Below, piece after piece: positions 1-64,000 of a DNA stretch of 64,000 nt. A program made the translations under genes and the position numbers. Position 1 is the stretch's first letter. The number at the start of each line of letters is the position of its first letter. Below the pieces are notes generated by a model that saw only the letters and a list, made by a program, of their open reading frames with translations, searched no databases and was not told the DNA's origin. The DNA lies in the NCBI GenBank assembly GCA_033032175.1, contig CM065323.1, positions 12,462,001 through 12,526,000 on the forward strand. Reading direction: 5' to 3'. The stretch comes from Saturnia japonica (Eukaryota; Arthropoda; Insecta; Lepidoptera; Saturniidae).

Positions 1-205
1 TTTTATCTTAAAACATCTACGACCCTAATAGTTGTTAATTTTGCATCAAATATGATGTGTTAAATTGAACTTGCTGCCTTCAAAAACATTGATTTTGGAA
101 AATTATTTTGTACTTTATTTTATCGTAGCTATAAATTCCAAGCACAGTTATTTTCATAACTTAATTTTTCTTCTAATATCTTTATTTATTTATTCCATAT
201 CACAG

Positions 206-1684
206 CTCCAGTAATCATAGAGACACCGAAAGTGAGCACTATAGACGTTAAAGTTGGTGATGAACTCCAACTCCCGTGCAGGGCTAGCGGCTACCCAAAA
301 CCTGGGATCAAGTGGATTCACTTTAACACTGATTTAACAACACAGCCGAAACCTATAAGGTACTCATATCTAGTTTAATGAAAAATTGCTATTTATAATT
401 TTATTACAAAAATAGAGAAATATATAATCTGCAACTTACTTCAAAGAGATAGCAGTGAACCATACTTTAAAGGAATGAAGGTACTCGCATTCCTATTTTT
501 GTATATTTATGAGGTAGCTGTGTTTGTTAAAACTCATTCTCTTTTACTAAAAATGAGACCTCATTCTGGTCCGAGGTTAGAACAGAGAGGATTTTGTCAG
601 TATGCTGTAGCAACATAGTTCTCCACTGGGAAATTATTTATAGAATGGGTCCAGGAATATTTGTATATTATCAAAACTTTCACCAGAAATAAGGTGTCTG
701 AATTTATAAAATAGTTATGTTTAAAAGGAAACTTAAGGAATTTCTCATCAGTAAATGGTTTACTTTATTACTGAATTTATGCATACCTTAGTAAAATAAC
801 ACTTTTTAATTGGTTCTGTACTTACTTGCATTTATGGTTTCCCTGACTTATTAACCTTATTTGTAATTAATTATAACTTCAACCCATAATTTGTACACTT
901 TCATGTAAAATGTAGTTATCTAATTTTTACAACTACATTAGCAAATAAATTATTTGCTATTGAATTTCTCGTAGCACATTCATAATAGAAATTGATAAAG
1001 GCTTTATAAACAAGGCAACATTTAACTAAAAAGAAAACGAACTTCAATGATTTGGAATTATCAAACCTCGATTATCTATATTATATTATCTATTATTATC
1101 CTCGATGTATCTTCGAAGTCGAAGGTTCAATGCCAAAGAAATAAAAACAGAACCATTCTTGAGGTATTACCTTCCAAAAAAAAAAGAATCATCTAAAACG
1201 GTGTATAAACAAAGAAGTTATGTTTGAACATCTATAAAAAACGTCTTCCTTTTTTGAAGTCAGTTAAAAAAGACGTGATAAGAGAAAAGATTTCAATAAG
1301 TTGGTACGACAAATTGACTGCGCTTTATAAAATAATAACCGCAGAATAATGAAACAACTAGACGTTGATAGATTTTTCATCATGAACTATGTAATAGAGC
1401 AGTGACGATCCAATTTGGCAAACGCCATATTGAATATTTTTAATTTAATTTTTAGCAGTATATGCTATTGGAATGTCAGAGATGGAATTCTATATCTATA
1501 AGCCGTTTACCAAGAAATCTGTGAATTATATCTCTAAAAATATTATAATACTTTTTTTTTCACAGGACCAAAGGCAGCACTTTACATTTATCACATATAC
1601 AATTAAACATGGCTGGATACTACACTTGCATCGCAAGTAATATTGCGACATCATACAATATCTCATACTTAGTCAGAGTTTTAG
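206..1684 (+). CDS. Gene A Ig domain (equivalent of gene B Ig9)
   Basis: Two exons, 206-359 and 1566-1684, separated by a phase-2 intron. The first carries the B-strand cysteine (LPCRASGYPKP) and the core tryptophan (IKWIH); the second carries the F-strand motif GYYTCIASN. This is the standard I-set pattern Cys, Trp, YxC. The 1.2 kb intron holds a repeat at about 1010-1260 but no other coding sequence. Matches gene B exons 47428-47581 and 49007-49128; the second exon is one codon shorter here. Confidence 0.88.
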
Positions 1685-4600
1685 GTGAGAATTATTCTTT
1701 TATCTAATCTTAGGTTGCTATCCTGAAGTTCAACTATTACTATCAAATGTTTGGTCATTCAGTATATTTTCAACTACTCAAAAGGACTATTGGGTTGCTT
1801 TTATATATAATTTTTCCTACGCTTTTTTATAACAAACAATCTGTTTATAGTTCTGATAAATTAATGAAAATGTCGAAGCGAAACGAAGTTCTAGGTCACG
1901 AAACAATGCTAGCTTGATTTATGATTATACTTAATTAGCTCAAAATTAATCTATAAAATCGATTCCAGTAAAGTATTTCATTAGAAATTTATACTAGACT
2001 ACAACCAAAAATGACATATATTTGATTTCATATTGACTATAATTACATTATATTCCTAATTTCTAATGGTTAAAATGCAATCTCTCGCAGTATAGCGCAA
2101 ATCATTACTCGTGACGTAAAGGAGAGTCATGCCTAAATCTACGTACATGTGGTCTCTCTATATTATTAGTAATTTTAAATTGTTGAACAAATATGATAAG
2201 CTACTGCTATTTCATTGAGCAGGAATGTTCATAAATTTGAGTTCAACAAATATCATATTGTAACAAGTAAATTTTTAACAAAAAAGAAAACTAACTTCCT
2301 TGCTTTTCAAGAGTTTTGGTGTATCATCGAAGTTGGAGGTCCAGTGCCAATGAAATTAGGTATTCCCTATTAAACAAAGAAATAATCATCCAAACCGGTT
2401 CATAAACGAAGACTTTATGGCTGAATGTCCATAAAAAAATATAAATTCGAATTGAGTAACCTTAGTGTTTTTTTTAAATCGATTAAAAACAACGCTTAAT
2501 TGCTTCACAAGCCTTATTATCAACCCGTAATATTCCTTTTACCCTCAACCATCTCAATACCCTTAACCCCTATCGGCTATGCTAGTAGAAGTTAAAATAT
2601 CTTTACTTGCTCGTAAAGTTAGTTCCACTATTGAGCCATTATTTGTATAAAGCTAAAGTTTTACATTATTCTTTTAAAGCTCCGCCAATCATTGAAAATG
2701 TATACAAAGAGAAAACTTTTAAAGTTGTCGAAGGTGACTTACTTCTAAGGATAGCGTGTAAGGTTACTGGTGCTCCAGAACCAGTTATAACCTGGAAAAG
2801 AGACGGTCGAAATATTCCGTTCGGTAAGTTCATTTTGTTGAGCTCTTTTATTTTTCTTACATAGACATAACTGTGGGACACAGAAAATTGTAAAGAAGTG
2901 ATGAATATTTTTATGTTAATTACTTCATAAATTTTCAACCGCTTGTGATATGTCACAGGCACACCATGGTATGACAAAGATGCAGATGGCGCATTAATAA
3001 TCAAGAATATAGACAAAAAATCAGGAGGTACCTACACATGCGAAGCCGTGAATAGTTTGGGTAGCGATACCGAGGTTTACACCGTCGAAGTTGCCCGTAA
3101 GTAACACAGTTTTTTAATTATAAAAGCAGTAAATTCGTTGAATTAAAAAACAGTTTCGATTAGTTTCACGCTTAAAGTATTTGTTTTTCTTTTTTAACAT
3201 TTTCATCTGTAATATCTCTGTAGGTAATGTAGTTTTGTGGTCGGTTATCGAAACCTATCCAGAATAGAACTAGGTGGTTATTTTCTGTTAGGGTGATGTA
3301 ATGATATTTTACAACTATGGAATGAAAACATTGCGATTATAAATTGAAATGTACGAATTACATAAAGACCGTCGTATTCAATGCAGTAGGAGTACATCAC
3401 ATTTATTTCACTTACAACAATCTTAATGTATTTTAGCTTATCCAAAACAAGAATCACCAAAATCCACACAATTGGTGGAAAAGGAAACGTCTGCTCGTAT
3501 CAAGTGCAATTTACCACACGGACCCTTGGATCGCTTAAGATGGTATAAGGTAATAAGGGTATTATATACATTTAGTAAATCTCACCAGATTAACGTAATA
3601 TGCAAACAGTATTGTTCAGATGGTCTGTTAGTGATCGCCTTGTGAATAAGAAACAGAAAGTACGCTTGAAAACGGATCGTGATTATTTTTCGGCAACAAG
3701 AACTGTTTACTAGCTAATAAATAAATTTATTTCCTTAAATGGGATATCAGGATTGATTGAACGTTCCGAAAAATTTAATTCTGAATAAATTTAAATTTTT
3801 GATAGTCATTATTATGATATTATGATATTTTGTTTATATCACTGAGCAAAACGGTGTCTAAAAAAGAGCCAGGATGAGAGGCTTCTTGTCAGCGGCTTAT
3901 TACTTTAATTCTGAGAGACTAATCTAGTGTTTACATAAGTCTTTGAATTTGTGAGAAAAAATAAAATAAACAAGAAAAAAAAATCAATAAAGTTTTTTAA
4001 GCGTTTTTTAATGTAAAGCAATTATTGTGTTTAGATAATTATTACACATATTTTTAGGATAACATATTAATAACCGACGGTGAGCTAACATTACGTAATG
4101 TGAAGATGTCAGACGCTGGAGTTTACACTTGTCGAGTGAGCACATTCTCTGGATCAACGTCAGATCACACGTTGGTCAAAATCGGCTTTAAACCAAAGTT
4201 TACCACTCACGAAGATGAAGTTTATAATATTGATCAGGCAGCTTGGTCACAAACTTTTGTTTGTGACGCGAATGCAGAACCGCCAGCTAAGGTACATATT
4301 TTTTTTAATACAAAATCAATGTAATTTAATCATTCATTATTAAACAATATTTATTTATATACTGTCAAATTATTTTTACCCAAAAAAAAAACTCAATAAA
4401 TTGTATTTAATTTATTATCATTGATGGCTGACTTCAGCATGTTGTTGACACGAGGGATAAAAATTTTGGGGCTATTTTTGCTTCGTTACGACAATGAATT
4501 ATAACTTCTTACGTATCTACATAAGTAAACACATTTGTACACACATTTTAAAATTAATAACATAATAGTGCAAGACCCATCAATTCAATGTAGTCAATTT

Positions 4601-7600
4601 ATTAGAAAGTCAATTTATTGTAGCAATGTAATATTTATTAGAAGAAAACTGAAGTAAGCTTATAAAAAATAATATTTTTTGTTTTATACAAAATTTGTTT
4701 GAATCATTGCGGATATCAGCATTTAATAATAACCGTGTCAAAGTATAAAACAAGGTAAATTTTAAATTTAAAAAACCTTTGTCACAAGTGATATATTCAT
4801 TGAGACCATTCCAATATGCCAAAAGACGATATCTCTGCTGTATGTTGCTGAGGGGTTAGATATCATGCAGAATTCAGATGATACTGCAGTATCGGGTCAA
4901 GATTTCGATGATCCTCTAATATTATTAAAGTGACTTAATACCATATTTCAACTAGATGAGAGAACAATGGAACATGCTCAAATCTATTTACCAACTAGAT
5001 AAAAGCTGAGCATCTACAAACGGCTGTCCAGATCTTTTTGAATTATAGCTGAGAACATTCTCGATCAAGTCAAGTTCAAACAAAAAAGTAAATCAAAATC
5101 GGTTGTGGAGCTATAACCTCACAGACAGATACACACGTTAAACTTTTAACAGACCACTGCTTGTGTCAAGAGTGAATTCTTTTCTTGAGTATTAAATTTA
5201 TATTTTATTGTGATTTTTAAATGAAAATAAAATCTTTCTCACAGGTTACTTGGTGGTACAATGGTATAAAAATTGATGTAACAGACATGTTTTATACAAT
5301 TGAACCTGAATTCAGCAAACGTGGAAAGTACTATTGTGAAGTTTCAAATGATTTTGGGAGTATAAATCGTTCATTCTACTTACGAACAACAGGTAAACGA
5401 GTTAATCGTATCACTATAAAAAAAATCTTACGTTACGGACGTTTTTTTCCGGTTAGGATACCCCTCCCCATAGCCCCATAAGGAACTTCGTTCCAATAAA
5501 CTTTTCCTCTTAGTATATATTTTATAGCGAACCAATAACTCCTCGATAATTTATATGTGTAATATTCCGGTGATGTATGAGGTCAAAAGGATCTCATGTC
5601 TATAGAATTTTTAATACATTGTTAAATATTTATAAACCAAGAGCGTTAACTAATTTAATATGACTATGATCATTCAACGGCGGAGAAGTGTTATACAACT
5701 TTTCTCAACTTAAATGTTATAAAACATTATTTGTATTGTATATTTCATTACTCTTTAACTTATGTGAATTCCACATATTTAATATTTGTACCGCATAAAA
5801 AATCCTATTTTTGGTTACGCATTAGGTAACAATCACCATGGTCGTTTTGACCAATTACTACACTGAACGTGTTGTAACACTTTGAGCCATACAATTATAC
5901 AATATTTAAATACATTTCAGATTGCATTATCGACATTAAAAAAGATCTCACGGGAAATCAACCAATTATGATAGACTTACCATTAAAATGGCCAAAATTT
6001 GAAACTACTGATGGTTACATTCGCATACGGAGAGAGGAAGAATACTTACGACTCAGCTGTCCAACAGCATTCTCAAAATTCCCTAGTAATTACACTATAG
6101 CGTTATGTGAAAGTGAAAGAGATTTCAAAGTAAACGGCAATACCTACAATTATTCTGATTTGAAATGCACAGAGGAAATAAAACCTGAAGTTGAGGAGAC
6201 AGGAGAAAAGTGTTTCTACGGCGAAGGTGAATGGATTACAATAGGGTTTAAAGTGTTTAATAAATTATTATCAGTATATAGTGTATGTTTTGACAAAAAA
6301 CATAAAGTACCAATTTATACAAAACATGAATTAGATAGGTATTTAGCAGAAGTAGAGCCAGAACATTTGAATTGGATTACTGGTGACTTACCTTTTAATT
6401 TTGAAGAAATGTACGACTGCGATAGTCAGTTGAATGCCATATCTGAAGATTTACATACATGGTTTCATGATAACGATGGATGCTGTTTCACGAAAAGGCA
6501 GTTGGTGAATCCCCGTGACGTACCGCCCGGATTAGCACAAAAGGCAACTTATAATTATTTAAATGTTGTTCCGCAATGGAGTTCTTGTGGGACCAAAGTA
6601 CGTTAATTTTCACATTATCCGATTCATCTAAAGAATTCTTATCAAATCAAGTACCTAACTATTTTCTACTTATCTTTATTAAAATTCCATGATTATCCAT
6701 TTACTTTTGCATTTGTAATATAGCATGGTTTATATTTTGATGATACATGAAAAAACCAAATGCTAAGTCATCACCAAACCAAGTACTTATCAAAACTAGA
6801 CTAACTTTTGACTGACTTTTGATTTCTACACCACGGAGGAAAAAACCATTTTATTTTTTTTCTGTATCGTTTACTAATAACTCATTGTGACGACTCTTAT
6901 AACAAATTACTGATTATTCCATATAGTTATGGTTTATCAAGTGACAATGGATTTTAATATTAGCTTCTAATTATTAATAAAGCAAGCGCAATTATCTCAA
7001 ATTATTTACAAAGTAACCTATATTACAGAACTGGGAGGAAGTGGAAAACAGATTGAGAGCTATAGTGAAGAGAATCGATTACTCTTTAATAGTGTGGACG
7101 GGAACCAGTAAAACGTTAGAATTACCTAACGAGGATTCTGAAATGAAAGAAATACTATTAAGCGATTTAAAATTGGAGGAGGGTCAGCCGGTATCGCAGT
7201 ATTTGTGGAAGGTACGTTTTATATATTGTTTTGGTATAATAAGTCATCAACAATCTTGTATTACAAATTCTAGAAGAAAAGGTAGTTCATTCATTTTGAA
7301 ATACATCCGTTTGCAATACACGATGCAATGAAATAAGCTCTGTAGCTATAGTGGGAAGTAAAGCTGTAATGTAGACAAAATATTGAAACTAAAAATTGAA
7401 ACCATACTGGGTGACCTCAGAAGTACGATCATATAATATGAATATAGTTATACATAGTTAACTATCGATATATGAGCCCTTAACAAAATTGCATACGTAT
7501 TTGTTAATCACTAAAACATAATACTATGTAGTATAAAATATAAATCTTGTGCGCTTCTCTTAGTGTTCGTTTAATTTCTGAACGACTTGACCGATAGAGT

Positions 7601-8470
7601 TCATATTTACATAATATATTTACTTTATCGGGGTAATGATTAACATCTATGTTAGGATCCAATAGGTGGCGCTGCGATCGGCTCATTATCTACCGGTAAA
7701 GACATCACACCACACCACATTTGTTATAAAATATACAATTTTATTCTTTACAATAATTCATTGATAACCAGATATTTTCAACTTTCTCTCTCTCTGTCTC
7801 TCTCTCTCTCTCAAACAAACAAAATATCCAGGTAGTATAGTTGAAATCATTATAAATAATTCGTTTGATTTTCTTGGTTCCATAATCCTTCCAAATACTT
7901 TTAAAAATTGTTATGTTGCGTATAATGGATAGGACCATCGTCTAAGGAAACTCTTATTTTACAGTTGACCTTAGTTTCTAGACTTTAGCCAAATATTTAT
8001 GGAGGTTTTTTACTCAATATATAATGAAAAATTCCGTTATTTGGAAACATTATACTTTGTGTTAAGTGCATAGAATGTTGCTTTTTTGAATAAACCCAAA
8101 TTCATGTAGTAATAGATATTTACAGACTCACAATCACAATAAAGAGTGAATAGTAGAAACTGATTCGTTGTCATATCTTAATTTCTAGGTTGTACAAGAT
8201 CCTGTCACAAAATCATCTTTGGCGATTATTCAAGTCAATATACCAGACCTGTCTCCCACCGAAGTGAATGAACATATCCTATGTAAAGACATTTGCGACA
8301 AGATCCGATGGTTGATAAATCCAGGTTGGCATGACGTCAATAAAGGCTACACCTACTGCTGCAGTTTGGAAGAATTCGAAAGATCATTTAATATGAAAGG
8401 AATTTTCAATCGCGGGTATAACCGCGTACTTTACTATGTATCAGAGCTTTCTGAGCGTATTTTAGGTTAA
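206..8470 (+). CDS. Gene A: 3' part of hemicentin-like Ig protein with C-terminal nuclease-like domain
   Basis: Ten exons joined by GT/AG borders: 206-359, 1566-1684, 2680-2823, 2959-3096, 3437-3549, 4058-4291, 5245-5392, 5921-6597, 7029-7211 and 8189-8470 (TAA). Together with one base carried in from upstream they give 730 residues, phases agreeing throughout. The first visible exon begins in phase 1, so the gene starts left of the window. The product has four Ig domains and then a roughly 370-residue module like insect secreted DNA/RNA non-specific nuclease. Every exon has a counterpart in gene B downstream, so A and B are tandem duplicates in the same orientation. By analogy with B the missing N-terminus probably carries a signal peptide, vWA domain and more Ig domains (inference). 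Likely secreted. The closest named family for the Ig part is hemicentin; no orthologue name can be assigned from sequence alone. Confidence 0.88.
1010..1270. repeat. Intronic dispersed repeat, first of two local copies
   Basis: A stretch starting near AAAAGAAAACGAACTTC and including TCGAAGTCGAAGGTTCAATG is repeated in diverged form at about 2270-2520 in the next intron. Shared order: AAGAAAAC..ACTTC, ATC.TCGAAG, AGGTcCA.TGCCAA, AATCATC.AAA, ATAAAAAA. It has no coding potential that I can see and is probably a non-autonomous mobile element or LINE tail. Ends are approximate. Confidence 0.5.
2270..2520. repeat. Intronic dispersed repeat, second local copy
   Basis: Diverged same-orientation copy of the repeat at about 1010-1270. 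It lies in the intron before the exon at 2680. No ORF; limits judged by eye. Confidence 0.45.
2680..3096 (+). CDS. Gene A Ig domain (equivalent of gene B Ig10)
   Basis: Exons 2680-2823 and 2959-3096 with a short 135-base phase-1 intron. The first gives PPIIENVYKEKTFKVVEGDL, then IACKVTGAPEPVITW (Cys and Trp of the Ig core). The second gives IKNIDKKSGGTYTCEAVNS with the closing cysteine. Counterpart exons in gene B are 49945-50088 and 51093-51230, identical in length. The gene B intron here is about 1 kb because it received a repeat insertion (50205-50545). Confidence 0.88.
3437..4186 (+). CDS. Gene A Ig domain (equivalent of gene B Ig11)
   Basis: Exon 3437-3549 encodes the first half (SARIKCNLPHGP then LRWYK). 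The first 43 codons of exon 4058-4291 encode the second half, with MSDAGVYTCRVSTFSG. The intron is phase 0. The second half is very similar at DNA level to gene B 53703-53831, more so than most of the flanking paralogous exons, including a long identical run through the YTC region. Confidence 0.86.
4187..5392 (+). CDS. Gene A last Ig domain (equivalent of gene B Ig12)
   Basis: Starts inside exon 4058-4291 (FKPKFTTHEDEV, FVCDANAEPPAK) and ends in exon 5245-5392 (VTWWYNGIKI, then FSKRGKYYCEVSNDFGSIN). The exon ends in phase 1, exactly at the boundary with the nuclease-like module. The about 950-base intron shares a degenerate segment (about 4800-5150) with the matching gene B intron (about 55600-55940). 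That insertion therefore appears to predate the A/B duplication. Confidence 0.86.
5921..8470 (+). CDS. Gene A C-terminal nuclease-like (Endonuclease_NS) module, catalytic His replaced
   Basis: Exons 5921-6597, 7029-7211 and 8189-8470, joined by phase-0 introns, encode about 377 residues. From memory of the family, the layout follows insect alkaline nuclease/dsRNase from end to end: CIIDI and TDGYIRI near the start; then YNYSDLKC, EWITIGFKV and YSVCFD; then NYLNVVPQW, NWEEVENRLR, WTGTSKTLELPN and IIQVNIPD; finally LCKDICDKIRW and GYTYCCSLEEF. Where active members have RGH the sequence reads KRQ; the glutamine codon is 6499-6501. The metal-site Asn in LNVVPQ and the following Glu and Arg helix residues remain. 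Cysteine-rich, consistent with secretion. Prediction: fold kept, hydrolysis impaired or lost; binding of nucleic acid is possible but unproven. The tail extends 13 residues beyond the point where gene B stops. Confidence 0.82.
7784..7813. repeat. CT-rich microsatellite
   Basis: Nearly pure TC dinucleotide run with one interruption in the last intron of gene A. No splice role is evident: it is 370 bases upstream of the acceptor. Confidence 0.85.
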
Positions 8471-10362
8471 ATTAACTAAATGTTATGTATTAAGAAGCGG
8501 CTTAGTATCTAGACCTCCTAATGTCGTCACTGTATCCGAATTCTGGATTTACAAATCCATTCCCTGGTTAGCCTTTCGCTAGTTATCGTTCTATGTAACT
8601 TTGAAAGAAGCAAAGATATTACCAGTTCTGTATCTCCAACAAATTTTATGACTATTCCTTTCGTTATAAATTTGTATTGTCAACCGCTACGATACTTGAG
8701 TCGACTATCTTATTAACATATTTGTTAATCGGTATGAAATTGACTTTACTTATGTTAAAATGATACTAAATATAATTTATTGTATACACAATAGAAAGTA
8801 CTTTAGATTTATATATAAAAATAAAAATATGACGTATATTTTTGAAACCATATTAAAATGTAATAAAGAGATTGATTTGATCGAATAGAGACTAGATATA
8901 AGTAAGAATTACATGTAATAACTGATAATAATAAAAATAATAAACTGATATGTTGTGTATGTAAAATATAATAAGCTAACGTACGAAAATCTAATGACGT
9001 TAATAAAAAAATATAAAAATACAAGTATATAAATAATTACAAGAAAATAAGCAAAAATAAAATGACGAATGAAATAAATATATAAAGATGGGATAAGTTA
9101 TTGAACCGACATTGGTTTTTTTAATGGGGAATAAACGTTACTCGAGAGAAACAAGAATAATTATTAAAAACAAAAAAGCCGACAGCAACAAAAACACTTG
9201 AATTAAAAAAAACTATTTTTGCTTTTTATTCGATTCCCAGAGGTCGTACTTAATTATTTATTATATAGCCTATGTCACTCACATAATTAAGACGAATCTA
9301 ACAACACCTCGTATGTTAAAATCCATCAAGGTGTTTAGGCTACAGAGTATTCCAAACAAATGGACATACACACATATATACACTCGAAAAACGTAACCCT
9401 CTTTTCTCGGGTAAAAAGTTTCCAAATTTCGGCACAGTTGGACAATATGGGCATAAGTGGGCAGAAGGACTCGAAATATTAGTTAGTAAAGCGCTTAATG
9501 CTTTATATTCTATTTATTATAAATGAAAAACAACAAAAGTGCACTAGAATGGCAACAAAATAGAAAGCCGAACAGGATATTGGCTGGTAATCATTGGAAA
9601 AGTGAACTGTTTTTATATTATATAGTATCAAGGTATCAAGTCGATACTTTTCTGGAATTTCACAGCAAAATGACAACGAAAAATGTAGTAATAAAATAAT
9701 CAAATCAATAATAAACTTTTCACATCCACGCATGCATTTCATTTTTAAATATTTAAAATTATTATAAAAGCAGCGCATTCGCGCCATGAGTTATGTTTTA
9801 TCTCCCGTTTTTTTAATGCCACGGAACCAAACGTTAGACGACACGTTTTATTTACTTTGAAACTGAATTGCTAAATATTAATTAATTTTCTCGGAGTGCG
9901 AACTTCCGCGTCACGCGTCACTAACGGCATTCCGCTTCTGATACCAATGTTACACCCGTGGGTATTAAAAATGCCGATGATTGACGTGAAAAAGTTTTAT
10001 TCGAACTCCACTCAGTTGCAAAATACTCGAACTCGCAACACTATCATTTATTTCACTGTGGTTTCGCTTCTTTTATCGCTCGATGTTATCGCTTTGTAAT
10101 TCCAAACTGAACTCCCCCGGGCGCCGCGCCTAAGCCGCTTTAATACCTACACTAAACGATGGTAGAAAAATCGTGAATCATCGCTATATTAATTTATTTT
10201 AATTTATTTATTTGTAAAGTAATAATCTTATTTCTAAAAAATAGTCTCACAAAACCGTGTGATCGGTTTGACTGTGGGATCAAACGGAGTCTTATGTTGT
10301 ATTTACACATTGCAATATTATTCACTCATGGAACGCCACTATTACGTTGCCTGCACCCGTGA
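8471..10362. other. Gene A 3' flank and intergenic sequence, no gene seen
   Basis: Low-complexity AT-rich DNA follows the stop codon. AATAAA at 8862-8867 is a reasonable poly(A) signal. About 9780-10150 is clearly less AT-rich and includes a GC-rich CCCGGGCGCCGCGCC-like patch. Its short open frames look fortuitous and it may be a fragment of an unrecognised mobile element. It ends just before the LINE ORF. Confidence 0.5.
8862..8867 (+). promoter_or_regulatory. Candidate poly(A) signal of gene A
   Basis: AATAAA about 390 bases after the gene A stop codon. The surrounding region is so AT-rich that chance matches are likely (more AATAAA-like strings follow near 8930). Confidence 0.3.
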
Positions 10363-12651
10363 TTAGCTCAGCGTGGATAACAAATATTTTTTAATCATTT
10401 TTTTAAAAATAGCTTTGTCAGCTTCGTGTCTAATTTCCGCCGGCAGACTGTTAAGTATGTATGGTAAACGTTTTTTTATAGTTCTATCACTAAAGTAATT
10501 AGATACTTTAGGTACATTATATTTGCCGGCGGTCATAGATCGAGTACAATAACTATTAACCACACTGGATAGGTTTTTATGCTCTTCACTGCCATGATGG
10601 TTTACAGCCAAAAGAAATTTATGTTTTAGACTAATTGGTAAAATCTTGCACATATTAAATAATTTTCTATAATCACCTTTACAGTCAATTTTTGTTTTCT
10701 TACTTACTAGCAGTTTGAGGAACCTTATTTGTAAAGTTTCTAGTTTGTCTAGATTTGTTTTAGATGTTAAACCGTAGCTGTCCAGTGCATAACTAAAAAT
10801 AGAATCAACTAAAGACATATACAACAATCTTAACGTGCTAATGGGTACTTTAAAACTAAGATGATAAAGTTTACCTAATAATATTCTTAACTTACTACAT
10901 AAATAATCTATATGTTGGGACCAAGAAAAACATTCATCTATTTTTAAACCAAGGTAGGTTATACACTTAACCTTTTCGATGGGTTTACAATTACAGTTGA
11001 TTGAGTTTTTATGGGTAAATGAAAATTCGTGAGTGTATAAGGGCGGATGTGAGCCTGATGGACGCAAGTACGGCGAGTGGATAATTAATAATTTTGTTTT
11101 GTCCGAATTCAATACAATGCCGTTATCATGAGACCATTTTACAACAGCGTCAATGTCATGCTGTACCAGCCTACAAGTTTTTACAATGTCAATTCCAGCA
11201 AGCAATGTGCACAAATCATCCGCGAACATGTATGCAGAGCAATACTGCAGTACACCACATAGGCTATTAACATGCATCAGGTAGCAGAGTGGTCCACAGC
11301 CAGACCCCTGCGGAACACCACATCTCACATCCGTCCTATCACTGAATGAGTTACTCAATCTAACACGGTAGGAGCGTGACGTGAGGTAATCGCGGAACCA
11401 TAGGTTCAGAGGTTCTCCCACACCGCACTCATTCATCGCATTAATAAGCGTGTCTGTTTCCAGGGTATCAAATGCTTTCCTAAAATCGAAAAAGACAGCA
11501 ATCACAAATTTTTTATCTTCCAAATAACTGTTAACCTCGTCTGTAAACTTGGCAAGTAGGGTATTTGTACTTTTCCCTTTCAAGAAACCATGTTGACAAT
11601 TGTTAATAATTTGATGCTTTTGAAGGTAATCACCTACTTGATTTAATACACATTTTTCTATAACTTTATCTATACTAGATAAAATAGATATAGGTCTATA
11701 ATTAGAATAGTTCTTACGATCTCCTTTTTTATAAATCGGTCGGACTATTGATTCTTTTAATTTGCTGGGAAATTGAAAGTGTTTTACTGATAAATTAACA
11801 AGTTTCGCCATTACAGGACTAAATTTATCTACAATAAATTTAAGGTCAGATATACGAATTAGATCGCCACCCGGGGATTTATTGCTATTCATATTTTTAA
11901 TAATGTTTTTTATGTATTTACTATTCACGGGTTGCCATCTCATGTTCATGTCTGAAAGTTTTACATATGAATTCCTATCTAACCATTTTTCAGTACATGT
12001 GTGTTTAATATGTTCAATTTCGTTCTTAAACGTGGTTGCAAATTTGTTACAAATGTCTAAGGTACTGCCCTGCCCCTCCATACTAGTTAATATTGATGAA
12101 TCCACCGATTTTTTAGTAACTCCTAACATAGTATTAATTTTTTCCCATAACTTTTTTATGTTTTTATTACATTCTAATATACTTTCTCTATAGTATTTAT
12201 TTTTACTTTTATTGATTGCTTTTTGGCATTTGTTTCTATATTTCGTATAATTTAGACGCTTAAGCATATTCTTTGGATCATTGCTCCATATATCAAATAG
12301 CCTATCTTTTTCCTCTATCATTTTCTTTAAGTTTTTATTAATCCATATTTTATTGTTTCTGTTACTTACATAGATATTCTTAGTTATATAGCATTGGTTA
12401 TATACATCAATAAATATTTGGTGGAACGACTTATATAATTCTATAGGACAATCAATGGTCAATAATTTATCAAAATGTATATTTAGCAACTTTTCTCTAA
12501 CCATATTATTGTCTAACATACGCTTAGTAGTTATTGGTGTAAGTGTGGTGGTCGCGCTGCCGCGGCACGGGCCGCGCGCACGCCCGGACGGCAAACACTT
12601 CGACGGACATTTAGTTGCTATGCCTACTCGATGACGTAATCGAGGCGACAA
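10363..12651 (-). mobile_element. Non-LTR retrotransposon reverse-transcriptase ORF, 5' truncated
   Basis: A 762-residue open frame on the minus strand. Reverse-transcriptase landmarks in order: VRPIYKKGDRKNYSNYRPIS, HGFLKGKST, AVFFDFRKAFDTL, GVPQGSGCGP, the catalytic block YMFADD, then LNSDKTKLLI and a C-terminal domain ending SLPAEIRHEADKAIFKK. This is the CR1/Jockey-like LINE pattern; clade not certain. There is no apurinic-type endonuclease domain ahead of it. The first roughly 50 residues (12500-12651) come from GC-rich sequence that may be host DNA read through or another fragment, so the real element probably begins inside the frame. The frame is undisrupted, suggesting a fairly recent insertion between the two paralogous genes. 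Confidence 0.88.
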
Positions 12652-12925
12652 TCCCTATACATGTGTGCGTAAACTGTGATGTTTACACAAACATGCACCG
12701 CGGTTGTTGAACATATTTCGAATTACTGAGAACTATGAAGTTGTTTCGAGATATTTCTGGAACAGGATTCTCTCTCTTCCCAATCGGGTTGTAACAGTTC
12801 GTAACAATAATATAATAGTATAGATGTAAATAATAATACGGTGGTTACCGATGCTCGTGTATTTTACATCGAATCAAATACAAAACACAATATAGTCTCT
12901 ACGTCATTATCATGGCTTTACTGTA

Positions 12926-13027
12926 GTAAAGCTGTGGAACCGGCTCCCGAGCAGTGTGTTCCCTTCTACCTACATCATGGACTTCTTCAAACATAATGTG
13001 AAAAGACATTTGAGCAGGAAAGCATGA
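12926..13027 (+). mobile_element. Short C-terminal remnant of another LINE ORF2
   Basis: Thirty-three codons ending in TGA read VKLWNRLPSSVFPS, then MDFFKHNVKRHLS. This matches the usual tail of LINE reverse-transcriptase proteins (WN.LP..VFP...L..FK..V..HL). Opposite strand to the larger LINE next to it, so a separate insertion. Flanks hold nothing else recognisable. Confidence 0.55.
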
Positions 13028-13530
13028 CAAAGACGACTGGTAATGACTTGTAGATTCCTCGGTGGTCGCCTATGTTATTGGAATGCACTGTTCTTATTAT
13101 CAGGTACAGTGAAGTCACTTTGCAATGCTAAAATATAAAAGGTGCAGTCATTAAAGAGAAAAGTTGTAAAAAATCGATACTGTATTATGAAAATTAGAAA
13201 TTAATTTAGTTACGAAGTTTAACCAAATTTATAATTGTCGGTATGTTATACATGAAACTGGAATATCTATACAATTCTACTATTTTCCTGTTACTAACTA
13301 ATTAATGTTAAAATAATTCATGTGGCTATAAGACACAATAACATGTTGATAATAAATGACTATTAACGTATAGGTAAGGAATATTCTGGAAATCATTAAT
13401 ATTATCTCATACGTTACATTTAAAATTTAACAACAATTCCAAAAAGGAAAATTAGTCAATTATACAATTGTGAACAAATATCATATTAAATCGAGAACAT
13501 TTAGAGGAATTCCTAATCTATCGCCCATTA

Positions 13531-13560
13531 TATATAAAACGTTGATCCCGGCATCAGGTT
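13531..13560 (+). promoter_or_regulatory. Candidate core promoter of gene B
   Basis: TATATAAA at 13531-13538, followed by an arthropod initiator-like ATCAGGT with its A at 13556. This lies 75 bases before the start codon at 13631. The TATA-to-initiator distance (25 bases) is a little short of the usual 30. The region is AT-rich, so the TATA match alone is weak; the pairing and the position ahead of a signal-peptide exon support it. Confidence 0.4.
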
Positions 13561-13630
13561 TATACGATGTTTTATATACGTTTGCAAACGTAGAATTAGT
13601 TAAAATTTACTGTGACGTGATAATCGCACG

Positions 13631-16600
13631 ATGGGTTTAAAATGGTTGTTTTTATTGGTATTTGTTTATATGTTCTGTGAATGTAGAAGTGATAATTTAA
13701 AAGGCAGTTTGACTTTCGTTATTGATGATACGCCTTCGATGGGAGATGATATTGACGAAGTGAAACGCAGAGTAAATCATATTTTTGATGCCGTTTATGA
13801 TTCCAAAGATTCAAGTGTAGAAAACTTCGTTTTGGTTTCTTTCAATGCCCCTGGTGAGTTAGTGAATTTATTATTAATTAATTACTGGACCTGACTTCAT
13901 TCAAATGAAAATATTTCACACGTTACTGCTCAACCCTATAGAGAAAATTTTAATATTGAATTACAAGCTTAAGGTTATCATTAAGTAAAGGTTCGTCTTA
14001 ATTTGGTTCCTTAAGTTTAATTGATTTAACTTTTTTTATTTTTAAAGCTTGATTTAATCAATGCCTTAATGTTTGAAGCCTAGATCCTTTCTCGGGTTCA
14101 GTTCTATATTAATATAAAAAATACATTAAAATTAGTTCAGTAGTTTTCAAGTTTACTTCATACACTTAAAACTTACCATTTTATTACTTATAATATAGAA
14201 ATATACATAGTTATTAAAGATATCACGGTAAGCAAAACAAAAAACCTGCGGAATTTGTTTGTTGGAATCTCAATACTGGCACGCACTAACACATCCACTT
14301 GTATATAATACAAAAACGTAGGCGAGAGAGAGAGTGTGTGTAAGTAGTATCCAGTAAGAGCGGCCACATACAGTAGTTTTCCGTTCGTAGTTTCCTACGA
14401 TCCGAAATTCAGCATGGTAGTCTGTGCTTCCGGAATCTCGCACAGAAAAAAACTATTTCGAATGCAGTTACATTGAGTCATATATCAAATATTTCTTTCC
14501 AATGAATTTTTGCAGTTAAATTGATTTAAAGATAATAATATATTCAAATTCTTTAAAACAGTTAATTGGTGGAATGAGACGATCGTGGTAGCAACAGACA
14601 TACAGTCCAATCAACATTAAAATTTAATCATAAATAGTCCGGTCAATTTAGACATTCGAAGTTACATAAAGTCCCAACAAGCTGAATTTCTGTGAAGTTG
14701 TTCAAAACAATTATAAACAATGTCTAGAAGTTCCCCATCATTCCCCTGTAAGGAAAAAATTTAATTCAAGATCAAAGGTCAAAAAATGAGTTTTTTGCGA
14801 TTTTCAGCAAAACGGTAAGTTTTATCATAAAAGTACCTCAGACAAAAATTGTAGATCATAAAATTATCTATAAAAAATGTATCAATACTTTTTTTCTTAC
14901 GAGCCACCGTTTCTGAGATATAACGATTCAAAAAGTTATAAAAGTTGTTATCGTCATAATATGCATGAGTACGCCACGTATATACATCTAGAGTTGTAAT
15001 GTTTTATATAATATATATATGTATGTATATTATTATATATTATATTATATATTATTATATTATTATTATGTATTATATTATATATTATATAATAAATGTT
15101 TAAATATTTTTCTATCGGTCATTGTAACTTATACTTAGAATATAAAATATACATAAGTTTTAACTACAAGAATATCAGGTAAAATGAAACCCAGTCCCTT
15201 AATCTTTAAGCTAGTGTAACAGGATCACAACTGACCCGTGGAGTAGGCCTACTGGGGAAACCACGTTAAAAAAGCGCGCTAAGTACACTACCTCATAGGT
15301 GGCGTGGAAACGTGTGCATATTATGACGATAACAACTTTTATAACTTTTTGAATCGTTATATCTCAGAAACGGTGGCTCGTAAGAAAAAAAGTATTGATA
15401 AATTTTTTATAGATAATTTTATGATCTACAATTTTTCTCTGAGGTACTTTTATGATAAAACTTACCGTTTTGCTAAAAATCGCGAAAAACTCATTTTTTT
15501 TACCTTTGACCTTGAATTAATTTTTTTCCTTACAGGGGAATGATGGGGAACTTCTAGACATTGTTTATAATTATATTTTGAACAATTTCACTGAAATTCA
15601 GCTTGTTGGGACTTTATGTAACTTCACTCTCATTTTTTGGTCTAAATTGACCGGACTAAAAACTGATATAAATTACTAAACAATAACCGTAAAAATTTAA
15701 ATGTTTCATCAAACAGTTAATGCAAGTCCTGATTTTCACATGATTGTAGTCGAATTGGCCAATGGTATAACGATCAGATTTGTACGCAACTTTGTATGTA
15801 CACAGTAGGTACGAGTGGTCGATAATTCGAATCCCTCTACTTATATATTTTTTAAATTAAAATAGATTTTTAAGTTTTTAAGTCACACGGCCCTCCATTA
15901 CGCTCTTTCCTTACTTTACGATTTCTGCAAGTCAATTCCTACCGCAAGCTGCGTTGATAAGCATTGTTCCAATAAGCACAAAAATATATTACAGCTAATA
16001 ACTACAGCATCATATTTCCCTTCACTCAAACTTCAGGATCATTGTAGGATCCAATCTAATCCAATCCAGGAGTCCAATTCGTTTGACGTGACGGTCAACC
16101 CCGCTAGCACTGAATGATCGTCGCTTCGATTTAATGTATTCGATCCCGTAACTTGAACTGATACTTAAGAAAACAAAATGATCAACCTAAAAGGTGGTTT
16201 TCGTCAACCACCACAATCTATTGCACATTCGTAAGTTAGCCTAATTATATAAAATAGACAGAAAACTCGACAGACATTTTAAAAGACACCAAACGACGCA
16301 CGCACTAGCTAGAACTCTTCCCTTTATTCTCTGTCAAATTTAAGAAAAAGACAAAACAACCCACTCGTATAAAATCTACATCGCGTATTCTTATTACCTA
16401 GATCTTATGACTTACATCACGGCCTCTGGAAATACTAGGGCCGGGTTGACTTACTATAGGGCTGAATTACATCTTTAAAGCGGAGACACCCAAGCCAACC
16501 TCAACTGGACGTGTTGTACCCTGATGATTACAGAAAGAAGAAATGGCGATAGCGGGGAGATAGGGCTGTATTGCCTAACTGGGTAGCGATTGCATGTGGT

Positions 16601-19600
16601 GCATATGCATGTGATGAAAAGTCTCGGTAGTCGCTGTTATGTTAGGATTATATTTTGCGTAAGGGAAAGTACGGTAAATCTGCCGTGTTACTATAAAAAA
16701 AAAATGTTTCTATAAATATTTCAGGTACAAAATTATGGGCTAAAACTCGTGACCGGCATATTTTTAAAACGCAATTGGAAAACATACGTGTTGGTCGAGG
16801 CAGTACATGCCCTGCGAGCTCTATGTCAGGCATTGAATTAGGACTAAAAGAAAGTCTTCCCGGTTCTTATCTCTACGTCTTCACTGACGCATCAGCAAGA
16901 GATTATACTTTACATAAGAGAGTGAAGAGCCTCGCGCAAAGCAAATCTTGTCAGGTATATATTTACACTGTTTAGATAGTGACGCAAAATTTTGACCAGA
17001 ATTATAATTGTGACATAGTCCTCTATTATTAATACGTGAAGCAAAAGCTTTCGGTATCCTTTTAAGCATATTACGAGCACAGAATACTGTGAGATTTATA
17101 TGGAGAAGGAGTACAGAAAGCTAAAGTGTATCTATAATATCTGTTACTAATATATTATTTTATAAAATATATTTAAATAAATTAATACTGCGAATCCTAA
17201 ACCAACAAGTGCCATTGAACTTAGACCCCCCAACATATTGACAATGTCACTCAACGAAAAGTGACAGCAAGTGATGTAGATAATACCTACTCATTGTTTA
17301 TGAATGCTATAAATGTCAAACAGACTATAGTCTATGATCAAAAAGTCGCTGGTCGAATTTGAACCTTAGGGGCGATCGCTAGTAATACTTAAATAATTCT
17401 TAGTTGTATATAAAAATCGGGTAATATGGTATTTTGTAAAAATTCCGGAAAGTATTTCGTTTCTAAAGGAAAACTACGCTATAATCCCTCCTGTTCAAGC
17501 AGCCTTCTTTCGTATTGACTTTTGTTATAGTGAGGTTACTCACTATGAATTTTTTGTAAACTAGCTGTGCCCGCGGCTTCGCTCACGTGGATTACAGAAT
17601 GCCCGCGCGAATATTGCTCTTCCGCTCCCGTCTATTTTGACAAAAATGCTTATTGTGGGTGTTCCTTAGAAGATATACGTATACTCTCGCTAATTTTTTT
17701 GTAGGTTTTTTAATGTCTACAATTATGTACTACATTAATTTACTATTTATCTTATAGTTTACTCAGCTTAAGTCATTTGATTAATAATGAATAAAATACC
17801 TAAACGAAACTTTTAGTCTTGGTTCCTAGAGTTTAAAAATAATTACAATTGTACTACAGACACTACAGTTTTTGTCAGACAATATTTGTTTCTAGATCGT
17901 ATTTGCTTTAACTGGAATGTGTGGATCTTATACCGATCCAGATTACAATGTTTTTGTTACGCTTGCAAAAGCTACGAATGGTCAAGTGTTCCATTTGGGT
18001 AAAGTGGATGTTGGAGATGTAAGTACTTTTTATTTTAACTTATTGTTACATACTAATTAGATCCACAAAATTGGTGATATTTATATCATAAGGTTACTTG
18101 AGACGAGAGATAATTCGTGTTGCAACTTCCTGGGACACTATTCTTTTATCACAGATTTCCGAAAAGGCAGATATTGAATACGCAGAACACGGAAAGATCT
18201 TCAACAATTAAATACAATTCAAATGCAAATATTATCTTGTGTCATTTTTTTAAATACATCCTCATAAATTAATGGTACCAGGTGTTTTTTTAATTTTATC
18301 ATCGTTTATGTATAAACTGTAAAAAAACCTAGTAATAAAAATAGAAAGTCAGAGTAACCTTTTATTGATAAAAATGGATATTTGGATAAATTCCGTGTTA
18401 TTTGTTACTTATTACAAAAGTTCAACAATGCTGTTAGGTTATATTGAAATATTTTCTATGAAGTTAAGGTAAGATACGTATGGGGCGTTGGAATATCATT
18501 TTATTTATAACCTGAAAACCTCGAAACTAAAAGGAGGATAATTTTTATTACGTTATTATATGATAGCGATCAGCAAATAATAAAAGATAGAGCAAAATTA
18601 GTGTCTCCATTGAAAAGTCTAAGATGTCTGTAATTATGGGTTAATGGTGGCGTGTACACACCACGCCTCATTCCAAGTGAGTTAAAAGCCCCGCAATAAA
18701 ACTGAGCTTTCGATGAAAGAAAATATCTTTATGAAACCATGGCGATATTTTTCTTATTTATATGCATAGTCCAGTATTTTTCTATTTAATTTTCCGTTTG
18801 AATCTCTGCAATGAGCTTGTGTTTTTGGGGTTTTTCTGAAGCCTACCAGGCTAGCTGCTACTACCCTCAATTTGAAAATCTGTCACCAAGAACCCATTGA
18901 TGTATTCTGACAGCTGAACTTTAGAGCCAATCTTCCAATAGCCTTAGTGTGCTAACATTTTGGGCCACATCTTAACTTAAGATCAGGCGACATTGTGGCC
19001 ACAACGCTAAAACCTATAACAATTTAAAAAAAACATCCACGATGGGTTTTTTATCGCACCACAGTATAGGTCAATAAAACAACGACGACCACCGATAAAT
19101 CGATAATTCATTGACAGACGAAGCTGAAAGTCTCTCTGCAATTGAATATACTCTAGATGATTCCAAACGCGATACGCCCAAGCGTGACTCTAAGGATACT
19201 GTTAGTGTATAAAGGTCGCCATCCAATTCCAATCCAATCTGCTGAAATAATAGTAGTTTATGAAACTGTTGCATAATGACGGGTATTACGAGTGTGTTTT
19301 TAATAGTATCACACGATTATTTTAATACATAGTTATGTGACGTTTTATACACTATTTTATCTACTCTCATGCATTGGGACTGAACCTATAAAGGGTCAAA
19401 CATAAAAGAGTAAGAAATATTTTATTGATTATAATAATTATTCAAGTTTTGTATGTTGCAATTATGAAATTGTATATGTATTACTGGGTAGGCGTTAGCG
19501 TTAGAGATGGTCACACTTACTGTCAGGGTCATTGGCAAATTAATATTAATGTCGTTCTCTTTTGCATTTTCCATTCCATAAAGATGCCGTGATACTGCGA

Positions 19601-20171
19601 GAGCATTTTAGCATTTATATATCATTTTCTGGACTTTGCTGGTAATACATTATGAGTAATTTCGTCAATTCCGTCGTTCTATCTAAAATGTCCGGCGGAG
19701 TAAAATGTTTTTCACATTCACTGCTATCAAACATTTTACAGCAAGAATAAAAAAAAACCAGGAAATTCAGTACTACATTAAAAATGTATGAATGATGCCA
19801 AAACGAAGCACATATTCTCCTATATAATAGAGTACTTTGTGCTAAATAGAAATGTACTCTGTGACCAAACACATGAACGCGCATGCGTTAAAGCGAACGC
19901 TGCCACATAAAAGTAAAAATTCGAATCAAAACTTTTTTGTAATTCGAATTTTACGATATCAGAGTAGATAAAGTATATTTTAGGCCTGATTGTGGGAACT
20001 GAGGAATACAGCAACCCACAATTCAAATAGTCTAATAGTATAAAACACGGTTATATTTTAGTGATATTTTTCTTGTTTTAGTTATTAAGTTATGTGGTGG
20101 AATCTGTAAAAGGTGGAAGGAGTATTGTCACTAGAAAGGAATATAGCCCTGGATATGGTAACAAATTTACA
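13631..20171 (+). CDS. Gene B signal peptide and hemicentin-type vWA domain
   Basis: Exons 13631-13853, 16725-16954, 17896-18018 and 20082-20171. The start ATG opens a clear signal peptide (hydrophobic core WLFLLVFVYMF). The vWA begins GSLTFVIDDTPSMGDDIDEV, which keeps the metal-binding pattern DxTxS (hemicentins usually have DxTGS; here Pro replaces Gly). Further hemicentin-like landmarks are STCPASSMSGIELGLKESLP, YLYVFTDASARDY, IVFALTGMC and NGQVFHLGKVDVGD. Intron phases are 1, 0 and 0. The first intron is 2.9 kb and contains the foldback element at 14635-15658. In hemicentins the vWA domain mediates adhesion in extracellular matrix; metal binding here is predicted, not shown. Confidence 0.87.
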
Positions 20172-23100
20172 GTAAGTAATAACAATATTCGTTTTTATTT
20201 AAACAATATGTTGATCCTTAACCAATATAGTATACAAGATAGGGTAAACAAACAACTGAAATATAAACTTATACCCATATCAAATCGATTTATTTAAAAT
20301 TGATTTTGCGTAGTTACAATGAACATAATAAAAAAATACAATAATAGGCATTGGGATATCGATATGACGAGAGTTCAATAAGCCGGCGTAATTTATCCTC
20401 ATTGATTTCCCAAAGGTGTTTGACATTCGGTTAAACGGTTACGTTTGTGGAACACCTTACGTTAAAATAGGCACACCAAAACATCATCTTCTTCTATGAT
20501 GCCTGTTTCATCTTCAGGTGTTTTCCAAGTGTATGTATGGTGTACGGTGGACCTTTAATGTACTTTTTCAGTATGAAAATATATACATTATTTTGCTTAC
20601 GTGTGACATAAGTGCGATAAAGCACTTTATTGTCGAACCTTATTATAACAATCAAGAGATATATTTGTCACACATTGCAAACGGAGCAATATGCGTTAGC
20701 AATGTATGAATGCATTGCTTGCCTTGAGCTTTTATAATTTTTGTAGGAATTTGTTATTTACTTACAGCTTTAGTATTTTTTAAGCATTTATTGTTAGGTC
20801 TGACTTTTGATTTAAAAAATCTAACTCAAGAGGGCATGGCCAATTTTAGTCAGAATCCTGAAATATGTATAAAAGAAATTCTGACTAGTTTTGTCTATAA
20901 TATATTTTACAACAATGTACAGATAGTTATCATGAAACTCAATTATCAAGTTGTTCAAAAAATTTATTACATGGTTATATAAATGTTTTTACAGTTTTCA
21001 GTCGATAAAGCAGATCATGACATTATCTTATCGGTTTCTGGTGAGAAACCAAAAGTATCTGTAAAAGATGACGAAGGAATTTCGCCGAAAGCCGAACATC
21101 TTGTTGATAAAGATAAAATTTCGGTTGGTATTGTAATATTAATAATAAATTATCACACTAATATGCCATCAAGTAATAATAATAATAGGTCGGGGAAAAA
21201 GTTTCTTCGCATTTTTATATAAAAACTAAAAAACATTTTTTTCAATATTTATTTACAGTATATATATGCCGTTTTGTTCGATGACTTTCTGCCATTTTAT
21301 AGGTAGAGACATGATCCCGTTGCTGTAGAAACTTTGGGATTTCTGATAAAAAATCGCGACAAATAGTTTTGCCAGTCCTCTCTTGATGTTAACTTTACAG
21401 AACCTAAAGAATTCTGAAGAGACCGAAACAGGCGAAAATCTGAAGGTGCAAGGTCAGGGCTATATAGTGAATGCACTAACACCTCCCAGTCAAACTCTCT
21501 TCATTTTTGCTGAGTGGCTTAAGATGTGTGTAATCTAGCGTTATCGTGATGAAAGACCACATCCTTCCTATTGATCAATTTAGGCTGCTTTCTTTCAACT
21601 ACTTCCTTTAATCTCATTACTTGTTGGCAGTAGAGATCCGAATCGATGGTTTTGCCGGGCGGTAAAAGCTCATAATGAACAATGCCCTTCCAGTCTCACC
21701 ATACATACAGCATCACCTTATTTCGAGTTAGCCCAGGTTTTGCCAAAGTCTGTGAAGCCTGGCCGACCTTAGACCACGACTTTTTTCACACGCTCTTATC
21801 GTGCGTGATCCACTTTTTATCGCCAGTTATCAATCTCTTCAAAGGCGGCTCGGTTTCATTACGTCTCAATAATGAATCGCAAATGAGTACACGGTTCATT
21901 AGGTGTTTTTCAGTGAGCTCGTATGGGACCCAAATATCGAGCTTTTTGGTATAGCCAGCTTTCTTCAAATTGGTTAAAACTGTTTTGTGGTAAATTTCCA
22001 GTTCTTCAGCTACATTGTAACTACCGACATGCCGATCTTGCTCCCCTTTTTAAAAAATGGCGTCCATTTTATTCGTAACAGGGCGACCAGAGCGAGGTGC
22101 ATCTGTAACATCAAAATTTCCGGTCGGAAAATGTTTGAACCAACTTTGTGCTACTCTTACTAATACTGCATTACGTCCATAAATATCATTAATTTTTTTG
22201 TATCCTTGTGTTGCATTTTTATCTTTTTTGTAATAATATTTTAAAATGTATCGAATTTCTTCATTAGATTCACTCATTTTTACAGAAAGGAAAACAAATG
22301 AAAAATAGCGGGAAGCTACACTTTTTCTTTTATTTTTTTTTAATTTTTAATGTAACCATTTTTAATGTTACCAAAATCAGCCAGATACAAATAGTACAGC
22401 CAAAGAAATTTTATAACAAGTTTATATCTACGTTATGCGAAAACACTTTTTCCCTGACCTTATATGTATTGATTGCTACCATTGCATTCTACTCAAAAAC
22501 TCAAAGTTTACTATAAGTACCCTGATTTCTATTGAAGAGATCTGCAAGTTATCAGTGAGTTTTGTTTTGAAATCATAATGATAAGAACTAAACAACAACT
22601 ATCGTATTTAGTCTAGTAGTTTTCTTTTTTAACTTACACCATGACGATTGACTTATTAGTTGTCTGATATTTTTCCCCTTTAGCACTTGAGTGTTACGGT
22701 GGCATTCAGTCACCAATTATCAAACCTATACATCCCGTATTTCCCGCGGGCCAATTTCTTCAAATTTGGCACTAACGGAGGTATTTTAACAAAGTTCAAG
22801 GGAATAAATTCAGATAATAAGGAATTTCTAGTCCAGTGTGAAATTGTAATGCAACGAAATTATTTGAAGTTTTTTTTCCTCGATAATGGTTGCAGGTATA
22901 AAATTAAAATCTTATTATACTCAGTGAGCAATTCTTGTATATATATATATATATATATATATGTAATTGGTTTCTCGAAAACGGCTCCAACGATTTCGAT
23001 AAAACTTTGCATTTAGATAATGTTTTACATTCCAAGTTTACCTAGATAGGTGTTTTTTTTTTTTGTTAGACCCCGAGCCCAGCTCGGTCGCTCAGATAAT

Positions 23101-26100
23101 TAATATTTAAATATCCAAAACCTATGATCTCACACTGCTATAAAAAAAATCAAGTTTCTAGGTTAACGTAATACAAAGATAAAGCCCTTCATTCTAAAAG
23201 TATAAAACTCGCACTCAGTGAACGATTATCAAAACCTACAGGGTACTTACAATTTTGAAAGCCCTCATAAAAGCTTTGCAATATTATCCATATAATAAAT
23301 AGTAAACAATTGTCCGGGTCTTCTTTTTGAGCAAATATTTTTCATTTATTTTAGGTATAAAGATTAAATTACTTATCGTGGTTTAAATATTAAACTTAGT
23401 AGTAGAGTATAAGGTATATCGGACATTTTTTAGGTCTTTCTACTTTAGAAAGTTGTTTAGTACATTTTACAAGACGATTTCTTTATCACCTATTTGTATT
23501 GTGTTTTGTGTGTGTTAAGAATTTTGACAGAGTATTCCAAGAAAGCGTGCTGGTAATTTGTTTTCTGAGTTAATTTTAATTTGCAATTGTTTTTCCTTAT
23601 GTATTGTTACAAAACGTAGCCTAAACCCGTTTTAATAAAAACATTTTTTTTTTTTCGTTTTTTACCAAAATCTCTTAAGTGTCTCTTGAGTTATAAGCGC
23701 ACTAACAGACAGATGGACGGACAGACTGAGAGACATTAAGCAATGTAAAGATAATATATAAACAGTATTTATTTAAAAGAAGGTGCAATAATGTGTTTGT
23801 AAGTAATGTAATCAGTTCGGAACCTGAGGGTTGCGAGGATGGGAGTTCTACTCGCTATTTGTCCGATTTTTTTTTCTACTTACCTGATAAAATATACTTC
23901 ATAGTTAGGGCAGTAGCTACAGTCTACAAAAAAATTAAGATATAATTAATGCATAAATACACATAAAATAGTAATATCTAAATTATTATACTTCGCATAC
24001 CAAATAGATCGTGAAATTCACCAAACCCAGTCCTGGTAATTATACAGCGGAGGTAGGAAGTAAGACAAGAACAACCGCTGTAGTCTCAGCGAAGACGACA
24101 GTGAACTTTCAACATGGATTCTCCACTTTGAAGCCATCATCACTGGATGACACAGCAACTAGACCACCTCCAGGTTAGGACAAATTGTTACCTTTTATTT
24201 TTTGACGTCGCTTCTTCACACTGTTGGATTTAGATCTGTTTTTATGTCAAGCGTGCTGTCTTTTATCCAACATTTATATAACTTGAATAAACTGGTAATA
24301 TAATAACATTGTTGAATATATCACAATTACTCACCAGTTTTGATGAGGTCAGGGTCGGGATACTTGGATTCCACCAGATCACAGTTTTTGGATTTTTCTT
24401 AAATTTATGTCGGCATCGGTCTCCGTGCCAGTGCGCGCGCGTGAGAAGAGGCGGTTGGAATGGAAAGGGTAAGGGGGGGGTTGAAAGAAGCACCAAAATG
24501 GTTGGCAAATCTATTCACCAATCAAATTAGCCCATATTGAAATGTGTACGTTTTGTTCCATTTTATGCAGACTTTGACTGAACAAACATGCATGGTGCAT
24601 ACTTCCCGCTATCAAATATATCTAACTCAAACTGTGAGATATAATATAAATCTTGAACTAAAGCAATTAAAAAACTACACAGAAGAGGAAAAATAAATTA
24701 AATTACGTTTAGTTGTTAAAAATATACGTAATCAGTTAGATTTGAATTAGTTGAGAAGGCTTTTGTAAAAGAAAATATTATTTCCTAAAATGTTTAAAGA
24801 ATTCTTAATATTTTAGTATACAGATAAAATATAATAAATTGATTAAATAAATATGATAAATTATTAAAAACTAATTTGGTTTTTGTTAATATTCCAGATG
24901 GTAAATCGTTTTTAATGATAAAATTAAATGTGGGTATAGACGACGACGTGGACGTTAAATTAAAAACAGTGAAGATAGTAAAAATGGATGACACAGTTAA
25001 AATGGAGCTACCTTTAGTAATGGTTCATGAAAAACAAAAATTATATGTCACTGAACCGTTTACAAGTCCAAAAACAATGTTCAAAATTATGGTAAGTACT
25101 AATAAAACTTCGGTAAAAATACATAATATATTGTTTTATTGGTTCACATAATTAAATTATTAAAATCAAGTTGTATTTTAATCAATAACGTTTATTACAT
25201 TTCTCAGATCACTGGTATTGACATCAAAACGAACACAACTATAATAAGAACTTCGTCGACTTCAATAGAACCTCAAAATCCTGCAATAGGTAAAAATTGT
25301 ATAACTTCTTTTTGTTTTTTTTTTTTTTTAAACAAAAGAGATGGCAAACAAGCATACTGCTACTTATAATACTTAAAAAACAAGCTCTGGGAACCTTACT
25401 CACTGCAGGAACACAACACTAGGTTATTTGGCTGTGATCTTCTGTAGGGTGGAGGAATTCTACCAGTCGGACTGCCCCAAGTAGAGACAAATCTCCAACG
25501 AATCTCTGTACCCTACTTCTCTCTTAAAATCATCACATCTCTCTATATCACTGAATATACATCAGATTTCTGTGAAGGAAAACATCGTGATGAAACCGCG
25601 GTATAGTAGACGAGCAATATCTAGTTCTCGCTTGACTATCTACAACCCGCTAATTGATAATCTGTCGCCAAGCTCTTTGTGTACCTGTTAGGCAATAACT
25701 ACTCCCTATCTGTGTAGATGAACTATTGCAAAGGGAGGATTCTCCGACCAAAGGGTGTTATGTCTGGCAGGCAGCTGCCCAGCGGTTGTTTTTTTTTTTT
25801 TTTTTTTGAACTGACTACACTGCTAGCCTTAGGGGCCCTATCCAAAAACAGAGCCGCTGCGGCTTTTACAGCTTCACCGGATATGGGGCAACGGTTGTTT
25901 TTTTTTTTTTTTTTTTTGAACTGACTACACTGTTAGCCTTATGTGCCCTAAAGCCGCTGCGGCTTTTACAGCTTCACCGGACTTGGGGCAACGGTTGTAG
26001 TCGGGTTCTTGTATATATACTCAATTGAAGAGTTAATTTCTATAGCGCGATGTAGGATACCTCGTATGTGGCTCGATAAATGTCGCTGTTTGTCACTATG

Positions 26101-29100
26101 TAGATATCGCTACATCTGCAATTAGCCTGCAATTAGCGGGCTACTATCTTCAACTAAATTGTCACTTATCATCAGGTCTATAAAGTTATGAGAAAAGTAA
26201 ATGAAATTTAATAAAGCTAACAGCTGCCTTCCATATCAATCTGAGCCCCTGCCTAAAAAGAGTAGACTTAATAGAATATAAATAATAAATTTATTGTTGC
26301 AAATTCAATCATGTATTTATTTTTATGAACAAGAGCGGTGACAACAACGATTCGTGATATACTCTAACGTTAGGCACTAGTCCTAAATGCAGCGGTGGTA
26401 ACTGACATGACGTAGTGTCGGCGCGACGGTTCAAAGTTCTCAAAAACATAAGCTTAAACGTAAAAGCTTAAGATTAAGCTGAAACTAAGAAACTGATCCT
26501 TGGGGCTTAACTTTTTTATTACTCAATCTCAACCTATTAAAGATTTACAGTTTCTTTATCTATGAGTATCGATTATTGATAAAATATGAGCTTAAATATG
26601 TTCATTGTGGTTTAAAGAAATAAAGGAAAACAAAAAACCATCTATATCGATTGAAGGAGAGCCTAAAATTAACGTGGAATACGACGAGCCCTTCATGTTA
26701 AAATGTAAAGTTAATGCGTATCCAAAACCTACTATAACTTGGAAAGATAAAAGCACTGGAACAATTTTACTGACAAAGGTTTGTTTTATAATAAAATAAT
26801 TTTAGTTGATAAATTACTTTTGATTAATAATGGCTGTTGAATAACATGATGATCATATCAGATAATTAATTACATATAATTTAATTTACAAATTTACAAT
26901 AGTATTTTATCTGTTAATTTAAGCTCTTATCAATCTATGCGAATCAATATTTTAAGTTATATTTATTTATATATTTATCCAAATAGAAGATGATATGTTA
27001 GAAAAAGGCTATCAGAATATTTCTTTTGCAAATTATAATTTTAACAGAATGATATCCACGTGTCTCGAACTGACGTATCATCATACCTAAGGTCGCGTTT
27101 GTTTTTCATATTTTGACGATGAAAATGTAAAAAAAAACTAAAATAAAATAATATTATGTGATGACATTATTACTTTCCACTACAGGTATCAGATGTGGAG
27201 CTTCCCTATAGATACGTAGGTATATTTAATATAGAAAAAGTAAACAGCAACGGCACTTACGAATGTACAGCTAGCAACGATTACGGAGTTATAACAAAAA
27301 GTATTGAAATTGAAACAAAACGAAAAATATATTACAATGCACTTCACGTTCCCAAAGGTAAATTAATATAAAATATTAATTCGTTTAAGTTTTGTGAACA
27401 AATGGTAAATAATAATAATAGTAAATAAAACAACTAAAATTAACTTATCATATAATGGTGTTGCAATACGGATACAAAAAAAAAAAAACAAAATATTATT
27501 GTTAAATGCCGTCCAAGGTTCAAAAGGCTTAACTTAATGCACTTATAACAAAGACCACAATTACAAACGTAGTGTAGGGCGTGTATAAGATGGAAAGAAG
27601 ACTTCCGTGAAGCTGCTTGAAAGGACAGTGCGGAATGTCGGGAATCGACCACAGTTGTGAGCAAATAGAGAGAGAGAGGAAGTGAGACTAGCATGTTTAG
27701 GAATGGGTTAATACTGACTAATAATAAACCATTTCAAAAAATATTTCATAATTACTTTGCCTTATTGAATATTAATTCAATTTTATGATAAAAGAATTTG
27801 TCTTCGATTTTTTTTTTACTTTGCAAAATATTTGCATCTTTACAGATACACTAATATATTACAAATCAAAAGACACGATAACATGTATTATCGACGCGTA
27901 CCCGCCAGTGACTATAACTTGGTACAAAAATGAGGAAGAGTTGCATTCCGATGACGATATTGTAATATCCGACGATGGAGCTGAACTTGTAATACAAAAT
28001 ATGCAACCATATCAAAGAGGACTTTACAAATGTGTAGCCAAAAACGAATACAATGAAATTGTATACAATTTCGAAGTCAAAATATCTGGTGTTGGTAAGA
28101 TTATTGACCACCACTTCTGTTTACAGACGGTAGTTTATTTAATGTATTATACCTATACATAATAGAGTATATTTGATTATGACATCGTTTGTAGGATCAG
28201 TCTAGCACAACCGAAAGCCGCATTTTTAATTTTTTATCACTTTAAAAAGAAGCAGTAAAGTCAACTTTACTTTCATTTAAATAATATAATAGAGACATTT
28301 CATAGAAACGAGAAGAAAGTTTGTTCATAGAAGAAAACTTATCAGTAAAAAAAGTACTTGTCAGTTGCATTTCTGGGTTTTATTAATGTATATATGTATT
28401 TATATATATCAGCTGTTTAGTTACCATAATTATAGCTTTGTTTAATTTGAAATAAAAGGCCGTGTGTGAAATTGTGTCTTCATATTTTTTACAACCATAG
28501 ACAAAAGTCAAGAAACTTCTAATTTTGAACAATATTTTGAACTAGCTGTGCCTCTCGATTTCACCCGAGTTTTTATCCAACAAATACCGCGCCGCCAACG
28601 CGACGGACCCGTGTAGTCTGTCATAATTGATATCACTTCCCGCAAGTACAAATTATTTTAATTTTTCATTTTCTCCTGAACTATGTGTCTTAATTACATA
28701 CTATAAAAAGAAAAATTTAAATTGTCTTTATGATGAAATAACTTTATTCGTAAGGATTAATATGATAAGACTAAAAATAAAGTTCAAAATCAATTTTTAA
28801 TCTTCAACATAAAAACTCGCAAAATGCCTTATTGTGGCTTATGCTATTAAGAAATAGGCATATGTTATCGGAGACTTTTTTAGATATACTAAAGAACAAT
28901 ATTATATTTACGTATCACTAACCATTACGCCAGCGCATGCGGATAAAGTAGTTCGGGAAGACTTTCTCTTCGACTTACTTAAACAAAAATCAATATTTAA
29001 GGCTGGCTGAGAGGTTTAGCTTAGTTTCAGATAGCCTATACTATTCTTCGTGAATCTGGCTATCATATACAAAAATAATTTTTCGAATCCGACCGCTACC

Positions 29101-32100
29101 AGTTGTCCAGAGATTACCATGTTTAAACAAACAGACAAAAAAAACTCGTCCGCTTTACTAAATTATTTATAGTATCTATACACGGACTGACCTCGGAACA
29201 CGACAAACCAAAAGAAAATCATACATGTGTTTAACACTATGTGTATGATGGTCGCGATCCCTACCACCCTGCTATATTACTGTATATACACTGACTAATC
29301 TCTGAACACGATAAACCAAAAGAAAATTATAGATGGTTTTTTTCTTTCTCACTGACTATACTGTTAGCCTAAGGGGCCCTAAAGAAATAGAGCCACTTAT
29401 GGCTTTGACATCTTCACCAGGCTTGGGGGCGAACGCTTAAGGCATTCGGCTGCGAAAGCGTGAGCAACATGCGCACAAAGGTGCCAAAGTGGCCAGACGT
29501 CGGCTTGGGCTATTACCGCGATTGTGAAAAGGTCGCGAACTGACTAATTCCCTATCTGTAGATAATTCGAGCTAAACTAACGCATACATATAACATGTCC
29601 CTGTCTCCTGGGAGAAAGGAATGAACATATGTATATATATTTAGTATTCTGGAAACATGATCGAAAGTAACTATCGTAAAAAAAAGGTCCCTTATCTATG
29701 TACTTATGTGGTGTGCACTTATGTATGTAAATATTGTGTGTAATGATGTGTGTAGGTAGCTACGTGATTGCAAGTGCAGTGTCACCATCATCACGCGAGC
29801 GGCTGCATGACTCAAGGGTTCTACACCGAGGGAACGGATCTAGGCTTGAGTTGCCGTAAGAGAGGGAGGATATGACGGGTTTGCGGGAGCGAAATTAGCC
29901 GCCCGTCCCCTGCGGAGGGAACGGTGGTTACGCGGGCGTGGGCGCGAGCACGCTTTGTTTGGAGAGACGGTGGAGTAGTATTTGTTTATTTCCTCGATCT
30001 TATAAACGGGCTCGGTGAAGATATTCGCGACCGGAGTTGTTCGCGTGGGATGTTCGGTTTTGGGGTTTAAGTCGCGGCAGCTTTCACCAACAGATTCACG
30101 TGATTCGAAGCAGTGTCGAAGTACGATCGCGTAAGATATTTAATATACGATTCGACCAACGTACCAAGGGGCTTTGTTAATTTTACGTAAGAATCGGGTT
30201 TGGAGGATTTGGAATTTGTTAATGTTGATCTTTGACGTTTGTGCGAATGTAGCGCAGCTTATATGTCATGATAGGACGGACATATGTTTTGTATAATGTA
30301 AGCTTATGTCTCAGGAACATTTTGCTTAGTATCAAGGAGTGCAGTCTATGCGTATTGTAAATCACCCTTATTTTTTAAAACACGAAACACTGTTATTTCG
30401 TCTTAAAAGCATAAATATGAATTTTCATAACCCTTAATTTAGAAATAGTGGGTTCTTCATACAATCTTTCATCCTCTATTTCACCTCTTAAAGTTTTATT
30501 TTCACAACATAAGGTAAGCCAATGTCTTTCTTCAAGGTCCAATTTATCTCTATACCAAAATTCATTAAATTTGGTTTGATGCGTTCTTCGTACAGACCTT
30601 CATCGTTTATTTTAGGGCGTAAAATGCAACAGACAGGACAGACAGAGTTACTTTCGCATTTATAATATTAGTATGGATTATTCATTTCATTATGCTGTCG
30701 TTCTCTATGGTGTCAGTAAATTAACCAATAGCAGAATAACGACAACAGTTTATAATAATAAATTTTTGAAATTAATTCTCTCTCTCTCTATACTTTTCTT
30801 TGTTTCTCTTTAACTGATACTTTAGCATGGTAATAATAGCAAAAGATCGATTGTTGTGGTGTCCTTTTTGTTTTCTACAATAGGGATTTTTATATTGTTA
30901 ACACAAATCTGAAAAGTGAATAAAAGAAGGCCGATTTTTTAGAGTGATCGATTTTTTAGACCTCGATTTATTGTGAATCGATACATCAGAGTTTGATTCG
31001 AATCGATCTTTTTCGGAATTAATTGCCTAGCAGCGATGCGGCACTCGACTTGCTTGCGTGGTTATATCCAACCTAGGGTGACCACTTATTAATATGATTT
31101 ATTATATAGATGTAAGGTCAACTCATATTGGAAAGTTCCAAATTCTCTGAAACTGTACATTTTTTAACTTTATGTAAACTTACAATAACCATCATTTTAC
31201 AAACCAATTTCAAAGTTTCAGCCAATACAACTGAAGAGCAATTTTATAGCACTTTTATCGAATAAATGTTCGACGTAATTTTTTAAATTGATATAACTTT
31301 TTTATTTATGTATTTATTGAAGTAAAACCAACACTAAATGTTAAGTGAATCTTACCAAAATATATTAGTTGAAACCGTTTCCAAATCAGTTAAGCCGTTT
31401 CTGAGATTAGCGCGCACCAACGTTGGCAAACAGACAAACACAAAAATTCTAACAATCATTGTTTTGGGTCCTGCTGCGTTGATAAAGGCCCCCAATAATA
31501 GTTTATTCATATATATTCTATGTTCAGACATCAATCAGATACGCTTTTATTATATGTATAGATGTAGATATGGTGGTCGCGATCCCTACCACACCACTAT
31601 ATTATTACTGTATACACCGACTGATCTCTGAACACGATGAACCAAAAGAAACCCATAATTGGGTTTATCGCTATTTTTATGGTGGTCGGGATTCCTACCA
31701 CCCCTCTATATTATTGCATAAACACTGACTGACCTCTAAACACGACAAAGCAATAGAAAATCATAGATGGATTTATCACTCTATGTGTAGGGTATTGTAA
31801 ATCATCCCTTATTGTACCACCCTGCCGATTCATTTTTCAAAAACGCGAAACCCTTTTATTTCTTCCTAAAATACATAAATATTAATTTTCATATCCCTAA
31901 ATTGAGAAATAGTGGGTTCTTCATACAAAATTTCATCCCCTATTTGACCCCTTCGTGTTTTATCTTTGCGCCATAAGGTACCCTATGTCCGCCTCCAAGG
32001 TCCAATATATCTCTATTCATCAAAATTTGTTTAACGGGTTCTTCGTACAAACCTTCATCCCCTATTTCACCCATTAAAGTTTTATTTTCACCACATAAGG

Positions 32101-35100
32101 TAGCCAAAGTCTTTCTCCAAATTCCTACATATCTCTATATCAAAATTCATCAAAATTAGGTTCTTTATACGAACTTTCACCCCCCATTTCACCCCTTCCA
32201 ATTTTATTTCCAAAAGTAGCCTATGACCTTTCTCAACCAAAGTTCTTCAAAATTGGTTCAGCGGTCTAGGCTTGAAAATGCAAAAGACAGGACAGACAGA
32301 ATTACTTTCCCATTTATAATATTAGTAGGTATGGATTATTCAATTCATTATGCAGTCATTTACCTATTAAAATACTAACGGTAAATTATTACCCAACAGC
32401 AAAATAACGACAACAGTTTATAATAATAAATTTTTGAAATGAATTCTCTTTCCCTATATACCTGTAATAAATTCTCTCTCTATATATCTTTCTATGTTGC
32501 TCTATAATAATAATAAGTGATACTTTTGTAAGATAAAAATCACAAAAGATCGACTGTTGTGGGTCCCTTTTAATTTTCTATTTTAGGAATTGTTATATTG
32601 TTAATACAAATGCGAAAGTCAATCGAAAAAAAAAACAATTTTTGAGAGATCAATCTTTTAGACATCGATTTTTTTGGGAATTGATTCATAAGAGTTCGAT
32701 TCGAATCAATCTCTTTCGAAATGAATTGCCATCCCTAGCAGCGGCACAGCTATATTCAACTGACAAATATCCAGCATATGCTGACCCCCTTTTAATATGA
32801 TTTATCACATAGATCTGAGGTCAACTTATATTGCAAATTTGCAATTTTTAAACTCTTCAGTTTTTAACTTTATGAAAGGTATCGATCATCAACGTTTTAC
32901 AAAACATTATATAGATATAACTAAAATTTCAGGCAATTCAATCGAAGAGCTATTTTATAGCATTTTTATCAAAAAAATGTTCGACGTGATTTTTTAAATT
33001 GATATAACTTTTTTATTTATGAACTTATTAAAGTAAAAAAAACACTAAATGTTAAGTGAACCTTACCAAAATATATTAGTGAAAACCGTTTTTAAATCGG
33101 TTATGCCGTTTCTGAGATTAGCGCGCACAAAAGTTGGCAAACAGACAAACAGACAAAAATTCTAAAAATCATTGTTTTGGGTTCTCCTGCGTTGATAGAG
33201 ACCCCCAATAATAGTTTTTCTCATATATCTTCTATGTACAGACATCGATCAGTTACGTTTTTATTATATGTATAGAAGATAGATATAGATAAAGAAACAA
33301 AGCGTCTATTCACTACAATAGTTTTATACATAATATCAAAATATTCACCATTATATAACAGTAATTAAACACACTCAATTTTTTACCAGGATCTAAATTT
33401 GGAAATCACATTTCTAGGTTCGCAACATACTTTAGTATTTTTAAACTGTATTATATTTCAGAACCGCCAAAGATTGAAAAGCTTGTGCACGAAATATACG
33501 TAACTAAAGGTACAGATGTGGATATAATGTGCAGGTATTTATTTATTATTATATTGATTGGGCAAAATATTAGTATTTCATTTTATCATATGCAATATCG
33601 GAAGAGTGGCTTCTATTCAAACCTGTGAATTTATTAATATACGCTTACAAAGCCTGACTATTTTGTAAGCACCCAAAATTCCTTACAAAATCTACGATAA
33701 AACTGTCACTACAACTTAACAGAGAGCTGTTTATATTCCTGTACTATAAGTACTTATACAGTTACATAAAAGTGAATGTTGAAAATGTTCCAACGTTAAT
33801 TTCAATAAAATTAAATTTCTAGAATAACTCAAGGCATACCTGAACCTGAAATAGTTTGGTTCTATAAAAAGAGTGAAAAAAAAGAATTTGAAAAATTAAA
33901 AGATACCGGACAAAATCTTCACATTAAAAATATAAATGAACACAAAAGCGGCCTCTATAAATGTCAAGCAGTTAGTGATTTGGGCGCAGACTCTCATCAT
34001 ATAGATTTGATAGTTCAATGTAAGTAAATTCAAAGTAATCTATAATTTACATCCTGGAATACGTTAATTAAATTATATCATATTCTGATTCTGGCTTCGT
34101 GGACTAGTAAAGAATCTTTAATATGAACTTCTTTTTAAGAAGCGAGAGCACAGTAAGTGTATTTAAATGTGTAGCGATGGTGTTACAAACTGCATCAAGT
34201 CAACGAAAAGGCAAATATTCTCTGATGTTTCTGTGATTAACGCGATGAAAACCGGAAGCGATCATCTTATGGTACTACGCAAATTTAATTATAATATTAA
34301 GCTGGAAAGATCTCAACTGATGAAGTCTACGCTCCGCCCAGCACCTACTCCAAACCCCCCAGAGCTTCAAATTGAACTCCAAAACTGTTTCGAATGCCTA
34401 GGGGACTTGAATGATTGTAACCCATAGTAGAGACTGCTATATACGCCGTCATACACGAATACATACATACATTATGAATATATACGTATAACGTGTTGCA
34501 GCGATAAGCTATATTAAAATCTCCACATATTTATTAATGCACTAAACATATTATATTAAATAAACAACTCTTGTATATATATATGTACTTGTATATAAGT
34601 ACATATATGTAACTGGTTTCACGGAAATGGCTCCAACGATTTGGATGAAACTTCGTATTTAGATAATGTTTTACATTCCAAGTATACCTAGATAGGTGTT
34701 TTTTTAAGACACCCAGCTAAGCTCGGTCGCCCAGATATTATATTTTAAAGCATTACAGTTTACAACAAGGGCTTTGCAAGCCGATGGCCCAAGGGGTATA
34801 AGTTGATATATGGAGATTGGGAAAGTATGAATTGTAGATACAGTCAAAAACACACTAAACTTTACACAGGTACCGCGGGTCGTACTTCTACATAAAATAA
34901 AAAATACATTTTATCAGGAAACTCTATTTAGTTCAATCGAAATAAACTATATCATATTCCGATTCTGGCTTCATGGACAAGGAAATTGTCCATATGATGA
35001 ACTCCTTCTTAAGAACCAAGGTCACAGGATGGGGACCTGATTATGCACTGATGGTGTAACAAACTTGAGATAGATTCCATTATGTCGATGAAAAGGCAAA

Positions 35101-38100
35101 TATTCACTGATGTTTCTGTGATTATCGCGATTAAAACCAGAAGCTATCATGTTATAGTATGAGGCAGATTGAATTTTAATATTAAATTGGGAAGATCTCC
35201 ACTGATGAAGTCTACGCTCTGCTCAGCACCTATGCAACTCCTAACCCCCCGAGCTTTAAGTTGAAATTCTAAAACCATTTCGAACGCGTAGGGAGCGTGA
35301 ATTATTATAACCCATTGTAGAGAATGTCCATATGGTTGGGTCTAAGTTTTGTTTAAACCCATCGTACAAACCCATAATTTTATTTCGCTATTTCCTTTTT
35401 TGGTCTTTAAAGCCCGCTACTGACTTCAGCATATTTATGGTTATGTTATAAATTTTAGTTACATGATATAAGATGTCGGTGCATTTACCAACCACAACAT
35501 TCAACCTTTGATACTAGAGCATGCAAAAGCATTGTTGCTTCACTGAAGAAATGTTTGTGGAAAGTTTACAAGTAAATTTTGATAAATTAAAGTAACTTAA
35601 ATTTAATTTTAGATCCTCCATTAATGAAATATAAAGATGAAGTCATCACAGCTAAAGATCAAGAAGAAGTCATCCTTACTTGTGAGGTTGATGGCTTACC
35701 GACACCATCTGTAAAATGGCTCAAAAACGGCAAAGCTATTGAAATAATGTCTTTAATACATTTGTACACAAATAATTCGCTGAGGTTTGTTTTATTCTTT
35801 AAGACTTGACTTGGATCTATGGTTTTTATTACCAATAAAATAATAAAACGTATTCCTAAATATTTTTGCCAATGTAATATTATCTAAAAGCGACTGTTCC
35901 GGCCACCGGCTAAACCTACCGATGTCCGGATGGGTAAAATATTCCCAGATCAGACGCCTGGGGTTTTGAGTGCACTGTTTATGCGTGGTTGCGGATTCAC
36001 CTACCCCAGCAAGAATGTAGCAGTAAAGCCCACTCACCTGGAGGTTTTCAGCGCTGCACCGAGTCGGTAGTCACGTAGCTGGCCGGCGACTCTTTTCCAC
36101 TCGCAACTCACACCCGAAAACGTTTGTCCCGACGCTTCTCTAGTATATAATTTTTTATACCTTGTTTTATCGCAGTATTAACCTTAATAATAATTAAAGG
36201 CAGTTTTTTCTTATAACACCACGAACAAAAATGGCGGCAGCGGTAAACTCGACTACACGACGACTCGTAGTGTCTTCAAACCGCGGTGCGCGTCGCCGGG
36301 GTTCTCACGCGCACGCATACCGACGACTGGATGCGAGTCATTTGAGCGAGATCATAGCCAACCCTTACCAGGATAGGAAACCCTGACACCACGCATTATT
36401 TGGCCCAAACAGCGACCTTAGCTGAAAGTGAAATATACAAGATACAATATTAAGGAAATTGAAATGATTCAAGTCCAGATATTATACTTGTAAAATGTAC
36501 ATTAAAATTCAAGATTAACAACCAGATAATATATTTCAGGCTTAAAATGTCCCTGGAAGATGGAGGGGTTTACAGTTGCCATGCGGAGAATCATCTCGGT
36601 ACGGCAAAGAAGTCGATTCTAGTTGATATTAAGGGTGAGAAATATCCAATATTAATAATAACGGATTGGGAACCAGCAAGTTCTGATTTTTAGCTTAAAA
36701 ATGTACATGTAAATGCAAAATTATATAATCTATTCATTTTTCTTGTATCTTCCACCTATTCCTTTCTCCCTCTCCCCTCTCACCGCTGTGAAAACTCAGT
36801 CCAAGTTAAACTTTGAACGGCAAACATTATCATATTCAACGAAATACCTATCACTAACAACTGGAAATATTTCTAGAAACTTTAAATATTGCAAATTGTG
36901 AATAAAATATATAAGCTATTTTTCTGTATCACTCGTATCACTATAATATTATTTTCGGATTTTCCTATGATAATTAACCTAATGGCAAACAAGCTACAAT
37001 CAATTAAAGCTTCTATTATGTCTGATGTAACGAAACTATAATGAAAATTTATACATAAATTTAATATAAACAGGTTGACATAGAAAAGATGAGCCAATAT
37101 AAGTTAATACGAAGTCACCGTCCAATCGAGAACGAATACTAAGTTGGTTTTTGAGGTGAAACATCTATTGGCGCACCTTGACAGTAAAATCGAACCTTAT
37201 GCCGTGAGGGCAAGCGGCATGACGGTATCTCATGCCATCATGCCACCTCTGCGCCACCACACTCGACTTCCTTGCGTATGCGCGTATGCATACTAGGCAT
37301 TCTGTGCTTCTTTTTTGAGCAGTTTACTATATCTATCCGTCTATAGTATACTTGAAATTATTATTTTACTGCATATTTTTCATTGGTAATTGATTTTTAT
37401 TTATTATAATATAAATTTCAATGTTCATTAAGATTTTCCACATCTACCGGGCGTCCCATTACGGCCAAATTTTTTTATAGACTTAACATAACTTTATCTT
37501 TGTTTTGCCAATAAAAATATGTCAGAAAAGTAGTACAATGAAACAAACAACCACTCTTCTAAATTCCAGCTTATCTCGGTTTTTGTAAACTTCTATTTAG
37601 GGTTCAACGTACGGCCACTAAACAAAATGTCTAGAAATCTTTAGCTTATAAAAAAAAAAATTATACAGCGGATATTATATTATTTGCACATGCTCTGCAC
37701 AAAAAATCAAGGCAGCGGAAAATCAAAGGCATTAGTATTGTGTCTTAAATTTAAACGTCCAAGAAAAGCGCAAATTACCACGCACTCTTTGCATAATTTT
37801 GTATTATGATATAAGCAATAATTTTCTCCTATAACGTGTTTTAAGTCTAATTTGGCAAATCGTTCCCAAACAATTTTCATCGAAGTATGGGCGGGTTTGC
37901 AGGATTAAAAGTTCAAACGATACCGAAATATCCAGTAACGAGTATATTATAACGAGTATCAAGATAAATGGAATAGACAAATATTGGATTTCTGCCGTCG
38001 AGCTATTGTTCTATACCGACTGCATAATATACGCCGCAGTGTAAAACGTCTTTGCCTCATTAACGCGACCATTAGGCAAAGCTCAGATTAATTGTGAAAC

Positions 38101-41100
38101 TGTTTCTGAGTTAACCTTAAAACTATGTTTACATAATCTAAATTTAAAATTCAATAGAACAACTCGCGCTGGGCTTGGGTGTCAAAGTTTTACGGTAACC
38201 TTCATCTCGGCACGAACTTAATAGTTCTCTATGTCGTATGGGTTATATATGTCGTACCGTGATACTGTGGAATTATCTTCTAGCCAATGTGTCCTCGAGA
38301 TCTTTACGAAGTATTTACGCATGTCATTTTGACAGCGGCGACCGCCGATGGATTTTAATTTGTCGATGGTTGTCGTTGTATTTGGGTTGTAATGTGCTAC
38401 CATTATGGACAGTACCGTTAATTTGTCGAGCTACGTTATGAAAAATGAACAGTATTATCATTAGCAATCAAATAGAGCAATTGGCCCGTATAACTTTCTT
38501 GTTTAGTACGATTTATCACATCATTCACAATAAAATTATATACACAATGTTTAACAAGTTTATAATTTTTTTAATTTATAACAAAATTACATTATTAACG
38601 TATGATATAACAACGAATATGATATGAACTTTCAATGTATAAGTATGGTTTTCTGAGTTTATTTGTTTCTTTACCAAAACATTGAACATTAAAGAACTAT
38701 TTATTTTTGGGTTTAGATTATTGAAGAAAATTAGCATTAGAATTAAAATGATGATGATATTTACAGCACAAGACAAAGAACCGACTATATCGATTGAAGG
38801 AGAGCCTAAAATTATCGTGGAATATGATGAACCGTTCGTTCTGCAATGCAAAGTTAATGCGTATCCAAAACCTGTTATAAATTGGGTAGATAAAAGCACT
38901 GGAAAAATTTTACTGACAAAGGTTGGTTTTAGAAGTTTTTTTTAATTTATAAATTACTTTAGATTTATAATGGCTGTTAACAACATGATTATCATAACAG
39001 ATTATTACTTACATATAATTTTATTTACATATTTAGAATAGTATTTTATCTGTTAATTTAAGCTTATTTCGAGTTATGCGAATTAATATTTTAAGTCATA
39101 TTTATTTGTTTATCCGAATAGAAGATGTTATGTTAGAAAAAGGCTATCAGACTTTTTTTATTAAATAATTTTTTAAGAGATTTATGTCCACGAGTTTCGA
39201 ACTCAACTACCATGAAACCTAAGTTCACATTAGATTTTCGTTTTTTGACGGTGATAATGTAAAAAAACTAAAATGAAATTATATTATATGATTAAATTAT
39301 AACTTTCCACTACAGGTGTCAGATGTGGAGCTTCCCTATATATACGTAGGTATATTTAATATAGAAAAAGTAAACAGCAACGGCACTTACGAATGTACAG
39401 CTAGCAACGATTACGGAGTTATAACAAAAAGTATTGAAATTGAAACAAAACGAAAGATATATTACAATCCACTTCACGTTCCCAAAGGTAAATAAATATA
39501 AAATATTAATTCGTTTAAGTTTTGAATTACAATATCATCCTTTAGTAAATAGAATAAGAGCTGTCTTTGCAAAAAACAACTAAAATTACAATATCATATT
39601 ATGGTGTTGCAACACAGATAGAGAAAACAAAATATTATTGTTAAATACCGTCCAAGGTTCAAGGCTTAATATTTATACACTTATAACAAAGACCAAAATT
39701 ACAAACGAAGGGTAGGGCGTGTATAAGATGGAGAGAAGACTTCCGTGAAGCAGCTTGAAAACAGTGTGTAAAGTCGGGAATCGACCATAGTTGTTTGCAG
39801 AGAGAGAGAGTGATAGTATCATGTTTAGGAATGGACTAATACTGACTAATAATAAACCCTTTCATAAAAGATTTCACAATTACTTTGCCTGATTAAATAT
39901 TAAGTCAATAATATTATAGCATGATAACAGGTTTTTGTCTTTGAAATTTTCAATATTTTGCAAAATATTTGAATCTTTACAGATACAATAATAGATTATA
40001 AAGCAAAAGATACGATAACATGTAATGTTGATGCGTACCCGCCAGTGACTATAACTTGGTACAAAAATGAGGAAGAATTGCATTCCGATGACGATATTGT
40101 AATATCCGACGATGGAGCAGAACTTGTAATACCAAATATGCAACCATATCAAAGAGGACTTTACAAATGTGTAGCCAAAAACGAATACAATGAAATTGTA
40201 TACAATTTCGAAGTCAAAATATCTGGTGTTGGTAAGATTATCGACCACCACTTCCGTTTACAGACAGAAGTTTATTTAATGTATTATATACATAATGGAG
40301 TATATTTAACTATTAGCAGTGTACCCTTGGCTCCACGCGCGTTTTTAGTTACGCAGTAGTTATTTTCAACCCGTAATTTTGTTTTAACCCATATTGTTGG
40401 CAATTCGTATCCTGCCGTATCAATTGAGGAATGGCGTGTGTTTGGAATACAAATTCATTAGCCGCATCGTACGATGCCGCGATCGCTGTGATTGGCGAAT
40501 TGCACGACAAGGGCATCGTTCGGCCCGCCCCGCCCCCCTAGCTTCGTCCGACGGCTCTACTTTGTGCTTTGGCCGTAAACTCGCGTTTGTTTGTTTTGTA
40601 TGCGCTACGTCATTCCGGACTTTCGGCTAGCGCTGAGATATATGTGATTTACTGTGGTTGAAGTTTTTGCATTGTATAACTTTGAGTTGGTGTCCCAGGA
40701 GCATTTGAGGAACAGATTGCTTGCGTGATAATGTCCTGTGGGATTTCAGGCTGCACACAAACTTACACACAGTTCACTCTACATACACATAATTCACTAT
40801 CTGCAGTCCAGGTCAACGGGACTAGCTCAAGATCACCGCCCGCTCCTGACTGATTCGCGATTGATTGAATTAAGGGCCCAGTACATATTACTTTTTTACG
40901 ATTTTTAAAAGTAATATTGATAATTCTTATAGCCTATCAATGAAGTAATTACTTATACTACTTGGATACAAAATTTCATCAAAATCAGTTAAGACAAAAA
41001 ATATATAATGGCATATTCGTCATCAGTACCGTTCACATAATATGCCTAAAAGGAAATTTTGGAAAAATATTAAATATACAGACAGAACTACAGATTTATT

Positions 41101-44100
41101 GAAATGTCTTTTATCAAAATCGGTTAAGAATAAACGAAAATATTTTTATTGATTTTTTTACTATTTCTAAAATTATTATTGAAATTTGACAATTGACCAA
41201 CGATCACATATGCTTCCCTTGTAGAAAGTGTCAAGAGAATTAGTCAAACAATTTTTGAGTTAAATCTGAACATACAGAAAAAAAATTGTTGTTATATTAG
41301 ACATCAGTTTCCTTCATATAAATAGGTATATCGAGAAATTTTGGAAAAAATCTTACATGTATTAATTAATATAGATAACATAACTTTAAATATTAAAGTA
41401 GCTAAGCTTAAAGCCTAAAGCAGTTAAGCCCACTTTATTTTCATTTAAATAATTTAATAGAGACATTTAATAGAAACGAGAATAAAGTTTCTTCATGGGA
41501 GAAAACTTATTAACAGTAACAAAAGTACACTTTCTTTATAGAATTTTAATCTTGACGGAACTTAATTGATCTAACTTAGAAAGAATATTACGGCAGGCTA
41601 GATATGCCTCGTAGTATATTGGTAGTAAACCCTACTATTGAACAGAGAAGTCGCGGGTTCGATCCCTGCATAAGACTGACATTTCTGTGATGAGCATAAT
41701 TATTGTCAGTTGCATTTCTAGGTATTATTAATTTATATATATATGTTTATCAGCTGTTTAGTTACCATAATACAAGCTTTGCTTAATTTGAAATGAAATG
41801 GCCTTGTGTGAAATTGTGTCCAAACCGATAATAATCAAGAAATTTCCAATTTTGAACTATATAATATGTAATCTTTGATTATATTATGTAAAAAAACGGA
41901 GCGTCCATTAACTACAATCGTTTTATACATAATATCAAAATATTTACCATTATAACTATAATTAAACACACGCCAATTTTTTTAATCAAATTTTGCCTTA
42001 TCATGGGATTCACTTTTCTAGGTTCGCACAGAGCGTCCATTCATTAAAACCGTTTTATACGTAATGGCTAAATGTCCAGCATTATAATTTTATTTAAAAA
42101 CTCTCTCCATTTTAACCCAAAGTACTTACGCCAAACTTTCAATAATCTTTTGTAGCATACTTAAATCTAAGTTCGAGACATTCTTCAGTATTTACAAACT
42201 GTATTATATTTTAGAATCGCCAAAGGTTGAAAAGCTAGTGCACGAGATGTACGTAACCAGAGGTACAGATGTTGATATATGGTGCAGGTACAATTTTTTT
42301 TAATATTGTTATCCCGTTTTACAGTAAGAAAATACAACATTAGAAGATTAGCATCGATTCAAACCTTTGAATTATTAACTAGTGAACGCCGTCATAGCCT
42401 CACTATCTTTTAATTAACCAAAATGGAATATAAAATTAAATGACAAGGTAGCAGGGAGTTGTTTATATCCCTGTAGTGTTTAATAAGTGTGTAGTTACGG
42501 CTAAACGAATAGTAAAGAGTTCCAGTGTCAATTTCAATTGAAATAAATTTTCAGGATAATTCAAGGCATTCCCAAACCCAAAATAGTTTGGTTCTATAAA
42601 AAGAGTGAAAAAAAAGAATTTGAAAAATTAAAAGACACCGGACCAAAGCTTCATTTAAAGAATGTAAATGAGAAGACAAGCGGCCTCTACAAATGTCAAG
42701 CAGTAAGTGTTATGGGCAAAGACTTTCATGACATAGATTTGACAGTTCAATGTAAGTAAATTCAAATTAATCTACAATTATTAACATTCTAGAAAATATT
42801 AATTAATTCATATTGGTCTAAGATCTTCGGTTAACCTACCACCATCGGGTTTCATGATAAAATGTATTTTTTATGCAATTTAATGTGTTATTATGTTATT
42901 AAACAAAATGTAATAGGGTTGCCATTCCATATCCCTGCAAGACTATTTTTAATTAAATATTATGATGTATTTTTTTCGTTAATTACCCTCATCGAGTTTT
43001 CTTACAAAATTATATTCGTTTTGAATATAATCTACATTTTGTAGATATATTTCAAACACGATGATATAGGGCTGCCTTAGCAAAAGTAAGCGTCTTACGT
43101 TTGTCGCGATTTAAAGGTTCAAAAACAACGTAATAGAGTATGGTGTGACGGAGAAACACTGGCTATAAAAACCAATGCATTACAAAATGGCGTAGATTAG
43201 CAGGTAAGCGTGTTCACGTCGGTTACATACGCCGTCATATGCGTGCACATACATACATTACGGATTCATACGTATAACGTGTTACAACTATAAGCTATAT
43301 TTAAAGCTCCGAATATTTTTAATGTGCTAATTTATTTTAAAGCATTACAGTGTACAACAAAGGTTTTGCCAGCCGATGGCGCAAGGGGAGCAAGTTGATA
43401 CGTGGAGGATGGCAAAAGTATTAACTGTAGATACAGACAAAAACACACCAAACTTTACACTGGAAGTGCGAGTCTTACCACTACATAAAATAAAAAAACA
43501 TATTTAATCTGAAAACTCTGGTAGTAGGTCAATCGAAGTAAACTATATCATATTCCGATTCAGGCTTCATGGACAATGAAAGAGTCCTAAACCTAAACCG
43601 AAAACCTAACGCACGTTAGCCTGTACGTGATTAGTATAGCCCTCAAAGAGGTTGAAACAACAATGCTCCCGGTGATGATGGCATTACAGCCAAACTTTTG
43701 AAGACAGGTGGGAAAACTATACTTAGCGCCATTCAGACCCTGTTCAATTCCGGTATCCGTGAAGCCAAACGCCGCAAGCATGGAGCCGAAGTGTAGTGAT
43801 GCTCTTCTTCAAAAAGGGCGACAATGCACAACTAAAGAGTTATAGGCCAAATTCACTTCCCGATCTTGTACACAAGCTGTTTTGTACTGCTGATACTGTA
43901 ATTTTAATAACTAAGTAGGACCCTTGTATATCGCTGCATTTTTGCAACCACAACATTAAGTCTGAAATAATTTAGTATACAAATGCATTGTTGCGTTACT
44001 GGAGAACTAATTGAGTAAAAGGAAAGGTTTAGGAAATGTTTACAAGTAAATTCACATATTTAAATCAACATAAATTTATTTTTAGATCCTCCGAAGATCA

Positions 44101-47100
44101 AACATAATAATGTTGTCATGAAAGCTAAATATGGATCAGAAGTAACCCTACCTTGTGAAGTTGATGGCATACCGACACCGTCTGTACAATGGTTCAAAAA
44201 CGACAAAGCCATTGAAATAAATCGTTTAATGTATTTATACAGAGATCATTCATTGCGGTGGGTTTTGTTCTTTAATTCGTGATTTGGATCTGATAATTAA
44301 ATTACTTACCAAAATGGATACAAATAGCAAAGAATAGAGAAAAATGGAAATCCTAAGAGAAGACTTTCCTTTACCTGAGAGGGGTCCATACAAATCAGTA
44401 TATTAATATATTTTGTTCTTATTTATTTTCTCACTTATTGTAATAAAATGCATGTAGATCAAAAATCAATTACTAAAATATTGTAAATTGAATTGTTGCT
44501 TATTAACTTAAAGTTGAATTTAAGTACACACTTATACTCACTTACACTTTACACTCGGAAGGTGTGCTGCATGGAATAAAAGGGTTTTTTATTTTATTTT
44601 TATTTATTGTATTTAAATGTCTGTTTGTAATGTCAAAATATCAGTTTTTTACTAAATGCATAGGAAAGTATGTACGATACCTATAACAAAAAGCCCATTT
44701 TCATAATTTTTGTCAGTCTGTCTGTTTGTTCCGGGTAATATCCGAAACGGTTGGTCCGATTTTGACGGGACTTTCACTGATAGATAGCTCATGATATAGG
44801 GGGTAACTTAGGCTACTTTTATTTTAGAAAAAGAATTAGGGTTCCGTACAAAAAAAAAGTGGTCATGCTGGATCAATTCGGGCGCTTAAATGGCGTATGC
44901 TGAGTAAACCATAAGAGATATAGCAAATTAATGTGCTACATAATTATAGGAATTAAAAACATCTACAAGAATGTCCGGGAGTGTATATATATATCTTCTA
45001 AAGAACACCCACAATAAGAATTATTGTCTTTAAAATAGCCGGGAGCGGGGAGTAATTTATAATTAAACAATAATAACAAGATATATTTCAGGTTAAAAGT
45101 ATCAGCAAAAGATGGAGGGCTGTACATTTGCCACGCTAAGAATCACCTCGGTAGAGCAAAGAAGTCGATTAAACTTGAAGTTTATGGTAAGGCAAAATTC
45201 ATAAAAAAAAAATGAATATTGGCTAACTTATGACATTAATGGAAAATTTAATTATTATTCGAAATAATAGGGAATACGCATGAAATTCAAAGAAGGTCAA
45301 GATAATTTTTTTACAGCCTTGATCGCTACTGAATTACGTGACTATCAATAATTTTCAATTTAATTCAATATTTATTGAGAAATCAATTGTTAAATAGTAC
45401 AAAAATTGTGCGGGAATTTGTAAATAGTTAAATTCAACGCCACTGGTGGACCGTGATTGTAACGTTAAAGTTTATAATAACAAATGAGTAGGTTGTTCAT
45501 AGTTGTTGGGTACTTTTTGATGGTGTAACCAGAAAATAGATTGTAATGGCTTAAAAACGATTTAAATACTAACGTCGAAGTGATCCTCACGACTATAATA
45601 TAAAGGAGGAAAATGTATATGAACTATTTAAATCATGTTACGTTTCATAATATTATACCACTTATACACCATGATATAATGGGTCGCGGAAAAAGTTTCT
45701 TCGCATAACGTAGGTATAAACTTGTTATAAAATTTATTTGGCTATACGATTTGTATTTGGCTGGTTTGGTAACATAAAATGTTACGTTAAAAATAATAAT
45801 AAAAAAGTTGTGTCCCGCTATTTTTCATTTGTTTTTCTTTCTGTAAAAATGAGTGAATTTAATGAAGAAATTCAAGCAACTCAAGCAGCGAAAAAAATTT
45901 GTGATATTTATGGACTTAATGCAGTTTTAGGAAGAGTAGCACAAAGTTCGTTCAAACGTTTTCAGTCCCTAAAATTTTGATGTTAAAGATGCACCGCACC
46001 TCGCTCTGGTCGCACTGTTACGAACAAAATGGACGCCATTTTTGAAAAAGTGGAGCAAGTTCGGCATCTCGGTAGTTACAATGTAGCTGAAGAACTGGAA
46101 ATTGACCACAAAACAGTTTTAACACAGTTGAAGAAAGCAGGCTATACCAAAAATATCGATATTTGGGTGCCACACGAGCTCACTGAAAGAAACCTAATGA
46201 ACCGTGTACTCATTTGCGATTCATTATTGAGACGTAATGAAACCGAGCCGCTTTTGAAGAGATTGATAACTGGCGATGAAAAGTGGATCACGTAAGTATA
46301 AGAACGTGCAAAAAACGTCGTGGTCTAAGGTCGGTCAGGCTTCACAGACTATGGCTAAATGTGGGCTAACTCGAAATAAGGTGATGCTGTTTGTATGGTG
46401 GGACTGGAAGAGTATTGTTCATTATAAGCTTTTACCGCCCGGCAAAACTATCGATTCGGATTTCTACTGCCAACAACTGCTGAGATTAAAGGAAGCAGTT
46501 GAGAGAAAGCGGCTGGAATTGATCAATAGGAAGGGTGTGGTCTTTTATTACGATAGCGCTAGACCATACACATCTTTAGCCACTCAGCAAAAATTAAGAG
46601 TTTGGCTGGGAGGTGTTAGTGCATCCACCATATAGCTCTGACCTTGCACCTTCAGATTTTCACCTGTTTCGGTCTCTTCAGAATTCTTTAGGTTCTGTAA
46701 GGTTAACATCAAGAGAGGACTGCCAAAACTATTTGTCGCGTTTTTTTTATCAGAAGTCCGAAAGTTTTTACAGCAACGGGACACATGGCAGAAAGTCATC
46801 GAACAAAACGGTATATATATATATACTGTAAATAAACATTGAAAAAAATGTCTTGAGTTTTCATATAAAAATGCGAAGAAACTTTTTCCCGACCTATAAT
46901 TAGGTCCTTACAATGCAATTGGCGTTTTGTTGAACTCGCCACTTTGATCTAATAAAATATCTAGCTTTGGTTACGAATTCCAAAATCAAATTTATTTTAA
47001 ATTTTGGCTTGTGCATTATTATTATTTGTTTTTTTTTTTTGCATCGTTCGTTTCACAAAATGGAAAACTTAAAATATCGCTTTATTTACGAATATGAGTT

Positions 47101-50100
47101 TCCCCTTGGTATTAGTGCTGCAGAAACAGCTAGGAGGATTAATGATGTGTATGGGGAAGCTCTGATTTGTAACACGATGAAACGACACTAAAAATAGATA
47201 AAAGTAAAATAGAATACATTATACTGTGTTTCCTATTATCTTGGTCTTTTCTTTGTACGTGTTTCAGTACGTATGTGTGCGCCTACGTAATACGAAATTT
47301 TGTGTTAAGGCGTCATAGCTAGCGTGGTGTATTGTCCACGTGTATCGTTTAATTAAATATTTTTATGTTTTCTGTAGGTTTCACTTTCAACGCGTATGAT
47401 CTACATTAATTTTTTTTTCTTACACAGCTCCAGTAACCATAGAGCCGCCGAGAGAGAGCATCAAAAAAGTTAAAGTTGGAGACAAGGTCCATCTCCCGTG
47501 CCGTGCTAGAGGTAACCCGAAACCTACAATCAATTGGATTCACTATAACGCTGATCCAAAAATACGTCCAAAAACAATAAGGTTAATAATCATTTCATTA
47601 AATGTTTTTTTTTTAACTATTTAATTTTTTATCAAACATCTTTAAAAGAAACATGAAAGCTAACAAGAGGAAGGTTGCAAATATTTCTGTTGCGACAAAC
47701 AAACTTAACTGCATTAACAACTAAGGTGGCAAACAAGCGTACGGCTCGTCTGATGGTAAGTGGCTACTGTAGCCAGTGAACTCCCCTATTCCAAGGAGCT
47801 CTAGAAACCCTACTCATCACAGTTACAAGGTTGCAAGTTTATGTGGTTGGCAAGTAGAGAAAAATCTCCAAAGAAATTTAAGAGGCAATATTTCTGCTGG
47901 TTGGACTTATATGAATAATTTATTGTAAATAAAAAATGTTGACATAAGCAAAAATTTAAAAACAAATAATCATTATATTAATACGCGAGAAGAAAACTTC
48001 GATTCCATTTTAAGTGTATTGTGTGCACGGAACTCTGTAAGATTTGGTATGGTTAAGGTTTTATGGAGAAGGAGTGCAGAAAGCTAAAATGTATCTATAA
48101 AATATGTCACTAATATATTAATTTAAATTAATTAATACTGCGAATCCATACCCGACCACTTACATTGAACTTAGACCCCCCAAAATATTGATATTGTGAC
48201 TCAATGAAAATTGATAGCAAGAGTGGTATAATATTCATTATTTAGGTTCATACTGCAAATGTCAAACAGAAAACAGTCTATGATTAAAAAGTCGCTGGTC
48301 GAATTTCGATCATTGGGCGACCGCTAGTTCGTATAATTATACCTAAGTAAAGAAACGAGCGAACCTTACAGAAGTAGTATATGATGTGTAACATCTGACT
48401 TAATATAGTTTATACACACTTTATATACTTTATAATATACATACTTTATACACAAGTTCGGTGAAGCTATAAAAGCCGTAGTGGCTTCAAGGCCCCTAAG
48501 TCAAACCTAAAAAAACACTTTATACACAACACTGTTGGTTAATCGCAGAGCTGATTCGTTCTCCGTCTCTACTTCCCTTTCTCTTTTTCATCAAACACAT
48601 GCACAAACTGTTGCCTGACAATACCAACCATACGGAAACTAGGTTGGTACCATCAACGGCCAATGGATGAACCGCGCGCGCTTTTTGATCAAATAAAAAA
48701 GGCACGCCCTGACTTCTTGTTACACATTTCTGTCCCTTTTAACGAAATCATTCCCACAGATTACAGAAAAGCAAGAAAAAAGATGTCACCATCAAAAAAA
48801 CATGCCTTAACTTAGTATTTTTAATGTACTATATTTTATAGGTTATTAGAAATACTCTACAACCGAAAAATTATATGGTAACCATACAGACAGAATTCAT
48901 CGAGAACTTAAAGCCCAATTGAAACAACCTGCGTTATTATAACACCAAAAATAGTCTTATTATGAATATTCTTCTAATAACATTTTATTATAAATTGTCT
49001 TCACAGCACCAGAGGCAGCAACTCTTTGTCTTTATCACATATACAATTAAATATGGCTGGTTACTACACTTGTGTCGCAAGTAATATTGGATCATCATAC
49101 AATATCTCATATCTAGTCAAATTATTAGGTGAGAAATTTTTATTATTAATCGATTTGTAATCTTAGGTTGTTATCTAGAATTTTTAACCAATACTGTTTT
49201 TATTTTTAAGAAATGTTTCACAGATCAAAAAGCACCAATCGCTTTCTTTTGTATTTAATAGGTTTAGCACTTGGCCACAATCTCATCTGATGTGGCTCAA
49301 GATGGTAGCACGGTAAGTCTAATGGGAAACTGGCTCTCAAGTGCAGCTGCCGGAACACATCTATAGGTATTTGGCAACAGATTTTCATCTTGAGGTTGGA
49401 AACTAACCAGACGTCATTACAAAAAACAAACCATGCTATAGTTTCATCCCGATGTTTCCGTCGCCGAAAGTTCAAGCTTATTGCAGGGATTCGAACTCGC
49501 GTCGATCGACTCTAAGTCCGTAAATTCTACCATCTGAGCCATCATTGAAATGTGAAATTTAAATTGTGTGTATGTTATAATTTCTAGACACATCTTTTCA
49601 ACCAGCAATCTATTCAGAGTTTAGGGTTATGGTAGTAAAAAATAATCTACTAAAGTTACATGTAGAAAAATACTACGTTGGCAGTTTACATCAGATTATT
49701 CCAAATTATGAGCCAGTAATGGTCCTGAACAGTTAATTGCTACCCTAATATACCACTTCTGCAACCAATCTCTTCCAGCATAGCACGGATTATCACTCTT
49801 ACGTGACATAGATTATATTAACTGTCTGAGCTAACAATGAGTTATGCAATAAATATGGACTTCATCCTCCATCTCCAAACATTATACCTACTACCTATTC
49901 ATTGTTTTATAAAAAAAATTATTCTTTAATTTATTCCTTTACAGCTCCCCCAATTATTGAAAACGTATATAAGGACAAGACTTTTAAAGTTGTGGAAGGT
50001 GATTTAGTTCTAAGAATAGCGTGTAGGGCTACTGGTTCACCAGAGCCAGTTATAGTGTGGAAAATGCACGGTCTAAACATTGCGCTAGGTAAGATTTATT

Positions 50101-53100
50101 ATCTCTGATTTTATTGTATTTCTCGAACAGAGGAAACTGTGAGACAGAATCAGTTGTGAGGTAATGTTTAATACAGAGATTTAAGAAAACTAGCAATCGC
50201 TTTAATGTCGAAATTCGACCAGCGACTTTTTAATCATAGACTATTTTCTGTTTGACATTTGCAGTATGAACCTAAACAATGAATATTATAATCACTTGCT
50301 GGTACTTTTCGTTAAGTGAAAATGTCAATATTTGGGGGGAGGGGATCTAAGTTCAATGGCACTGCTCGGGTTAGGATTCGCAGTATTCATTTATTTTATT
50401 TAATAGATTAGTAACATATTATAGATACATTTTAGCTTTCTGCACTCCTTCTCCATATAAACTTTAACCATGCCAAAACTCACAGTCTTCTGTGCACGCA
50501 ATACGCTTAAAAAGGGGTAGAAATATTTTACTTCACGTATTAATATATAGATAATCTGTGTTTCGATATTGGTGGTATACTTCTGAAACCATTGTAAACC
50601 AATGAAGATATTGGGGCAACCTTTAGAAATGTGACATGACTTGTCAATACAAATGTATTTATTTCTTAGGCATTTTTGTTTTTATTCCACCTAAAGTTAT
50701 CAAAACGTGTAAGTGTATTACGTATTGCTAAAATTGTTATAAAGATCTGTCTAATAGTGCAAAAAAGTCTTAAAATGCATATACATTCGTGATTAATTAA
50801 CCAAATATTGAAATGAATAAAATCCAAAAATCTTGACATATTTCAACTCATACACGTTAATCTGTTTTACTTTTTATTCACTTGTCAATTTCTCCTATTA
50901 TTACTATTATTATTTTCTGTTATTTTAAATTTATGTTTTTAGTTTGATTGTTATCCGAGCATGCCGTGATCATCGTTTAATAAGTATATTTTTTTATAGA
51001 AAAATGTTTTTAGTAAACTAGAGAAAATTTTTGAGAAAATCTGTAAAAAAAATTTTGTCTTGGTGACTTATAATTAATACCACACACCATAGGTTCACCA
51101 TGGTATGATAAGGATGGAGATGGAGCATTAATTATTAAAAATATAGACACGAAATCAGGAGGTACCTACACGTGCGAAGCCGAGAATAGTCTGGGTCGTG
51201 GTACTGAGGTCTACACCGTTGAAGTTGCCCGTAAGTAATAAACGTTTTGATTTAAAAATAATAAATTTAATGAACTATAAGAGAGCGTATATCACATAGT
51301 GAGCAAAAAGTTATTTGTTTTAAAAAAATACACTAATGGCATTAGTAACGTTCAGTATTCAAGTTTGTGAATTATATATTTTTTTAACGTTGACTTCTTT
51401 AGTGCTGTTTATCGAATCCTATCCAGAAGTCTAAGCGTTAGAAGTGTATATGTTTAGTCTCAATTATGAATCAACTAGAGATAGAACAATTCGGGATATT
51501 GAACGATGAATGATAACATTGCTTCTGTATTTACAGAAGGCTTCTGACCTTCACGAAAACTACAGTCTATCATTGATTGTATTATACCTGCCGGAGTATG
51601 AAGAGCGGTGATTTTAAAGAATATATTTAAAATATTTTAATTTTTACATATTTCAGCTTATCCTACACCAGAATCACCAAAAACAACCCAGTTTGTGGAA
51701 ATGGGAACTTCTGCTCATATCAAATGCTACGTACCACATGGACCTCCAGATTACTTACGATGGTATAAGGTAATTACGCCATTATTATATGTTTAGTACC
51801 ATAGGACCTCGAGGTCATTTAACAACTTGTGATATGGAATAGTTTTGGTTAGATAATCTGAGCGTGATAATAGCCTTAATGAAAAGGAGACAGATCTTGG
51901 AAAATGGCCCACGATGGTTGTTCCAAAACAAAAGGAATTTTTTACTTATTTGATCTTAAGAAGGCTAGCATGACATATGTCAAATATTTATTTTAGAGAT
52001 GTGGCATAACTTAACTGGGAAGTTTTTTTAAGATTGTAAATTCTTTTTAGAGCTGAATATTACAATTATTATTTAAATCAATTGAAGGGTGTGTAAGCCG
52101 TGTAAATAAAATATTATAATAATTGAGATCGCAATCTCTAACACTTGGAATATTTAAAGAGATTCATTTTTCCAGTCAATACTTTCGTTGCATGCTGCTG
52201 CAGTAAAAATGAAGGAATTACGTAAATACATATTTTTATAGGAAATTAAAAGAGTCATTAATTATTTAAATGTACAGCGGTGTTCGATCAATTAGGTTAA
52301 TTTTCGATTCGTATGATTCATACAATCAATTGCCGATTCCTTGGTTTTATTATTTTGGTCTACTCTAGTTTTAGGTAACATAGATAATTCAGAAAAAGCA
52401 TTGTATAGAGAGAGGATGTTATTTAGAAAGGTGTCGTCCAAATTATTTTACAACGTTTATCAGCATCTATTTATAATGATAAGTAATTGATAGTCGAAAT
52501 GCACGTTTTTAAGTTATTTTAGTTTTAAGTTATAATTTGCACGGCATAACAATTAACGTTATGTGGATATGTCATGCAAGCCTTTTTTTGATGAATATAG
52601 TACTTATATATCGGTATCACATTAATTGTACATTCTAAGCAATCACTTTGAACCTCAAGCTGTTTAAACTATTCTATTGCACAAGATGATTGTAATTTTA
52701 TATTTAAACTAGCTGTACCCGTGGCTTCGCTCACGTTGACTACAGAATGCCCGCGCGAATCTTGCTCCCCCGTTCCAGCCTATTTTAAAGACAAAAATGC
52801 TCATTGTGGGTGTTCCTTAGAAGATAGACGTATACTCTTGCTGACTTTTTGTAGGTCTTTTTAATGTCTACAATTGTTTAGTACAATAATTTGCTATATA
52901 TCTTATGGTTTAATTAACATAAGCCATTTAAGCGCCCGAATTGATTCACCATAACCATTTTTTTTTATTTGTGTGGAACCCTCATTCTTTTTCTAAAATA
53001 AAAGTAGCCTAAGTTACTCCCTATATCATCAGCTATCTCCCAGTGAAAGTCTTGTCAAAATTGGTCCAACCGTTTCGGAGTTTACCCGGAACAAACAGAC

Positions 53101-56100
53101 AGAAAGACAAAAAATTTAAAAAATTGGCTTTTTGTTATAGTTATCGTATATACTTTCATATGCATTAAGTAAAAAACTGTTATTTTGAAATTACAAACAG
53201 AAACACAAATGTATTATTTGTATAGATACCTAATCCTTTTTTGATAAAACTTTAATCATTTTATTGAAATGTTATAAATACCAAAAATAACAAATTCTTT
53301 AGTACTTTAATTAAGCCAAAAAAAAGTTAATGGAAGAATGTCACTACACTTTTCCATTGTACCTACTATTTTTTTACGTAAAGGTAATTAGGTTACGCAA
53401 GTAATGAAACGTTATCGATTAAAGTAATTTGCGGTAGCTCTTTGATTGAATGGTTGAATATCATTCAGACCGCTAGTGAAACGGCGCCGTTTAGTAAAAA
53501 GGTTAGGCTGTTAATTGAAAGGCTAATTAAGCTATTTCGCTCGCTCGCTCGCTTGTCACCTTATAAAATGGCTTAACAGTAGAAACTAAAATAAACTTGA
53601 ATTAGACAAATTTTTCTTAATGTTATTGAGCCGTCTGTCTCTATTTAACATGTGAAGTAATTGTCATTATTAGATACATAATTACTAGATATATATTTTT
53701 AGGATACTAAATTGATAACCGACGGTGAACTAACGTTACGTAATGTAGAGATGTCAGACGCTGGAGTTTACACTTGTCGAGTGAGCACATTCTCTGGATC
53801 AACGTCAGAGCACACGTTGGTCAAAGTCGGTTTTAAACCAAGTTTTACCACTCGCCAAGATGAAGTTTATTATCTTGAAGATGCAATCGGGTCACAAACT
53901 TTTATTTGTGACGCGATTGCGGCACCGCCCGCTAAGGTACTTATAATATTTTTTACAACAAAATTAAAGGCAAGAGTTATGACAAACGGTACAAGTTTAA
54001 ATTTAAAAAAAATCTATTTTAAAAGAATTATAATATGTGTTTACACTTATGGTTCTTAAACAAGACTAACTTAAAACTAATTAAAACTAATAATCATGTT
54101 GAAATCACGCCGTCGTTTCTCATGGTCGTAATCTTCATGGTCAGCGATATCACGGTCCGTGTCTGCCGGTCCCATGGTTTATGACATGGTAACTCAAGCA
54201 GTCATTTTTTATTATATCAAATTAGACCAGACCTATATCAAATCACCATCACCTCACCAGTATACGTCCGCTCTGCACTACGGTCGGCGCTTTTTATTCT
54301 CGCCATTTTTTTTTTTTTTTAACTGACTACACTGTTAGCCTTAGGAGCCCTGAAGCCGCTGTGGTTTTGCAGCTTCACCGAACTTGGTACGCGCTCGTCT
54401 CTGTTATATAGGCGCGTCAGACGAAGTTAAATTATTTTTACGCAAAAAAGTCAGCCCGTCCCAGTTTCGCACAAGTACAATTTACAAAGAGGTGTATTTT
54501 ACGTTGAAATATTCCTGATTTATAATTTATCGCTTTAATATTGATAGGTCATAACTGTCTTATTAATCTAGTGGTCCTAAACGCGACTGCTATGGTCGAG
54601 GTCCTAGGTTCGATTCCCAGGTCGCCCAAAATGTTATTGAGGTTTTCTATGAAATTCTCAGTTAGCACCTCGGAGTTTGGTTTTGTGCCCTATTAATGGC
54701 AAAAGGAAGGCACACTATTACATGAGACCTAAAACATATCCGGCGAACTGTGGGTGTACACAGTGGGCTAACACTTCAGGGATACAGGCGTAATGGTAAC
54801 GTAATGGTTATAAATAAAACCTACCTACCTATTATCATTTTTCTTTTTTTTCGGTGATAGTTGAAGTTGAATTTTACGAATATATAAGTAACTTCATATT
54901 TACTAATAGTGCGCTTAACTTGCGACGCGCAATATATCATACATGGGAAGAGCAGGCCAACCGACCACGGCCGGTTTTGCTGAGTGGGATTTCTTAGATC
55001 GTGAGGAATTTTGATTTTGTGATATCTTCTACGGTATCCATTTAAATGGTAAACTATTTAGGACAATTGTAATCTACATTAAATAACTAATAATTTTATC
55101 TGGATAAAAATTAATACTGAATTGGGGAAAACATCTTCGTAAATAATGTAATATTTTTGATTAATTGTTTAAGATAAAAATGGTTACTGTGAGTCAACCT
55201 TGGGAGATAGACATATACCATCGCGGCCTTTTTCTCTAAGTTTTTTAAAGAACTACAATTATTTATAACATTATTTTGATGTAACCCATAAGGTTTAAAT
55301 TGTAGTGAAAAGCGCATTAATGTCCGCTGTGTATTTTAAAAGATCTAAGCGTACATAGGGACAGATAGCAGGTAGCGCCATTACCTTAAACTATGTATCT
55401 AGATCCTTTATAAGAAAACTGAAACAAGCTTTTATAAATCGCACATCGAGTCTATGGAAGATTTCACTTCAAAAAACAATTTTTTTTCTGTTCAATTTAT
55501 CTTTTCCAATAATTGGAAATACTGCCATTGAATAATAATAACCGTGACAAAGTATGAAACAAAGTAAATTGAGAATTGAAAAAAACTTTAACAATTCATT
55601 AAGACCATTGCAAGACCAATCACGATATCTCTGCTGTGGGTAGTTAAGTATGCTGCAGAATTCAGTTGATGCTGCAGCATCAGGTCACGATTGAATGATT
55701 CCCTAATATCATTAAAGTGACAGTATACCAAATTTCGACTCGATCGGAGACCTATGCAAGATGCTCAAATCTATTTATCTACTAGAAAAAAGGCGATAAT
55801 CTTCAAACGGCAGGTGTTATTGAATCCTACCTAAGAACACTCTCGATCAAGTCAATTTCAAACAAAAAAACTAAATGAAAATCGGTTCAGCCGTTCAGGA
55901 CCTACGATATCACAGAATACACACGTTAAACTTATAAAACCCCAAAGTTTGCGTCGGAGTTGAAATTATTTTCATGAGTATTAAAATATTATTATTGTCT
56001 TGAAAACAAATAATATTCTTCTCACAGGTCACTTGGTGGTACAATGGTATAAAAATAAATGTAACATACATGTTTTACACATTCGAACCTGAATTTAGCA

Positions 56101-59100
56101 AACGTGGAAAGTACTATTGTGAAGTTTCAAATGATTTTGGGAGTATAAACCGTTCATTCTACTTACGAACAACAGGTAAATGAGATAATCGTATCACCGA
56201 ATATATCAAAAAACTTTCCTCTTCTTACATATTTTATAGCGAACCAGTAACTCCATTGACAATAATTTCTATGTGTAACATTCTGCTGATGTCTATAGAA
56301 TTTTTAATACATTGCTAATAGTTATAAACCATGAGCGTTAAATAATTTATTATAACTACTAGCTGTGCCCGTGGCTTCGCTCACGTGGACTACAGAATGC
56401 CCGCGCGAATTTTGCATCTCCGCTCCCGGCTATTTTAAAGACCAAAATGCTTATTGTGGGTGTTCCTTAGAAGATAGATATATACTCTCTCGGATTTTTT
56501 TGTAGTTCTATTTAATGCCTATAATAAGCCATTTAAACGTCCGAATTGATTCACCGTGACCAGATTTTTTATTTGTGCGGAACCCTAATTCTTTTTCTAA
56601 AATAAAAGTAACTTAAGTTACTCCCTATATCATCAGCTATCTATCATTGAAAGTCTCGTCAAAATCGGTCCAACCGTTTCGGAGATTACCCGGAACAAAC
56701 AGACAGACAGACAGAAAGACAAAATTTTAAAAAATGGGATTTTTGTTATAGTTTTCGTATATACTTTCATATGAATTTAGTAAAAAACTGTTATTTGACA
56801 TTACAAATAGACACTCAAATTTATTATTTGTATAGATGATCGTTCAATGGGATAGAAGCGCTATATATTTCTGCACGACTTAAATGTTATAGAAATTTTA
56901 AATAAAAATATGCTCTTTTTGGTAACGCATCAGGTAATAATCACCAAGGCCGTTTTGACCAACCACTACAGGAACGTGTTGTAACATTTTGAGCCATAAG
57001 TTCATATAATATTTAAATACATTTCAGATTGCATTATCGACATTAAAAAAGATCTCACGGGAAATCAGCCAATAATGATAGACTCACCATTAATATGGCC
57101 AAAATATGAAACTACTGATGGTCACATTCGCATACGGAGAGAAAAAGAATATTTACGACTCAACTGTCCAACCGCTTTCTCAATAATGCCTATAAATTTT
57201 ACCAACGCTTACTGTGAGACTGAAAGTGATTTCCAAATAAATGGCATTTCTTACAAATATTCTGATATAAAATGTACAGAGGAAATAAAACCTGAAGTTA
57301 TAGAGATGGGAGAAGAATGTTTCGACAGCGAAACTGAATGGATTACAATAGGGTTTACAATTTTTAATAAACTCTTACCAGTATATAATATATGTTTGGA
57401 CAGGAAAAATAAAGTACCTATTTATACAAAGCATATTTTAGATAGATATTTAGCTGAAGTAGAGCCTGAGAGTTCAAAATGGTCAACCGGCAACCTACCT
57501 TTTAATTTTGATGAAATGTACGATTGCAATTATCAGACGAACGTGATATTACACGAATTAGATGGATGGTTTCGTAGAGTAGATGGATGCTGTTTCACGA
57601 AAAGGCAGTTGGTGAATCCCCGAGACGTGCCTCCGGGATTAGCGCAAGTGGCAACTTATAACTATCTAAATGTGGTTCCTCAGTGGAGCTCGTGTGGGAA
57701 TAAGGTAAGTCATTTTTCAAATCATTGATTCATTTGAGTTTAATATTTAAGACATTTTTGTGAATCTGTACATCGTCATCCTGTTATGCATTAATCTTAT
57801 CTGGATCTTAATGGATGGCTATCACAATTCTCCAGGTGTTAATACCTTGATATAATTATGCTTGTCGAGTTCTGGGATTAGCCGGTTTATATCCAGGAAT
57901 CAAACGGACTGGTAAGGATTAGTATCCGATTAAGTCGCAACCACTAAGCACAACTTGATAGGCCTGTCCACTGACTCTCCTTTAGTTTGTCGTGTTTTTT
58001 GGATTGTACTGTGCTTACTATATGGTATAGTTATGTACTTTGCCGTGCTTTTAATCTAATATATCAATTTTCTCCTCATAATTGTTTCAATTTCAAACGA
58101 ATACATTTTAGTATAATATAGCATGGTCTACATTTTGATGGGACATGCAAAAACGCAAATATCGCATCATCACCAAACAAAGTACAGACTAAAATTATTA
58201 TGAATTTGTTGACTTTTTTATCACTGCTCTTTTCTTCTATTGTCTCTAGAGCTACAAAACAATTGCTAATTATTTCATTGAAATGACACAAGGAACTTAA
58301 TCCTCATAGTACTACGCTGTTAATGCTTACCGAGCAAGGAATGGGTTTTAATAGTATATCTCCTTTCCACTGTCTCTAATTACTATTAAAGTGGCCTTAT
58401 TACAGAACTGGGAAGAAGTGGAAAACCGATTGAGGATTTTTGTTAAGGCCATCGATCATCCTTTAACGGTTTGGACTGGAACCAGTAAAACCTTAGAATT
58501 ACCTAATGCGGATTCTTTAATGACAGAAGTATTCATTAGCGATTCAACTGATGAGAGTCAGCCGATATCGCAGTATTTATGGAAGGTACGTTTTATATAT
58601 ATTGTTTTTGTAAATAATGCCTCTTCGGGAATCACTTCCTCATGTAGCAAGTGCTATAAGTAAGTAACGAGCTGTTGATTGGTCTCGAAATACATCAATG
58701 GACAATACACCGAAACAAGCCCTATAAAGGAATACCTACCATTAACTGGAAATTAGAACTGTAATTGGAAACTTGTTATCGTGAAGCAAATTGTTGAAAA
58801 ACATATACACTCTGATATATTCATATAGGTACTGTGAATATTTTGTTGTATAGTTCTACAATGAAACAAACAAAATATTATTACGTTCAGTTCAACCACT
58901 GTAATTTTTTTTTTAATAAGTACCCTGAGTTAGAACTGCTGTGCTATTTAAAACTGGTTATAGATTGTTAGAAAAAGGCTGTAACCAAAGATTAATTACA
59001 ACTGCATACTTATTTAATTTTTTTTAATATAACTCTAGGGTAGGAATATTTTTTTTTTTTCTTTAAAATAATTTCTTGATAATCAGCCCCTAGGAAATTC

Positions 59101-59689
59101 CAATAATGCTTTTGCATTACATCACTAAGATGCAGTATTCTCTCAGTCACTTTACGAATTAATCCAACATCTCATCTCTCGATTTTTATTACATACTTTA
59201 TGATGATAGAATCATTGTCTAAGGAAACACTGGGTCACACTTGATCTTAGCGCATAACATTTGATGACAAATATTTTTAAGGGTTATTTGCTTACTATTG
59301 TACAAAAAATCCAATTAACCGAAAACATTTAATTTTGTTTTAAGTGTGTAGAGTCTTGCATTTAGGGGTAAATACGAATTCATATTAAAATGTGGATAAA
59401 AGATACTGTTTCAATGATCTGTCTTTATTTCCAGGTTGTACAAGATCAGGTGAAAAAATCATCTTTGGCTATCATTCAAGTCAACATACCAGACTTATCT
59501 GCCTCCGAGGTGAACAAATATGTTCTATGTAAAGACATATGCCACAAGATCCGATGGATGATGAATCCAGATTGGCATGATGTCAATAAAGGTTACACAT
59601 ATTGTTGCAGTTTGGGAGAATTCAAAAGAGAGTTTAAAATCGATCTCGATCGAATTTTCTATAACGGGCATAGCCGTATACTTTACTGA
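13631..59689 (+). CDS. Gene B: complete vWA + 12 Ig + nuclease-like secreted protein
   Basis: Thirty-two exons assembled by eye: 13631-13853, 16725-16954, 17896-18018, 20082-20171, 20995-21123, 24008-24173, 24898-25091, 25208-25289, 26618-26778, 27186-27357, 27846-28094, 33462-33534, 33823-34019, 35613-35784, 36540-36634, 38767-38921, 39316-39487, 39983-40231, 42215-42287, 42555-42751, 44086-44257, 45092-45186, 47428-47581, 49007-49128, 49945-50088, 51093-51230, 51657-51769, 53703-53936, 56028-56175, 57028-57704, 58406-58585, 59435-59689. The sum is 5634 nt, divisible by three, with every junction in phase: 1877 residues. Approximate domains: signal peptide 1-20, vWA 24-222, linker 223-412, Ig1-12 413-1507, nuclease-like module 1508-1877. 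The N-terminal half follows vertebrate hemicentin; the end does not (no EGF or fibulin repeats). Least certain border: the donor at 21123. Probably extracellular; function unknown. Confidence 0.88.
14635..15658. mobile_element. Foldback-type element with about 350-base terminal inverted repeats
   Basis: Left arm about 14637-14985, right arm about 15300-15656. The outer ends read AGTCCGGTCAATTTAGAC and its complement GTCTAAATTGACCGGACT, and TA dinucleotides flank both ends, as for Tc1/mariner-type insertions. Matching inner landmarks include the TTACGAGCCACCGTTTCTGAG block and its complement. The centre holds a TA microsatellite and no transposase. The apparent frame at 15304-15543 lies inside the right arm and is not a gene. 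Non-autonomous; its transcript would fold into a long hairpin. Confidence 0.85.
15003..15095. repeat. AT-rich microsatellite inside the foldback element
   Basis: Imperfect TA/TTA repeats in the loop between the two inverted arms. Confidence 0.85.
15659..16724. other. Rest of intron 1 of gene B, no gene seen
   Basis: Mostly unique-looking sequence, less AT-rich around 16000-16600, with no extended frame that resembles a protein. A short segment at about 15755-15840 has a vaguely tRNA-like ending (CGAATCCCTCTAC) but no cloverleaf that I could draw. Probably old repeat sequence. Confidence 0.35.
16990..17395 (+). repeat. Dispersed repeat family R1, copy 1
   Basis: Shares with about 47970-48335 (same strand) and 50205-50545 (opposite strand) the order TTAATACG.GA, ATGGAGAAGGAGT.CAGAAAG, AATACTGCGAATCC, CATTGAACTTAGACCCCCCA, CAGACTATAGTCTATGA and AAAAAGTCGCTGGTCGAATT. 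About 400 bases, no coding potential. Looks like a SINE or MITE family; copies sit in three introns of gene B. Confidence 0.7.
17560..17785 (+). repeat. Repeat family R2 (ACTAGCTGTGCCCGCGG head), truncated copy
   Basis: Begins ACTAGCTGTGCCCGCGGCTT and includes CAGAATGCCCGCGCGAAT and TTGTGGGTGTTCCTTAGAAG. The same series opens the longer copies at 52708-53228 and 56358-56838. An abundant type of non-autonomous retroelement tail in Lepidoptera as far as I recall; exact family name not assignable here. Confidence 0.65.
18019..20081. other. Intron 3 of gene B, no gene seen
   Basis: About 2 kb without a recognisable exon. The segment 18640-19060 has moderate GC, with a GATGAAAG..ATGAAACCATGGCGAT pattern resembling the tails of lepidopteran LINEs (compare 25560-25620). 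The longest frames (19615-19884 and 19820-20026, minus) show no domain and overlap each other. Confidence 0.4.
20995..25289 (+). CDS. Gene B hemicentin-type linker region after the vWA domain
   Basis: Exons 20995-21123, 24008-24173, 24898-25091 and 25208-25289 (residues about 223-412). They follow the region after the vWA in hemicentins: FSVDKADHDIILSVSGEKPK, then VKFTKPSPGNYTAEVG, TTVNFQHGFSTLKPSSLDDT, a charged beta-rich segment (KSFLMIKLNVGIDDDVDV) and TMFKIMITGID. The donor at 21123 is weak (TCG|GTTGGT); an alternative in-frame donor at 21132 (ATT|GTAATA) would add three residues. Homology to hemicentin favours the shorter form. The 2.9 kb intron after 21123 contains a mariner copy. Confidence 0.75.
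21188..22460 (-). mobile_element. Mariner element, inactivated, minus strand
   Basis: About 1.27 kb bounded by terminal inverted repeats GGTCGGGGAAAAAGTTTCTT (left) and the complement of AGGTCAGGGAAAAAGTG (right), each flanked by TA (21186-87 and 22461-62). On the minus strand, transposase pieces run in order: MSESNEEIRYILKYYYKK with SWFKHFPTGNFDVTDAP (22277-22050), a block ending LKRLITGDKKWITHD with the first catalytic Asp (21968-21786), and HSLYSPDLAPSDFRLFRSL with the third Asp of the DD34D triad (21482-21297). The pieces sit in different frames and stops intervene, so no functional transposase. Inserted in the intron between linker exons of gene B. Confidence 0.9.
22930..23100 (+). repeat. 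Repeat family R3, copy 1, with TA microsatellite
   Basis: Starts with a (TA)n run after TTCTTGTA, then ACGGCTCCAACGATTTCGAT, TAGATAATGTTTTACATTCC and AAGCTCGGTCGC-like text. The same order recurs at 34570-34738 and, reversed, at 61838-61960. Probably the 3' tail of a non-LTR element. Confidence 0.7.
24310..24530. other. Intron sequence with a GC-richer patch
   Basis: Between exons ending 24173 and starting 24898. Overlapping frames occur on both strands, with a G-rich run AAGGGGGGGTTG, but no protein similarity that I recognise. Probably a repeat fragment. Confidence 0.3.
25320..25700. repeat. Lepidopteran SINE/LINE-tail fragments
   Basis: Contains GATGGCAAACAAGCATACTG and, further on, GTGAAGGAAAACATCGTGAT. 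Both resemble short motifs very common in moth genomes. The first recurs at about 47725-47900 as GGTGGCAAACAAGCGTACGG. Non-coding. Confidence 0.5.
25782..25998 (+). repeat. Two tandem copies of a poly(T)-headed SINE-like unit (family R4)
   Basis: Units of about 108 bases each: CGGTTG + T run, GAACTGACTACACTG, GCCCTA, GCCGCTGCGGCTTTTACAGC, TTCACCGGA, GGGGCAACGG. The two are nearly identical except for a few substitutions and one short deletion. Related sequences: 29337-29580, 54306-54420, and reversed at 48460-48520 and 61430-61645. Confidence 0.8.
26618..27357 (+). CDS. Gene B Ig1
   Basis: Exons 26618-26778 and 27186-27357, phase-0 intron. First exon: KPSISIEGEPKINVEYDEPF, then LKCKVNAYPKPTITWKDK. 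Second: NSNGTYECTASNDYGVITKS. The acceptor at 26616-17 (TTTAAAG) has a poor pyrimidine tract, but it is the only one that keeps frame and matches the Ig5 exon. The second exon differs from the Ig5 second exon at only four positions by eye. Confidence 0.83.
27846..28094 (+). CDS. Gene B Ig2, single exon
   Basis: One exon of 249 bases, phases 1-1: a self-contained module. Core residues: DTITCIIDAYPPVTITWYK and QRGLYKCVAKNEYN. Nearly identical to Ig6 (39983-40231), and the similarity continues past the donor into the intron. Followed by a 5.4 kb intron full of retroelements. Confidence 0.87.
28544..29165 (+). repeat. Retroelement-derived repeat R5, copy 1
   Basis: Begins AACTAGCTGTGCCTCTCGAT and carries CTTTATGATGAAATAACTTT, ATTCGTAAGGATTA and AAAATGCCTTATTGTGGCTTA. 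A second copy lies at about 60247-60945. No ORF. It runs directly into the tandem units starting near 29165, and may be the head of the same larger element. Confidence 0.65.
29337..29580 (+). repeat. R4 SINE-like copy nested inside R6
   Basis: T-rich head, CTGACTATACTGTTAGCCTA, GCTTGGGGGCGAACGCTTAA, GCATGCGCAC-like and GTGCCAAAGTGGCCAG segments. The same long form occurs reversed at 61430-61645. Confidence 0.6.
29735..30345 (-). pseudogene. Degenerate Jockey-like reverse-transcriptase C-terminus in a GC-rich insert
   Basis: Read on the minus strand, about 30345-29985 gives a broken C-terminal LINE protein: PSYHDI*AALHSHK, then YIKYLTRSYFDTASNHVN, LLVKAAAT*TPKPNIPRE, RSRISSPSPFIRS. This fits the Jockey-clade tail (YFD.A..H.N.L...A..Y.P.P). 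Several stops; not functional. The adjoining 29735-29985 is much more GC-rich than the intron around it and belongs to the same insertion. Confidence 0.6.
31567..33290 (+). repeat. Tandem repeat R6 unit 2, uninterrupted
   Basis: Two 112-base subunits (31567-31790), then the same body as unit 1 to TATGTATAGAAGATAG at about 33285. Copies align over more than 1.2 kb by shared landmarks. Short frames within it (for example 31338-31631 in unit 1) are not genes. Confidence 0.7.
33462..34019 (+). CDS. Gene B Ig3
   Basis: Exons 33462-33534 and 33823-34019, phase-2 intron. The 73-base first exon is too short for an ORF list but is fixed by phase and by its Ig7 counterpart: PPKIEKLVHEIYVTKGTDVD ending IMC. 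The second exon supplies GIPEPEIVWFYKKSEKKEFE and KSGLYKCQAVSDLGA. Lysine-rich C'-D region. Confidence 0.86.
34160..35330. repeat. Intronic repeat pair and R3 copy 2
   Basis: About 34070-34430 and 34950-35330 are diverged copies of one segment (CATATTC.GATTCTGGCTTC, GAAAAGGCAAATATTC, GATGTTTCTGTGATTA, GATGAAGTCTACGCTC). Between them lies R3 copy 2 (34570-34738). The frame at 34167-34427 belongs to the repeat. A related segment occurs in the homologous intron at 43200-43600. Confidence 0.6.
35613..36634 (+). CDS. Gene B Ig4
   Basis: Exons 35613-35784 and 36540-36634, phase-2 intron. First: PPLMKYKDEVITAKDQEEVI, LTCEVDGLPTPSVKWLKNGK. Second: KMSLEDGGVYSCHAENHLGT. A CpG-rich insertion (35865-36390) occupies the intron; the matching Ig8 intron lacks it. 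Confidence 0.86.
35865..36390. mobile_element. CpG-rich insertion in Ig4 intron, probable retroelement 5' fragment
   Basis: Base composition differs sharply from the flanks. It contains a small frame starting ATGGCGGCAGCGG at 36231 (about 50 residues, Arg/Ser-rich) preceded by AT-rich sequence. This could be the leader and gag start of a retroelement; no diagnostic domain is visible. Absent from the paralogous intron at 44258-45091. Confidence 0.4.
36635..38766. other. Intron between Ig4 and Ig5, no gene seen
   Basis: About 2.1 kb. The GC-richer patch 37130-37310 (CATGACGGTATCTCATGCCA) and 38160-38440 look like repeat fragments. The frames at 36713-36901 and 38218-38441 show no recognisable domain. 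Confidence 0.4.
38767..39487 (+). CDS. Gene B Ig5
   Basis: Exons 38767-38921 and 39316-39487, phase-0 intron. EPTISIEGEPKIIVEYDEPF, LQCKVNAYPKPVINWVDK, then NSNGTYECTASNDYGVITKS. The second exon is nearly the same DNA as in Ig1. Confidence 0.86.
39983..40231 (+). CDS. Gene B Ig6, single exon
   Basis: 249 bases, phases 1-1. DTITCNVDAYPPVTITWYK and QRGLYKCVAKNEYN. Differs from Ig2 mainly in the first dozen codons; the rest and the following intron start are nearly identical. Confidence 0.87.
40310..40880. mobile_element. CpG-rich insertion in the Ig6-Ig7 intron
   Basis: High CpG content (CGGCCCGCCCCGCCCCCC near 40520) inside an AT-rich intron, and absent at the homologous site after Ig2, where retroelements of other kinds lie. 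The frame 40394-40630 has no known domain. Probably part of a mobile element. Confidence 0.35.
41600..41690 (+). repeat. tRNA-like SINE head
   Basis: GCCTCGTAGTATATTGGTAG resembles a box A region and GGGTTCGATCCCTGCAT (41655 onward) a box B. I could not close a full cloverleaf, so this is more likely a tRNA-derived SINE than a tRNA gene. Confidence 0.45.
42215..42751 (+). CDS. Gene B Ig7
   Basis: Exons 42215-42287 and 42555-42751, phase-2 intron. SPKVEKLVHEMYVTRGTDVD ending IWC, then GIPKPKIVWFYKKSEKKEFE and TSGLYKCQAVSVMGK. Counterpart of Ig3. Confidence 0.86.
43656..43897 (+). pseudogene. RTE-like reverse-transcriptase fragment
   Basis: NNNAPGDDGITAKLLKTGGK then, after a frameshift, VVMLFFKKGDNAQLKSYRP and LVHKLF. 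This is the N-terminal reverse-transcriptase region of RTE-type LINEs (NKAPG.DGI..ELLK.GG ... FKKGD...NYRPISL). Frameshifted and cut off at both ends. Confidence 0.65.
44086..45186 (+). CDS. Gene B Ig8
   Basis: Exons 44086-44257 and 45092-45186, phase-2 intron. PPKIKHNNVVMKAKYGSEVT, LPCEVDGIPTPSVQWFKNDK, then KVSAKDGGLYICHAKNHLGR. The first exon ends CG before GTGGGT, so the junction codon is Arg, as in Ig4. Confidence 0.86.
44612..45060 (-). repeat. Repeat family R2, reverse copy
   Basis: On the minus strand it follows the order of 52708-53228: GAGCGGGG-type head region, TATTTTAAAGAC, TTGTGGGTGTTCTTTAGAAG, GGAACCCTAATTCTTTTTCT, GTAACTTAAG-like, CCGTTTCGGATATTACCCGG. Confidence 0.65.
45681..46895 (+). 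mobile_element. Mariner element, inactivated, plus strand
   Basis: About 1.2 kb with ends GGGTCGCGGAAAAAGTTTCT and the complement AGGTCGGGAAAAAGTTTCT. TA follows the right end (46896-97); the left TA is mutated or shifted. Transposase begins at about 45849 (MSEFNEEIQATQ). Catalytic blocks: LKRLITGDEKWIT (46228-46295), VVFYYDSARPYTSLATQQK (about 46540-46600) and HPPYSSDLAPSDFHLFRSL (from 46619), forming a DD34D triad split across three frames. Same subfamily as the copy at 21188-22460, opposite orientation. Lies in the intron between Ig8 and Ig9. Confidence 0.9.
47030..47191 (+). pseudogene. N-terminal fragment of a second mariner-type transposase
   Basis: From the ATG at 47060: MENLKYRFIYEYEFPLGISA, AAETARRINDVYGE, then divergence to a stop. 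This is the helix-turn-helix start of a different mariner lineage from the copy ending just upstream at 46895. No inverted repeats or catalytic part found nearby. Confidence 0.6.
47428..49128 (+). CDS. Gene B Ig9
   Basis: Exons 47428-47581 and 49007-49128, phase-2 intron. First: VTIEPPRESIKKVKVGDKVH, LPCRARGNPKPTINWIHYN. Second: RGSNSLSLSHIQLNMAGYYT, CVASNIGSSYN. Counterpart of the first visible domain of gene A. Confidence 0.87.
47970..48335 (+). repeat. Dispersed repeat family R1, copy 2
   Basis: Same series as copy 1 (16990-17395): ATTAATACGCGAGAAG, TGGAGAAGGAGTGCAGAAAG, CATTGAACTTAGACCCCCCA, AAAAAGTCGCTGGTCGAATT. It is preceded at 47725-47900 by a SINE-like fragment. At 48460-48520 a reversed R4 fragment follows. 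Confidence 0.7.
49481..49550 (-). repeat. tRNA-like sequence, minus strand
   Basis: Read on the minus strand: GATGGCTCAGATGGTAGAAT (box A-like), then CGCGAGTTCGAATCCCTGCA (box B). The T-arm stem does not pair well, so a tRNA pseudogene or tRNA-derived SINE head is more likely than a working tRNA. Confidence 0.45.
49945..51230 (+). CDS. Gene B Ig10
   Basis: Exons 49945-50088 and 51093-51230, phase-1 intron. PPIIENVYKDKTFKVVEGDL, IACRATGSPEPVIVWKMHG, then IKNIDTKSGGTYTCEAENSL. Very close to gene A 2680-3096. Confidence 0.88.
50205..50545 (-). repeat. Dispersed repeat family R1, copy 3 (reverse)
   Basis: Reverse-complement order of copies 1 and 2: AAATTCGACCAGCGACTTTT, CATAGACTATTTTCTGTTTG, GGATTCGCAGTATTCATTTA, CTGCACTCCTTCTCCATATA, CACGTATTAATAT. 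It accounts for the greater length of this intron compared with the gene A intron at 2824-2958. Confidence 0.75.
51657..53831 (+). CDS. Gene B Ig11
   Basis: Exon 51657-51769 (SAHIKCYVPHGPPDYLRWYK) plus the first 43 codons of exon 53703-53936 (VEMSDAGVYTCRVSTFSGST). Phase-0 intron of 1.9 kb containing an R2 copy. The gene A intron here is about 500 bases. Confidence 0.87.
52708..53228 (+). repeat. Repeat family R2, long copy
   Basis: About 520 bases from ACTAGCTGTACCCGTGGCTT to TTATTTGTATAGAT. Includes ACAGAATGCCCGCGCGAATC, AAAAGTAGCCTAAGTTACTC and CCAACCGTTTCGGAG. Homologous along its length to 56358-56838. The ACAGACAGA-type run before the end is typical of this family. Confidence 0.75.
53832..56175 (+). 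CDS. Gene B Ig12
   Basis: Second part of exon 53703-53936 (FKPSFTTRQDEVYYLEDAIG, FICDAIAAPPAK) plus exon 56028-56175 (VTWWYNGIKINV, FSKRGKYYCEVSNDFGSIN). Ends in phase 1 at the border with the nuclease-like module, as in gene A. Confidence 0.87.
54306..54650 (+). repeat. R4 fragment and a tRNA-like SINE head
   Basis: 54306-54420: T run, AACTGACTACACTGTTAGCC, GCAGCTTCACCGAACTTGG (family R4). 54560-54650: GTGGTCCTAAACGCGACTGC, then TAGGTTCGATTCCCAGGTCG, a box B-like motif of a tRNA-derived SINE. Confidence 0.5.
56358..56838 (+). repeat. Repeat family R2, long copy
   Basis: From ACTAGCTGTGCCCGTGGCTT to TTATTTGTATAGATGATC, in the intron before the nuclease-like module. Contains an (ACAG)n run near 56700. 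Absent from the matching gene A intron (5393-5920), so inserted after the duplication. Confidence 0.75.
57028..59689 (+). CDS. Gene B C-terminal nuclease-like (Endonuclease_NS) module, catalytic His replaced
   Basis: Exons 57028-57704, 58406-58585 and 59435-59689 (TGA), phase-0 introns at the same places as in gene A; residues about 1508-1877. Landmarks: CIIDI, TDGHIRI, YKYSDIKC, EWITIGFTI, NICLDRK, GCCFTKRQLVNPRDVPPGLA, NYLNVVPQW, NWEEVENRLR, WTGTSKTLELPN, IIQVNIPD, LCKDICHKIRW, GYTYCCSLGEF. The residue at the RGH histidine position is Gln (codon 57606-57608, residue 1701); the metal-site Asn is about residue 1722. The stretch around the former active site is almost identical to gene A, while other parts differ clearly, suggesting selection on this surface. 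The C-terminus stops 13 residues earlier than in A. Confidence 0.83.
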
Positions 59690-60246
59690 GTACTTATCAG
59701 AAATTTCTAAGCGTAACAATTATGTTAGTTTAGGTTATGCTATTCGTATATTGTTAAGAAGTGCTTGATTATCATCATCCTTATCAGCACACACTTGGAC
59801 ATTTGTCAGTCTATTTACGCATCCAATAGCTAACTAGTACCTACGTTTTGCTAGTCGTCATAACGTCTAGCTTGTGAACGTTCTACATAAGCTATGTTTA
59901 GTATGAGCACTTTATTCTTTTTATCTATTTCTGTTTAAAATCTAAAAGTAAATCTTTTTCTTGTTCATTTGGAACATAATAATTTAGATAGAAGGACAAA
60001 GATTTTCTCAGTTTTAGAATTTATACAACGTATTTTTTTTAAACCCTTTTGAGCTATAGTTTTGTAATATCAGCCGTAATGATCTTTGGGATGACTCTCG
60101 TTATTAAAATATTAGTCAATCAGCCAAAAATATTAAACATCTGTACCGACAAAATCCGGATCTTTAATGTTATTAAAATATCTTTATCAGTTGTTTGTTT
60201 TTCTTTTTCCATTTTTTTTTTTAATTTTTATTATTTTATTATAAAG

Positions 60247-60945
60247 AACTAGCTATTTCACTCGTATATAATTTAGAATAAATCACTGATTGATGATTTC
60301 TAAGTACTTCAGTATAGAAAATGTTTTATCAGGCGGCCAGATGGTCACATCGCGGCATCGCACGGCTCGTTTGCGCCACTACTACTACTACTATAGACAT
60401 AGAGACCCGAACCGAGTGTTGAATTATATTAATATTGCATTATCTCTCAAACTATACGTCCAAATAACATTCTGTAAAAGACGAAGTTTGTCTTCATTAA
60501 ATTATCTTTATGATGAAGTAACTTTTGTTCGTAAGGATTATTAATCCTTAAGCATTATTTTTAATCTTCAACAAAAAATAATAATAATTGCAAAATACCT
60601 TATTATGGCTTATGTATAAGATATACGCTATCAGCGACTTTTTTTAGGTATACTAATGATCAATATTTTTGCAGAATATTTTATTTACGTATCATTAACC
60701 ATTAAGCCAGCAGATGCGGATAATGCAGATCGCGAGGGCTTCGACTTCCGACTTACGTAACAAAAATCAATATTTTAAGGCTATCTGTGAATTGCAGCCT
60801 AGTGCTATATAGCCCATACTATTCTCTGTGTGTCTGGCTATCATATAAAAAAATAATTTTTCGAATCCGACTGGTAGTTCCAGAGATTAACGTGTTTAAA
60901 CAAAAAAAACTTTTCCGCTTTATTATATTTGAAGTATAGATTTGC
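60247..60945 (+). repeat. Retroelement-derived repeat R5, copy 2
   Basis: Shares with 28544-29165 CTTTATGATGAAGTAACTTT, TTCGTAAGGATTA, AAAATACCTTATTATGGCTTA, ACCATTA.GCCAGC and TTTTTCGAATCCGAC. Includes a short (ACT)n run at about 60377-60392. Confidence 0.65.
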
Positions 60946-61429
60946 TTAGGTATTGAAGTGAGTTCAACCTTTTTTGAATAAAATCAGATTAAGTTTTCAA
61001 ACTTGTGTCAAAATAAAATGTAATTTAAATCAAAAGCACTAAGAAGAATTGATTTCAACTTCGAAGCAAATCACCGCCAAAATAACTTACTACCCCTTTT
61101 TAACCCTATTTTGATGAAATTCAATAAAATACGAAACACGTCTTCCATTAAATCTATTAAAAAAAGTTTGAACAAAATTTGAAGTAGATTAGACCAAGGA
61201 ATCACGTTGTCCCATACAAACTTTGTCCCCCTCTTTCACCCCCTTAGGGGTAGAATTTCAGAAAATTCTTTCTTATCGGATACCTACGTCATACAAAGAA
61301 CACACAAAGTTTTAGGTTTCTACGATCAGCGGCTTAGGCTGTGCGTTGATCCGTCAGTCATTCAGGACAAAGCATTTTATATTTATAGATATAGCAACCC
61401 TATTATTTTCTAAGACCAACAAGATATTA

Positions 61430-61645
61430 GTTAGCTCGAATTTACGAATAGGGAATTAATCAGATCGCGACTTATTTGCAACAGCGACAACCGCCCAAGC
61501 CGGGGTCCGGCCACTTTGACACCATTGTGCGCGAGTTGCCCAAAAAAAAACTTTCGCGGCTAAGTGCCCTCAGCGCTCGCCCCCAGAGCAGTAAAAGCCG
61601 TCAGAGGCTCCAGGGCCCCGAAGGCTAACAGTATAGTTAGTTCTA
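61430..61645 (-). repeat. R4 SINE-like copy, reverse
   Basis: On the minus strand: AACTAACTATACTGTTAGCC, CGGGGCCCTGG, GGGGGCGAGCGCTGAGGGCA, GTGTCAAAGTGGCCGGAC. Long form like 29337-29580. Confidence 0.6.
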
Positions 61646-61837
61646 AAATAAACAAGTTTAAAAACGGCAATGCGTCTTCTAACGAACAAGCTACTATTGT
61701 AAAAGAACATAATAGATTTTTATTATTATAAAATATTTTGTTTCAATCACAACATTAGGAAAGGACACGGGTATTTAAGGGCCGAGAATGTAATTAGTTG
61801 AAATTGTGTGAGCGACGATTGATTGAGTGAGGTGACT

Positions 61838-61960
61838 TAAAAAAACACCTATCTATGTATACTTGGAATGTAAAACATTATCTAAATACAAAGTTTCATC
61901 GAAATCGTTGGAGCCGTTTCCGAGAAACAAATTACATATATATATATACAAGAATTGTAC
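61838..61960 (-). repeat. Repeat family R3, copy 3 (reverse)
   Basis: AAAAAACACCTATCTATGTA, GGAATGTAAAACATTATCTA, CGAAATCGTTGGAGCCGTTT, ending in a (TA)n run and ACAAGAATTG. Reverse complement of copies at 22930 and 34570. Confidence 0.7.
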
Positions 61961-64000
61961 ACTTAATATAATAAGATAAGATATGGTTTATAAAATCGAA
62001 TACATTTTTGTTTTTAAAATCGACAATATCATTTAAATTCACAATCAACTAAATAAGTAAACTAATAATTTTAAAAGATTAATAATCATAACCCTTTTTT
62101 AAAATTAATCCTACTTCAAAAATAGTTTAATTGTAGTTTATCACATGACTTCGCTTTTACCAAATATCCTAAATCTCTGCTTTTAGATTGCAAATAATCC
62201 GCTTTTTTCTGTGACTGTTTGATAATGCTTTAGCTATTAATTTACACCGTTTTCATATATTTACATCTCTTTTTTTACCCAGGCCAATGTCTGTATGAAA
62301 AAGTATCCGTCTCCTTTAAATTTGAGTTCTTATCAACTCACCGGCGACTCTTTTCGGTTGTTTTGGAAGCTTTAATCATTAAATGAAGCAGATCATCAAT
62401 ATTTAAACATGTATTACATTTGATTACCATTAATGACATTTTAGTTTACAATTGCTCATGGACGCTTGTAACACTGAGAGGTATCAGTAACCCTATAAAC
62501 TGCACAACATAAGGTTATTTTCTAAGTTAATTTCAAGTAAAGAGTAATTTTCAAAGGGCAGGAGACTTATGCCATCTAGTATAATAAAATATCATATCAT
62601 AACGCAGTAAAAAACTTACACAGTAAACTTAAAATTTGATTATATATTATCTTTATAACAGATTATATTAATAACAATAAAATTATAAATCAATGAACTA
62701 ACCTTACTTATAAAAAAAACAATGAACACGATTATACGAATAAGGTGTTTTCCAATCAAAATGTATTATTGTAATATAGTCGAAAATAAACTTCAAATAT
62801 GAAACGCAGGTGTGGTAACTACGATTCATCGTAAATTATATATAATACATTAGCAAATATCAGAGAGATGAAAATAAATAGAACCACCGTTATTATAACT
62901 TCATACAAAATTGTTGACTTCAGTCGAATCAACTCCACTCCAACTTTTCAGTGGAATGTTATTTTTTTATTAAAATGGAAATACGTTAAAAAGTACAAAC
63001 CGTTTCAGTCTTTTGTCAATTTAATATACTCGTATGCTGGCAAAATCTTAGCTTAGCCAGATTTTGAAGAAAAAAAAACCGGCATAATGTTAATAATAGA
63101 AACAAACACAAATTACTCATCTCGAGTTTAGATTAAACAGGAAAAAGTTTTTAGGTATTCCGCAACAAAATCCCTAAGTACATTTCTGATTAATAACAAT
63201 ATTAAATTTATTTATAAGGTAACAAGGGTTCATTACATAGGAATAAATTAAACAATAAATGGCAATATTGAAACAAAATAAAAAAAAAATGCTTGCAATT
63301 CACACGTGGTAGAAATGAAACCTTCACATGTATGTTTTTTTTTTATTCAGAAAATAATCAAATACACACTAATTTAAAGTTTATGAAAATGTACATACAA
63401 GTACTCACAATAATTATTCACAATATCATTTTCAGTTAATGCACATTTGAAATATCGATGGTAACCTAACACAATATCAATCAGTAATAGAATGTCATAA
63501 GTGTTGTCTAAAAGTTTTTGTTTCGTGGCTTTTTGATGAGATAATAAAATTCATTATTGCGTGACAATCTTTTTACTGTCGCTTTCGCTTTTTCATTTCA
63601 TCAACTTTCAAATCACAATGATGCTAAAGAAGTTTTCAATTCAATAAAATAAATTATAATTAAACTAAAATAACATATAATTATTACAATAAAGTAGTTG
63701 TTCAATTATGTCTTCACATCATCGTACAACTGCCGATATCCGATACTTCATCAACTCACTCTCCTAAATTATACGGCGGATCATTACTCGAATGATAGTG
63801 ATTTATGGAAATGACTCTTGCTCTGTACATCCACTAAAAAAATACAATTAATAACTGTAAACATTATTTATAATTAATATGTTTTTATTGATAAACCCGA
63901 TTTAGTTTCTTGCCAACTCTTCTCGAGGGCTATGATGTACATTGTTACCTACCAATTTTAATTTGCTTACGAGTAAACTAAGTAAAACTTTTGTAACATC

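Follow-up and report, generated by a model that had tools for sequence, protein, structure and literature searches.

A predicted gene of Saturnia japonica raises the question of whether an adhesion scaffold of hemicentin type and a nuclease can belong to one secreted protein and, if so, what a nuclease would do at the end of such a scaffold. Hemicentins are built of a vWA domain, a linker, an Ig array and a G2F/EGF/fibulin-type end. The gene, here named gene B, lies in a window that comprises the whole 64,000-nucleotide stretch analyzed (C20:12462001-12526000, in a genome of 580 Mb and 402 contigs). A preliminary description, made from the letters of this window, had read it as a 32-exon model with consistent phases in which a signal peptide, a vWA domain, a hemicentin linker and twelve Ig domains lead into a C-terminal module with the layout of insect alkaline nucleases/dsRNases.

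Exon model and domains of gene B

The model of gene B was built independently: a degenerate mariner-like insert was masked, exons were chained by a dynamic programme that had been trained on the region itself, and weak junctions were then inspected by hand. Hand corrections concern the start methionine, exons 4-6, exon 8, exons 23-27 and one micro-exon that was dropped, and the final model was set after comparison with a tandem paralog, gene A. This model (window 13631-59689, plus strand, as are all its exons) has 32 exons and encodes 1877 aa with a single terminal stop, the nuclease module starting at residue 1508. AG precedes exons 2-32 and GT follows exons 1-31 (GT-AG at 31/31 introns) and phases are consistent. 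All these figures equal those of the earlier description. Several candidate exons were discarded on the way. Mariner-like pieces were taken in as exons by the first modelling run and then masked; intron 22 holds, at window 45950-46700, degenerate pieces that we take to be of a mariner-like transposase. The 15-nt micro-exon at 57897-57911 is not chosen in paralog A and disturbs the distance from PQW to NW that stand-alone nucleases have, a 15-aa exon (21401-21445) was dropped as its counterpart is likewise not chosen in paralog A, and draft exons at 25448 and 26046 were also removed.

Exon 1 (13631-13853) carries the start methionine, a signal peptide (approximately residues 1-18) and the start of the vWA domain with a DxTxS MIDAS-like motif (DDTPS), the peptide and the motif both being recognized by inspection. 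The vWA domain continues in exon 2 (16725-16954) and ends in exon 3 (17896-18018). The Pfam family VWA_4 matches the final model at residues 26-186 with 149.7 bits (cut-off 27), and on inspection the domain retains both DxTxS and the FTD aspartate. Exon 4 (20082-20171) follows the vWA domain and has 90 nt; the equivalent exon of paralog A is of equal length and has a GTAAGT donor. The hemicentin linker occupies exons 5 (20995-21123) and 6 (24008-24173), its second half exon 7 (24898-25091) and its end exon 8 (25208-25289). GBD_Hemicentin matches at residues 214-294 with 31.0 bits (cut-off 27), a score that stood at 25.3 before exons 4 and 5 were corrected.

The Ig array consists of a block present in two copies, which represents an internal duplication, and a tail. 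Copy 1 (Ig 1-4, exons 9-15, 26618-36634) is encoded at 26618-26778, 27186-27357, 27846-28094, 33462-33534, 33823-34019, 35613-35784 and 36540-36634, and copy 2 (Ig 5-8, exons 16-22, 38767-45186) at 38767-38921, 39316-39487, 39983-40231, 42215-42287, 42555-42751, 44086-44257 and 45092-45186, the two copies being identical at 295 of 370 aa. The Ig tail (Ig 9-12, exons 23-29, 47428-56175) is encoded at 47428-47581, 49007-49128, 49945-50088, 51093-51230, 51657-51769, 53703-53936 and 56028-56175, and the exon after it opens in phase 1. The proposed number of twelve Ig domains agrees with the count of a Y-x-C motif, a pattern written to fit these domains after they had been seen (12 in gene B, 8 in paralog A), and Pfam gives one fewer, with 11 significant stretches over cut-off for Ig_3 and 11 for I-set in the final model; an earlier 1885-aa draft of gene B had 12 Ig_3 stretches.

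The nuclease module is encoded by exon 30 (57028-57704), which holds its first part with a degenerate active site (TKRQL for RGHL and PQWSSCG for PQWxxxN), exon 31 (58406-58585) and exon 32 (59435-59689), which holds the end of the module (LCKDIC...YTYCC) and the stop. Endonuclease_NS matches at residues 1624-1853 with 49.6 bits (cut-off 23). A profile search of the translated model places vWA, I-set and Endonuclease_NS all over cut-off, and the order from signal peptide through vWA, hemicentin linker and Ig domains to nuclease is borne out by VWA_4, GBD_Hemicentin, Ig_3 and Endonuclease_NS, the signal peptide by inspection only. The protein has a hydrophobic N-terminal leader and, on inspection, no obvious C-terminal anchor. 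Because no G2F or EGF family occurs among the 21 Pfam matches of gene B up to E 0.001, and the protein so lacks a G2F or EGF/fibulin-type end, it is named hemicentin-like and not hemicentin.

A fused gene and its multigene cluster

Gene B could have arisen on paper by the wrong joining of two adjacent genes, one encoding vWA and Ig domains and the other a separate nuclease or nuclease-like protein, and the genome does hold other Endonuclease_NS loci without Ig matches in flanks of approximately 1.5 kb. Against such an error stands first of all paralog A, a complete gene located in tandem directly upstream of gene B (C20:12446062-12470470, i.e., window -15938 to 8470), which repeats the whole architecture and for this reason speaks against a prediction artefact. 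Paralog A has 25 exons, 1515 aa and 8 Ig domains, with one Ig block versus two in gene B, and shares 22/25 exon lengths and 25/25 phases with it. Its last ten exons (16-25) lie inside the window at 206-8470 (+), with the Ig tail at 206-5392 and the pseudo-nuclease at 5921-6597, 7029-7211 and 8189-8470, and its first 15 exons lie to the left of the window. An exon finder trained on gene B recovered most of paralog A without homology input, exons 4-5 and 14-15 of A being set by hand. In the shared part the two proteins are identical at 1097 of 1503 residues (dN 0.162, dS 0.438, ratio 0.37). Between the two genes, on the minus strand at window 10363-12654, lies a 763-aa open frame with an RVT_1 reverse transcriptase domain (94.8 bits), which presumably belongs to a LINE-like element.

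A third gene, C, is located at approximately 12358.0-12376.7 kb on C20 and ends about 70 kb upstream of paralog A. It repeats the linker-Ig-nuclease part, with linker exons (one of them again 166 nt long), an Ig block that is repeated and a nuclease in three exons, and has a weak counterpart of vWA exon 3 (E 0.015); vWA exons 1-2 were not found within the 6 kb upstream, where a retroelement sits. The large nuclease exon of gene C is 33-34% identical in amino acids to those of the window genes. Endonuclease_NS scores over cut-off in genes B, A and C (48.6 bits in C), and GBD_Hemicentin is below its cut-off of 27 in paralog A (23.1, in a draft lacking 7 residues) and in gene C (19.4).

The junction itself also argues against a separate nuclease gene. 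The reading frame open through exon 30 has no methionine before a point about 17 residues inside the nuclease module, and in six of eight modules (B, A, L024, L028, L025 and L030, the L loci being read from the printed sequence) a phase-1 intron separates the Ig part from the nuclease part, which together make an independent nuclease start unlikely. Two wrongly joined genes are therefore highly improbable. The predicted gene B is supported as one fused gene of a distinct family, as had been proposed, in which a hemicentin-type N-terminus is joined to an Endonuclease_NS layout; paralog A and the junction phase agree with this, and the architecture, repeated in full in A and partly in C, is beyond what chance would be expected to give.

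The family is a multigene cluster and goes beyond the single gene first described. A six-frame genome search with the nuclease module gave 17 matches: three exons from gene B and three from paralog A, six other large exons at C20 12.117-12.375 Mb, a C2 fragment, a divergent C12 match and three matches at stand-alone nucleases, this term denoting loci whose flanks of approximately 1.5 kb are free of vWA and Ig matches to the model. By this search at least eight fused-type modules, labelled A to H, lie within about 0.4 Mb. Six of the eight (A, B, C, D, F and G) have Ig exons upstream of the module, and none was found for E and H within a 1.5 kb flank. Modules E, F, G and H have vWA and/or linker matches upstream on the same strand, associated with them by strand and order only; no vWA or linker match turned up for D, which has an Ig exon and whose large nuclease exon is 99% identical to that of C. 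The eight modules separate as one group from four stand-alone nuclease rows with a support of 100/100, in an unrooted tree where the branch of H is long and less than half of the columns are filled in two of the stand-alone rows.

Further traces of the family and of hemicentin-type genes lie in and around the cluster and elsewhere. The modules L028 (C20 12237559, minus strand) and L024 (12374797, plus strand) are inverted, 99% identical and without synonymous differences in the large exon, and represent either an inverted duplication of very recent date or a duplicate made by the assembly. L027, on another chromosome (C2:12082759-12082935, minus strand), is near-identical to a portion of the final exon of paralog A and is either a dispersed exon copy or a retrocopy. 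Between genes C and A, at C20 12424455-12442048, vWA, linker and Ig exon matches occur on both strands with none of the 17 nuclease matches among them, and these are either rearranged remnants or shorter family members. A separate locus at C20:3231916-3237623 has vWA-like and GBD_Hemicentin matches, two of the latter over cut-off, none of the 17 nuclease matches being there, and is perhaps a canonical hemicentin.

Active-site residues and conservation of the nuclease module

Whether the fused module still cuts nucleic acids depends on residues of which we take the histidine of RGH to be the catalytic general base and the asparagine after PQ to be metal-binding. The histidine is replaced by glutamine in 8/8 fused-type modules (TKRQL, TKGQL, ARTQL, AKRQL), while six loci of the same genome, L001-L006, keep RGHL, behind which come a PQW stretch with N four residues further along and (G/A)(N/D)W; L003 and L004 are alike in the RGHL/PQW stretch. 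L007 reads DRGH, and neither L008 nor L032 has the RGH/PQW motif. The asparagine after PQW is glycine in B and A (PQWSSCG), versus PQWTGFN at identical spacing in L001, and in gene C the stretch after PQ is one residue longer and has no asparagine there. As the replacement of histidine extends to all eight modules, the nuclease module is predicted to be catalytically dead, although such a change need not abolish all activity. A locus on C12 (L032, C12:20702285-20702710) has an open frame of 319 aa that resembles the nuclease end by descent and has no RGH motif; this is possibly another inactive nuclease.

The module is 24% identical to the stand-alone L001, with which it has many cysteine positions in common, and B, A and C all retain the YCC stretch at the C-terminus. 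A profile of the modules of B, A and C together with L001, over the active-site region, matched NucA (2o3b, E 3.2e-5) and Serratia nuclease (1g8t, E 0.0084); among its 28 listed entries TBK1, surely a chance match, stands between the two. As this profile includes a stand-alone sequence with RGH, it provides no independent proof for the chimeras alone. A PDB search with the gene B module as a single protein matched no nuclease structure, and AlphaFold2 models of exon 30 only, alone and with its paralog, reached pLDDT of 29.6 and 32.0, values too low to be informative about a beta-beta-alpha-metal fold.

The module is nevertheless conserved. Between A and B its dN/dS is 0.31 (bootstrap 0.22-0.43), and in the large nuclease exon values of 0.24 (C versus E) and 0.26 (F versus G) were obtained, i.e., the inactive-looking module is under purifying selection. 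Ratios between A and B are 0.29 for the Ig tail, 0.42 and 0.48 for the two copies of the Ig block, 0.42 for the linker and 0.49 (bootstrap 0.32-0.76) for vWA; vWA and the Ig block evolve somewhat faster than the nuclease module, with overlapping bootstrap ranges. Across the three copies of the Ig block, one in paralog A and two in gene B, the second exon (window 27186-27357 and 39316-39487, and -8466 to -8295 in paralog A) hardly differs, its synonymous difference being 0.06-0.08 versus 0.12-0.54 in the other block exons. This near-identity suggests recent sequence exchange (gene conversion) among these exons.

Purifying selection, the Endonuclease_NS scores over cut-off in B, A and C, the cysteine positions shared with L001 and the retained YCC end would all suit an active or weakly active nuclease that degrades extracellular nucleic acids from an adhesion scaffold. 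Glutamine at the general-base position in every fused module, with histidine kept in L001-L006, and glycine for the metal-binding asparagine in B and A make continued activity very unlikely. Of the earlier idea of a nuclease fold tethered to an adhesion scaffold, the fused hemicentin-like scaffold and the Endonuclease_NS layout stand; the predicted loss of catalysis speaks against an active nuclease in that place.

Relation to known proteins and possible roles

Gene B and its relatives resemble hemicentins in having VWA_4 and GBD_Hemicentin over their cut-offs in gene B, a long I-set array and, probably, secretion; they differ in having 8-12 Ig domains only and in ending with a pseudo-nuclease where hemicentins carry G2F/EGF. 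They are not the sole hemicentin-type genes in this genome, in view of the other GBD_Hemicentin locus at C20:3236393-3237554. With insect alkaline nucleases/dsRNases (Endonuclease_NS, PF01223) the family shares a module-wide Pfam match, but the stand-alone L001-L006 keep RGHL, and L001 PQWxxxN, where gene B has TKRQL and PQWSSCG behind Ig domains. NucA (2o3b, 1zm8) and Serratia nuclease (1g8t), matched by profile over the active-site region, are bacterial and have no vWA-Ig part. Ig block 1 also matches hemolin (1bih) at 1.7e-20; a special kinship with hemolin was discarded, as 21 listed chains (titin, Dscam, neurofascin and others) match better.

No description of a vWA-Ig-nuclease fusion was found in a search of open-access articles. 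The parts seen of seven articles do not describe it (PMC1559612, PMC4672304, PMC12691282, PMC4553588, PMC3781088, PMC13116445, PMC11106986), the term 'nuclease' having been sought in PMC1559612 and PMC12691282. Predicted proteins of the same layout may already be present in protein databases under names such as hemicentin-like. Possible relatives, compared by description only, are the 'Hemicentin-like' hemocyte genes of Spodoptera frugiperda (PMC1559612; 'Hemicentin-like Protein 2' in PMC4553588), which are likewise hemicentin-like, lepidopteran and found in hemocytes; the parts of these two articles that were seen mention no nuclease domain. In the portions available, hemicentin-like transcripts of caterpillar hemocytes fall 2.1-2.2 fold after polydnavirus injection (PMC1559612), 'Hemicentin-like Protein 2' of caterpillar hemocytes is listed upon microbial challenge with ratios of 4.6 and 2.8, the column headings lying outside the part seen (PMC4553588), a hemocyte transcript whose best hit is mouse hemicentin 1 changes by log2 -4.5 upon parasitism (PMC3781088), and hemicentin is listed among genes high in some hemocyte clusters (PMC12691282). 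These genes provide an immune lead for the gene B family, of which they are at most possible members. Counting against an immune-only reading, hemicentin-1 is treated as a basal-lamina gene that is down in midgut (PMC13116445), and hemicentin-2 is up in a silkworm sperm mutant (PMC11106986), again as far as the available text goes.

In the model that we favor, with somewhat more than even confidence, gene B encodes a secreted hemicentin-like adhesion protein with a catalytically dead nuclease module that is kept for binding. Before the divergence of the paralogs, an insect-type alkaline-nuclease/dsRNase module would have become attached, through a phase-1 intron, behind the Ig array; it would then have lost catalysis and would have been retained as a pseudo-enzyme. 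The secreted protein would thus present a vWA head, an Ig rod and a pseudo-nuclease foot; head and rod would likely serve in self-association or in association with matrix or cells, and the foot, a dead nuclease fold, might bind nucleic acid or a protein partner as a ligand that it leaves uncut. Such a protein would most likely act as a recognition/adhesion factor of the hemolymph or hemocyte matrix in immunity. This role is drawn by analogy, and the architecture, the grouping of the modules, the replacement of catalytic residues and the purifying selection are read from the sequences themselves.

Hemicentins are matrix proteins, and the vWA and Ig parts of gene B would fit such a protein. With the catalytic residues lost, the pseudo-nuclease could therefore be purely structural, a cap or multimerization end of a basement-membrane-like protein with no nuclease-type ligand and no immune role. 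The tandem expansion, the internal duplication of the Ig block and the vWA dN/dS of 0.49 look more like a recognition family, although they are only suggestive, and we consider this structural role possible and less probable than a binding module. A bolder version of the binding model, and a rather unlikely one, is that in this expanding hemicentin-like cluster a dsRNase fold has been turned into a dead nucleic-acid sensor or decoy that, displayed on the Ig rod, would capture extracellular (e.g., viral) RNA or DNA for hemocytes. If this were true, it would represent a route of extracellular nucleic-acid recognition in insects.

Stand-alone dsRNases of the Endonuclease_NS fold limit RNAi by feeding in caterpillars, which gives practical interest to the occurrence, in one genome with them, of a homolog that is displayed and presumably dead. 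The gene B family adds a pseudo-enzyme ending to the hemicentin-type architecture, a multigene family having kept a presumed nuclease fold with its catalytic residues lost, and is a concrete candidate for how insect blood cells or the matrix achieve recognition or adhesion outside the cell.
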